Part shown: piece after piece, positions 1-45,811 of the stretch | Layout: each line of letters opens with the position of its first letter | Position numbering within the stretch: position 1 is the stretch's first letter | Source of the DNA: a virus | Virus record (IMG/VR): IMGVR_UViG_3300012920_000072 | Span: 1-45,811 of that record | Length of the DNA stretch: 45,811 nt | Direction: 5' to 3' (one strand) | Position numbers and translations under genes: made by a program | The notes under the pieces: generated by a model | What the model saw: only the letters and a program-made list of their open reading frames with translations | Database searches by the model: none | What the model was told of the DNA's origin: nothing

Positions 1-1
1 G

Positions 2-871
2 CTAGCAGCGTTCCAGAGCCTTGCTACAGGAACCCCTGCTATCTCTTTAGTTAGTGCTCTTGAGGATCACGTTCCAAACTTCTCTGGTCAGTTGACTGGT
101 GGAGATGCTGGTCTACCTTACGGCAGAAACGAGGGTGAATACACTGCAGACAGAGTAATGGGCATGAGCCTATTCAGCAAGTCTGTTGCTGCTGAAACTT
201 TCCAGGTTGCAGCTGCTGTTACTCGTGAGCAAGTTCAGGACCTAAAGCAATTCGGCGTTGACGCTGTTGCTCAGGTTGAGGCTGTTCTAACTAACGAGTT
301 GACTCAGTCTATCAACTCTCACATCTTAAGATCAATGAGAGGTCTTGCTGGTTCAGGTATCACTGAAGTAACTCTAAACACTGCTGGTGTTAACACTAGA
401 GGTGATGAGCACAGAAGAATCTTGACTAACATTCTAGCTGCTGCTAACCTAATCGCTAACAAGGGCAGAAGAGGTGCTGGTAACTTCGCAGTCGTTGACG
501 CTAAGGTTGCTTCAGCTCTACAGGGTGTTGCTGGTTTCGTACCAAACCCAATGGCTAACACATTCAACCAGGTTGCAGGTGCAATCTACCCAGTTGGATC
601 TGTTGCTGGTATCAATGTTTACACTGATCCTCTAATGCCATTCGAAGGTGACTCTAATAGCAAGCACGAGATTCTAGTTGGACGTAAGGGTGACGGTAAC
701 GGCCCAGGTCTAGTATTCATGCCATACCTAATGGCTGAATCTGTACAGACTATTGCTGAGGGTACAATGGCTCCTAAGGTAGCTGTTAAGTCTCGTTACG
801 CTCTTGTAGCTGCTGGTTTCCACCCAGAAACTCAGTACGAGAAGTTCAGCGTTAAAGGCCTAGTACTATAA
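2..871 (+). CDS. Major capsid protein, T4 gp23-like (5' end outside window)
   Basis: The reading frame is open from base 2, so only the C-terminal 289 residues are present and the gene starts upstream. The protein is rich in Ala, Val, Gly and Asn, with even, well-expressed codon use. The C-terminal part (an ILVGRKG segment, then FMPYLMAES, then VKSRYALVAAGFHPE) follows the pattern of the gp23 C-terminus in T4-like phages, where a VGYKG-type strand precedes a FYAPY segment and a final KTRYG strand. It would form the hexameric shell of the head. A strong hairpin terminator follows the stop codon, as expected for a highly transcribed gene. Portal, protease and scaffold genes would be expected just upstream, outside the window. 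An internal TTG at 92 is not the true start because coding clearly continues before it. Confidence 0.8.
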   Translation, partial: LAAFQSLATGTPAISLVSALEDHVPNFSGQLTGGDAGLPYGRNEGEYTADRVMGMSLFSKSVAAETFQVAAAVTREQVQDLKQFGVDAVAQVEAVLTNELTQSINSHILRSMRGLAGSGITEVTLNTAGVNTRGDEHRRILTNILAAANLIANKGRRGAGNFAVVDAKVASALQGVAGFVPNPMANTFNQVAGAIYPVGSVAGINVYTDPLMPFEGDSNSKHEILVGRKGDGNGPGLVFMPYLMAESVQTIAEGTMAPKVAVKSRYALVAAGFHPETQYEKFSVKGLVL

Positions 872-896
872 TCTAATTAGATTAGAAACACTATAG

Positions 897-923
897 AAAG
901 GGACCCTTCGGGGTCCCTTTTTT
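897..923 (+). terminator. Intrinsic terminator after the capsid gene
   Basis: A 10-bp perfect stem (AAAGGGACCC / GGGTCCCTTT) closes a TTCG tetraloop and runs into six T residues. It lies 25 nt after the capsid stop codon and just before the next late-type promoter box, so it separates two transcription units. Confidence 0.92.
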
Positions 924-934
924 GTATAAATAGA

Positions 935-944
935 GATATATAAA
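935..944 (+). promoter_or_regulatory. Late-type promoter box GATATATAAA
   Basis: This is the first of eight copies of GATATATA(A/G)A, each in an intergenic gap. It ends 17 nt before the ATG at 962. A T4-consensus late box, TATAAATA, lies ten bases upstream at 925-932, so this gap may hold two overlapping late promoters. Promoter function is inferred from recurrence and position. Confidence 0.6.
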
Positions 945-961
945 GAAACATAGACATAGTT

Positions 962-2164
962 ATGATTAGATTAAATAAAAAACTAATGATGTTTGAATCT
1001 TTTAATGATTCAAGAGCCGCTTCTGCTGAGACTGCACACGCACAGGCTCCGGAGGCTACTCCAGCGTCTACTGGTGACGTAGCATCTACATCTAAAGATA
1101 TTTCAACTGATATTGATGCTATAATAGCAAACTTAAATGACCTTGTTGATAATCTAGAGTCAGATGATTCTACTAACGAATCTGAGGACCTTAATGAGTC
1201 TGTAGTAGCTACAGTTTTGGCAGCTGATCTTTCAGCTCTTCCTATGTTAGCACTTGGTGGAACTATTGCAGCAGCCGGAGGAATGGTTTATCTACTTAAA
1301 AAGTTTTTAAAGAAGAAAAAGCTAAAGAAGATGTATGCCCCTGCTGAAAAAAGCAGAATAACTGCTGCTAAAATAGATAAAGCTCTTTCTGAGATATCTC
1401 TATACGACGTTGAAAAGGAGAAGAGGGATGCTATGAAGTCAAAGATAGCAGCATATGAGAAAAAGAAAGAACAGCTTATAAAAGACGCTGAAGAAGTAGA
1501 ATCTACCCTTGACGAATCGTTTACAGATGAAGGACAACAAAAGATATTGTCTATCTTAAAGGCAGAAACCAGAGTTAAGGTTGCTAAAATAAAGCTAGAA
1601 GGAAAGCTATCTGAAAAAGAGGCTGAAGAGTTAGAAAATAGCGTAAAAAAATATCAGGAGATGCTTTCTAAAGAAGAGCAAGAGGCTAAAGAAAAAGAGG
1701 CCGAAGCTGCTGAAGCTCTTAAAAATACACCAAAGGAAGAGCAGATAAAGAACGCAGAAGAAAGTAAGTCTAAGTTAGAGAAAGATCTAGAAGACGCTGA
1801 CGATGAAGAAAAAGAAGCTATACAAAAACAAATAGACGGATTCGACTCTAAGATATCTAATCTAAAAGGAGAAGATGCACCAAAAGAGGAGCCTAAGGAA
1901 GAACCTAAGGAAGAGTCTGATCCTGTAGCTGAGTTAGAGTCTGATATTAAGGCGTATAACGATAATATTGAAACTGAAAGAAAAGAGCTTAAAAAGTTAG
2001 AGTCTGATTTAGAACAGGCTAAAAGAGATAAGTCTACGGGTAAAGGATCTGATGATGCTATACAAAAGATCGAAAAAGGAATAGAAGACAGAAAAGAGGA
2101 TATCGCGGAACTAAAGAAAAAGGAAGCTGATGCTAAAAAGAAGCTTCAGTCTATGGAAGCTTAA
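962..2164 (+). CDS. Hypothetical Glu/Lys-rich coiled-coil protein with one membrane segment
   Basis: No family is recognised. The 400-residue product has an N-terminal segment ending in FESFNDS, an acidic Ser/Thr/Asp-rich stretch, one Gly/Ala-rich hydrophobic segment near residues 90-110 followed by a strongly basic run (LKKFLKKKKLKK), and then about 280 residues of charged heptad-like Glu/Lys sequence that should form long coiled coils. A short PKEEPKEE repeat sits near residue 310. The late-type box at 935-944 points to late expression, and the position next to the capsid gene suggests a head-assembly or scaffold-like role, but the sequence does not prove this. Its last four bases overlap the end of the convergent gene on the other strand. 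Confidence 0.75.
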   Translation: MIRLNKKLMMFESFNDSRAASAETAHAQAPEATPASTGDVASTSKDISTDIDAIIANLNDLVDNLESDDSTNESEDLNESVVATVLAADLSALPMLALGGTIAAAGGMVYLLKKFLKKKKLKKMYAPAEKSRITAAKIDKALSEISLYDVEKEKRDAMKSKIAAYEKKKEQLIKDAEEVESTLDESFTDEGQQKILSILKAETRVKVAKIKLEGKLSEKEAEELENSVKKYQEMLSKEEQEAKEKEAEAAEALKNTPKEEQIKNAEESKSKLEKDLEDADDEEKEAIQKQIDGFDSKISNLKGEDAPKEEPKEEPKEESDPVAELESDIKAYNDNIETERKELKKLESDLEQAKRDKSTGKGSDDAIQKIEKGIEDRKEDIAELKKKEADAKKKLQSMEA

Positions 2165-2679
2165 TCTTCTTTAAGCTTATCTAGGTTATCCGTATTTCTA
2201 GATCCTTTTTTAGCTAGTTTAAGGAACTTGTCGCGTTGCTTTATAAGAAGCTTTTCACATGCCTTTCTAAATTCTATTGATGACTTTAGTATTCTAGAGT
2301 CAACCATAGGAGCATTTAATACGTCTCTGTATTCTGGATGCACGAAGTTATCAAGGTCAAAGTTCATAAACTTGGCCTTGATCGGCTTTAGAGAAATAGC
2401 ACAAACCCAGTCTATAGTATTGTATCGCTTTACAAGTTCATCTCCATTTACAGCAGAAGAGCTTTCAAAGTCCCAGTAGAGTTTTCGTGCAGCTATTTGC
2501 CTTCCATTCTCTTTCATTCTTAAGACGCAGCCAACAAATTGATCGCTATTAGCCCACTTTTTCATATGTCGGTGTTCTACTAAAAACTGTCTGTCTCTTC
2601 GTTTAAGATTCCTTAGTATTATTCCGTATCTGTTAGCTGGGTATGGTCCACCTGTCCGTTCTATAATTATCTTGGCCAT
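2161..2679 (-). CDS. Hypothetical protein, the only minus-strand gene in the window
   Basis: The 172-residue product is basic, lacks signal peptide or membrane segments and is not recognised. It begins MAKIIIERTGG, has an aromatic, charged middle (KLYWDFESSS, then DFDLDNFV-like acidic residues) and a Lys-rich C-terminus. It is convergent with the coiled-coil gene (the two stop codons share TTAA) and divergent from the clamp-loader gene, with a 58-nt gap holding both start regions. An overlapping plus-strand frame at 2228-2479 is much shorter and has unnatural composition. Upstream on the minus strand the leader contains GATAAATA, a weak match to the late boxes. Isolated reverse-strand genes of this kind are often moron-like accessory genes; that is inference. 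Confidence 0.7.
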   Translation of the reverse strand: MAKIIIERTGGPYPANRYGIILRNLKRRDRQFLVEHRHMKKWANSDQFVGCVLRMKENGRQIAARKLYWDFESSSAVNGDELVKRYNTIDWVCAISLKPIKAKFMNFDLDNFVHPEYRDVLNAPMVDSRILKSSIEFRKACEKLLIKQRDKFLKLAKKGSRNTDNLDKLKED

Positions 2680-2737
2680 AAATTATTTATCGTTAAACAA
2701 AACACAACATCTTAGTATAAAGTACAAAGCCATCAAT

Positions 2738-3694
2738 ATGAAGTCCGTTAATCAACTATTTACCGAAAAGTACAGACCAAAGAATCTAGACGAGCTTATC
2801 CTTCCGGATAGGGTTATGTCTAAGTTTAGTGACGGACTAGTACAAAATATGTTGTTTGCAGGTTCACCTGGCACAGGTAAGACCTCAACTGCAAAGGCAG
2901 TCGTAAATCAGTTTAAGCTTCCTTATTTGTACATTAACGCGTCTACAGATACATCTGTTGACGTTATTAGAACCAGAATTATTGATTTCTGTTCTACTGT
3001 TTCTATTATGGATGCTCCAGGTGCATTTAAGGTTGTTATCCTCGATGAGGTTGATGGCGTCTCTGATCAGTTCTTTAAGGCACTTCGTGCTACTATGGAG
3101 CAGTTTGCATCTAACAGTCGCTTTATTGCAACATGTAACTATATCAATAAGATTCCAGATCCGGTCTTGAGTCGTTTTGAAGTTATTAACTTTGACTTTG
3201 ATAAGGAAGAAGAGTCTGAGTTGACTAAAAAGTACATTAAGCGAGTATATGGAATCTGTAAGGCAGAAGATCTTACCATCGAAAAGGATGCACTTGTTGA
3301 GTTTGTACGTAGAAACTTTCCGGATCTTAGAAGTACTCTTAACAAACTTCAAGGCTTTAAGACTCAGGGAACGACAAATATCACAGTTGGAGATGTTAAA
3401 AGATTTAATTCTGTGTTTAAAGACGTTTTTTTGCTTATATTTACAGAGACAGATCCAGCTAAGAACTATCAAATGCTTGTAAGCAACTATTCTAACAGAG
3501 TCGACGATATCCTGCAATCGCTAGGTGAAGAATTTGTAGAATACATAAAACAAGAGCAGACTTCGAGCGTAAAACATATACCACAAATTATTATTTCAGT
3601 AGCTAAACACCAGGCACAACGAGTTCACGTTATAGATCCAGTTATCACTATGCTTAGCTGTGTCTATGAGATTCAAACAATCGTTAGGTCATAA
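2738..3694 (+). CDS. DNA polymerase clamp-loader ATPase subunit, T4 gp44-like
   Basis: This is an AAA+ ATPase of the replication-factor-C type that loads the sliding clamp at primer ends for the phage replisome. The start MKSVNQLFTEKYRPK is chosen at 2738 because TEKYRPKNLDEL is the canonical opening of RFC/gp44 proteins; an in-frame TTG at 2672 would add 22 unrelated residues. Walker A is GSPGTGKTS (about residues 42-50) and Walker B is VVILDEVD (D103, E104). Sensor 1 is the ATCNYINKI stretch, followed by a conserved SRF arginine-finger region. The 318-residue length matches T4 gp44 (319 aa). It is followed nine bases later by the RNase H gene, so the two are probably co-transcribed as a replication cassette embedded in the late region. 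Confidence 0.93.
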   Translation: MKSVNQLFTEKYRPKNLDELILPDRVMSKFSDGLVQNMLFAGSPGTGKTSTAKAVVNQFKLPYLYINASTDTSVDVIRTRIIDFCSTVSIMDAPGAFKVVILDEVDGVSDQFFKALRATMEQFASNSRFIATCNYINKIPDPVLSRFEVINFDFDKEEESELTKKYIKRVYGICKAEDLTIEKDALVEFVRRNFPDLRSTLNKLQGFKTQGTTNITVGDVKRFNSVFKDVFLLIFTETDPAKNYQMLVSNYSNRVDDILQSLGEEFVEYIKQEQTSSVKHIPQIIISVAKHQAQRVHVIDPVITMLSCVYEIQTIVRS

Positions 3695-3703
3695 ACAAAG
3701 ATT

Positions 3704-4981
3704 ATGAGATTGGGAAAACATACACTACTTATTGACGGGAACTATTTTGTTTTCAGTCGCCTATTTGTTATGCCTAAGCCTAAAAGCGGTAAGCTCTTAG
3801 GCGATGACAAGTCTCGTGGTCAGTTTATGCGTAAATTGGCTATTGACTTTGCATCTGAAATGCGTAAGCTTAAAGGTGTTATTGATGATGTTGTAGTTGC
3901 AGTAGACTCTAAGTCATGGAGAAAGGACCTCTACCCAGAGGCTGACTACAAGGGAACTAGAAAGCATGACGAGTCTGTAGACTGGGATGCCCTCTATTCT
4001 TTATACGGCGAGTTTCAGGACATTCTAACCACAAAAGGTGTAACTGTTCACCAAATCCAGGGTGCTGAGGCTGACGATGTCCTTTTCGCGTGGTCGACAA
4101 TGCTTAATGGCCGCGGCAAGTCATGCATCGTCTGGACAGGCGACCGTGACCTTATTCAGCTAGTAAACTACTCAGACGCTAACGACGCACATACACTCTG
4201 GTACTACAATACTAAGAAGAGTCTTTACGCGTATGAGGGTTTCCTTAAGGATCTAGAACAGTCTCACACTGCTGATATGAGTAATGATGATATGTTGTTT
4301 AATATGAGCAGCAAATCATCTATGCGCGATCAGTATCAAGATGAGATCAAGGCTTGGATCAATCACAATAACATTCAAGTAAGTGAGGTTGATTGCGATC
4401 AGTTTATCCTTAAGAAGATTCTTACAGGCGATCGCTCAGATAACATTCCATCTGTTGTTACTTGGCAGAAGGAGATGCGTAACGGAAAGATTCGCAACTA
4501 TTCTATTACTGATAAGCAGGCGGATAAGATTATGGATCAGTTTCTTAGAGAGAATGACACATTTAGGATTGATTATCTCTTTAGTTCAGCATCTAAGGAC
4601 ACCATTGCAGACATTATTTACAGAGTTGTCGGCCACAGTACGCCTAATCTTATTAAGGTTAATTTGTCGAGCAATATCTCTCTCATGCTGCTTCACAATA
4701 ATATTATCCCTGATTCTATTCAGAAGGCAATCTATGAAAAGATCGATGTTGATTGGGAAGGTGCTATCGATGATATAAACTCTATCTTGGATAAGGATAT
4801 AATCCTTAAGGGAACTAAGTGGTTGAAGTCAGAAGCTCCAACAGGGTTTGATCCTTTTGAAGGAATGGATGTACCTGAAGAAAAGCCAGGTAAAATGAAA
4901 CTGGTAGATAAGCGAGGTTCTTCTAAAAAGACTGATACTCCTGAGCAACCTAAGACTAAGAAGATTAATAACCTATTCTAA
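3704..4981 (+). CDS. rnh: RNase H / 5'-3' flap exonuclease, T4 Rnh-like
   Basis: This is a FEN-1 family nuclease that removes RNA primers and adjacent DNA during lagging-strand synthesis. Metal-binding acidic residues are in place: D11 in LLIDGNY, D68 region in VAVDSKSW, E122/D124/D125 in GAEADDV, D147/D149 in TGDRDL, and D243/D246 in the helix-hairpin motif LTGDRSDNIPS. The tower region KGTRK is also recognisable. At 425 residues it is longer than T4 RNase H (305 aa). The extra length is mainly in the middle and in a Pro/Lys-rich C-terminal tail ending KKINNLF, which resembles the C-terminal clamp-binding peptides of T4-like replication proteins. Arginine codon use is mixed CGN/AGA, unlike the AGA-dominated tail genes. 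It abuts the next gene without a gap. Confidence 0.9.
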   Translation: MRLGKHTLLIDGNYFVFSRLFVMPKPKSGKLLGDDKSRGQFMRKLAIDFASEMRKLKGVIDDVVVAVDSKSWRKDLYPEADYKGTRKHDESVDWDALYSLYGEFQDILTTKGVTVHQIQGAEADDVLFAWSTMLNGRGKSCIVWTGDRDLIQLVNYSDANDAHTLWYYNTKKSLYAYEGFLKDLEQSHTADMSNDDMLFNMSSKSSMRDQYQDEIKAWINHNNIQVSEVDCDQFILKKILTGDRSDNIPSVVTWQKEMRNGKIRNYSITDKQADKIMDQFLRENDTFRIDYLFSSASKDTIADIIYRVVGHSTPNLIKVNLSSNISLMLLHNNIIPDSIQKAIYEKIDVDWEGAIDDINSILDKDIILKGTKWLKSEAPTGFDPFEGMDVPEEKPGKMKLVDKRGSSKKTDTPEQPKTKKINNLF

Positions 4982-5407
4982 ATGCTAGACGAAACTAAGC
5001 TTTTTGACTTCGTAAAAATTATGTTTACGAAGAAAGACCTCTATTCAAACATAAAGCAACATAGTAAGAAGCGACATCACTTTATGGTTAATAGATTCTT
5101 TTCTATTAAATATCCAGCAAATGCGCATATGTTCAACGTTAATGGAATAGACGGCGCTTCTGTAGTTGACTGCTGGTCTCTTGTTGCTGATAGGTTTAAA
5201 TCGGTTCCAGGATGGATTTACACAAAGACCAAGAAGGCTAAGTCTGCTCCGAAGGATAAATATAATCCAAGCCAAGCGGCAATTGATCTATTTCTAGAAA
5301 AGAACGAGATAGGAATGCGGGAGTTTAACGAGCTGAAGGAGTTCTATAAAAAGGATCTATACAGCGACCTACAAAAAATAGAGAAGCAAATTAACGTCTA
5401 TGACTGA
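4982..5407 (+). CDS. Possible clamp-loader small subunit (gp62 position), otherwise hypothetical
   Basis: The 141-residue protein starts on the base after the RNase H stop codon, so translation is probably coupled. It is basic, with an N-terminal helical segment (MLDETKLFDFVKIMF), an aromatic core around HHFMVNRFFSIKYP, and a PGWIYTKTKK strand. I recall similar short proteins next to replication genes in other Bacteroidota and jumbo phages, sometimes labelled as clamp-loader subunits, and T4 places gp62 beside gp44. Direct similarity to T4 gp62 is not visible, so the functional label is tentative. The gene overlaps the next by eight bases. Confidence 0.7.
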   Translation: MLDETKLFDFVKIMFTKKDLYSNIKQHSKKRHHFMVNRFFSIKYPANAHMFNVNGIDGASVVDCWSLVADRFKSVPGWIYTKTKKAKSAPKDKYNPSQAAIDLFLEKNEIGMREFNELKEFYKKDLYSDLQKIEKQINVYD

Positions 5408-6032
5408 CAAGGACACATTTTCTGAGGTGGTTGATGTAACGCTCTATAGATACAATTCTATAGACAATAAGATCTGGGGGATTATAAAGAGAGATAACTC
5501 TCATAAAAAGCTTTCTGACGATTCAGTCTTGATTAGTACTGCTAATTTAAGACAGCAGTTAATCAATAACTTTAAAAAGGATCTTAATAGAGTAGAGTCT
5601 ATGGGAAGCTCCGTTGTTCATAAAGAGGCAACATCTATTTACTTTCTATGGAATATGCTTGAAGAAATGCTTAACCTTAGATGGGTTAAATTTACCCTAA
5701 ACAAGAATATAGCCTATAATAGAGTTATTGAGGTTGATGATATCAAGACGATCAAATACAGCATTAAAACAATTAGAGGTACGCTTAGGTTGTTTGAGAT
5801 ATTTGAGTTCCCTCATTTATACGCAGTAAACGCGGTTCTAGAAGATGCAAAGATTATGCCACCTGATAGACACTTCGTAGTAATAAAGACTTCTGAGCTT
5901 GTATTTAAGCTAGAAAGAGTCCTTACTGATAATAATGCAATGGAGGTTAATTCTATTGTCGGAGCATTACTTCAATATATCGGGGAGTATGAAAGCGATA
6001 ATCCGGAGATACTATTAGTCACTGACTATTAG
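5400..6032 (+). CDS. Hypothetical protein at the end of the replication cassette
   Basis: This 210-residue soluble protein overlaps the preceding gene by eight bases, indicating translational coupling with the gp44-RNase H group. It looks mostly alpha-helical, with segments such as WNMLEEMLNLRWV, no signal peptide and no recognisable motif. I do not recognise the family. A late-type promoter box begins four bases after its stop codon, so transcription of the following gene is probably separately controlled. Confidence 0.7.
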   Translation: MTDKDTFSEVVDVTLYRYNSIDNKIWGIIKRDNSHKKLSDDSVLISTANLRQQLINNFKKDLNRVESMGSSVVHKEATSIYFLWNMLEEMLNLRWVKFTLNKNIAYNRVIEVDDIKTIKYSIKTIRGTLRLFEIFEFPHLYAVNAVLEDAKIMPPDRHFVVIKTSELVFKLERVLTDNNAMEVNSIVGALLQYIGEYESDNPEILLVTDY

Positions 6033-6035
6033 TCG

Positions 6036-6045
6036 GATATATAAA
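6036..6045 (+). promoter_or_regulatory. Late-type promoter box GATATATAAA
   Basis: An exact copy of the repeated box, ending 14 nt before the ATG at 6060 and beginning four bases after the previous stop. This is the shortest box-to-start spacing of the eight. Confidence 0.65.
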
Positions 6046-6059
6046 GAAAAACTAAGCTT

Positions 6060-6452
6060 ATGGGAAAAAGAGAGGGACTAGTCTACCTTGTTGTTGCCTT
6101 TTGGGTAATAATGGGCGCTTTCGGTGCTTCAAAGGGCATAGACCTTAAGGCTATGGCTGCATATTTCGGATCTTTAATTACGTACGTAGGAACTTATGTA
6201 TGGTCTGAGACCAAAAAGCCGTCAGCAAAAACCGGTATATTTAGAAGTGGCCCTACCTCTAGAAGAGAAGCTATGATTTACATAGTTACTTGCCTATGGG
6301 CAATCTCAGGTGCATTTGCAATATGGTATGAGATAGAACTTACAGACCTCACGGTCTACTTTGTTTCACTTACAGGTTTTGTTACTGGGTGGATTTTAGG
6401 CGAGTACTATAAGCCTGAGGACGATGTCAAGAAAAATATCACTAAACGATAA
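6060..6452 (+). CDS. Small four-helix membrane protein built from an internal duplication
   Basis: The 130-residue protein consists of two homologous halves of about 50 residues, each with two membrane helices. The first runs from REGLVYLVVAFW to WSETKKP and the second from REAMIYIVTCLW to GEYYKP. Shared landmarks are RE-x-hydrophobic-Y, W-x-I-x-GAF, an acidic/aliphatic turn (GIDL / EIEL), YF-x-S, and a closing KP. The linker is basic. Function is unknown: small four-helix phage proteins can be holins, antiholins or superinfection-exclusion proteins, but late-box expression ahead of the neck gene also allows a virion role. Its stop overlaps the next start (TAATG), so translation is coupled to the neck protein. 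Confidence 0.75.
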   Translation: MGKREGLVYLVVAFWVIMGAFGASKGIDLKAMAAYFGSLITYVGTYVWSETKKPSAKTGIFRSGPTSRREAMIYIVTCLWAISGAFAIWYEIELTDLTVYFVSLTGFVTGWILGEYYKPEDDVKKNITKR

Positions 6453-8437
6453 TGGTAACTGCCTTTACAGCTAATGAGATTGGCGATGTCTTGCTGGCGA
6501 AGCTTAAGGATCCCTATTTAGAAGCACTTAGGATTACAAATTGGGAAATACTAGCGGGGCTTAGTACTCCTAATACTATAGGAACTCTAGCGTTTACTCA
6601 GGATTCTACCACAGTTGTAGGAACTGGTACAAACTTGGATCTACAGCCTGGCGATACCTTTATCGTAGGTAACCTTACGTATACGGTTGACCAAATAGTA
6701 GACGGAAATACGTTTACTATTACTTCTCCAGCTACGTTTACTCTTGATGGCCTATCTTTTTATAAGCCAGTAAATCAAAATAATGCGTTTGTTTACGAGT
6801 ACAGATGGTCTCAGGGTAACGGAGCTACTTCAGGTGAAATGTCCGAGTTTAAGCCTTTAACGCTAAACTCAGACCCAGGTGATTTGCTTGCGCTTACGTT
6901 TAATCCAAGTCTAAAGCTTTGGGTTGATGTTAGGGCAACAGTAGATCTTTTAGGAATTGGTAACTCTTTAAGTATAATCAGTATTACCTATGAAATCGAA
7001 ACAGAATCTGGAGTTATTGAGGCATGCCCTCAGTTCTGTGGAGAATGTGATGACCCATGGGCATTTGTAGGATGTGAAAACGTATTAGTTACATGTGAAG
7101 AGGATAATACATTTGATCCTTATGCTTTAAAAAGACCTATAAATCTATACAAGCAGATAACAGACGTATCGACTTCTATCTGGGGCCATGAAGTTCAGTA
7201 TTTTAGAGTTGAACCTGATGAAAGATCTAAGGATGTAATCCTTATGGAATACTCGCTCTACAATGTAGTAGAGGAAGGTACTTTAAAGATTATGGTTCCA
7301 GATAATCAATTCCCGACTCAAGAGTTTAACTTTGACATATTTGGAATGGGTTTTGAAGAGTTTGAAGTTCATATTACCGGAACAGAGTTTAATAACACGT
7401 TTGGTATAGGTACTCAACCTAGCATGAGGGACTATCTGTATTTCCCGCTTAACAATAAGATGTATGAGGTAAGCTCTGTATCTTTTGCTGATGAGTTTAA
7501 TTTAACCATGACTTATTGGAGAGTTAAGCTTCGTAAGTATGAGGATAGAACGTCTAGTGTACATACCGATACTGCCGTCGAACAGTCAGTTGACGATCTC
7601 GTAACTGGGGTCGATGAAATCTTCGGAGAAGAGATTCAGCAAGAATACGATAAGGTTACAAAGCCGGATCAGTATCAGACAGTATTTCATATAGTACAAG
7701 ACGGGATCAGAGAGGCTATTCACCAAGAACTTACTATAAAAGACGTTGACCTAAGAAATAGATGGACGGTTATATCTAGAAACTATTATGACTTTACAAG
7801 TATTTCTAATCCAGGAGAAGACGCTGTAATTTACAATCTTAAGTCTAGCTTAAACTCAGATGCTAACGCATCTTATATTGGATGGTTTAGACCTACTTTA
7901 AATACAACATTTGCTTCTACGCAACAAGATTTATTCCATGGCTATAATAATGGATCTGGCATATCTCTTTCTACCTCTAGAACCGAGATGGTTCTGACTA
8001 TTAATTCACAAGTCTTTAACCTAGATCTTTTAGCGATTGATAACGCAGAAAACCCGTTTTTTAACGCTACTGACGAGGATTGGTTTGCATATGTTATTAA
8101 CGTTAGTAACACATTCAGTGAAATTGGAGTCTACATCTATAAGCTAGATGGAAGTTCTAACACAGGCTTACCGCAGGCCGCATCGAATAGACTGGACAAA
8201 GTTTTTTCTAGTGTAAACACTATAGCGGCTGAAACCGAGTGGAATACTAATACGCAATACTCACTAAGATCTGGATATATGCACATGACCAACATAAGAG
8301 TCTTTACTAAAACTATTGAAGAAGAGCAACATGCAAATGTGCTTCAGCAGTATGTTGTAAGGGACTCAGATCTTAGCATTTTGATTGATAACGCTATCCC
8401 AAGCCTAATGTTGAGAAAGTATGGTGCTTCGAGATGA
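6452..8437 (+). CDS. Neck protein, T4 gp14-like, enlarged with extra beta domains
   Basis: The core resembles T4 gp14, the head-completion/neck protein joining head to tail. The segment DYLYFPLNNKMYEV (about residues 325-340), followed by an aromatic strand and VKLRKYEDR, lines up with the GDLIYFPMDNSLFEI region of gp14, and the preceding FGMGFEEFEVHI matches the strand before it. At 661 residues it is far longer than gp14 (256 aa). An N-terminal beta-rich insert (GTLAFTQ through FTITSP, residues 45-100) and a small Cys cluster (ACPQFCGECDD) come before the core. Residues about 445-625 look like a lectin/concanavalin-type beta sandwich (IGWFRPTL, LFHGYNNG, WFAYVINVS). The position just before gp16/gp17 matches T4 gene order. 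The extra domain could decorate the neck; this is inference. Confidence 0.72.
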   Translation: MVTAFTANEIGDVLLAKLKDPYLEALRITNWEILAGLSTPNTIGTLAFTQDSTTVVGTGTNLDLQPGDTFIVGNLTYTVDQIVDGNTFTITSPATFTLDGLSFYKPVNQNNAFVYEYRWSQGNGATSGEMSEFKPLTLNSDPGDLLALTFNPSLKLWVDVRATVDLLGIGNSLSIISITYEIETESGVIEACPQFCGECDDPWAFVGCENVLVTCEEDNTFDPYALKRPINLYKQITDVSTSIWGHEVQYFRVEPDERSKDVILMEYSLYNVVEEGTLKIMVPDNQFPTQEFNFDIFGMGFEEFEVHITGTEFNNTFGIGTQPSMRDYLYFPLNNKMYEVSSVSFADEFNLTMTYWRVKLRKYEDRTSSVHTDTAVEQSVDDLVTGVDEIFGEEIQQEYDKVTKPDQYQTVFHIVQDGIREAIHQELTIKDVDLRNRWTVISRNYYDFTSISNPGEDAVIYNLKSSLNSDANASYIGWFRPTLNTTFASTQQDLFHGYNNGSGISLSTSRTEMVLTINSQVFNLDLLAIDNAENPFFNATDEDWFAYVINVSNTFSEIGVYIYKLDGSSNTGLPQAASNRLDKVFSSVNTIAAETEWNTNTQYSLRSGYMHMTNIRVFTKTIEEEQHANVLQQYVVRDSDLSILIDNAIPSLMLRKYGASR

Positions 8438-8438
8438 T

Positions 8439-8448
8439 GATATATAGA
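8439..8448 (+). promoter_or_regulatory. Late-type promoter box GATATATAGA
   Basis: A G-variant of the repeated box, starting one base after the neck-gene stop codon and ending 18 nt before the small-terminase ATG. Confidence 0.6.
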
Positions 8449-8466
8449 TTGTAAAACAACTATATC

Positions 8467-9108
8467 ATGAGCGAGGAAAAGAAGAGTATTTCTGAACAAA
8501 CAAATGACATAAGACGGGAGCTTGATAAACTTATTGGAGATGAAGATCAGATTCAAGTTGATACTGATCCGGATTTACCTGTTCTCAGGCAGAGCACACA
8601 GCCTAGTGTGTCTTATACTGAGTTAAAGGATAAGTCTATGAAGCAGGCGAAGAAGACAATATCTTCGCTTATGAAGTTCTATTTGGATGCAGATATCATA
8701 GAAAATGACGAGTACATTCAGGCTAAAAAGAAAATGGATGAGATGACCATGGCGTCTCTAATCTACCAGCTTAAGGCCGGTGAACGCGCACTAACTACAC
8801 TTTTAGAAACAATAGACGGTGGTGAATTAGCTCCTAGAATGTTTGAAGTCTTGGCAACATTACAGAAATCAATGCTTGACATTATTAAATCACAGACCAT
8901 GTATCTTATGGCTGCTGAAGAGTCAAACAAGAGGATAGCTAGAGACCAAGAAATATACAATAAGAGAAGAGATCAAAAAGAGATTGAGGAAGCCGGAGGC
9001 GACGTGTCAGATGGTAATGTAGTTAGAGGTACAAAAGACCTTATGGCAAAGATACAACAAGGTATAAACATATCAGACGAAATAGAAGACATAGACGTTG
9101 ACGAATGA
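8467..9108 (+). CDS. Terminase small subunit, gp16-like (by position and coiled coil)
   Basis: The 213-residue, acidic, mostly helical protein has a coiled-coil middle (YLMAAEESNKRIARDQEIYN) and an Asp/Glu-rich tail. It lies directly upstream of the large terminase and overlaps it by four bases (ATGA), the arrangement of genes 16 and 17 in T4-like phages. T4 gp16 is a ring-forming, coiled-coil DNA-recognition protein that stimulates gp17. Sequence similarity alone does not establish the identity, so context carries most of the weight. Expression is probably driven from the box at 8439. Confidence 0.75.
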   Translation: MSEEKKSISEQTNDIRRELDKLIGDEDQIQVDTDPDLPVLRQSTQPSVSYTELKDKSMKQAKKTISSLMKFYLDADIIENDEYIQAKKKMDEMTMASLIYQLKAGERALTTLLETIDGGELAPRMFEVLATLQKSMLDIIKSQTMYLMAAEESNKRIARDQEIYNKRRDQKEIEEAGGDVSDGNVVRGTKDLMAKIQQGINISDEIEDIDVDE

Positions 9109-10934
9109 GCGAATACATTGGTGATAATAAATGGATTCCGAAAGGCGAGTCAGATACTGAAGCGGAAAGAATTATATGGTCGACAAAAAACGTCAATGAC
9201 CTTGTTCTTGCGCTAGATCAGGGATACAGACCTAAAATTAAACTGCCTTTTTACGAGGGAAAGCAATTTCTCCGTAAGGGCAATATAGTATTCGAATATA
9301 CGGATGAAGAGATTATGGAATTGGCCAGATGCGCTAAAGACATAAACTATTTTGCAGAAAAGTATGCGGTAGTTATGACCGATGAGGGTATTAGAAAGGT
9401 AAAACTTCGCCAATACCAGAAGGAAATGCTTAAAAACTTCCAGGAAGAGAGGTTTAATATAGTCTTAGCTTCAAGACAGATGGGTAAGACGGTTACGGCA
9501 TCTATCTTTAACGCATGGTACTTAACGTTTAACTACGATAAGACAACACTATTGCTTGCAAACAAATCAGAATCAACAAAAGAAATCATTGATAAGGCAA
9601 AGGTTGTTATTGAAAACTTACCTTTCTTTATGAAACCTGGCATTATTAAATATGATGTTATGAATGTTAAGGCAGATAATGGCTGTCGATTAGTTGGACA
9701 GTCAACCACTGCAAAATCTGGTATTGGTTTTACAATTCATAACCTGTATCTAGACGAGTTTGCACACATTCATCCTACTATCGTTGATTCATTCTACGAA
9801 AACGTTTATCCAACGCTTTCGGCTTCTAAAGTTTCAAGGATTAATATTACTTCTACTCCTAACGGATTTAATAAGTTCTATCAGATATACTCAGCAGCAG
9901 AAAGAGGCGACAATGAATATAATGCACAGCGAATTGACTGGTGGCAGCATCCAGATAGAGATGAAGCTTGGTACCAGCAGGAATTAAGTAATCTTGGTTC
10001 TATAGAGGCTTTTAATAGACAATATGGTAATGAGTTTGTAAGTTCTTCTAATCTACTTCTAGATCCTGCTGATATGAAGGTTATGAGAAAAAGAATGACT
10101 AAATACGTTTGGCATGACCTAGATGAATTTGACTATGTTAAAATGGAAACTAAAGGATTTTTAGAGTGGAATCCTAATTTTGATTTAGATACAGCCAGAA
10201 ATGATGAAAAGTTTTGGCTGTTTTCAGTAGATATTGCAGAAGGTAATGGAGGTGACTATTCAGTTATCAATATATTTTCCGTAGACCCTATGAACGAAAA
10301 GGAAATTGAACTAGTGGCCAATCCAGGTGCAATGTACGACTTTTTTAAACTTGAACAAATTGCTAGATTTAGATCTAACGAACATGTTATAGAAGATTTT
10401 GCAAAAATATTATATGTGTTAGCAGTTGACGTATTTTATGCAGAAAATGTAAAGATGGTTATAGAGTACAATACATATGGTACAGTTCTTCTAAACTATC
10501 TTAGAACTATTTTTCCTCAAAGAAATGATTTTGATGACGAAATGGTTGTAAGATTTAAACACAGGCACGATGCTAAGTCTTTAAAGCCAGGTATTAAACT
10601 AAAGGCTGATAATAAGGCTATTTTCTGCCAGAACTTTGCTAAACTATACAAAAATAATAAGGTAAACATAACAGATGAAGAAACTGTAAGAGAGGCAAGT
10701 CTATTTGGAACCCTTAATAATGGGAGCTACGGCGCACAAATGGGCAATGATGATATTATAATGACAGTTATAACTGCAACTGAATTTTTTAATACAACAG
10801 ATTACGCTGATTTTATAGAAGAACTACTAGATTTCATAGATCCACAGATACATAGCAAGATGGAATCTGTTCTTTATAAGGACACATCTGATCAAGGAGA
10901 CCTTCAATATGATATTTACGACCTGCTAAAGTAA
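9105..10934 (+). CDS. Terminase large subunit, T4 gp17-like
   Basis: This is the ATP-driven DNA packaging motor and headful nuclease. The ATPase domain carries Walker A ASRQMGKTV (about residues 122-130; K128, T129), Walker B YLDEFAHI (D217, E218) and a coupling motif ITSTPNGFNKFY. The RNase H-fold nuclease domain has its three acidic positions: D376 in FSVDIAEGNGGDYS, E454 in VIEYNTYG, and D549/D550 in GNDDIIM. At 609 residues it matches T4 gp17 (610 aa). The start is fixed by the ATGA overlap with the small subunit. It is the most reliable phylogenetic marker in the window. Confidence 0.97.
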   Translation: MSEYIGDNKWIPKGESDTEAERIIWSTKNVNDLVLALDQGYRPKIKLPFYEGKQFLRKGNIVFEYTDEEIMELARCAKDINYFAEKYAVVMTDEGIRKVKLRQYQKEMLKNFQEERFNIVLASRQMGKTVTASIFNAWYLTFNYDKTTLLLANKSESTKEIIDKAKVVIENLPFFMKPGIIKYDVMNVKADNGCRLVGQSTTAKSGIGFTIHNLYLDEFAHIHPTIVDSFYENVYPTLSASKVSRINITSTPNGFNKFYQIYSAAERGDNEYNAQRIDWWQHPDRDEAWYQQELSNLGSIEAFNRQYGNEFVSSSNLLLDPADMKVMRKRMTKYVWHDLDEFDYVKMETKGFLEWNPNFDLDTARNDEKFWLFSVDIAEGNGGDYSVINIFSVDPMNEKEIELVANPGAMYDFFKLEQIARFRSNEHVIEDFAKILYVLAVDVFYAENVKMVIEYNTYGTVLLNYLRTIFPQRNDFDDEMVVRFKHRHDAKSLKPGIKLKADNKAIFCQNFAKLYKNNKVNITDEETVREASLFGTLNNGSYGAQMGNDDIIMTVITATEFFNTTDYADFIEELLDFIDPQIHSKMESVLYKDTSDQGDLQYDIYDLLK

Positions 10935-10952
10935 AAAAATCTTAGTGGAATA

Positions 10953-10962
10953 GATATATAGA
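10953..10962 (+). promoter_or_regulatory. Late-type promoter box GATATATAGA
   Basis: A G-variant of the repeated box in the 55-nt gap between terminase and sheath genes, ending 27 nt before the sheath ATG. The leader after it is A-rich (GAAAAAGAGAAAAAAAC) with no Shine-Dalgarno sequence. Confidence 0.65.
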
Positions 10963-10989
10963 AAAAGAGAAAAAAACAAATTTGAAGAT

Positions 10990-13935
10990 ATGGCAATAAG
11001 TCCCGAACTACAACAGTTTAAGAGCTCTGGTGTTTACAGACTAGAGTTTGACAAATCACAGACAGTAAATGTTCCTCAGGAGACCATAAGACTTGTTGTT
11101 GGTCACTCAACAAAAGGACCATACAACACGCCAGTTTTTATTGAGAATACAGAGCAGTTTATCGATGCTTTTGGAAACATAGATAGAAGCCTTGAAAGAA
11201 GAGGTATCTATTTCCACAGATCTGCACTAGAAGCGCTTTCAAGAGGTCCTATTCTAGCGGTAAACCTGTATAAAAAAGAAGAAGTAGCTATTCGACCAGA
11301 CGATGCTCCATTCGTATCATTAGTAACTAATGGATCTGTCGAAGGTACAAATTCAGTTGCCGGTGTTAGTGATTTTTCAGACTTTTTCGATACCGAAAGA
11401 TTCTGGAAGCCAACCGACGCTAAATTACTAAAGGTCGTCAGCGATAATTACGAAGGATTAGGTTTCAGTACTTCTGAAATAGAGACTGAAATGGCTAATA
11501 GAGTACTAAACTTTGTTAATATTAAGCAAGACCCTATTACAGTTATAGTAAGACAAGCTAGAGATGTAAGAGGATTTGACGTCGTTGCCAGAGAATGGTA
11601 TGGTGCAGATAATGTTCCTGAGGGTATAAATCCAATGGACTTTATTTCCGAGTACATGGTTGATGTCATTGTATTTAAGGGAAAGTTTGATGCTGCTGCA
11701 TTGAGTAACGATCCTATTTACGGTGAGTTCTTCGATGAAGACGGTCTTAAGAAAGACAAAATTAACGATTTTGCGGCTAGAAGAGAAGTTACAGTTCTTG
11801 CAACTTATACTGGTTCTTTGATCCCTGACTTTATTGACCTTGAAGGAAGACAGATGTATATCGAGTCTTTGGTAAACATAGAAACAAGAAGAACTGGTCT
11901 TTTCTGTGCAATTAACGAAGATGCTTTAGAGACAATGGATCTTGTAGGAGATACTTATGATATCTACCAAGACTACGAAGTTTTATCACACATCGTTAAG
12001 CAAGAGGTTACTCTAGATTCAGGCTCTCCTGCAATAACAGCTGCAGCTATAACTGACGGTTTAGTTAGAATTAACGATGACGGAGACGAACTTTACATTT
12101 ACGGCGGAAACTTTACAGCAGCAGTAGATGCAACTAAGTTCTTAGCAGCTACATCAGCTGGCGAATACCTAAAAATAGCAGATGTTACTCACGCAAATAA
12201 CATTACTACAGTTACTACTGCAAGTAGCGGCCTAAGTATTGCTTCTACATATGCTAACGAAGTTGCGGGTAGTGCTATTAGCTGGCCAGCTGACGTTTCT
12301 ACTACTATTGCAGTTTCAACTACTACAATAGCTAATGATACAATAGTTGTTGATGTTATTCAAACTGGTCAAGCTTCTATTGGTAGCGCAGGTGCAGTTG
12401 ACGCTTTTGTAGAGGTAGAAGGCTCTCTATTTGGAGTTGTAAGCGCTAATATTGCTGCCGGGGCCAATGATACACTTACTCTTGTATTAGATAGAGGTCT
12501 TTCAGCTACTCAAGCAGCCACAATTAACGGATATACTACTGACGATCTAACAAGCTTAAGCGTATTTACAACAAACTCTGATAGCTTAGATCTTTTTACA
12601 ATTGCTCTAAACTCTAGAGGTATTGAGTTTTCAACCGACTGGACTTACGAATCCGTAGGCGGCGGTATTATTAGCTATACTAAAAGTGTTCCAGCTGGAG
12701 ATCCTGAGCCTGCGTTTGCAGCAATAAAGGTAGGTATGTATATGTCTAGCCTATCAAACTCTACAGGACTATCTAGAATATTACAAATTTCTAAAGAGCT
12801 AAGCACTGAAAACGGTAATGATATCCACAAGATTACTATTACTGGACACAGACACCTAGAAGAAGAGCCAACATTCGCACTAAAGTCGTTTGATGACGCT
12901 ACAGTATCATACAAGACCTTCCCTCTAGATGGCGCATACATAAACAAGAAGAATATTAAAGATATCTTAGGTACTCTAGTACCTGGCTCTGGTCAAGGAT
13001 TTGCTAATGCCCTTGTAGATAAGGACAATATCACCTTCAGATACATAGTCGATACTTTTGGTTCTTTAGAAAATGGTGAAATTTTAAACAAGGCGCAGTT
13101 CACTCAACTTGCACAAGAAAGACAGAATGCTTCTGCGATTCTAAATGCTCCTATGGTTGAGGAATTGAGAAAGTGCACTAACCCATACTTTGTAGATAAT
13201 GAAGATGTGTTCCAGGCGGCTTACATTGAAGATGGAGGTAACTTAGATAAGAACCCAACTAGATTGTATACCCTTCCAAGTGTATTAGAAGGAGCAAATT
13301 TTGGATTCTACTACGGTCCTGGTCTAACTATTATTGAAAACGGAAAGCCATTGACTATACCGCCAGCTGCTTACGTATCTAATAACTATATCGATAAGTA
13401 CTCAATCGCACTTCCATGGTCTATTATTGCAGGACCAAGAAGAGGAGTTGTATCAGGTACAAATGTACAGGGTCTTGAGTATGCTTTCGATAAGCTAGAT
13501 AGAGACGTAGTTGAGCCATTCGGTATCAACCCGATTGTATTCGAAAGAGGTGTTGGTTTGGTAATTAAGGGTAACAAGACTGGTCAGCAGAGAGTAACTT
13601 CTGCTCTTTCTTCAGCTCACGTTAGAGAAGCTCTTATTTACATTGAGGATGGTCTTGCTGCAATCCTACAGAACTACTTATTTGAGTTCAATACTGCTCA
13701 GACTAGACTTGAAATCAAGACTCTTGCTGACGCGTTTATGGAGTCAGTTAAGAAGGACGGTGGTGTTTATGACTACAGAAATATCATGGACACTACAAAC
13801 AACACAAATGAAGTGATTGACGCGAATATCGGTATCTTAGATACTTATGTTGAGCCAGTTAAAGGACTTGAGATCCTAGTTTCTAGGGTAACTGTTCTAA
13901 ACACCGGTGAGATCGCAACAGCTAACTTCTCATAA
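10990..13935 (+). CDS. Contractile tail sheath protein, T4 gp18-like, with a large insertion
   Basis: The N-terminus (SSGVYRLEFDKSQ, then VVGHSTKGPYNTP and FIDAFGNID) is the standard opening of T4-like sheath proteins. The C-terminal 250 residues (TIPPAAYVSNNYIDKYS, LEYAFDKLDRDVVEP and the final VEPVKGLEILVSRVTVL) form the conserved core that interlocks in the contractile lattice. At 981 residues it greatly exceeds T4 gp18 (659 aa). The extra length is mostly an Ala/Thr/Ser/Asp-rich block of about 200 residues (roughly 335-540) with repeated beta-strand-like stretches, which probably forms one or two Ig-like domains exposed on the tail surface. AGA dominates arginine codons, as in other late genes. 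The tube gene follows from its own late-type box. Confidence 0.93.
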   Translation: MAISPELQQFKSSGVYRLEFDKSQTVNVPQETIRLVVGHSTKGPYNTPVFIENTEQFIDAFGNIDRSLERRGIYFHRSALEALSRGPILAVNLYKKEEVAIRPDDAPFVSLVTNGSVEGTNSVAGVSDFSDFFDTERFWKPTDAKLLKVVSDNYEGLGFSTSEIETEMANRVLNFVNIKQDPITVIVRQARDVRGFDVVAREWYGADNVPEGINPMDFISEYMVDVIVFKGKFDAAALSNDPIYGEFFDEDGLKKDKINDFAARREVTVLATYTGSLIPDFIDLEGRQMYIESLVNIETRRTGLFCAINEDALETMDLVGDTYDIYQDYEVLSHIVKQEVTLDSGSPAITAAAITDGLVRINDDGDELYIYGGNFTAAVDATKFLAATSAGEYLKIADVTHANNITTVTTASSGLSIASTYANEVAGSAISWPADVSTTIAVSTTTIANDTIVVDVIQTGQASIGSAGAVDAFVEVEGSLFGVVSANIAAGANDTLTLVLDRGLSATQAATINGYTTDDLTSLSVFTTNSDSLDLFTIALNSRGIEFSTDWTYESVGGGIISYTKSVPAGDPEPAFAAIKVGMYMSSLSNSTGLSRILQISKELSTENGNDIHKITITGHRHLEEEPTFALKSFDDATVSYKTFPLDGAYINKKNIKDILGTLVPGSGQGFANALVDKDNITFRYIVDTFGSLENGEILNKAQFTQLAQERQNASAILNAPMVEELRKCTNPYFVDNEDVFQAAYIEDGGNLDKNPTRLYTLPSVLEGANFGFYYGPGLTIIENGKPLTIPPAAYVSNNYIDKYSIALPWSIIAGPRRGVVSGTNVQGLEYAFDKLDRDVVEPFGINPIVFERGVGLVIKGNKTGQQRVTSALSSAHVREALIYIEDGLAAILQNYLFEFNTAQTRLEIKTLADAFMESVKKDGGVYDYRNIMDTTNNTNEVIDANIGILDTYVEPVKGLEILVSRVTVLNTGEIATANFS

Positions 13936-13938
13936 TCG

Positions 13939-13948
13939 GATATATAAA
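13939..13948 (+). promoter_or_regulatory. Late-type promoter box GATATATAAA
   Basis: An exact copy three bases after the sheath stop codon, ending 16 nt before the tail-tube ATG. Confidence 0.65.
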
Positions 13949-13964
13949 ATAAAATCAACATAAA

Positions 13965-14522
13965 ATGGCTTTACCACATTATAGCGAGGATCAAACAAGT
14001 AAGAAGAATAGACAATTCGAACCGGTACAGGGGAATCTATTTGAGGTTACTATATTGCCACCTGACGGCGTACAGGGGACAGATCTTCTTCTGCAGCATG
14101 TAAATACTATCTCAGGTTTAGAATCTCTACACAGAGAGGTAGCTGCGGTTGAACAAAAGTATAAGTTCTCTACAAGATCTTATGCTGGTATGCCCGACGG
14201 AACAGCAATTGACGTAACTGTCAACTTTTCTCTGAACCTAAACGACTCTAACCAGGCTTATGTTTACAAAACATTGAGACAATGGTACAGATCTCAGTAC
14301 AACCCAGAGACTGGTGAAATGGGCCTTAAAAAGGACTATGTCGGCACAATTGTGGTTCAGCAGTTTAACAGAGAAGGTGACGTATACAGAAAGGTTACTC
14401 TTGAAGATTGCTTTATTACTTCAGGTATTGGATTTACAGGTTCACTAGATTACAGCTCACCTGAGCCAGCAACTCTAGAAATTACTTGGAGATCAGACGT
14501 ATTCTCAGAAGAATTAACTTAA
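13965..14522 (+). CDS. Tail tube protein, T4 gp19-like
   Basis: The 185-residue protein has the gp19 pattern: an N-terminal strand FEVTILPP, a central ISGLESLHREVAAVEQ segment, YAGMPDGTAIDVTVNFSLN strands, a helix with LRQWYRSQYNPETGEMG, and the closing LEDCFITSGIGFTGSLDY with LEITWRSDVF. It forms the hexameric inner tube through which DNA passes. T4 gp19 is 163 aa, so the size is normal. Its place directly after the sheath gene is the universal order in contractile-tail modules. A hairpin follows the gene. Confidence 0.93.
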   Translation: MALPHYSEDQTSKKNRQFEPVQGNLFEVTILPPDGVQGTDLLLQHVNTISGLESLHREVAAVEQKYKFSTRSYAGMPDGTAIDVTVNFSLNLNDSNQAYVYKTLRQWYRSQYNPETGEMGLKKDYVGTIVVQQFNREGDVYRKVTLEDCFITSGIGFTGSLDYSSPEPATLEITWRSDVFSEELT

Positions 14523-14544
14523 TTATAATTTAATTTATACTTTT

Positions 14545-14572
14545 AGGAGAGGATTAAGTTCCTCTCCTTTAC
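14545..14572 (+). terminator. Hairpin terminator after the tail tube gene
   Basis: A perfect 9-bp stem (AGGAGAGGA / TCCTCTCCT) closes a six-base loop TTAAGT and is followed by a short, interrupted T tract. The weak T tract makes partial read-through possible. Confidence 0.7.
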
Positions 14573-14607
14573 TTTGCCAAGAAAACATATTATAATAACA
14601 ATATATT

Positions 14608-14841
14608 ATGTCTAAACGAGACAACTTAACAAAAAAACTTCAAGTACTTCTAACTGAAGATGAGGTCAATACAGTTAATCGAATCATTTTAACAGATGCT
14701 TTAGATAACGACACTCGACCCATATCTACAAGTGCATTTATAAGAGACCTTATTCAGAGAGAAATACAAAGAAGAACACCGGAACAACGTTCCATAACAA
14801 AAGACAAAATCAAAAACCTAAAACCTAGTAACGATGAGTGA
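14608..14841 (+). CDS. Ribbon-helix-helix-like small protein
   Basis: The 77-residue basic protein has a predicted strand (KLQVLLTEDE), a helix (VNTVNRIILTDAL) and a second helix after a turn (STSAFIRDLIQREIQRR). This is the order and spacing of the Arc/CopG/MetJ ribbon-helix-helix fold, whose dimer inserts a two-stranded sheet into the DNA major groove. The C-terminal tail is Lys-rich. It starts after a terminator without the GATATATA box, and it overlaps the following baseplate gene by eight bases. It could be a late-acting transcription regulator or a small assembly factor. The fold call is from pattern only. Confidence 0.6.
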   Translation: MSKRDNLTKKLQVLLTEDEVNTVNRIILTDALDNDTRPISTSAFIRDLIQREIQRRTPEQRSITKDKIKNLKPSNDE

Positions 14842-15808
14842 TACTGAAAATCAAAAAGAGCTAGAGGACATACTAGCTGCTAAAGAATCTCAGACTATTG
14901 ATGTAGAGCCCAATGTAGAGGCTATGGAGGAATCCATTAAGCAGAATGGTCTAGGTTCAGTAGATATGTCTAAATTTGGACCAGAAAAGGCTTCAAGCTC
15001 AGATCTTCATCTTGGCTGGCATCTAGTTAATCTAGAAGAGTTGCCATCTAAGGGTAGATTCTATCCAAAGGACATGGAGATAAAAATAAGAGCGGCACGA
15101 GTAGCTGAAATTAGACAGTTCTCTACCATGGACGAAAATAACATTATCGATATCGATGATAAGCTTAACACTATAGTACAGTCCTGTGTTAATGTTAGTG
15201 CTTCTAAAAGCAGGGCGTCATTTAAAGACATTTGCGAGGAGGATAGGTTTTTCATTATCCTTTCTATAAGAGATTTGACTTTCCCAGAGCCTGAAAACGC
15301 ACTAAAGGTTAATTTTACAGCTAAAAGCGGAAATCAGTACGACATTGAAATTAAAAGAGACTATTTTAAGTACTTTACAATTCCAGATGAATTAGAAAAG
15401 TACTACGATCCTGAGCTAAGAGGATTTTTAATTAAGACCAGATCGTATGGCGAAATATTTATGAAGCCACCTTGTATTGGAATTATGCAAGAGGTTACTA
15501 AGTACATTAAAGATAAGCAGGAAAAAGGAATCAATATAGATCAGTCCGTTCTACAGGTAGTTCCTTTTATAACTTCTGATTGGAGAAGCTTTAATCAGAA
15601 AAAGATCTTTGAAATGGAGGTCGAAATGAACGGATGGGATAACACTAAATACTCTCTAATCTATAGATTAGCAGAAAAAATGAAAATCGGAATACAGCCC
15701 GAGATGAATGTTGCTGTGGAGGGGGAGGAGGCCTCCGTTCCCATTAACTTTCGCGACGGCATCAAATCTATTTTCATTGTTCAAGATTTCTCTGGAGAAC
15801 TTCTTTAA
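14834..15808 (+). CDS. Baseplate hub protein, T4 gp26-like
   Basis: The 324-residue protein contains the segment LEELPSKGRFYPKDMEIKI, followed by RAARVAEIRQFSTMDE, the opening typical of T4-like gp26/baseplate hub assembly proteins (LPS-x-G-x-FY then a ready-to-assemble helix). The rest is mixed alpha/beta with an FFIILSIRDLTFPEPEN segment, also typical of that family, where the protein takes part in building the central baseplate hub. Its end overlaps another frame containing a gp51-like segment, and the stop codon lies in a prfB-like shift context. It sits after the tube gene and before the tape-measure candidate, consistent with a baseplate/tail-assembly role. Confidence 0.62.
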   Translation: MSDTENQKELEDILAAKESQTIDVEPNVEAMEESIKQNGLGSVDMSKFGPEKASSSDLHLGWHLVNLEELPSKGRFYPKDMEIKIRAARVAEIRQFSTMDENNIIDIDDKLNTIVQSCVNVSASKSRASFKDICEEDRFFIILSIRDLTFPEPENALKVNFTAKSGNQYDIEIKRDYFKYFTIPDELEKYYDPELRGFLIKTRSYGEIFMKPPCIGIMQEVTKYIKDKQEKGINIDQSVLQVVPFITSDWRSFNQKKIFEMEVEMNGWDNTKYSLIYRLAEKMKIGIQPEMNVAVEGEEASVPINFRDGIKSIFIVQDFSGELL

Positions 15809-16022
15809 GACAAAGTTCTACATTTATCTTAAACTACATATACAGCCTTCAGAATTGGAGGCAATGGAATACTACGAGTTCCACTATCTTGTTAAGGACC
15901 TTGTTGAACATATCAAGGAAGAGAATAAGAAGAATGAGGAACAGAATGAAGCATACAAGGGAGCTGCAATGCCAAAGGTACCTAATTTAAAGGTTCCTAG
16001 CATGAACATTCCTAAGTTCTAA
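15777..16022 (+). CDS. Small tail-assembly protein (gp51-like) in the +1 frame of the upstream gene
   Basis: This reading frame encodes a short, helical, charged protein (LKLHIQPSELEAMEYYEF, then a Lys/Glu-rich helix and a Pro/Lys tail ending MNIPKF). Composition and codon use are phage-like. Small proteins of this kind follow gp26 in several T4-like genomes (gp51, baseplate hub assembly) and resemble tail-assembly chaperones. No convincing ATG start exists. The only in-frame ATG upstream, at 15708, would add an unnatural Arg/Pro-rich leader inside the coding part of the upstream gene; TTG at 15777 gives a 32-nt overlap. The alternative is no separate start at all: a +1 frameshift at CTT-TAA would yield a fusion of about 395 residues. 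The start given here is therefore uncertain. Confidence 0.6.
   Translation: MFKISLENFFKTKFYIYLKLHIQPSELEAMEYYEFHYLVKDLVEHIKEENKKNEEQNEAYKGAAMPKVPNLKVPSMNIPKF
15794..15809 (+). promoter_or_regulatory. Candidate +1 programmed frameshift site
   Basis: The end of the gp26-like frame reads GGA GAA CTT CTT TAA G. A CTT codon before a stop, with a purine-rich GGAGAA a few bases upstream, resembles the bacterial prfB site (Shine-Dalgarno-like run, then CTT-TGA). Slipping one base from CTT onto TTT moves the ribosome into the frame that encodes the gp51-like segment. Function is unproven. Confidence 0.35.
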
Positions 16023-16023
16023 A

Positions 16024-16052
16024 AGGATAGGGGTTAATGCCCCTATCTTTTT
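16024..16052 (+). terminator. Intrinsic terminator after the gp51-like gene
   Basis: The stem GATAGGGG / CCCCTATC with loop TTAATG, extended by flanking A-T pairs, is followed by five T residues. It immediately precedes the next late-type promoter box. Confidence 0.88.
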
Positions 16053-16053
16053 G

Positions 16054-16063
16054 GATATATAAA
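16054..16063 (+). promoter_or_regulatory. Late-type promoter box GATATATAAA overlapping TATAAATA
   Basis: The box ends 38 nt before the ATG at 16102, the longest spacing of the eight. Its 3' part also spells the T4 late consensus TATAAATA (16058-16065). Confidence 0.65.
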
Positions 16064-16101
16064 TAGATCAAAAATAGACAATCCTACGGGTCTGTTAACT
16101 T

Positions 16102-18621
16102 ATGAATACAAAACTATTTGGTTTATTACTTAGTCCTATTTCAAGACTAGAAGCTATCGCTGTGGATAACAATGAAAAGCTTACTAGTATTGAATTACTT
16201 ACGATGGATGTAAAGAATATACAATCCGATACTGCGACTGAGCTTAAGAAGCAGACTACTATTCTTGGAGATATTAAGAAACTTATAGAAGAAAGTTCTA
16301 AGGATAAAGAAAAGGAAATGGCGAAGGGCGCTGGATTTAAGCCATTAAGTATTAAGGAAACAGGACTCGCTGCATTTATGATAGTAGGGATATCTGCTGC
16401 GATAGTTGCATCTGCCCTTCTATTTTCATTTATACCGACAGTTACTCCAATGCAAATGTTAACCGCAGCATTAATAGCGGTTACGTTTGTGGCCGTAGCA
16501 CCTGCATTTGTAAAGATAGCGGGCGTTCTTAGTAAAATGAAGGGTGAAACATCGGCTAGTTATAATGGAATGTCAATGTCAAAAGTAGATTCTAGTGGTA
16601 TTTTACCATTAGTTGCAGGATCTCTAATCGCAATGGTAGGAATATCTGCTGCGATAGCTATTTCTTCATTGATATTACAGCTTGTAGTTCCGGTTCATCC
16701 TATAAAGCTTTTAACTGCGCTTTTGATAGGGACTGCTATGATAGGAGCATCTTATGCATTTGCTAAGATAATAGAGAATATGAAAGGCATGGGCATGAAA
16801 GAAGTACTTATGGCTACTGGCTCGTTAGTTCTTATTTCAGGAGCTATAGTCATGTCAAGCATTATACTATTAGCAACCGCAGTGCCTAGTGCAATGCAAA
16901 TGCTATCTTTCTTATTAGTAGGTGCGATTATGATACCTGCGACATATGCATTCTCTCTTTTATTAAAGAATATGAAAGGTATGGGTGTAAAAGAAATCTT
17001 ACTAGCGGCTGCTTCTATGGTACTAATAGCCGGGGCAATAGTCGCAGTTGGTCATATATTTACTCTATACCCAGGTGATCCTTCTAATTTACCAGGGGTT
17101 AAGTTTGCATTCCTATCAGGTTTGGTTATATTTACATTCTCGTTTGCGTTTGCTTTACTTGCTAGATCTTTAAAGTCAGTTTCATTTACTGACATGGCAA
17201 AGGCAGTTGTTTCAATGGCACTCGTCGCAATAGCAATCGTCGGAGTCGCTTACATATTCCAATATCTTGCAAGTGTAGGAGCATACGTTGCTCCACCCGC
17301 GGATTGGGCATTAAAGACCGGACTCGCCCTTGTAATATTCTCGGTAGGGTTTGGAGTAATAGCATTATTAACAAAGACCTTGGGAATTCAAACTATGTTT
17401 ATGGGTCTATTAGGAACTGCGGTTGTAGCACTTGGTATATTGGCCACTGCATGGATATTTAGCGCAATGCCAGATACATTTATTGCACCTCCTATAGATT
17501 GGACTTTAAAGACTATGGTAGCTATGGCCTTATTTGCTGTACCAATAACTATTATAGGCGCGATTGCAATGTCAGGTGCTGGAGCGGCTGCTATACTATT
17601 AGGTGTTGTAGGAATGATAGTTATTGCCGCTGGTATATGGGTAGTTGCGTGGATCTTTAGTAAGCTGCCGGATTTAACTTCAGTTTCACAAATGCTTACT
17701 GATGCTCTTTTAACACCGGTCAATGGAATTGTAGATGTTCTCGCTAGACTTAAAAATGAAGTTGGTGTTGAGAATCTTCTTCCTCTTGCAGGAGGTATAG
17801 TTGCGATAGCAGGTTCTCTATTAATACTTGCAGGTGCAATGGCCGGTACGGCTGCAGCGGGTGTTTTCCAGTCCTTAGGTAATGTAGTTAGCGGCGTTTT
17901 AGACTTTTTTACTGGAAAACAAACAAAGGGTCCTATTGATATTCTTAAAGACCTTATTGCAATTGCACCTAGTCTACCTAAGCTATCTCAGCCGCTAGAT
18001 ATGATTGCTAATGCAATGAATGAGGCTGATATTACAAATATGGTAGACAACCTAACTAAAATAGCAAAGGCTATAAAGGCTACCGCGATACAAGGAGCAC
18101 AAGATCCTAATGTAACTACTACAATAGACAGGCTAAGAGAGTTATCTAAGATGAGCTTTAAGGACCAGATAGAGGACCTAGAAGCTATTGCTAAGGCATA
18201 TAATAAAATAGCGGATACGACTAACAAGATAAATGTAGAAGCAATGGATTCTACTACGAATATGTTTAAGGCGTTAGCGTATCTCTCTCAAAATGGAGGT
18301 AAGACTGCAATCGAAGCACTTGGTGAGAACTTAATAGAAGCCGTTGAAGAATTAGCTAATATGATTGCTGATTTTGAAGGAACGGTTAAAGACCAATCTG
18401 CTAGTAACAGAGGAGTAGCTGAACAATTCGGCGGACTTACCGACTCTATTAAGAGTTCTGTTGGTTCTTTCTTCGGAGGTGGTTCTGCGGAGGCTTCGCC
18501 TGCTGAAAACAATGCAGAAGTTGCTAGACAAATGAGAAAGCTAGTTAAGATGTTACAAAGTGGAGATGCTAAGATTGTTATAGCAGATGTAAATGATTCT
18601 GCGGCACAAAAACTAGCTTAA
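16102..18621 (+). CDS. Large hydrophobic repeat protein, probable tail tape measure
   Basis: The 839-residue protein begins with a coiled-coil segment (to about residue 80), then has about 430 residues of consecutive membrane-type helices, and ends in a soluble helical region with a Gly/Ser patch (SSVGSFFGGGSAEAS). The hydrophobic part is built from repeated units of about 70-75 residues. Their landmarks are G-hydrophobic-SAAIV, a Pro-containing loop, LLTALLIG-type and AFAKI-type helices, and MKGMG(M/V)KE at the junctions (near residues 230 and 300). Long proteins with many hydrophobic helices located after tube and baseplate genes are usually tape measures, which set tail length and help DNA enter the host. 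The T4 equivalent gp29 (590 aa) is less hydrophobic, so the label is inferred from length, position and late-box control. Confidence 0.65.
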   Translation: MNTKLFGLLLSPISRLEAIAVDNNEKLTSIELLTMDVKNIQSDTATELKKQTTILGDIKKLIEESSKDKEKEMAKGAGFKPLSIKETGLAAFMIVGISAAIVASALLFSFIPTVTPMQMLTAALIAVTFVAVAPAFVKIAGVLSKMKGETSASYNGMSMSKVDSSGILPLVAGSLIAMVGISAAIAISSLILQLVVPVHPIKLLTALLIGTAMIGASYAFAKIIENMKGMGMKEVLMATGSLVLISGAIVMSSIILLATAVPSAMQMLSFLLVGAIMIPATYAFSLLLKNMKGMGVKEILLAAASMVLIAGAIVAVGHIFTLYPGDPSNLPGVKFAFLSGLVIFTFSFAFALLARSLKSVSFTDMAKAVVSMALVAIAIVGVAYIFQYLASVGAYVAPPADWALKTGLALVIFSVGFGVIALLTKTLGIQTMFMGLLGTAVVALGILATAWIFSAMPDTFIAPPIDWTLKTMVAMALFAVPITIIGAIAMSGAGAAAILLGVVGMIVIAAGIWVVAWIFSKLPDLTSVSQMLTDALLTPVNGIVDVLARLKNEVGVENLLPLAGGIVAIAGSLLILAGAMAGTAAAGVFQSLGNVVSGVLDFFTGKQTKGPIDILKDLIAIAPSLPKLSQPLDMIANAMNEADITNMVDNLTKIAKAIKATAIQGAQDPNVTTTIDRLRELSKMSFKDQIEDLEAIAKAYNKIADTTNKINVEAMDSTTNMFKALAYLSQNGGKTAIEALGENLIEAVEELANMIADFEGTVKDQSASNRGVAEQFGGLTDSIKSSVGSFFGGGSAEASPAENNAEVARQMRKLVKMLQSGDAKIVIADVNDSAAQKLA

Positions 18622-18672
18622 ATTGAAACTTTAGGGTTAGCATCTAGTATAACATGTGTATGTTAAGCGAAT

Positions 18673-18754
18673 GCGGATGTGGTGGAATTGGTAGACACGC
18701 TAGTTTTAGGCACTAGTGTCGCAAGACGTGAAGGTTCGAGTCCTTTCATCCGCA
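18673..18754 (+). tRNA. tRNA-Leu (anticodon UAG)
   Basis: The acceptor arms GCGGATG / CATCCGC pair perfectly. The anticodon stem CTAGT/ACTAG closes the loop TTTAGGC, giving anticodon TAG (reads CTA and possibly other CTN). A long variable arm and the TTCGAGT T-loop are present. CCA is not encoded. CTA is a frequent Leu codon in the late genes. Confidence 0.95.
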
Positions 18755-18768
18755 CTAATTTTTAATAT

Positions 18769-18842
18769 GCGCCTGTAGCTCAGTTGGATAGAGCATCTGC
18801 CTTCTAAGCAGACGGTCTCAGGTTCGAATCCTGACAGGCGTA
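18769..18842 (+). tRNA. tRNA-Arg (anticodon UCU)
   Basis: The acceptor GCGCCTG pairs with CAGGCGT (one G-U). The anticodon stem TCTGC/GCAGA closes the loop CTTCTAA, giving anticodon TCT, which reads AGA, the dominant arginine codon of the structural genes. The T-loop is TTCGAAT. No encoded CCA. Confidence 0.95.
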
Positions 18843-18860
18843 CAAATAAATCAAAGAAAG

Positions 18861-19103
18861 ATGTTAGGTGCATCATATAAAGTAGAAGTTGTTGAATACC
18901 AACTAGAAGGTGATCTTACGGTCTATAAGATTGTAGAAAAGCATTACTTTCTCGGAATTAGATGCTACGTGGAAGAGCATACGGCAGTATTAAGAGACCT
19001 AGAGTACGCTAAGAAAATTGCAGATAAAGTATCGACTAGAATTTATAAAGAGTATTCTCGCGATGTTCTTAGTAAGAAACCAGTACATACTATAAAGGGA
19101 TGA
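18861..19103 (+). CDS. Hypothetical 80-aa protein
   Basis: The short gene follows tRNA-Arg by 18 bases. The product has beta strands at the N-terminus (YKVEVVEYQLEGDLTVYKIV) and a helix with LRDLEYAKKIADKV, and a basic tail. It is soluble and of unknown function. Its TGA overlaps the ATG of the next gene (ATGA), so it heads a tightly coupled chain of five short genes running to 20315. Confidence 0.7.
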   Translation: MLGASYKVEVVEYQLEGDLTVYKIVEKHYFLGIRCYVEEHTAVLRDLEYAKKIADKVSTRIYKEYSRDVLSKKPVHTIKG

Positions 19104-19252
19104 AAAAGAAAGATATAGTAAACCGTCTTCTAGAAGAAAAAGCTATTTCACCAGAAGAAGCAAACGTGCTCATGAGTGAAACAAGCATTCCTTTTCATAC
19201 TATAAGTAAGACAACTAATCAGGATATTAACTACATTTATCATGAAGCGTAA
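19100..19252 (+). CDS. Hypothetical 50-aa protein
   Basis: A 50-residue frame from MKKKDIVNRLLEEKAISPEE to YIYHEA, starting in a four-base overlap with the previous gene and overlapping the next start. The coupling on both sides and natural composition support it as a real gene. No function is recognised. Confidence 0.6.
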   Translation: MKKKDIVNRLLEEKAISPEEANVLMSETSIPFHTISKTTNQDINYIYHEA

Positions 19253-19388
19253 TAGGCGTAAGTCAAAAGATCTTGAATATGATCCAATTGAACGCAAGCG
19301 TAAATTAAGCTTGAAAAAACAAGTAAAGCAACGTAAACAGTCAGATGACTGGGATAACTGGGAAGAAGAAATGGACTATGATGTATAA
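19242..19388 (+). CDS. Hypothetical 48-aa basic protein with acidic tail
   Basis: The product is very basic (MKRNRRKSKDLEYDPI, then RKRKLSLKKQVKQRK) and ends in an acidic, Trp-containing tail (SDDWDNWEEEMDYDV). Such charge-segregated small proteins occur in many phages. It overlaps both neighbours, so translation is coupled. Function is unknown; RNA- or DNA-binding is possible. Confidence 0.6.
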   Translation: MKRNRRKSKDLEYDPIERKRKLSLKKQVKQRKQSDDWDNWEEEMDYDV

Positions 19389-19845
19389 GTACCTATCTCT
19401 AGCATTAGCTTTTTTTGTATCAACTAGTCTTTTTGGACAGTTTAAGCCTACTAAAGATACTTTTTCAAAAGTCTATAACAGAGTAAATACACTCGTTTAT
19501 GATGATGTATACCTTGACTATATGCCAAGTCAAAGTACACAATATCTAGGTGAATTCTTTTTTAATGTTTCTTTTCCATCATCTACAGGGCTTGATTCTC
19601 TTTACGGCGTCGTTCTTTATGACTTAGATCAAGGACCTGTATATTTCTTTAGTTATGCAGGAGAATCTTATGAAGGATCTGAGATTACAATGCATAAATA
19701 CTTATCATATCCTATTTACATTTTTGAAGCAGCAGACGATAAGTGGGAATACTTTGATTCTGGAGAGCTAAACTATTACACAAGAGGACCTGAAAGTTAC
19801 TTAGAAGTAAAAATGGGTCCTATAATTTTACAGTATTTACCATGA
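19378..19845 (+). CDS. Small exported protein of unknown function
   Basis: The start is placed at the paired ATGs at 19378/19381 because they give a clean Sec signal peptide (MMYKYLSLALAFFVSTSLFG, cleavage before Gln). An in-frame ATG at 19345 would add 11 polar residues in front. The mature part of about 135 residues is acidic and Tyr-rich, with probable beta strands (YLGEFFFNVSFPS, YGVVLYDLDQGPVYFF). Cleavage leaving Gln at +1 is common in Bacteroidota. The product should reach the host periplasm or beyond. Domain family not recognised. It overlaps the next gene by four bases. Confidence 0.7.
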   Translation: MMYKYLSLALAFFVSTSLFGQFKPTKDTFSKVYNRVNTLVYDDVYLDYMPSQSTQYLGEFFFNVSFPSSTGLDSLYGVVLYDLDQGPVYFFSYAGESYEGSEITMHKYLSYPIYIFEAADDKWEYFDSGELNYYTRGPESYLEVKMGPIILQYLP

Positions 19846-20315
19846 AGCTAATTTTAGTGGGAAAGGGGGCAGCAGGGAAAGACCACCTAAAGAAAAGACT
19901 AGTATCAAAGGGATTTATTGCAGGAATTAGCTGCACAACTAGACCCCCAAGGCCTAATGAGGTTGAGGGGGTAGATTATTATTTTTTAAGTCGTTCTGAA
20001 TTTGAAAGAATGCTGGAAGCAGGTGAGATGTTAGAACACATGGAATTTAATGGATGGTTCTATGGGATGACTGCTGATGAGTTTGAAAAGAGCGACGTTA
20101 TGATTATGTCTAAGGATGGATTAGATATTTTGCCTAAACAATACAGGGAAAGATGTATGGTTATCTATTTAGACGTAGATCGTATCACAAGACTAAAACG
20201 TCTTGAGGAGAGAAACGATATAAATGATTCAATCTGGCGTAGAATGGAAACTGATGATGAACAGTTTAAGGACTTTAAAGACTATGATTTACGCATTAAG
20301 AATGATGATTTTTGA
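19842..20315 (+). CDS. Guanylate kinase-like nucleotide kinase
   Basis: The 157-residue protein has a P-loop LVGKGAAGKD near residues 5-14, then the GMP-binding segment SCTTRPPRPNEVEGVDYYF and SRSEFERMLEAGEMLEHMEF, which are hallmark guanylate-kinase sequences, followed by an NGWFYGM strand. It would phosphorylate GMP/dGMP to the diphosphate. The residue after the P-loop lysine is Asp where Ser/Thr is usual; the phage T4 dNMP kinase also carries GKD. It is shorter than bacterial Gmk (about 200 aa), with a reduced C-terminal lid region. The phage also encodes an IMPDH-like gene at the window end, so guanine nucleotide supply appears to be a theme. Confidence 0.82.
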   Translation: MKLILVGKGAAGKDHLKKRLVSKGFIAGISCTTRPPRPNEVEGVDYYFLSRSEFERMLEAGEMLEHMEFNGWFYGMTADEFEKSDVMIMSKDGLDILPKQYRERCMVIYLDVDRITRLKRLEERNDINDSIWRRMETDDEQFKDFKDYDLRIKNDDF

Positions 20316-20316
20316 T

Positions 20317-20326
20317 GATATATAGA
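20317..20326 (+). promoter_or_regulatory. Late-type promoter box GATATATAGA
   Basis: A G-variant, two bases after the kinase stop codon and 27 nt before the ATG at 20354. Its presence suggests that the next two genes are expressed with the late genes. Confidence 0.6.
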
Positions 20327-20353
20327 AAAACAGTTTTTTTAAAATTTTAAAAT

Positions 20354-20878
20354 ATGCAAACACTAGAAGAGCTAAAGTCACGTCGTGAAGAGCTAGAAAC
20401 AAAGGCTAACGAGGTGCAAAAACAACATGCGGAGCATGAATTTTCTATTAACCTTGAAGACAAAAAGATGATGAAAACTCTAATGAGCCATCTTGACAAA
20501 GGTTATACTTGGAAAACTGCAAACGCAGCAGTCGTAGTTACCCTTTATGACAAATTAAAATCACAACATGCAACTGCTGTTAAAGATGATTCTGTAGCAG
20601 TTAGCGTTAAACTTAGAGGCCATGAACTAAATGGACTTTACCAGGCGCTTCTTAATGTAGAGGGAACTGGCGTTGAAAACGCTAGACGTTTTATTAGAAT
20701 GCTTACTATCGTAGGCGAAACAGTTACTGATGCAATGGCAGTCCTTGCTGAGATGAACTCTGAGATTCACTCGCTACATCAAGAACTACAAGAGATTGAC
20801 GTGAAAATTGAAGAAATGTCAGTTGATGTAGTATCAGATGAGGAACTAGAGCTTGTGAAAGATGAAACAGAAAAGTAA
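20354..20878 (+). CDS. Hypothetical helical protein
   Basis: The 174-residue acidic protein opens and closes with coiled-coil segments (LEELKSRREELETKANEVQ; EIHSLHQELQEIDVKIEEM), flanking a helical core with LRGHELNGLYQALLNVEGTG. No catalytic motif is visible. It begins behind a late-type box. The last 17 bases overlap the next gene. Confidence 0.7.
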   Translation: MQTLEELKSRREELETKANEVQKQHAEHEFSINLEDKKMMKTLMSHLDKGYTWKTANAAVVVTLYDKLKSQHATAVKDDSVAVSVKLRGHELNGLYQALLNVEGTGVENARRFIRMLTIVGETVTDAMAVLAEMNSEIHSLHQELQEIDVKIEEMSVDVVSDEELELVKDETEK

Positions 20879-21398
20879 GAGTCAAAAGAGAATCGATCTC
20901 ATATCGCTTATAAACGAAGCGATAACACATGACGATATCTTTAAGACAATCGATTACAAAAAGCAGTCTGAGGATAAGATAAAGCAGTTTATCTTTCCGT
21001 ATTTAGTCGACACCTTAGCAGAAAGCTTGGTAGACCGAAAAGGCATGACTAAAGAAGTTGCTAAAGGATATGTAAAAAGATGTCTTAAATGGGAAGGTAA
21101 CGTTAATACGGTAGTTAGCCATATACTATTTATGGGTACGCAGAATAGACCTGACATGATATTAGATATGGACGGTCTAAAGATTGCAATAGAGTTTAAG
21201 GTAGGAGATAAGGGAAGCGATCTTAGATGTGGTATAGGACAATCAATGATTTATTCAACACACTACGATTTCGTAATATGTCTTATGATAGATACATCAG
21301 AAGATAAAAGGATTCTTAACTCCAGAGGGGGCGTTAATGAAACTAATTTCGTGGACCTATTGTGGAATAAATTTAATATTAAATTTACAGTAATCTGA
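20862..21398 (+). CDS. PD-(D/E)XK nuclease-like protein
   Basis: The central segment NRPDMILDMDG followed by LKIAIEFKVGDKG matches the PD-(D/E)XK nuclease core: D98, then E111-x-K113 on the next strand, followed by a helix with GQSMIYSTHYD and a strand FVICLMID. This is typical of small restriction-like or Holliday-resolvase-like folds. The N-terminal 60 residues are basic and helical. It could act in DNA processing, host DNA degradation or recombination; the substrate is not evident. At 178 residues it is a usual size for a single-domain nuclease. The start at 20862 overlaps the upstream gene by 17 bases. Confidence 0.65.
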   Translation: MKQKSKSQKRIDLISLINEAITHDDIFKTIDYKKQSEDKIKQFIFPYLVDTLAESLVDRKGMTKEVAKGYVKRCLKWEGNVNTVVSHILFMGTQNRPDMILDMDGLKIAIEFKVGDKGSDLRCGIGQSMIYSTHYDFVICLMIDTSEDKRILNSRGGVNETNFVDLLWNKFNIKFTVI

Positions 21399-21421
21399 AT
21401 CAAATAAACTAAGACATAAAA
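21399..21421 (+). promoter_or_regulatory. A-rich leader shared with the next exported gene
   Basis: The leader ATCAAATAAAC followed by AAGAC directly precedes the ATG. The gene at 25610 has the same elements in the same order. It lacks a Shine-Dalgarno sequence; A-rich, weakly structured leaders are typical of Bacteroidota translation starts. Confidence 0.4.
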
Positions 21422-24400
21422 ATGAAAAGAATTTTACTACTACTAACTGCGTTTGTCTTTTCAATAGGACTTAACGCACAGCTTATACCTCCGGCTACTT
21501 CTCCGACGCTTCAGTCAATTGAGAAGTCAGTTGATACAAAGGTAAAAACAATTGCAGATAACAGATCAAAAGGCATACTTAAGTCAGGAATTGATAGAGT
21601 ACCTGTTGTGGTTCATATTATTCACCGAGGTGAACCTATTGATTTTAATGACAGAGTTATAGAGCAACCATATGGTGCTAATATATCGTATGACCAGATT
21701 GTATCTTCTATTAATAATCTAAATGAAAGATTTGCTAATACATGGGTAAACTATTGGGAAGATCCCATAGAAGATGTAAACGCAAGACAGTCTCGTTCTG
21801 TTAATTCACAAGTTCAGTTTTCTTTTGCTAAAAGAAACCCAGAAGGAGGACCTACTGACGGTATCATAAGACATAATATTAATAACATTGGCCTAGAAGA
21901 AGCTGAGATTATAAAATTTATGGAAGAAGGTATCAATATATTAGGATATGAAGGAACCGGATCTGATAAGGGTGCTAGCGAGATTGCTATTAAGGAAGCG
22001 GTAGGATGGGATCCTGATAAGTATGTAAATATTTATGTTGTTCCTGAAATAATGGACAATAACTCTACATGTGGAGTTGTGTGGCATTCTACATTCCCTA
22101 ATGAAAGCAATACTCAAGGAGCAAGGGATGGTATTATAATTCAGGCAAATAGAATGGGTTATGGCGCACATACGGGCTCTTTAAAAGGTTTAAATATAGA
22201 TTTAGTACAGGCAATGGGTCAGTATTTAATGCTTTACCCTGTTTGGTATGGAAATATGACATGCGATGACGCAATCGATGCTTATAATGCAGGTCAAGAA
22301 GATCCAACATATTGTGAAACAAACGGAGACCACGTTTGTGATACTGATCCAATTCCATGGGGATGTAACGGAAATTGCATAGAGGATCCATGTGCTACTT
22401 TACAGAATAATCCGATGCCAGCTGGATGGGAAAGTACAACTACAAACTACATGTATCCTTTGGGTAGTAATTTCTGTCCAGATCACTTTACACAGGGTCA
22501 GATTGACAGAATGCAAGCATGCTTAGAAGGACCTAGAAATAGCCTTCTTACTAATAGTGATGTTTTAAATCCTTTAAGTGTATACGATTTAAAGACAGAC
22601 ATAAGTATAGAAAGAACATGCTACGATAATTATAAGCCTACTGTTATAGTTACTAATACTGGATTTAACGATGTAACAAGCTATACCGTTTCAGTAGAGA
22701 TTACGAGTTTAGGAATTTCTATGTCATTTGATGAAAATGATTTAGGTCCTATACTAACAGGAACGACTTTAAACATCCCATTTCCTGAGTTAGTAATTCC
22801 AAATAATGGATTTTATAACGTACTTGCAACTGCAAGTATAACGACGCCTGGAATTCTAGAACCATTTATTGAAAATAACGCAAAGACATATCCATTAACA
22901 AAGTACTCCGATGGATTCATAAACATATCAGCAACATATAGGGGTACATCAGGCGCTCCACTATATTCTATTAGAAATACAGATAGTGGAGATCTTGTAT
23001 TGGACACAAAGAAAGTTTTTAATAACATAGCATTTTCAAATAGAGAAGATATTCACGCTAACATCTTTTCTTTTGCAGGATTCCTAGAATATGGTGGACA
23101 GTTAGCCGAAGAATATGGTATTTCTGGAAATATAGCACCAAATGTAACTTATTGGGTAGGAAATTCAGGTCCAGTAGATAAGCTTCCATATAATAAAGTT
23201 ACAGCAAGATACTATCTACCGCCCGGCAACTATGCAATTGCAATGTCTGCTAATAGAGTGACTTCAAATAGCGGTCTTTTTAGTATATTCTCAACATATG
23301 GATGCGATCCAGCAACAGATGGTACTGGATGTGAGCTAACCGTAGATGCATTAAGCAATCTTTTAACAGAACTAGATAGGTTGTATACTTTAGATGAATA
23401 TTCTGGTCTTGATCCAGCAACAGGATCAAACCCATATGAATATTCTGCTGAATATGTAGAAATACCGTTTACTGTAGTAAATAACAATAACTATTCAGAA
23501 TCATGTTGCGTAGATTCTAATAACGATGGTATCTGCGACGGGTTTAATTTAGACGAACTAGATCCTAGCATTACTATTGTTAAAGATCCTAATCCACAGC
23601 CAACATCTCTTACCATGGGTGCCGTAGTTGATCGGGAAGGGGTTTCTCAGTTACTAGATGTTGAATTTCAGCTAGCAACCGATCCTGCATTTACAAATTT
23701 AATAGCTACTGAGTTAGTACCATATTCACAGGTAAATGAAGAGTACTTTCTTTTAAAGAAAGAAATATCTGTTGAAATAACAGGACTCACCGAGGATACA
23801 CAGTACTATGGTAGAGTTCGCATAAGCGATAGAGGCGAAAATTATTACAGTTCCGTTATTGCAGAAAGAACTACGGTTGACGCATGCGGTGGAGCATCTT
23901 CTATAACCTTTAACGGAAGAGACTATCCCCTTGTTACTATAGGTAATCAGTGTTGGTTTGCAAAGAACCTACAAAGTGATAGATTAGCTGCTAGCGCAGG
24001 AGGAACAGCTCTAACAGATGGAACTCTTGCATTAGATTGGTGGACAGCGTTAGGAAACGGGGGTACTCCTGCATTTGCAGCAGTAGATGGACTAAATAAT
24101 ACTCAATTATGGGACAATGGATATGGTTATTTTTATAACGTTACTGCTGCTATGACTAACGGATTGTGTCCTGATGGATTTAGAGTTCCTTATAATGCGG
24201 ACTGGATGCAGCTTGATACTGCTTTAGGACTTATTAAAACCGGAACAAAATTAATGATAGAGTCAAGAGGAGGAACCAACTCTACTGGATTTAGCGACGT
24301 TCTTGCAGGAAGAAGATATGCAGCAGGCGGATCAACTGTGATTAATAATCCAGCGACCGGTACCGTAAGTGATAATAACCAAGGCGGATACAGCGTATTC

Positions 24401-25585
24401 TGGACTCAAGATCCTTTTATTCTTTCACAGCCATTAGGTAACTGGACTTCTGCAGATTCAGCATATGGATTTAAAGACTTTGAAGGATTAGGAGCTTCAG
24501 TAAATGGAGAATATTATGGAAATTACATGCATTTTGAAAACCTATGGTATTACAATGGATATGGTAATAGCGGCGGATATAGCGTTAGATGTATGAAAGG
24601 CGGAATTGGAGATAATGGCGTTCCACAAGTAGTAGATGTATGTACAAAGTATGCTACTTATGTAGATAATCCAAATGGAACTGGTCAAATTCAAAAAAAA
24701 TATTGCAACTATAATCCAGCAGGTACAGAATTTAATGAATCTGGATGTAGCTTTCTAGATGAATGCGGTGTTTGCGGAGGAGAAGGAATTCCAGATGGAT
24801 TCTGCAATTGTGAAGGAGAAGTACTAGATGCAGTAGGCGTATGTGGTGGACCTTGTCCGCAGGACGCTGACGGCGACGGCATATGCGACGTTGTATTTAG
24901 AGAAACTGGCGGAGATGAGTCTCTTTGTGACTATGAATACTCAATAAATTACCGCGGAGTCGATTACGCAATCGGTGGTTATGGAGGTAACTGTTGGTTC
25001 TTAGATAACCTAAGAACAAATCAATGGAGTGACGGGTCGTTTATAACATCATCTGCTGCTGGATCTTCATGGGCAGCTAATTCTGAGGCAGAATTATCGA
25101 TCGTTAATACTAGATCTGATTTAAGTCCACAAGATAGAGACCTTTACGGTTACTTGTATAACTGGTACGCTGTAAATGATTCTAAGGGACTATGTCCATC
25201 TGGATGGCATGTTTCTTCAGAAGATGATTGGGAAGGATTAGAAAGATCTTTGGGCATGCCTGAAAATGAAATAATTAGAAACTCTATACGGGGTGAAGAA
25301 AGCGGATGTGGTCAGGTTCTTAGAACAGGTGCAATTGAGTTTAATTCTAAGCCGGCTGGCATAATTACAGGAGATGACGGTAAACTTAGAGGAAGCGGCT
25401 TAGAAGCATACTACTGGACTTCAACACCATGGAACACAATTAAGCTACAGTATCAAAATAACGCGTATCACAGAGCAATACTAGGTCAAAATACAACTGA
25501 TGGTATAGTTAGATATAATCACAGCTGGGGTACTTCTGGAAGTAAGAAGCATGGATTGAGCGTTAGATGTGTAAAGAATAAATAA
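21422..25585 (+). CDS. Giant exported protein: inactive pappalysin-like domain plus two FISUMP domains
   Basis: The 1387-residue protein starts with a Sec signal peptide (MKRILLLLTA..., cleavage before Gln20). Residues about 55-385 follow the M43 pappalysin metalloprotease fold: VPVVVHIIHRG, YVNIYVVPEI, GDHVCDTDP and the closing FTQGQIDRM. The zinc motif HExxHxxGxxH is replaced by QAMGQYLMLYP (from Q263), so all ligands and the catalytic Glu are lost. A CARDB-like beta domain (about 395-485) follows. The first FISUMP domain starts near residue 825 (GNQCWFAKNL ... GYSVRCMK). A Cys-rich linker follows (DECGVCGGEG, DGDGICD; about 1105-1160). The second FISUMP domain spans 1170-1387 and ends GLSVRCVKNK. 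It is the first of five paralogues. No T9SS sorting domain or lipobox is apparent. Likely an envelope or surface binding protein. Confidence 0.9.
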   Translation: MKRILLLLTAFVFSIGLNAQLIPPATSPTLQSIEKSVDTKVKTIADNRSKGILKSGIDRVPVVVHIIHRGEPIDFNDRVIEQPYGANISYDQIVSSINNLNERFANTWVNYWEDPIEDVNARQSRSVNSQVQFSFAKRNPEGGPTDGIIRHNINNIGLEEAEIIKFMEEGINILGYEGTGSDKGASEIAIKEAVGWDPDKYVNIYVVPEIMDNNSTCGVVWHSTFPNESNTQGARDGIIIQANRMGYGAHTGSLKGLNIDLVQAMGQYLMLYPVWYGNMTCDDAIDAYNAGQEDPTYCETNGDHVCDTDPIPWGCNGNCIEDPCATLQNNPMPAGWESTTTNYMYPLGSNFCPDHFTQGQIDRMQACLEGPRNSLLTNSDVLNPLSVYDLKTDISIERTCYDNYKPTVIVTNTGFNDVTSYTVSVEITSLGISMSFDENDLGPILTGTTLNIPFPELVIPNNGFYNVLATASITTPGILEPFIENNAKTYPLTKYSDGFINISATYRGTSGAPLYSIRNTDSGDLVLDTKKVFNNIAFSNREDIHANIFSFAGFLEYGGQLAEEYGISGNIAPNVTYWVGNSGPVDKLPYNKVTARYYLPPGNYAIAMSANRVTSNSGLFSIFSTYGCDPATDGTGCELTVDALSNLLTELDRLYTLDEYSGLDPATGSNPYEYSAEYVEIPFTVVNNNNYSESCCVDSNNDGICDGFNLDELDPSITIVKDPNPQPTSLTMGAVVDREGVSQLLDVEFQLATDPAFTNLIATELVPYSQVNEEYFLLKKEISVEITGLTEDTQYYGRVRISDRGENYYSSVIAERTTVDACGGASSITFNGRDYPLVTIGNQCWFAKNLQSDRLAASAGGTALTDGTLALDWWTALGNGGTPAFAAVDGLNNTQLWDNGYGYFYNVTAAMTNGLCPDGFRVPYNADWMQLDTALGLIKTGTKLMIESRGGTNSTGFSDVLAGRRYAAGGSTVINNPATGTVSDNNQGGYSVFWTQDPFILSQPLGNWTSADSAYGFKDFEGLGASVNGEYYGNYMHFENLWYYNGYGNSGGYSVRCMKGGIGDNGVPQVVDVCTKYATYVDNPNGTGQIQKKYCNYNPAGTEFNESGCSFLDECGVCGGEGIPDGFCNCEGEVLDAVGVCGGPCPQDADGDGICDVVFRETGGDESLCDYEYSINYRGVDYAIGGYGGNCWFLDNLRTNQWSDGSFITSSAAGSSWAANSEAELSIVNTRSDLSPQDRDLYGYLYNWYAVNDSKGLCPSGWHVSSEDDWEGLERSLGMPENEIIRNSIRGEESGCGQVLRTGAIEFNSKPAGIITGDDGKLRGSGLEAYYWTSTPWNTIKLQYQNNAYHRAILGQNTTDGIVRYNHSWGTSGSKKHGLSVRCVKNK

Positions 25586-25589
25586 TAAA

Positions 25590-25609
25590 ATCAAATAAAC
25601 AATAAGACT
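25590..25609 (+). promoter_or_regulatory. A-rich leader, second copy
   Basis: ATCAAATAAAC followed by AATAAGACT sits directly before the ATG at 25610, matching the leader at 21399-21421. In the 24-nt gap between the two giant genes there is no separate promoter box, so they are probably one unit. Confidence 0.4.
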
Positions 25610-28600
25610 ATGTTTAAACTTAAGCAACTTTTAGCTCTTTCAGCTGCCATGTTAATGTGGTTATTTGCTGATGCACAGGTTATTCAAAGGCCTAAAAACT
25701 TAGGTAGTATACAGAAGTATGAAAACGCGTTAAAGTCTACTACTGATATAAGAAAAGCAGCCATCGCTGCTGGTACAAAATCAATTCCACAATATAGCGT
25801 GCCTGTTGTAGTTCATGTTCTTCATGATTTTGATGAGGTTGACATGACCTTTAGATATCAACAACAAGAAAGAACAACTAATATTTCTACATCTCAAATT
25901 AGAAACGCTATACAAAATTTGAATGCTAGATTTAGAAATACCTGGGTTCGTAATTGGGATCCAAATGCTAATCCAGAATCAGTAGATATGGGTATTGGAT
26001 TTGAATTGGCTACAGTAGATCCTACGGGTCGTCCTACAAATGGAATTCTTAGATATGATGTAAATAATCTTGATTTCTTAACTGATGCTCAAAAACTAGA
26101 GTTCAGTAAATATGGAATCACATTTGATGGAGCTTCTTCTAATTCAGAAAATGCACTATTACAAGTTGGAACCCGAGGTGTTGATGTTGGACTTTTCCAA
26201 AATGAATTTAACTGGGATCCAAACTATTATCTTAACATATACATTATTCCAGAAGTTAACGATAGTAATGGCCAGCTTTGCGGAAATACTTATACCGTTA
26301 TTAATGGTCCGTATTCCGAAGCTTCGGCAACAAGACCGCAGAATGAAAGTATAGTAATGCAGTCTAACGCATTTGTATATGGCGGTTTTGCAGAGGGAGG
26401 TTTTATAAGGTATAATCTACCGTTAACGCAAGCAGTAGGTTGGTGGGTAGGCCTTTTACCTACATACTACAACACAACTGATTGTGCAGGAGAAGATGAC
26501 CCATACTGCGTTGAGTACCAGTGGAGAAATCCAGAATTATGTGAACAACTCGGCGACAGAGTTTGCGACACACAGCCAGATCTTAGAACATGTGGGGGTC
26601 AAGCAGGATGTAATGTATCTTTGGAAGCTCAAGGATATACTATGCCAGCTGGTTGGAGAGGATCTAGAGATAACTATATGAACGGAAGTGAATATAACCT
26701 GTACGCAAATCATTTTACAACTGGACAGAAGGAGAGGGCACTTTCTACAATGGAAACCATAAGATCGGAAATGCTTACCGCGGCGACATCTAGAACAGCT
26801 AGAATAAACGTACATGATATTTCTGTAACTCTTTCTATCGATAGATTGGAATACGACGTTTATCGTCCAGTTGCCTTTATAAACAACCAAGGCGGATTTG
26901 ATGAAGAAGATATGAATCTAACAATAGAATTAGTAGGAGGATCTTCTTATAACTTTCCTAGTTCAGTTTTAGGTAAAGCTAGAATTGGAGATGAATTACA
27001 AGTTGTTTTACCTAAGTTTATCATAGAAGACGAAGGTACACATACGTTTAGAGCAACTGTTTCTCTAGAAGGCGGAGCTGTAGATGCTTTTACAGACGAT
27101 AATACATTTGATTATGCCTTTGAAAAAGTACACGATGGAATCGTACAGTGGGATGGAACTTTTGGAAAGTATAATGGATTTGACTTTTGGATAAAGGATA
27201 ACAATATACCAGATGATCCATCTACCTCAGTTTATGACGAATCTATGGTTCTAGATGGAAGAAAGACATATCATAGCGCTACTTATTCTAAAAGAACAAA
27301 AAGGCTTTCTGAAAATTATTTTATAGGATATGGTATTAATTCAGAGGGTGTTATTATAAACCCATATTCAATTGGATTTGTAGGAGGATATGAAGATACT
27401 ACTCTAGTAAACGCAGACGGTGGTCTAACCGCAGATCAAGATTCTTTGCTAAGAGGCGGTTTTGAAGCTAGATATTATCTACCAGAGGGAGATTATACAA
27501 TGTACTATAGAGGATGGTGGGGCGCATTGAATCCCGAGGCAGCATGTATAAAATTTGGAGGTACAAACTGTTCTCAGGTTTGGGATAATTTAGCAGCAGT
27601 AGGACTAGGGTTCGGCCTTACTGGTAAGCCATTTTATAGAGACTTTAATAATGACACTCTTTTTGATTACCGAAGCTCATGTACTACTGGAGATTGTTTA
27701 GTTGAAGCTAAAGTAAACGGCGAGTCAGTATTTAATGCTAACTATTCATATCAACCAGAATATGGATATACAGGAGTTCAGCCGCCTAATACATATCCTT
27801 TTACCAGAATGGAACTATCTGATCCTAATGACCCTAGCAGTACGCTAGTAGAAGTACAATATGGAGATCAGCCTTGCTGGAATCCAGGAGTATACAACTA
27901 TAGTCGTATTGGAAACGACGGAAACCCACTTATTGGAGCCCCTATAGGATGTATTGCTAACTGGCATTATGACAGCGTGCAGTTTACAGTTACAGGTTTA
28001 GAAAATATAAGTGAAGTTACTTGTAACGATAATAATGGTGATGGTATGTGTGACGGTTACGATCCAGAAGAGTTTGTCGCAGCCGTACTTACACTAGAAG
28101 ATATTAAAGCAACTATGCATACTTTAAACCTTAGAGCTAGGGCGGTAAGTCAAGGTTTAACTCGAATAGACTCAGCTGGTTTTGAGTTAGCAACTGATAT
28201 TGCTTTCCAAAACATAGTTGTAGATACTACTAGGGCTTATAACTTTGTAAGCGATACTTATTTCCCATATAAGCCTTACTTTGATGCAACTATAGGTGGA
28301 CTAACTCCTAATACTACATATTATTATAGAGCATTTATTGTTGATAGGGGTGAAAGAGTGTATGGATTTCCAAAACAAACTGCAACCAATGCAAGCGAAT
28401 GTCCTTCAGAAACAATCGTGTATAATGGCATAACTTATGATCTCGTTAGCGTTGGAAATCAGTGTTGGTTTAATGAGGACCTTAAAACTCTTGAAGATAA
28501 CCAAGGAAACCTTCTTACTGATGTAACAGTTCATGATGGAGTTTCCTCAGTAGGTGTTCAAAATGGATATACTGCATATGGAATTCACGTTCCAGGTGGG

Positions 28601-30646
28601 ACTCCAGGCGACTATATACTTTCTCCATATTTAACACCAACATACAATCCTGATAAGTTGGATCAGGACGAAAGGAGAGACTTTTTTGAACCATTAGATA
28701 GTTTGACGGTTTATGCTAATTACAATAATGAACAGATTGTTTTTAACCAAATAGGTATTACACAATCAACATTTGAGAGCGAAGCAGTTAAAAAAGGACA
28801 CTTGTATAATTATCACGCAGCAAGAAATGAAGCAATATGTCCTGTTGGATTTAGAGTTCCTAGCGCAGCTGATTGGCAGGAATTAGAGGATTATCTAGAT
28901 CCTAATGCAACTGCTAAAATAGGTTTAGCTTCAGGTGCCGTGAATAGTGGTCTTGTAATGTTCCCTGCTGGAGTTTCTCTTAGATCTTTTATTGATCCGT
29001 TCCAACAGGATGACATTTTTTGCTGTGACTTGCTTAATTGGTGGGCTAAGTCAAGATGGGTTAACGAAGATGTTGCAGTATGGAACGACGGTAAACAAGC
29101 CGATGAACCAGAGCCAAACTTTAACGTATATCCATTTGACGGTTCTGTAAACTTTGATCCTCTAAACGACGGAAGATTCCCAACTCTTCAGATACCACAT
29201 CTTAGATTCAAAAATACAGGATGGGGATCAAATAATACTACATATGACTACGGCAGCTTTGGTCTAGGAGAAGATGAATCAGGTTATCTCTTTTTCAATC
29301 ACAACGGTATGATGCCTATACGCTGTGTTGCTACAGGTACCCCATACGTAAATGCAACTTCTGGATGTACAAATCCAGAGGCGTGTAACTATGACCAGGC
29401 AGCGTATCCAAATAACCCAGATGCATTTGAATGCATATTTAGAGATGAATGTGGCGTTTGTGATGGAGAAGGTATTCCAATAGGATTCTGTGACTGTCAA
29501 GGTAATGTAGAAGATGCATTGGGTATATGTGGAGGTACATGTCTATCTGATCTAAATAACAACTTAATATGTGATGTAGATGAGCTTAGATTTAGTCCAG
29601 CTTGCGGTAACGAGGCAGCAATAGATTACTTAGGAGACACATATACTGTTACTGGAATTGGAGATCAGTGCTGGTTTGTCGATAACTTAAATGCAACTAC
29701 ATTTAACTCAACCACGGGATACCAGCCAATAACTGAAATTACAGATAATGATGTATGGAAAGATTTAGAGTCACCTGCATATTCTACATATGATAATGAC
29801 CAAATATACGCTACGGCATATGGTCGCCTTTACAATTGGTATGCAGTAGAAACCGGAAATCTTTGTCCTGTTGGTTGGAGAGTTCCATCGGATGCTGATT
29901 GGAAAGATCTTGAAGATGCATTGGGTGTAACTGATGACCAAATTGTTAGAAAGGGTAACAGAGGAGAAGATGTAGCCGCTGGTGACATGCTTAGACAAAA
30001 CGTAGGTTTAACGTTCTTTACTTCTGTTCCAGGAGGTATAAGACTTTCAACAGATGGTTCATTTAGACAATTTGGCGATCATGCTTACTACTGGACTTCA
30101 ACTGATGCCGGCAACCCATTTTCTTCTAGAAAAAATAATGCTTATCACAGAGGCATTGCCCCGCAATCTATATCAGATGGTATTTACAGATATTCAGATA
30201 GCTGGGGAACTTCTAACTCCAAGCAACACGGCTTAAGTGTTAGATGTGTGAGAGACGCAGAAATTGAAAACCCATCACTAAGTATAGCTATAGGTACTAG
30301 AGGCAGTAATCCTACTTATGGCGCTAACGAGTTTACAATTTATGCAAGGTATGGAAAATATGTCGTAAATGGAACTGAAGAAAGCCCATCTATAAGCTTG
30401 ACAAGAGGAGAAACATATACGTTTAACATCTCAGCGCCTGGGCATCCATTTAGATTGTCTAGACTTGATCCTGGATCTGAAGGAGGATATGAAGAATATA
30501 CTTCTGGCGTAAATAAGGGCACTTATAATAGTTCAACTGGAACTGGTGCAATTACATTTACAGTTCCTGCAAATGCACCTAGCGTGATGTACTATGAGTG
30601 TGAATTGCACCCAGGTATGAGAGGAACAATAAACATTTCTGACTAA
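25610..30646 (+). CDS. Giant exported protein: inactive pappalysin-like domain, two FISUMP domains, cupredoxin-like C-terminus
   Basis: The 1678-residue protein has a signal peptide cleaved before Gln23 (LFADAQ). The pappalysin-like domain keeps VPVVVHVLHDF, YLNIYIIPEV, GDRVCDTQPD and FTTGQKERA, but the zinc motif reads QAVGWWVGLLP (from Q274) and cannot bind zinc. A CARDB-like domain follows, then FISUMP 1 (about 935-1245, GNQCWFNEDL to MPIRCVATG), a Cys-rich repeat of the GCTNPEACNYD type with DECGVCDGEG, and FISUMP 2 (about 1335-1550, GDQCWFVDNL to GLSVRCVRD). The last 110 residues form a cupredoxin-like domain with APGHPFRLS, and MYYECELHPGM near the end, so a type-1 copper ligand set (His...Cys-x2-His-x2-Met) is present. 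A terminator follows the gene. Confidence 0.9.
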   Translation: MFKLKQLLALSAAMLMWLFADAQVIQRPKNLGSIQKYENALKSTTDIRKAAIAAGTKSIPQYSVPVVVHVLHDFDEVDMTFRYQQQERTTNISTSQIRNAIQNLNARFRNTWVRNWDPNANPESVDMGIGFELATVDPTGRPTNGILRYDVNNLDFLTDAQKLEFSKYGITFDGASSNSENALLQVGTRGVDVGLFQNEFNWDPNYYLNIYIIPEVNDSNGQLCGNTYTVINGPYSEASATRPQNESIVMQSNAFVYGGFAEGGFIRYNLPLTQAVGWWVGLLPTYYNTTDCAGEDDPYCVEYQWRNPELCEQLGDRVCDTQPDLRTCGGQAGCNVSLEAQGYTMPAGWRGSRDNYMNGSEYNLYANHFTTGQKERALSTMETIRSEMLTAATSRTARINVHDISVTLSIDRLEYDVYRPVAFINNQGGFDEEDMNLTIELVGGSSYNFPSSVLGKARIGDELQVVLPKFIIEDEGTHTFRATVSLEGGAVDAFTDDNTFDYAFEKVHDGIVQWDGTFGKYNGFDFWIKDNNIPDDPSTSVYDESMVLDGRKTYHSATYSKRTKRLSENYFIGYGINSEGVIINPYSIGFVGGYEDTTLVNADGGLTADQDSLLRGGFEARYYLPEGDYTMYYRGWWGALNPEAACIKFGGTNCSQVWDNLAAVGLGFGLTGKPFYRDFNNDTLFDYRSSCTTGDCLVEAKVNGESVFNANYSYQPEYGYTGVQPPNTYPFTRMELSDPNDPSSTLVEVQYGDQPCWNPGVYNYSRIGNDGNPLIGAPIGCIANWHYDSVQFTVTGLENISEVTCNDNNGDGMCDGYDPEEFVAAVLTLEDIKATMHTLNLRARAVSQGLTRIDSAGFELATDIAFQNIVVDTTRAYNFVSDTYFPYKPYFDATIGGLTPNTTYYYRAFIVDRGERVYGFPKQTATNASECPSETIVYNGITYDLVSVGNQCWFNEDLKTLEDNQGNLLTDVTVHDGVSSVGVQNGYTAYGIHVPGGTPGDYILSPYLTPTYNPDKLDQDERRDFFEPLDSLTVYANYNNEQIVFNQIGITQSTFESEAVKKGHLYNYHAARNEAICPVGFRVPSAADWQELEDYLDPNATAKIGLASGAVNSGLVMFPAGVSLRSFIDPFQQDDIFCCDLLNWWAKSRWVNEDVAVWNDGKQADEPEPNFNVYPFDGSVNFDPLNDGRFPTLQIPHLRFKNTGWGSNNTTYDYGSFGLGEDESGYLFFNHNGMMPIRCVATGTPYVNATSGCTNPEACNYDQAAYPNNPDAFECIFRDECGVCDGEGIPIGFCDCQGNVEDALGICGGTCLSDLNNNLICDVDELRFSPACGNEAAIDYLGDTYTVTGIGDQCWFVDNLNATTFNSTTGYQPITEITDNDVWKDLESPAYSTYDNDQIYATAYGRLYNWYAVETGNLCPVGWRVPSDADWKDLEDALGVTDDQIVRKGNRGEDVAAGDMLRQNVGLTFFTSVPGGIRLSTDGSFRQFGDHAYYWTSTDAGNPFSSRKNNAYHRGIAPQSISDGIYRYSDSWGTSNSKQHGLSVRCVRDAEIENPSLSIAIGTRGSNPTYGANEFTIYARYGKYVVNGTEESPSISLTRGETYTFNISAPGHPFRLSRLDPGSEGGYEEYTSGVNKGTYNSSTGTGAITFTVPANAPSVMYYECELHPGMRGTINISD

Positions 30647-30666
30647 TTACAACTATGAAAATAAGG

Positions 30667-30694
30667 AAAGGGCCACTGGAAAGTGGCCCTTTTT
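30667..30694 (+). terminator. Intrinsic terminator between the second and third giant genes
   Basis: A perfect stem GGGCCACT / AGTGGCCC, extended by three A-T pairs, closes a GGAA loop and runs into five T residues. It ends the unit that starts at 21422. Confidence 0.92.
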
Positions 30695-30699
30695 CATTT

Positions 30700-30709
30700 G
30701 ATATATAAA
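30700..30709 (+). promoter_or_regulatory. Late-type promoter box GATATATAAA
   Basis: An exact copy directly after the terminator and 30 nt before the ATG of the 2333-residue gene. It shows that the exported-protein cluster is at least partly under the same control as the virion genes. Confidence 0.65.
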
Positions 30710-30739
30710 CCAGATAAATTTAATTAAACGTGTTTAATA

Positions 30740-33700
30740 ATGGGGAAACTAAAATACTTTTTAACAGCTATAGCATGCGTGCTATTTTCTACAGTATACT
30801 CTCAGGGTATATTTATTGACGGACAGTCAGCGCCTAATCCTTTCAGTGCAGAGCTTGCACAGATAAATGAAACTGTTGCAAATAGAATTGCAGTTAAACA
30901 GGCTTCAAAGAGAGGACTGCCTGGAAGGTCTTTTGAAGCTAATGATGTTTGGACAATACCGGTTGTTGTTCATATTGCGCATAAGGGAGGTCCTATTGAC
31001 TTTGACCTAACTGAAAATACAGAAGATGAGGCACTAAGACTCGGTAACGTTTCTAGATATCAAATTACAGGAGCTCTCGACGCATTATCTGAAAGATTTA
31101 GAGCTAGAGTAGCAGCACCTATAAGAGAGGAAAATGACTTATCTATTTACACATCAGGTCCAATAACAGAATTTGATGATAACCCGTTTTCAACTGATAT
31201 GGGTATTCAATTTCAGCTTGCTACTATTGACCCAAATGGAAATCCAACTGACGGTATAGTAAGACATGATATGTCCGGTAGCCTTGCTTTTGAATTATAT
31301 GGAGCTCTTACGGGATTTTATCAAACTAGCCCGGATTCATTGGGACATATTCAACAATCAGTTATTGACGCTTCATTAGCAGAAGGATATCCAGTTACTT
31401 GGAATCAAATGAAAGACGAATGGGCTTGGCCTTCAAACGAATATCTCAACATATACTTATCTTCTGAAATTGACGATAACGATGGTTCATGTGTAAATGC
31501 AGGAGTAAGAAGTATAGCACCTACATCACCTGTTATTGATGATTCTCAAGATTATGGATTTTTATGGGTTACTAGACTATTTACTTCAGGTAGATTTGGA
31601 ATGCAATATGGATCATCTGGTAGTGATGTTTCTAGATTTATAAAATCAACCGCTGGTCTATTTGGTCTTCTTCCTGTATGGACAGGATATACCGATTGTA
31701 ACTCTTTGATGATAGAACGAGACTCTTTGTATGGTGACGGAGTAGCAGACACTCCACCTAACGTACAGGGTTGTGGATGTGGATTTAGATGTGGAGATCC
31801 TGAAGATTTTGGATACGCAAATGGAGTTCCTGATTATAGAAACTACATGGATGGTACATGTGGTTCTCAATTTACGCCAGGACAGGTTGATAGACTTAGG
31901 GCATTTATTGAAGAATTTTGGCCTAATTTTGCCACCCCTAATAATCCTAAACTACAACAAATAGGATATTCTGACCTTGCAGTTGAGACTACAGCAGAGA
32001 GAGTCGGATATAATCTATACTATCCTACGGTTATTGTTAAAAACTTAGGAAATCAAAAAATTACAAATTGGTCTGTTAATACTGTAGTCCCTGGAACTAA
32101 TATTAGTGTAACACTTAATCAAAGTAACTTTGGTGCTATACCGGCAGGTGAGCAATTTAATTTAAAGCTTCCTGTTTTTCAGTTAACCCAGTTTAAAGAA
32201 TACGAAATAGTATCTACTGTTTCTACTGCAGGTGACGGATATTTGGCTAATAATACATTTACATATACCTTTGATAAGGTGTTTGACGCTCCGGTTACAG
32301 TAAGTTCTTCATATTTCGCATCTGGTACTTTTAGTAGAGAGCCATATCTGGGTATTGTTCCATCAGAGGGCAATGAGCTATATAGCGAATATGTTGGAAA
32401 CGGATTACAACAGGTATTTAATAGACCGACTGAAGAATCCCCGTATGGAACTCAAAACTTTTTAAAAGATCCAAGAAAAGGAAACCAGGGTAGTTTTTCA
32501 TGGTATAACGCTTACTGGAATGGCGGACAGTATGGTGCAGACTCTCTAGATCCAAGAGCTTCTTGGTCTCTTAATGCAGAACAACTAAGATCAGACTTCT
32601 CTTTAGTAGATTGGAATGATTCATTGATACTTGAAGATACTTACTATGTTACCGAAGGCCCGTGGACCATATATTTAAGAGGTATAAAGCAATGCTTAAA
32701 CTGTTTTGATTTCTGGAATGGTATTGAAAATGAAGCAGAAGAACAGCAACACTCTAACCTTGCAGATAATTTTTTCAACTGTTACGATAAAGATAAGTTA
32801 CCTTTACTCTTTGATGATGGTATTTTAGACTCTTGGTGTAACGTAGGTCTAGAATTTAATGGATCTAGCCTTTTTTATCAAGATCAAGATGACATACTAG
32901 CTAGACTACATCCAATGTGTACTGGCTCTGGTTTAGATGATTATAATGCAGGAACAGATTCTGTTCGAAACTTATTAAATGATGTTAGAAATAACCAAAG
33001 CAATCCTTTGTATAATGATGGTGCAGAAATTTTAAGACTTCGTAATGAAATAAGGGATAGAACTAGTGTTTGGCAGGGATTCTGTGGGCTTCAAAGTACT
33101 GGACAGTATTTTACTGTTGCTAAGACTCCATTTGATCCTAATATAACCGCAAGTTCTATAGAAACTTTAGATGATGGTTCTATTAAGATAAATCCTTGGT
33201 TCAAGTATAATGTCACTGCGTCTCAGTCAAACCCATATCAGGCAGCTTCATGTTTGGCCGGTGGAGCACAGGGCGACGGTGTATGTCAAAACTTAGGAGC
33301 TACTAATTATAATACAGATCTTTCGTTAGGATATGTTTATCAGAGAAATGAAAGACAGCTTCACGTTACTGCTCAAATTAATAACCCTGGATTCTATAAC
33401 ATAGATTCTATGAGATTCGAGTTAAGTACAGATGCTAATTTTACGCCCGGAAACACGGAGGTTATAAATTTAAGAGCAAACCATATAGGAAATAGAAATA
33501 TGGGACTTTTAGCAGCTGATCAAAAACACGGTACTATACTTCCTATTACAGTCGGTGTTTTTGAAGATTTAGCACCAGGTACAACATATTATTACAGAGT
33601 TATAGCAGGTAATGAGACAATAGGAGATCAATTTACGACGATTGGATATAGTTGTGAAGGCATTGGTGATTCTATCACCTTTGCTGGTGTAACTTATGAT

Positions 33701-36700
33701 GTGGTTAGTATTGGAGATCAATGTTGGTTTGCTAGAGACTTGGCAACTAATCAATTTGCTAATGGAGATCCAATACAAAGCGGTTCTTCTACTTCACATC
33801 CTAGGGATTGGGCCGATGATTGGATTGAAACGATGGATAATGACCCAACTGTTCCACTTCAAGTTACTCCAAGGCCTAGATATAATGGAGATGACGTCTC
33901 TGATAGAGGTAGCTTGTATAATTACGCTGCGATTCAAGATGATAGAGGTATATGCCCAATTGGATGGAGAGTCCCTTCTCAACATGACGTAAACGAGCTT
34001 TACGATGAAGTTAGAGAGATTTACGGTACTAATGATCCAAAGGTCCTTAAACACGCGTTATATGACTTTGACCATGAAGACGCTATTTCTCAATTTACAA
34101 ATGGATTAGGATTTAAGTTTAGGGCGGCTAATCACCCTTCATTTAAGTCTTTTGAAAACATACCTAATAGAACGTGGATGACAGATGGGTCTTCTCCATG
34201 GACCGGCAACGAAGCATGGTTACAGTCAAAAGTAGATTCACTATATCCTGGTGAAAACTACCTGATTGACGCACATGCGTTAGGTAGATATGAAAAGCAA
34301 GTAGCTTATAATAGCCAATTCTATATCCCTGGATTTACTGAAGAAACAGCGAATGACATTTCATCTATTGGATTATTAAATAGCATTCATCAACAGTATA
34401 ACTTTACAGGTGGATTAAATCCAGATGCCGCCCTAGATTGGGCAGGACGCTCTGGTGTATCTGTTTATGGAGTGGAACCGTCTAAGCGACGTACTGACCT
34501 TGGTGGGTGTAGTACTCCATTCCCTCCTTTGACTTATGAAGACGCTATTTCTCAAGGATGTGGAGATTGTCCATACCCGCCCACCCGCATGTGTAGATTT
34601 ATGGGAACGGGTAGCTGGCTTGAGCCCTTCGAGAACACAACTTACTGGAGACTTATGGGACTACACCCTAGCGTTCTTGATGCATCTGGAAATCCAGCAC
34701 CAGATACTTCGTATACTAATGTATCTACAGATCCGCATTACATGTATAATGAAAAGTACTTTAGAAAAGCACACGATGAGTATGCTGGATATCCTCTACG
34801 CAAAGGATATGACTTTACAGATGCAATGTGGATTTCAGACTCATATAAAGACCACAGAAAAGAACTATGGTTATTCCATCCTGGTAAAATAGCTAATGAA
34901 GAAACACCTATACAGAGGATTTCAACTAATTCTCCAGTATATTGGGATTCTGTTTACCATCATTATAAAGACCCTGATGTATTAAACGGTCTATTTAATG
35001 AAAAAGTTTTAAGGCCGCTTGAATATGTTGACGAATTTACTTATGGTGAACTACAGAGAATTGGAAGGGTTCAAAAGAGACTGTTTGTATATGATGGATG
35101 GGAGTGGTCAGGATTTCCAAGAGAGCTAACATATAACCCAGATTACTATTACAATCCTAGTTATGTACAATACGAAGGTCTTCCAGGTCCTTCTTCATAT
35201 GACTTTACTTATGTAATGTATAATGACCGTGGTGTTTCTGGTGATAGATTTGGATGGAGAACTAATAATCAAACTCCAATTAATAGAGATGACATAAACA
35301 TGTTTAATGTTCCAGAGGGACAAAACTATATGCCATATTCTAATAACGTAGGCGCAACTCCTACGGATTCTACTGACTGGCGTACTTACTGGAGAAATTC
35401 TAGCTTCAGTGGATCAGCAGCTAACACATGGGCTCAGGCTCCTAAGCTATCAGATGGAGTTGATGGTCATTACCTATCAAACGATGAACAGGCTATAGCA
35501 GAGTCTGCATTTATGGGACTAAGAACAAGATGTGTTACTGGTGGAACCTCAGTTCCAGATATAAACCTAAATCAGGGAACTCTACACAGTAGAAAGTGTA
35601 CGTTTGCTGATACTTTAAAATGGGGATATAACGCAGGTTTAACATATAACCCAGGACAGGCAAATGAAGTTACTGTTCAGGGAAGCCCTTCACATCTTCC
35701 ATTTGGTGGTGTATTCACGTACGAAGAAGGTACTGAAACTTTTGTAACTTCTCAGGGACAAACGCGTACAGTATTGGGTAAAAATACTAGGGACATTATT
35801 GATGAAGATTTTGGTTTTTCTGGATGGTATTTTAGTAGTCCACCTAGTGAGTTTTCGGACCAATCTCAACGTGTACAGTGTCTATCTTGGAATACACCAT
35901 GTAACTTTAACTTAGCACTTCAAGAAGAGCCTGTTGATTCAGAAGGATTTGAACTAGATATTCTAAGAGACAACGACGTCTTCATCGCTGACGCATGTGG
36001 AGATTGTGCAGAATTATCAGAGTTCTTTACTAATATTGAACAAGGTTATTGCGACTGTGATGGTAATACAGTAGATGCATTAGGTATCTGTGGTGGAGAT
36101 TGTGAATCAGATGAAAACGATAATGCGATATGTGACTTTATAGAATCTACATATCAAGAGGGATGTGGTGATATAACTTCAGTTAATTATAATGGACACG
36201 AATATGACGTTGTAAATCTAGGTTCTCAATGTTGGTTTGCAGAAAATCTAAGAACCCAGTTATTTAGAGATGGTGAATTTATACCAGAGGTACAAGTTGC
36301 TTCTTCTTGGACTGGCCTAGAAACGCCAGCTAGGGCGGCATATGAAAACCTAAGTTCTAATTTTGAAGACTACGGATGGCTATACAACTGGTACGCTGTA
36401 GAAACTGGAAAATTATGTCCAGATGGATGGCATGTTCCTTCAGATGACGATTGGAAGGATCTTGAAAGAATTCTAGGCATGAGTGAAAATGAGGTAATTC
36501 GTATGTCATTTAGAGGAACCGAAGAATTAATAGGTTCTCGTGTTAAGCCAGGTGGACTTACTTCGTTTAACTTAGAACCAGGTGGCCTAAGAGTAGGACG
36601 TTCTGGTCTATTTAAAGAAGGAGAAGAAGGAGGATACTTCTGGACTTCTACCCCATCAAATGACAGAAGAGCTTCTAGAAAAGGAACAGCTATACATAGA

Positions 36701-37741
36701 GCGGTTGATGATAACTCTACTGGTATTGCAAGATATTCTGATAGTTGGTCAACTGCTAAGACCATGAAGCATGGATTAAGTGTTAGATGTCTAATAGATA
36801 AAGAAACAGAAGTTGAAACAAGTACTAATAGTAATTTTAATGTCGGAAGCGGTAGTTCTTCAGGCTATTCAGGAAGTAGCGGATCATCTGGCTCTTCAGG
36901 AAGTAGCGGATCATCTGGTTCAAGTGGAGGTACAGATCCAGTATTTTCATGTTCTAACGCAGTATTTAATATGCCAGCAACTACTACAGATCAAGTAGGA
37001 CAGCCTTCTGCTAACTTTGCGTCTGTTTCTCAGGGAACTATAATAAGCGTTTCACCTTCAACGATTCAAGCAGGAAACACTACTTATACCGCATCAATAC
37101 GAATTCCATCTGGATTCCAAAATGCAGGCGGTACATTAAATTGTAGCGACGCATCTAACGGTACAACTACAGTACAAGATCCAGTATTTTCATGTTCTAA
37201 TGCAGGATTTAATATGCCAGCAACTACTACGGATCAAGTAGGACAGCCTTCTGCTAACTTTGCGTCTGTTTCTCAAGGAACTATACTAAGCGTTTCACCT
37301 TCAACGATTCAAGCGGGAAACACTACTTATACCGCATCAATACAGATTCCATCTGGATTCCAAAATGCAGGCGGTACACTAAACTGTACTGACGTGTCTA
37401 ACGGAACGACTACAGGAAGCAATACATTTTCAGTTACTTATCAATCTGGAAAGTATGTTATGAACGGAGTTGGTGGTAGCCCGACTATATCACTAACTAG
37501 AGGACAAACGTATACCTTTAACATATCTGCACCTGGCCATCCATTTAGATTTTCTACACTTAACACGGGATACGGAGGTGGATACATAGAATACACATCA
37601 GGGGTAAATGCTAGCGGTTATAATAGCTCAACTGGAACGGGCGTAATTACATTTACAGTTCCTTCAAATGCACCTAGTACAATGTATTACGAGTGTGAAA
37701 TACACTCAAGTATGATAGGAACAATAAACGTTTCTAATTAA
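30740..37741 (+). CDS. Giant exported protein (2333 aa): inactive pappalysin-like domain, FISUMP domains, Ser-Gly linker, tandem repeat, cupredoxin-like tip
   Basis: This is the largest gene in the window. The signal peptide is cleaved before Gln22 (STVYSQ). The pappalysin-like domain keeps IPVVVHIAHKGG, YLNIYLSSEI, GDGVADTPPN, NYMDG and FTPGQVDRL; the zinc motif is replaced by KSTAGLFGLLP (from K302). A CARDB-like domain and a long unique region follow. FISUMP 1 begins near residue 979 (GDQCWFARDL) and is expanded by insertions to about 1600. A Cys-rich DxDGxxxD-like linker leads to FISUMP 2 (about 1814-2020, GSQCWFAENL to GLSVRCLID). Next come a Ser-Gly linker (about 2036-2063), two copies of an 81-residue repeat, and a C-terminal cupredoxin-like domain with APGHPF and YYECEIHSSM, again His/Cys/His/Met. 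The order suggests an extended rod with a distal beta domain. Confidence 0.9.
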   Translation: MGKLKYFLTAIACVLFSTVYSQGIFIDGQSAPNPFSAELAQINETVANRIAVKQASKRGLPGRSFEANDVWTIPVVVHIAHKGGPIDFDLTENTEDEALRLGNVSRYQITGALDALSERFRARVAAPIREENDLSIYTSGPITEFDDNPFSTDMGIQFQLATIDPNGNPTDGIVRHDMSGSLAFELYGALTGFYQTSPDSLGHIQQSVIDASLAEGYPVTWNQMKDEWAWPSNEYLNIYLSSEIDDNDGSCVNAGVRSIAPTSPVIDDSQDYGFLWVTRLFTSGRFGMQYGSSGSDVSRFIKSTAGLFGLLPVWTGYTDCNSLMIERDSLYGDGVADTPPNVQGCGCGFRCGDPEDFGYANGVPDYRNYMDGTCGSQFTPGQVDRLRAFIEEFWPNFATPNNPKLQQIGYSDLAVETTAERVGYNLYYPTVIVKNLGNQKITNWSVNTVVPGTNISVTLNQSNFGAIPAGEQFNLKLPVFQLTQFKEYEIVSTVSTAGDGYLANNTFTYTFDKVFDAPVTVSSSYFASGTFSREPYLGIVPSEGNELYSEYVGNGLQQVFNRPTEESPYGTQNFLKDPRKGNQGSFSWYNAYWNGGQYGADSLDPRASWSLNAEQLRSDFSLVDWNDSLILEDTYYVTEGPWTIYLRGIKQCLNCFDFWNGIENEAEEQQHSNLADNFFNCYDKDKLPLLFDDGILDSWCNVGLEFNGSSLFYQDQDDILARLHPMCTGSGLDDYNAGTDSVRNLLNDVRNNQSNPLYNDGAEILRLRNEIRDRTSVWQGFCGLQSTGQYFTVAKTPFDPNITASSIETLDDGSIKINPWFKYNVTASQSNPYQAASCLAGGAQGDGVCQNLGATNYNTDLSLGYVYQRNERQLHVTAQINNPGFYNIDSMRFELSTDANFTPGNTEVINLRANHIGNRNMGLLAADQKHGTILPITVGVFEDLAPGTTYYYRVIAGNETIGDQFTTIGYSCEGIGDSITFAGVTYDVVSIGDQCWFARDLATNQFANGDPIQSGSSTSHPRDWADDWIETMDNDPTVPLQVTPRPRYNGDDVSDRGSLYNYAAIQDDRGICPIGWRVPSQHDVNELYDEVREIYGTNDPKVLKHALYDFDHEDAISQFTNGLGFKFRAANHPSFKSFENIPNRTWMTDGSSPWTGNEAWLQSKVDSLYPGENYLIDAHALGRYEKQVAYNSQFYIPGFTEETANDISSIGLLNSIHQQYNFTGGLNPDAALDWAGRSGVSVYGVEPSKRRTDLGGCSTPFPPLTYEDAISQGCGDCPYPPTRMCRFMGTGSWLEPFENTTYWRLMGLHPSVLDASGNPAPDTSYTNVSTDPHYMYNEKYFRKAHDEYAGYPLRKGYDFTDAMWISDSYKDHRKELWLFHPGKIANEETPIQRISTNSPVYWDSVYHHYKDPDVLNGLFNEKVLRPLEYVDEFTYGELQRIGRVQKRLFVYDGWEWSGFPRELTYNPDYYYNPSYVQYEGLPGPSSYDFTYVMYNDRGVSGDRFGWRTNNQTPINRDDINMFNVPEGQNYMPYSNNVGATPTDSTDWRTYWRNSSFSGSAANTWAQAPKLSDGVDGHYLSNDEQAIAESAFMGLRTRCVTGGTSVPDINLNQGTLHSRKCTFADTLKWGYNAGLTYNPGQANEVTVQGSPSHLPFGGVFTYEEGTETFVTSQGQTRTVLGKNTRDIIDEDFGFSGWYFSSPPSEFSDQSQRVQCLSWNTPCNFNLALQEEPVDSEGFELDILRDNDVFIADACGDCAELSEFFTNIEQGYCDCDGNTVDALGICGGDCESDENDNAICDFIESTYQEGCGDITSVNYNGHEYDVVNLGSQCWFAENLRTQLFRDGEFIPEVQVASSWTGLETPARAAYENLSSNFEDYGWLYNWYAVETGKLCPDGWHVPSDDDWKDLERILGMSENEVIRMSFRGTEELIGSRVKPGGLTSFNLEPGGLRVGRSGLFKEGEEGGYFWTSTPSNDRRASRKGTAIHRAVDDNSTGIARYSDSWSTAKTMKHGLSVRCLIDKETEVETSTNSNFNVGSGSSSGYSGSSGSSGSSGSSGSSGSSGGTDPVFSCSNAVFNMPATTTDQVGQPSANFASVSQGTIISVSPSTIQAGNTTYTASIRIPSGFQNAGGTLNCSDASNGTTTVQDPVFSCSNAGFNMPATTTDQVGQPSANFASVSQGTILSVSPSTIQAGNTTYTASIQIPSGFQNAGGTLNCTDVSNGTTTGSNTFSVTYQSGKYVMNGVGGSPTISLTRGQTYTFNISAPGHPFRFSTLNTGYGGGYIEYTSGVNASGYNSSTGTGVITFTVPSNAPSTMYYECEIHSSMIGTINVSN
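36845..36930 (+). repeat. Ser-Gly linker with 27-bp DNA repeat
   Basis: This stretch encodes a flexible run of SSG units. At DNA level a 27-bp unit starting CAGGAAGTAGCGGATCATC occurs at 36870 and again at 36897, differing only near the end. The nearly identical copies make the length prone to slippage. Confidence 0.85.
36935..37415 (+). repeat. Tandem 243-bp (81-residue) repeat
   Basis: Two in-frame copies begin at 36935 and 37178 (both GATCCAGTATTTTCATG) and encode DPVFSCSNA, then QVGQPSANF, IQAGNTTYTASI and GTLNC. They are almost identical in DNA sequence, with a handful of substitutions, so the duplication is recent or kept uniform by recombination. Each unit has two cysteines and looks like a small beta sandwich. 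Confidence 0.92.
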
Positions 37742-37756
37742 TTAGATATAAATTAA

Positions 37757-39823
37757 ATGAGGTTTTTACTTTCGATTATAACGATCCTTTTATGTGGTAG
37801 TTTAATGTCTCAGACCACCGTCCCATGTGGCGTTTTAGATGATAGAACGCCTACCCAGATCGAAGTAGATGAAGCTTTATATAGAAATAATTTAGCTCTC
37901 AAAAGATCTAGCCGAGCTTACAACGATGCTAAAATAATACCAGTAGTAATTAATGTTTTACATTCTGGTAACTATGCATATCCCGGTTATGGTGATTGGC
38001 CTTCTGAAGCAGCTGTTAATTCTATGATGTCTGAATTAAATAACTACTACGCGTCTGGTTTAAATTCTTCATCACAAGTCGATGCACAAAGCGATGCAGG
38101 ATTTACATTTGTTTTAGCTGACAAGGACATAAACGGTAATCCCATGGATGGTTTTAGAGAATATAACCTGCAAGACTATCCAGAGTTTTCTAATTGCATA
38201 TTTAAAACATATAATTATGTTACAGCAAATTGCGATGATCAAATGTCAAGTTTTTTTGGATACGAAAGAGATTTCTATTTAAACATATTCTTTTTGGCAG
38301 TACAGCAAGAATCAAATGGTGGCGTTTATGGGGGCTGGGCTAAATATCCGCCAAGTAGCTATGGTTTATTTATAAACCCGCTCTCAAGTGGATGGGGCCA
38401 AACAGCAACTCATGAGGTTGGTCATTATTTAGGACTTAGACATACTTTTGACCAATACGACGAAGCCATTTGTGCTACTATTAATGAAACAGACTGTGAA
38501 ACACAGGGAGACCGTGTATGTGACACTGGACCTACTATTAGATCTTTTTTATGTGTGAATTTATGTAATAACCCGCTAGAAGATCCAGAAAACTTTATGT
38601 CATATGCTGGCTGTTCTCACCAAAAATTTACAGATGGGCAAATAGAAAGAATGCACGTACAGGCAGAAACATTTAGACAAGATGAAATAGGACATGGCCA
38701 ATTTCTTTATGGAACAACTTCTGGATGTACAGATCCTACAAAGTGTAACTATGATGCTAACGCACTAACAGATGACGGGTCATGTCTTGATAATGATGCG
38801 CTAGGGGTCTGTGGAGGTACTTGCGCAGCAGACGTTGACTCTGATGGCATATGTGATGACGTTGATACATGTCTTACTGGTGAAGATGTTGATAATGATG
38901 GCATATGTGACAGTATAGATCCTTGTATTGGTATTCCTGATTTAGATAATGATGGAATATGCGATCCTGATGATCCATGTGTTGGTACTTTAGATGCATG
39001 TAATGTATGTAACGGCCCAGGAGCTATTTATGAATGTGGATGCGCAGATATTCCAGAAGGAGACTGTGATTGTAATGGAAATCAGTTAGACGCGCTTGGA
39101 GTATGTGGAGGACCGTGTCTAGCAGATCTAGACGGTGATGGCATATGTGATAATGAACAAGCTAATGCATGCGCAGGAATATCAACTGTTTCTTACAATG
39201 GATTAGATTATAGTTTAATTGAGCTCGGTAATCAATGTTGGTTCAATTCTAATTTAGCAACAAATAGATTTAACGACGGGTCTTTTATACAAAAAATAGA
39301 CACACCTGAAGACTGGATGATTCAATCCGGCAATGCGGTTCCTGTAATGGGATATGTCGATCATGATAACGTAACAAATACAGCGACTTATGGCTTCTTG
39401 TATAATTGGTATGCAGTAAACGATTCGCGAGGGCTTTGTCCTACTGGCTATCACGTTCCTACTGATAAAGAATGGATGGAACTTGAAAGATATCTTGGCC
39501 TAGAAGAAAATCTTGTTACTAGAGAGGGCTATGGTTCATCTCCTAGTAACGTTGGCGCTAAGCTAGGAGACGGTGGAAATTCTGGATTTGATTCTAAATA
39601 TGCCGGTCTATTAGTAGAATCAGATGGCTCTCAGAGAGATTTACAAAAAGCAGCATATTTCTGGACGTCTACTGAATATAACAATGTATTTGAAAGCGAA
39701 AGAAATAATGCATGGTTTAGGGCTATTTACAAAAACCTTTCTGGCGTTGGTAGATACAACGAAGCATGGCAGACTGCGAACAATAAGGGTAATGGAATGT
39801 CAGTAAGATGTTTGAAAGACTAA
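37757..39823 (+). CDS. Exported pappalysin-like (M43) metalloprotease with calcium-repeat linker and FISUMP domain
   Basis: The 688-residue protein has a signal peptide cleaved before Gln (SLMSQ). Its protease domain has an intact zinc motif, HEVGHYLGLRH (H219, E220, H223, G226, H229), followed by GDRVCDTGP and the Met-turn ENFMSYAGC with FTDGQIERM. It should therefore be an active metzincin protease. Residues about 318-470 are Cys- and Asp-rich, with GCTDPTKCNYD and several DxDxDGICD repeats like thrombospondin type-3 calcium-binding motifs. The C-terminal 210 residues are one FISUMP domain (GNQCWFNSNL, LCPTGYHVPTDKEW, GMSVRCLKD). It follows the giant gene by 15 bases and precedes its closest paralogue by two, so the three are probably co-transcribed. 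A variant GATATAAATT lies just before its start. Confidence 0.92.
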   Translation: MRFLLSIITILLCGSLMSQTTVPCGVLDDRTPTQIEVDEALYRNNLALKRSSRAYNDAKIIPVVINVLHSGNYAYPGYGDWPSEAAVNSMMSELNNYYASGLNSSSQVDAQSDAGFTFVLADKDINGNPMDGFREYNLQDYPEFSNCIFKTYNYVTANCDDQMSSFFGYERDFYLNIFFLAVQQESNGGVYGGWAKYPPSSYGLFINPLSSGWGQTATHEVGHYLGLRHTFDQYDEAICATINETDCETQGDRVCDTGPTIRSFLCVNLCNNPLEDPENFMSYAGCSHQKFTDGQIERMHVQAETFRQDEIGHGQFLYGTTSGCTDPTKCNYDANALTDDGSCLDNDALGVCGGTCAADVDSDGICDDVDTCLTGEDVDNDGICDSIDPCIGIPDLDNDGICDPDDPCVGTLDACNVCNGPGAIYECGCADIPEGDCDCNGNQLDALGVCGGPCLADLDGDGICDNEQANACAGISTVSYNGLDYSLIELGNQCWFNSNLATNRFNDGSFIQKIDTPEDWMIQSGNAVPVMGYVDHDNVTNTATYGFLYNWYAVNDSRGLCPTGYHVPTDKEWMELERYLGLEENLVTREGYGSSPSNVGAKLGDGGNSGFDSKYAGLLVESDGSQRDLQKAAYFWTSTEYNNVFESERNNAWFRAIYKNLSGVGRYNEAWQTANNKGNGMSVRCLKD

Positions 39824-39825
39824 TA

Positions 39826-41922
39826 ATGAGATATTTAATCACTGGATTACTATTAACTATATTTTCATTTTCTTATTCTCAAGAAGATTTAGGAGAGTGT
39901 GGTTCAATAGATCCTATACATGATTCGGGCATATCTGAAGCTGAAAAGCAGGCTATAATTCAAGGGGAGCAAAGAGCACTTCAAAATTTAAGAAATAGAT
40001 CTAAGGGCCTTGTCACAAAAAGTGGATCGGTTAATCAACAGGTTTATATACCAGTAATTTTTAATTTTGTACTTACAGAAGGAGCTCCAGAATCTTTATG
40101 GTATGACCAGTACGGAAACTATACAAAAACAGAAGAATGGGCTTTAGGAATTTTAGACAACATTAACGAAAGATATTCTACAGGATTATGGGAGTCTACT
40201 ACATATGAAACTGAAATTGACTATGGAAATCAGGGTGCTGATTTTAATGCTATACTTATACCTGGAAATGTAGATATGGACGGAAATCCACACGATTGGA
40301 TACGTGAATTTACGCTTGAAGATAGTTTAGATGTTATGGATCCATTTTACTATAGACCAACACCAGACGATCCTCCTAATTATGCATGGGGTAGTTATTT
40401 AGATCTTGACTCTATTATTCCATATACTTCGCCTTGGCCAGAAAATCCACAAATACAGGCTTTTACAGAAGATGTTAATTATAATAGCGTCACTATGCTA
40501 AATACATTTGCTTATAAGCCTTATGACTATTTAAACATATTTGTTTATGGACCTATATGCTGTGGATTAAGAAATGCAGGAGCAAACTTTCCAATGTCAG
40601 CTACTGAAGATGATATATCTGGACACATTTGGACAGGGCAACATCTATTTTTCGGACCAAATACGTGGAACGGTTTTTATGAGGCGGCATTTATTAATCC
40701 AGATCCGGTGGATTATACTGATATACCAGCACATGAGGTTGCACATTTTTTTAGCTTAGGGCATAATTGGAGTTTTTCATCATGTAGTGCTGCGTATACA
40801 AATTACGCAGAAGGAGATTGCTCAACAACCGGAGATAGAGTATGCGATACTCCACCTACAAAAAGCGATTATCATGATTGTTACTCTACCGACCCTGGCG
40901 ATCATTGTCTAAGTTTTGGAATACCACATAATCCGTCTAATATTATGGACTATACTAGAAGATGCGGTCAAATGCATTTTACACAAGGTCAAGCAGATAA
41001 AGTCAGGGCTAATTTCTTCGATACAGGTACAAATAGATATAGAATTATAGAACGGGGTTATGAAATAGTAGGACATGACGGCGGATGTTTGTCGGATGTT
41101 AATGCATGTAATTATAGTCCAGGAGGGTCCTTAGATGTTCCATGTGAATATATAGATGCTCTAGGAGTGTGCGGCGGTACGTGCGAATCAGATTCAGACG
41201 GTGACGGAATCTGTGACGGTGCAGTAGGTCCTAGTCCATGTCTTGGAATTAATTCTATGTTATACATGGGAATTACTTATGACCTAATTGAAATAGGCGA
41301 TCAATGTTGGTTTGGTTCAAATATAGAACAAAATCTATTACCGCCTGATCCGAATGCTGAAAATCCTAATGTAACGGTTTCTATTCCAATAGCTACATCA
41401 GCTGAAGAGTGGATGTCATATTCTGATAATGAACAACCTGCATGTGCATATCCAGGAGGTTATGATCGAGTAGATTTAAGGGAACCATATGGTCTATTAT
41501 TTAATGCATACGCAATACAGCAACATGATGATATATGTCCTACGGGTTTTCATGTTCCAACTGATGATGACTTTAAAAAATTTGAAAGATATTTAGGCTT
41601 AGAAGAATTTCATATGATTAGAAAGGGAAAAAGAGAATCAGATGAAAATCTAGGCATCAGGCTAACAAAGGGAGGAGATACTGGATTTGAAGCAACTCTT
41701 TCTGGTTTAATAGTTGAGTCTGACGGCTTTCATAAAGATTTTGGATATAAATCATACATTTGGACATCTACTCCTCATAGAAATAGATTTGCTAGTGAAA
41801 GAAACAATATATGGTATAGAAATATTTCTAGAAACAATACGGGTATTGGTAGATATAATGAAGCGTGGCAGACTGCAAACAATAAGGGCAATGGTATGTC
41901 TGTAAGATGCTTAAAAGATTAA
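39826..41922 (+). CDS. Exported pappalysin-like metalloprotease paralogue with FISUMP domain
   Basis: The start is set at the ATG at 39826, which gives a clean signal peptide (MRYLITGLLLTIFSFSYS before Gln); an ATG at 39808 overlaps the previous coding region and adds six residues. The zinc motif is HEVAHFFSLGH (H303, E304, H307, H313): the three His and the Glu are present, but the usual Gly of HExxHxxGxxH is Ser310. GDRVCDTPP, NIMDYTRRC and FTQGQADKV follow as in active pappalysins. A short Cys-rich linker (ALGVCGGTC, DSDGDGICD) leads to a C-terminal FISUMP domain (about 477-698) nearly identical in its last 30 residues to that of the previous gene. Probably an active secreted protease of 698 residues. 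Confidence 0.92.
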   Translation: MRYLITGLLLTIFSFSYSQEDLGECGSIDPIHDSGISEAEKQAIIQGEQRALQNLRNRSKGLVTKSGSVNQQVYIPVIFNFVLTEGAPESLWYDQYGNYTKTEEWALGILDNINERYSTGLWESTTYETEIDYGNQGADFNAILIPGNVDMDGNPHDWIREFTLEDSLDVMDPFYYRPTPDDPPNYAWGSYLDLDSIIPYTSPWPENPQIQAFTEDVNYNSVTMLNTFAYKPYDYLNIFVYGPICCGLRNAGANFPMSATEDDISGHIWTGQHLFFGPNTWNGFYEAAFINPDPVDYTDIPAHEVAHFFSLGHNWSFSSCSAAYTNYAEGDCSTTGDRVCDTPPTKSDYHDCYSTDPGDHCLSFGIPHNPSNIMDYTRRCGQMHFTQGQADKVRANFFDTGTNRYRIIERGYEIVGHDGGCLSDVNACNYSPGGSLDVPCEYIDALGVCGGTCESDSDGDGICDGAVGPSPCLGINSMLYMGITYDLIEIGDQCWFGSNIEQNLLPPDPNAENPNVTVSIPIATSAEEWMSYSDNEQPACAYPGGYDRVDLREPYGLLFNAYAIQQHDDICPTGFHVPTDDDFKKFERYLGLEEFHMIRKGKRESDENLGIRLTKGGDTGFEATLSGLIVESDGFHKDFGYKSYIWTSTPHRNRFASERNNIWYRNISRNNTGIGRYNEAWQTANNKGNGMSVRCLKD

Positions 41923-41925
41923 TAC

Positions 41926-42441
41926 ATGAAGATATTTGTAACCTCTAACTTACAGCTAGGGAGACCTAACGCTATTAAGAAGTTTAAGAGACCATTTCAA
42001 GATGTTAATGAAATGAACAATACGATTATTCGTAATTGGAATCGTGTAGTCTCAGAAGGAGATCTTGTTTATCATCTAGGTAATTTTGCATGGGATCCTA
42101 AAACAGCACAAGACGCCATATCTGCCCTAAAGGGCAATATTAGATTTGTAGAGGGTGTCCATGACGAATCTATTGCTTATCTAGATGAGAAGCAAATGCT
42201 GCCTAAGAATGCAAAGGTAGTTAGCCAAATTGAAGTGGACCACAATGCAATGTGTACTATGTCATATTGGCCAATGATGACTTGGCCTAAAAGCGAGTCA
42301 GATTACTATTCTGTTATAGGAATTCCGGATGATAAATACAAATCAGATCCAGAAAGAAAGATTATCAACGTCAATGCAGACAAGTGGAACTATACGCCAC
42401 AAGAACTGGATAAGACTATAGACATCTTTAAAGACTTTTAA
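41926..42441 (+). CDS. Metallophosphoesterase homologue that has lost its metal ligands
   Basis: The 171-residue protein follows the small phage-type calcineurin-like phosphoesterase throughout: MKIFVTSNLQLGR aligns with the family opening MKIFFTSDTHFGH, then KRPFQDVNEMNNTIIRNWN, VYHLGNFAWD, and GNIRFVEGVHDES. In each metal-binding motif key residues have changed: D-x-H becomes N-x-Q, the GD of HLGDF is GN, GNHD is GVHD, and the late GHSH-type motif is absent (VIGIPDD). The fold should be kept while two-metal catalysis is very unlikely. Placed three bases after the exported-protease gene. It could serve as a binding or regulatory protein. Confidence 0.75.
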   Translation: MKIFVTSNLQLGRPNAIKKFKRPFQDVNEMNNTIIRNWNRVVSEGDLVYHLGNFAWDPKTAQDAISALKGNIRFVEGVHDESIAYLDEKQMLPKNAKVVSQIEVDHNAMCTMSYWPMMTWPKSESDYYSVIGIPDDKYKSDPERKIINVNADKWNYTPQELDKTIDIFKDF

Positions 42442-42496
42442 CATTAATTTAACATTCAGATTTTCTGGTTTAAGTTTTTTTGTGTATATTTACATG
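42437..42496 (+). promoter_or_regulatory. Candidate early promoter/operator before the sigma factor gene
   Basis: TTTAAC...TTAACATT.AGATT (42437-42462) is followed 27 nt downstream of TTTAACATT by GTATATTTAC (from 42484). TATATTTA resembles the Bacteroidota -7 element TAnnTTTG. A matching 26-bp element with the same layout occurs before the tRNA-Ile gene (43997-44022). The ATG lies 25 nt after the TATATTTA box. Confidence 0.4.
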
Positions 42497-42520
42497 TAAT
42501 AACTCTTAAAGGTAAAACAT

Positions 42521-43126
42521 ATGCCACAACCCTCTTATCGTGAATTGGCTGAGAACTTCCTCGCCACCCGCTCAGAACGTGATTACAAAGCTCTTTACGA
42601 CCGCGTTCGCCCAGGTCTTCGTAACTACATCTTTAACGTAGTTAAAAACAACGAAGCAACAGATGATATCTTGTCTAACACCTTGACTAAGATGTGGACT
42701 AAGATTGACCAGTATGACCCAAGCTATCAGATTACTACTTGGTTGTACCGAATTGCTTTCAATGAATCTCTTGGTTGGATTCGTGAACGTAATCGTAAGT
42801 ACAGCATCGAAAGCATGTCTGAAAATGGATTTGATGTCACTAGTTCTGACTCAGTTCATACTACTATCCAACAGGCTATTGAAGATCAAGAATATCGTAG
42901 CGAGCAAGACTTCCTCGATGAAGAAAATGCATTGATGAATCGCTACAGCATGGCTCTTAAGTGTATTAACGATCTTAAGCCTATGTACCGTGATATTGTT
43001 GCAGATCGTCTTCTTAACAACATGAAGTATGAAGATATTGCTGCAAAGCACAAGGTAAACTTGCAGACCGTTAAGAATCGCATCCGCCGCGGTAAGATGC
43101 TTATTGCGGAGTCTATGGCGGCTTAA
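42521..43126 (+). CDS. ECF-type RNA polymerase sigma factor
   Basis: The 201-residue protein has sigma-70 region 2 (about residues 25-95: ATDDILSNTLTKMWTKIDQY, TTWLYRIAFNESLGWIRERNRK) and region 4 (about 135-195: CINDLKPMYRDIVADRLL, NMKYEDIAAKHKVNLQTVKNRIRRGK, a helix-turn-helix). Regions 1 and 3 are absent, as in ECF sigma factors. It should bind host core RNA polymerase and redirect it; in T4 the late sigma is gp55, so this protein is a natural candidate for reading the GATATATA boxes. Arginine codons are exclusively CGN, in contrast to the AGA-rich late genes, as expected for a gene expressed early on host tRNAs. An upstream element shared with the tRNA array suggests common early control. 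The next gene follows four bases later. Confidence 0.88.
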   Translation: MPQPSYRELAENFLATRSERDYKALYDRVRPGLRNYIFNVVKNNEATDDILSNTLTKMWTKIDQYDPSYQITTWLYRIAFNESLGWIRERNRKYSIESMSENGFDVTSSDSVHTTIQQAIEDQEYRSEQDFLDEENALMNRYSMALKCINDLKPMYRDIVADRLLNNMKYEDIAAKHKVNLQTVKNRIRRGKMLIAESMAA

Positions 43127-43130
43127 TAAT

Positions 43131-43397
43131 ATGATTAAGTATAAGAACCGATACGGTGATATTCATACGTTTAAACTAAACGAACGTGGTAATATCGATT
43201 GGACAGGTAACTTCGAATATGGAAGCTTTGGGTACAATGACAACAAGGAAGACATAGTTATGGTAGACCCAAGCGGTGGGCCATATATTACCATAGAAGC
43301 TGATATGGGGATGATTGGTGATGAATTGAAGGGTAAGAAAGTTAACGGTTTTATTTGGAGAAATGACTATTATGAAATTATCATCGATAAGATCTAG
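43131..43397 (+). CDS. Hypothetical 88-aa protein
   Basis: The start at 43131 gives MIKYKNRYGDIHTFKLNERG, four bases after the sigma factor stop; an upstream in-frame start at 43104 would overlap that gene. The product is a small beta-rich protein with NFEYGSFGYN and MVDPSGGPYITIEADMG segments. I have the impression of similar small proteins in other marine phages, but no function is known. Likely co-transcribed with the sigma gene. Confidence 0.7.
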   Translation: MIKYKNRYGDIHTFKLNERGNIDWTGNFEYGSFGYNDNKEDIVMVDPSGGPYITIEADMGMIGDELKGKKVNGFIWRNDYYEIIIDKI

Positions 43398-43441
43398 GAA
43401 TTAAACAAATATCAAACAAACAATATAAAAAACAAAACATC

Positions 43442-43885
43442 ATGAAACAGTATTTCATTCTAACAGCACTAGCCTGTATAAGTTTTGTAGGCTATTCACA
43501 AGTAGTTTCAAACCCAGTTACATACAATGGTCCTGCCCTTTCAGTAGAAAGTGAAACGTATGACTATGGTACTATACTACAAGGTTCTGATCCATATGGG
43601 TTCTTTAATATTGTAAATTCAGGAACAGCTCCACTTATTTTTAGTAACTGTAAAGGATCATGTGGATGTACAGTGCCTGACTGTGATAAGGCTCCTATTA
43701 TGCCAGGTGATACGACTACTGTCAAAGTAAAATATGACACGAATAGAGTAGGACCTATTAATAAGAGTGTTACAATTACTTCTAATGCACTTAACACTCC
43801 AGTACTGGTGCTTCGCATTAAAGGCATGGTACAGGCTCCTGCAGTGATGGGCATGCAAGTCCCCGAAGAGGGTACTGAAGATTAA
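43442..43885 (+). CDS. Exported DUF1573-domain protein
   Basis: The signal peptide (MKQYFILTALACISFVGYS, cleavage before Gln) is followed by a single DUF1573 domain: FFNIVNSGTAPLIFSN, the Cys cluster CKGSCGCTVPDC, PIMPGDTTTVKVKYDT, and ITSNALNTPVLVLRIKG. DUF1573 is an immunoglobulin-like domain widespread in secreted Bacteroidota proteins, of unknown biochemical function. At 147 residues this is a single-domain form. The leader is A- and C-rich without a Shine-Dalgarno sequence. Its presence strengthens the Bacteroidota host inference and adds a seventh exported product in this phage region. Confidence 0.85.
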   Translation: MKQYFILTALACISFVGYSQVVSNPVTYNGPALSVESETYDYGTILQGSDPYGFFNIVNSGTAPLIFSNCKGSCGCTVPDCDKAPIMPGDTTTVKVKYDTNRVGPINKSVTITSNALNTPVLVLRIKGMVQAPAVMGMQVPEEGTED

Positions 43886-43906
43886 GGTAGAGCAACGGTT
43901 CTACTT

Positions 43907-43991
43907 GGAGGATTGCCAGAGTGGTTAATGGAGCGGTTTGCTAAACCGTCAACGAGTAATTGTTGCACTGGTTCGAATCCAGTATCCTCCG
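43907..43991 (+). tRNA. tRNA-Ser (anticodon GCU)
   Basis: Acceptor GGAGGAT / ATCCTCC pairs perfectly, the anticodon loop TTGCTAA gives GCT (reads AGC/AGT), a long variable arm is present as in class II tRNAs, and the T-loop is TTCGAAT. First member of the array. Confidence 0.95.
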
Positions 43992-43996
43992 CAAAA

Positions 43997-44061
43997 TTTA
44001 ACGATTTTTAACATTTAAGATTGTTAAACTAAACCAAAGATACGTATATTAGCTACGTATC
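43997..44061 (+). promoter_or_regulatory. Candidate promoter/operator region of the tRNA array
   Basis: TTTAACGATTTTTAACATTTAAGATT (in pieces, 43997-44022) closely matches the element before the sigma gene; GTATATTAGC follows 28 nt downstream of TTTAACATT. A perfect 8-bp inverted repeat GATACGTA / TACGTATC (44039-44061) surrounds the GTATATT box and could be an operator. Confidence 0.4.
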
Positions 44062-44155
44062 TAATGAACGAAAGTTCTTTGACATCGCGGTCTTTAGGCA
44101 AGACATAAATAAATTCGCTGATGACGCCACTGCGTAATAAATGGCGCACCAATAT

Positions 44156-44229
44156 GGGGACGTAGCTCAATTGGTTAGAGCATCAAGCTTATATCTTGAA
44201 GGTCGCAGGTTCAATTCCTGCCGTCCCTA
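44156..44229 (+). tRNA. tRNA-Ile (anticodon UAU)
   Basis: Acceptor GGGGACG pairs with CGTCCCT (one G-U); D-stem GCTC/GAGC; anticodon stem TCAAG/CTTGA with loop CTTATAT gives TAT, reading the ATA codon, which is frequent in the late genes. T-loop TTCAATT. No encoded CCA. Confidence 0.92.
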
Positions 44230-44464
44230 CATCGTCGGTTACATGAGGTTAATTAACATGTAACTTCCATCGGGGTTTAACCACCCATGGATGGGAAATC
44301 TATCCCACGAGTAATTTCAGACACATATGGCATGAGTCGGTATGTTGGTAAGTTACCGTCAGATAGTGGGGTGCGTTTAGTCGTCCTTGGCGCCGGTGCC
44401 TAAATAGTACTAAACTCCCCTGGCATTGGGAATAATGCAAGTACCTCTTCGGAGGTGCGGATCT
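44230..44464 (+). other. Structured spacer between tRNAs
   Basis: This 235-nt spacer has no credible reading frame but several inverted repeats: GTTACATG / CATGTAAC (from 44238), TGGGA / TCCCA, GTTTAGT / ACTAAAC flanked by GGGG / CCCC, GCATT / AATGC, and ACCTC-TTCG-GAGGT. The density of stems suggests a folded RNA or processing signals rather than empty spacer. No known RNA family is recognised. Confidence 0.45.
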
Positions 44465-44535
44465 GATCCTGTAGCTTAATTGGTAAAGCAATACACTATG
44501 TGTATGGGTCCTGGGTTCGAAACCCAGTGGGATCA
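44465..44535 (+). tRNA. tRNA-like gene with abnormal anticodon arm (identity unassigned)
   Basis: Acceptor GATCCTG / TGGGATC (two wobble pairs), D-stem GCTT/AAGC and a perfect T-arm CTGGG-TTCGAAA-CCCAG are present. The anticodon arm ATACACTATGTGTAT is two bases short: a 5-bp stem leaves only a five-base loop, while a 4-bp stem gives loop ACTATGT with C at position 33. It may be a decayed or unusual tRNA. At 71 nt it is shorter than its neighbours. Confidence 0.6.
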
Positions 44536-44551
44536 CAGCGTGTGAGGCGAG

Positions 44552-44697
44552 CGGTAGTTCTAACTAGGACTACCCTACAAATAGCAGTGAGGGCCATTCA
44601 TTCTAGAAAAAATGGCAACACGTGGTCACTGTAACCAATACGATGCGCATCGTAGAGGATCAAACTACAAGATGGGGTTCGACTCCCCACCTGCTAC
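44552..44697 (+). ncRNA. Structured RNA with tRNA-like ends
   Basis: A strong hairpin GGTAGTTC / GGACTACC (44552-44573) precedes a 116-nt element (44582-44697). Its ends look tRNA-like: TAGCAGT can pair with CCTGCTA (six of seven), directly after a T-arm TGGGG-TTCGACT-CCCCA. Between them lie GCCATT / AATGGC, TGGT-CACTGTA-ACCA, and a perfect 16-bp palindrome TACGATGCGCATCGTA. It is too long for a normal tRNA and too short for tmRNA. No family is recognised. Confidence 0.4.
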
Positions 44698-44715
44698 TAT
44701 TTAACAAAGTCACAT

Positions 44716-44789
44716 CGGGATGTGGCACAGTTGGTTAGCGCGCCTGCTTTGGGAGCAGGAGGTCGCAGGTTCGAGTCCTGCTATCCCGA
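44716..44789 (+). tRNA. tRNA-Pro (anticodon UGG)
   Basis: Acceptor CGGGATG / TATCCCG; anticodon stem CCTGC/GCAGG with loop TTTGGGA gives TGG; T-loop TTCGAGT. All stems pair well. No encoded CCA. Confidence 0.94.
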
Positions 44790-44807
44790 CGCCGCCTGAA
44801 GACTGCA

Positions 44808-44881
44808 GCTTCCTTAGCTCAGTTGGTTAGAGCATCTGACTGTTAATCAGAGGGTCCTAGGTTCAAGCCCTAGAGGAAGCG
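44808..44881 (+). tRNA. tRNA-Asn (anticodon GUU)
   Basis: Acceptor GCTTCCT / AGGAAGC; anticodon stem TCTGA/TCAGA with loop CTGTTAA gives GTT; T-arm CCTAG-GTTCAAG-type region closes normally. CCA follows the discriminator G in the DNA (44882-44884). Confidence 0.94.
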
Positions 44882-44893
44882 CCAAAGGGACAG

Positions 44894-44960
44894 AAGTACT
44901 GGTCGCACTGTCTGTCAAGTGGTCTAGTTTCGAACGACCAGAAACTAGGTTGCGGTACTT
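44894..44960 (+). ncRNA. Structured spacer with nested and alternative stems before tRNA-Tyr
   Basis: An outer stem AAGTAC (44894-44899) / GTACTT (44955-44960) encloses a perfect 8-bp hairpin CTAGTTTC / GAAACTAG (44924-44931, 44941-44948). The competing stem TGGTCG / CGACCA (44900-44905, 44935-44940) interleaves with the hairpin. The element abuts tRNA-Tyr exactly. It may be a processing signal or a small RNA able to switch conformation. Confidence 0.45.
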
Positions 44961-45042
44961 GGGGGTATCGCATAGTGGCTATTGCAGCTGACTGTAAATC
45001 AGCCGTCGTAAGACATCGGTGGTTCGAGTCCATCTACCCCCA
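44961..45042 (+). tRNA. tRNA-Tyr (anticodon GUA)
   Basis: Acceptor GGGGGTA / TACCCCC is perfect; the anticodon loop CTGTAAA gives GTA; a long variable arm fits a class II bacterial tRNA-Tyr; T-loop TTCGAGT. Confidence 0.95.
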
Positions 45043-45060
45043 CAACATGCCATGCAAGCG

Positions 45061-45135
45061 GGGCGGTTAGCTCAGCTGGTTCAGAGCACCTCGTTTACAC
45101 CGAGGGGGTCGGGGGTTCGAGTCCCTCACCGCCCA
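45061..45135 (+). tRNA. tRNA-Val (anticodon UAC)
   Basis: Acceptor GGGCGGT / ACCGCCC is perfect; anticodon stem CCTCG/CGAGG with loop TTTACAC gives TAC; T-loop TTCGAGT. Confidence 0.95.
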
Positions 45136-45142
45136 CATGCAT

Positions 45143-45215
45143 GCGCCCGTAGCTCAGCGGTTAGAGCAGTTGACTCATAATCAATTGGCCGTAGGTTCAA
45201 ATCCTACCGGGCGCA
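45143..45215 (+). tRNA. tRNA-Met (anticodon CAU)
   Basis: Acceptor GCGCCCG / CGGGCGC is perfect; loop CTCATAA gives CAT. A paired first acceptor position argues against an initiator. It could be elongator tRNA-Met or, if modified to lysidine, tRNA-Ile2; a dedicated Ile-UAU gene is already present, so Met is preferred. Confidence 0.9.
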
Positions 45216-45222
45216 CTTATTT

Positions 45223-45296
45223 GACTTCGTAGCTCAGCTGGTTAGAGCATCTCACTTTTAATGAGAGGGTCCTGGGTTCGAGTCCCAGCGGGGTTA
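45223..45296 (+). tRNA. tRNA-Lys (anticodon UUU)
   Basis: Acceptor GACTTCG pairs with CGGGGTT through several G-U pairs; anticodon stem TCTCA/TGAGA with loop CTTTTAA gives TTT; perfect T-arm CTGGG-TTCGAGT-CCCAG. The wobble-rich acceptor is unusual, but other arms are regular. Confidence 0.9.
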
Positions 45297-45303
45297 CATA
45301 CAT

Positions 45304-45378
<75 letters not shown>

Positions 45379-45384
45379 CAAAAA

Positions 45385-45456
45385 GGTTCTGTGGCTGAGT
45401 AGTTAGGCAAAGGCCCCGCAAGGCCCTTTACGGTGGTGCAAATCCATCCGGAACCT
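45385..45456 (+). tRNA. tRNA-Cys-like gene (anticodon GCA), irregular
   Basis: Acceptor GGTTCTG / CGGAACC pairs with one wobble. The loop CCGCAAG places GCA as anticodon, but position 33 is C rather than U, the anticodon stem AGGCC/GCCCT has a C-C mismatch, and the T-loop is TGCAAAT. It may be a decayed or heavily modified tRNA-Cys. Confidence 0.65.
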
Positions 45457-45503
45457 CATGAAACAAAAACAGGGAGTTTAGTACAATTAATAAAACTCTT
45501 AAT

Positions 45504-45811
45504 ATGCAAAGAAAGGCATTAACTTACGACGACATTCAGCTTATTCCTATGATGTCAGGTATCAGAACGAGACAGACTATAGATCTGCGTACTCGAGTCT
45601 CTAAAAACTATTATATTGACGTTCCACTAGTAGCATCATGTATGGACACTGTTTGCGACAGCTCTATGGCTATTGCTATGATGGAAATAGGAGGTGTTGG
45701 GTGTATTCATCGTTTTATGACCATTGAAGAACAGGTTGCTGAAGTTGCTAGAGTTAAAGACTTTCAAAACAACTCTCCTGAGTCATGTTGGGATCTTCCT
45801 ATTATGGCAGC
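45504..45811 (+). CDS. IMP dehydrogenase / GMP reductase family enzyme (3' end outside window)
   Basis: The first 102 residues are visible. LTYDDIQLIPMMSG matches the family opening LTFDDVLLVP, followed by RVSKNYYIDVPLVASCMDTV (canonical IPLVSAAMDTV), SSMAIAMMEIGGVGCIHRFM and TIEEQVAEVARVK. IMPDH oxidises IMP to XMP, the committed step to guanine nucleotides; GMP reductase shares the fold and the opening, and the catalytic loop lies outside the window, so the two cannot be separated here. It follows tRNA-Cys by 47 bases and has an A-rich leader with no Shine-Dalgarno sequence. With the guanylate-kinase-like gene it points to phage control of the GTP/dGTP supply. Confidence 0.88.
   Translation, partial: MQRKALTYDDIQLIPMMSGIRTRQTIDLRTRVSKNYYIDVPLVASCMDTVCDSSMAIAMMEIGGVGCIHRFMTIEEQVAEVARVKDFQNNSPESCWDLPIMA

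Follow-up and report, generated by a model that had tools for sequence, protein, structure and literature searches.

To our knowledge, the phage proteins that leave the cytoplasm of the host are few and mostly small. Llp of phage T5, for instance, is a small lipoprotein that acts in superinfection exclusion and receptor masking. The locus described here resembles it in that phage-made envelope proteins would block reinfection, but three of its products (g1-g3) are giant multidomain proteins, predicted to be exported and accompanied by protease partners. A phage-encoded cargo of the type IX secretion system (T9SS) has been reported as a unique case in Cryophage, likewise a phage of Bacteroidota, whose exported surface-type proteins also vary between close genomes (Bellas et al. 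2020, PMC7468147). That cargo comprises proteins tagged with type A sorting domains (an endoglucanase, a GH39 enzyme and a PA14 protein), whereas the present island carries tandem M43 protease and pseudoprotease paralogues with no recognised sorting domain.

Among enzymes, mirolysin and ulilysin (M43B) share with this locus the fold, the HExxHxxGxxH motif and the Met-turn. In mirolysin, Cys23 of the sequence QRTCG keeps the zymogen latent (PMC8259862), and g4 and g5 also have a cysteine near the mature N-terminus. Unlike these enzymes, the proteins of this locus are phage-encoded and fused to FISUMP domains, g5 has S for G in the zinc motif, and g1-g3 have lost the zinc ligands. Finally, gp9-type tail proteins of marine phages (phrog_677) have a C-terminal domain in common with g2 and g3, but, in contrast to these two, they are not known with signal peptides, M43 or FISUMP domains.

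Gene Content of the Window

The window, that is, the whole 45.8 kb stretch of DNA analysed (IMGVR_UViG_3300012920_000072), is a fragment of a T4-like phage. It carries the end of the capsid protein, a clamp loader, an RNase H-like exonuclease, neck, terminase, sheath and tube genes, as well as 13 tRNAs, a guanylate kinase and a sigma factor. The source appears to be an uncultured marine phage, with a likely host among the Bacteroidota since the signal peptides of g1-g5 fit the Q-rule.

Five adjacent ORFs (g1-g5, table 1) span 20.5 kb or 44.8% of the window, in agreement with the cluster of about 45% described by the first-pass annotation. That annotation had also assigned one or two FISUMP domains to each protein, and the profiles bear this out. 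Fib_succ_major gave 8 hits above the cut-off across the window, with E values from 2e-12 to 1.5e-40, namely two in each of g1-g3 (one of them partial in g2, and one in g3) and one in each of g4 and g5, and all five proteins exceeded the cut-offs of both PF09603 and TIGR02145. In the case of g5, the best signal peptide is obtained from the start at 39826 (698 aa).

Table 1. Positions of the island genes, their domains and the neighboring signals in the window
Feature	Position	Strand
Putative late-promoter box GATATATA upstream of the genes for 174 and 178 aa, probably shared by g1-g2	20317-20324	+
178-aa gene, left island border	20862-21398	+
Cluster g1-g5	21422-41922	+
g1, predicted exported pseudo-M43 protein, 1387 aa	21422-25585	+
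g1 dead site QAMGQYLMLYP	22208-22240	+
g1 FISUMP domains (two)	23933-24598, 24980-25576	+
g2, predicted exported pseudo-M43 protein, 1678 aa	25610-30646	+
g2 dead site QAVGWWVGLLP	26429-26461	+
g2 FISUMP	28778-28909 (partial), 29657-30253	+
g2 C-terminal tail-type cupredoxin-like domain	about 30290-30643	+
Terminator-like hairpin in the g2-g3 spacer	30665-30694	+
Putative late-promoter box GATATATAAA of g3	30700-30709	+
g3, predicted exported pseudo-M43 protein, 2333 aa	30740-37741	+
g3 dead site KSTAGLFGLLP	31643-31675	+
g3 FISUMP	33704-34213 (partial), 36212-36793	+
g3 C-terminal tail-type domain, after a Ser/Gly linker and repeats	about 37403-37738	+
g4, predicted exported M43 metalloprotease, 688 aa	37757-39823	+
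g4 candidate cysteine switch	37823-37831	+
g4 intact zinc site HEVGHYLGLRH	38411-38443	+
g4 FISUMP	39218-39817	+
g5, predicted exported M43-type protein, ORF of 704 aa	39808-41922	+
g5 candidate cysteine switch	39895-39903	+
g5 zinc site HEVAHFFSLGH	40732-40764	+
g5 FISUMP	41287-41916	+
Phosphoesterase gene, right island border	41926-42441	+
Sigma-factor-like gene beside the island, candidate late sigma factor	42521-43126	+

A Variable Insertion Island

The search for syntenic clusters that the first-pass annotation had proposed revealed an occupied site in four related contigs and an empty one in ten. In detail, the same two flanking genes enclose two exported genes in G019, G020, G022 and G024 (terminase about 83% identical), namely a pseudoprotease of 1287-1421 aa that resembles g1 and a protease of 647-651 aa that resembles g4, with one additional small ORF in G020. 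The flanks lie directly side by side, no more than a few bases apart, in G023, G025, G030, G032, G034, G036, G038, G041, G043 and G046. The comparison gives good support to g1-g5 as a variable insertion island, with no genes in ten relatives, two in four and five here. The pair of pseudoprotease and protease looks ancestral among the occupied sites, and the island of the window looks expanded through duplication (g1 to g3) and the addition of g5.

The exported genes of the island diverge far faster than their neighbors. Between G020 and G022, nucleotide identity is 96% for the tube and 87% for the terminase (terL), as opposed to 56% for g1 and 67% for g4. The GC content is 38.1% inside the cluster and 38.0% to its left, and phage genes lie on both sides. 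In INPHARED, no cultured phage had the whole set, and the only FISUMP match was in Microcystis phage Mel-JY01.

The contig of a sister phage, G001 (149 kb), is 91-96% identical in nucleotides to positions 143-11964 of the window and breaks off within the sheath gene. At its other end it starts within an M43 gene, followed by three M43-FISUMP genes (739, 853 and 708 aa), all three with signal peptides. The stretch from the 178-aa gene to the sigma factor is absent from this contig, and the site of its M43-FISUMP cluster thus falls outside the comparison.

Export Signals and Type IX Secretion

All five proteins start with a hydrophobic signal sequence whose last residue is A or S, followed by Q at +1, as judged by inspection and a simple hydrophobicity script; the Sec signal peptides with Gln at +1 noted at first pass were thereby recovered in each case. 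The same Q is found in homologues from seven related contigs. Two papers (PMC5837995; PMC10653852) describe Q after the cleavage site as the Bacteroidetes Q-rule. Export of g1-g5 is therefore well supported as a prediction from these signals.

No T9SS sorting model of NCBIfam or Pfam (type A TIGR04183, type B TIGR04131) matched g1-g5, and this search, together with inspection, agrees with the earlier reading that they have neither a T9SS C-terminal domain nor a lipobox. The relatives do tie the M43-FISUMP set to type IX secretion, as far as their gene content indicates. Although their island site is empty, G034 and G043 encode an M43 protein of 960-969 aa some kilobases away, and that of G034 has a type B T9SS sorting domain at its C-terminus (CHU_C E 1e-15; TIGR04131 35.6 bits, cut-off 35). 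In G001, the M43-FISUMP cluster is followed by a PorP/SprF gene (TIGR03519 198.6 bits, cut-off 90.6; PF11751 E 2e-50). PorP/SprF proteins are part of the type IX machinery. A search for PorP/SprF in other phages gave one weak unannotated match.

Two Predicted Proteases and Three Pseudoproteases

The alignment of the N-terminal ~400 residues revealed a common M43 core, in which all five proteins retain GDxVxDTxP and the Met-turn NxM. With the Pfam M43 profile, g4 was significant (3.9e-11), g1 fell just below the cut-off, and g2, g3 and g5 received no call. Compared with mirolysin, the predicted structure of g1 (residues 1-633) scores Z 24.8 across 272 residues at an rmsd of 3.1, and Foldseek places it with ulilysin/mirolysin (E 1e-12); an Ig/CARDB-like domain follows the M43 part. 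The g4 model, of moderate quality (mean pLDDT 67), gave Z 17.6 over 210 residues against mirolysin. The pappalysin-like fold that had been attributed to all five is thus backed by the alignment in every case and by fold comparison for g4 and g1, with the qualification that the active site is lost in g1-g3.

Among the five, the zinc site HExxHxxGxxH is kept only in g4 and g5, with S for G in the latter, and the Met-turns read NFMSY and NIMDY, respectively. In the aligned site of g1-g3, none of the three histidines remains, and the catalytic glutamate is lost as well. The site is also intact in the three genes of G001 and in the g4-like proteins, and it is lost in the four g1-like ones. The cysteine near the mature N-terminus lies in PCG in g4 and in ECG in g5, and is absent from g1-g3. 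From these features, g4 and g5 look like working enzymes, presumably M43 metalloproteases of the zymogen type.

A tree built from 31 M43 domains places g1-g3 in one group with the g1-like proteins of the four relatives (support 100/99), which argues for a single origin of the dead clade. The g4 protein clusters with the g4-like proteins of the relatives (97/93), and g5 with a G001 gene (100/99). The dN/dS of the dead M43 part was 0.07 between G020 and G024, measured on the g1-like genes as no close orthologue of g1-g3 was found, and that of the tail tube was 0.10. The comparable values show purifying selection on the dead lineage, whose domains are therefore maintained rather than decaying, and g1-g3, as members of this clade, are taken as maintained pseudoproteases. 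In L148, an M43 domain of putative virion type has no signal peptide, and its neighbors gave no PHROG match.

A Tail-Type Domain on g2 and g3

The C-terminal ~110 residues of g2 and g3 match phrog_677 (E 1e-17) as well as 282 phage records, which come almost entirely from cyanophages and are annotated as gp9 or tail-fibre-like. For the end of g3 no solved relative was found by sequence, and the name cupredoxin-like comes from inspection only. In G001, the domain is located directly after the signal peptide of the 853-aa protein and again in a collagen-like tail fibre that has no signal peptide; exported and virion proteins of one phage therefore share a module. The shared domain may bind the same ligand in both, which would favor receptor masking, or it may fasten the exported proteins to virions once the cell has lysed.

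Probable Late Promoter Box and Transcription

The first-pass annotation had noticed before g3 the promoter box of the sheath and terminase genes, and the counts confirm it. There are five copies of GATATATAAA in the window versus 0.4 expected, and none of 100 shuffles had as many. Eight copies of the 8-mer GATATATA are present, all of them on the + strand and 24-48 bp ahead of a gene start; the genes concerned include terS, sheath, tube and g3. In G001, all 32 copies of the 8-mer are on the coding strand, and 17 of them are located 15-60 bp before an ORF, for example in front of tail fibre, capsid-region and terminase genes. Based on this strand-biased distribution upstream of genes in both phages, the box is very probably a late promoter, common to the clade. 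The sigma-like gene beside the island is a candidate for its reader. The hairpin and the box that follows it split g1-g2 from g3-g5, and two transcripts are likely, one from the 174-aa gene to g2 and the other from g3 to the phosphoesterase.

Possible Roles of the Island

The first-pass annotation had proposed a phage system acting in the host envelope or on the cell surface. Its export component is strengthened by the Q-rule signal peptides across the clade and the T9SS parts on relatives; as for target and purpose, we infer, tentatively, a late exported set of proteases and pseudoprotease-adhesins that would mask or shave surface receptors of the host and its kin. The five proteins would cross the inner membrane via Sec, lose their signal peptides and reach the host surface or the surroundings by T9SS or at lysis. 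There, g1-g3 would serve as adhesive scaffolds and g4 and g5 would clip surface proteins, leaving the receptors of the infected cell, of debris and of nearby kin masked or shaved. The outcome would be less superinfection and fewer progeny lost to debris, as with a receptor-destroying enzyme. It is improbable that the set works as a single enzyme/pseudoenzyme complex destroying or masking the phage's own receptor, in which dead scaffolds would present the M43 proteases on host and kin surfaces after Sec and type IX export, some phages supplying their own PorP/SprF.

The presence of the late box before sheath and tail genes too, the end domain that g2 and g3 have in common with phage tail proteins (phrog_677) and with the G001 tail fibre, and a hypervariability typical of receptor-binding proteins would also suit virion accessories, exported, freed at lysis and attached to tails or capsids, where FISUMP and cupredoxin-like domains would aid in binding and digesting surface material of the next host. 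This is doubtful, as signal peptides are unexpected on myovirus tail proteins assembled in the cytoplasm, the G001 fibre bearing the domain has none, and the baseplate and fibre genes of G001 are separate, elsewhere in its genome. Among bacterial proteins, g4 comes closest to surface-type proteins from uncultured Flavobacteriales, which match it mostly through shared host-like linker repeats and FISUMP. Together with the secreted M43 proteases of Bacteroidota and the variable T9SS-tagged hydrolases of Cryophage (PMC7468147), they point to digestive enzymes and adhesins that would loosen biofilm, exopolysaccharide or particle matrix and let progeny disperse. Such a role is unlikely and explains neither the size of the dead paralogues, the largest of the genes, nor their conservation.

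The resemblance of the domain set to Flavobacteriales surface proteins could moreover mean that bacterial surface genes were acquired by chance, or that binning or assembly produced a chimera, the genes serving the phage in no way. A contig chimera or bacterial contamination, which the first-pass annotation had regarded as fatal to its reading, is excluded by the synteny with 14 contigs, the empty sites, the GC content and the promoter box. Occupation of the site in four independent relatives, purifying selection, the late box and the phage genes on either side make this whole explanation highly improbable. A variable island of 6-20 kb with exported proteases and conserved pseudoproteases, together with the PorP/SprF and type B sorting domain of relatives, would mean that myoviruses of marine Bacteroidota systematically use the secretion route of their hosts to act outside the cell. 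The island would supply defined genes for tests of superinfection exclusion or receptor removal.

Diversity of the FISUMP Domains

FISUMP is a reported target domain of diversity-generating retroelements (DGRs) (PMC4159848), and by analogy with this targeting of the family the modules are taken as probably ligand-binding. A search of the literature on FISUMP with phage or lectin found no functional study. Diversification of FISUMP driven by a DGR was ruled out: RVT_1 was absent from 43 related contigs, including the near-complete G001, the mismatches between FISUMP copies are not A-specific, and there is no template repeat. In the model of g4, the FISUMP part is predicted with high confidence, and the M43 domain filled the lists of fold matches.

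Type IX Secretion Parts and Exported Proteases in Related Phages

Parts of type IX secretion (T9SS) are encoded by two phage contigs related to that of the window (see table). For the PorP/SprF protein of the sister contig G001, cultured phages gave no convincing match. Many further viral contigs (L089-L140, L104) also code for M43 proteases that are exported and about 630 aa long, and in L104 the gene is surrounded by phage primase and ribonucleotide reductase genes. By eye, the ends of these proteins look like a short type A sorting signal.

Features of the window and of related phage contigs
Feature	Location	Remarks
Exported protein, 166 aa	window 19345-19845	Q at +1; without family
Exported DUF1573 protein	window 43442-43885	Q at +1
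Box GATATATA (n = 8)	window 935, 6036, 8439, 10953, 13939, 16054, 20317, 30700
PorP/SprF, T9SS membrane protein	L112 7271-8245 (G001)	directly 3′ of three M43-FISUMP genes
M43 protease with T9SS type B sorting domain	L270 16678-19557 (G034)	- strand

Two additional exported proteins are found in the window. In G032, a relative with an empty island site, several secreted proteins form a run (L283 reversed, 12036-16061), one of them being cohesin-like by eye.

Probable Late-Promoter Box

The box is strand-specific: in G001 it was located 32 times on the coding strand and never (0) on the opposite one. It is very probably the late-promoter box of this phage clade, with a conserved sigma-like gene (window 42521-43126) as a candidate for its reader.

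In g3, the third island gene, the stretch from FISUMP to the last domain (window 36857-37400) holds a linker of Ser/Gly repeats as well as a pair of near-identical repeats of ~80 residues.
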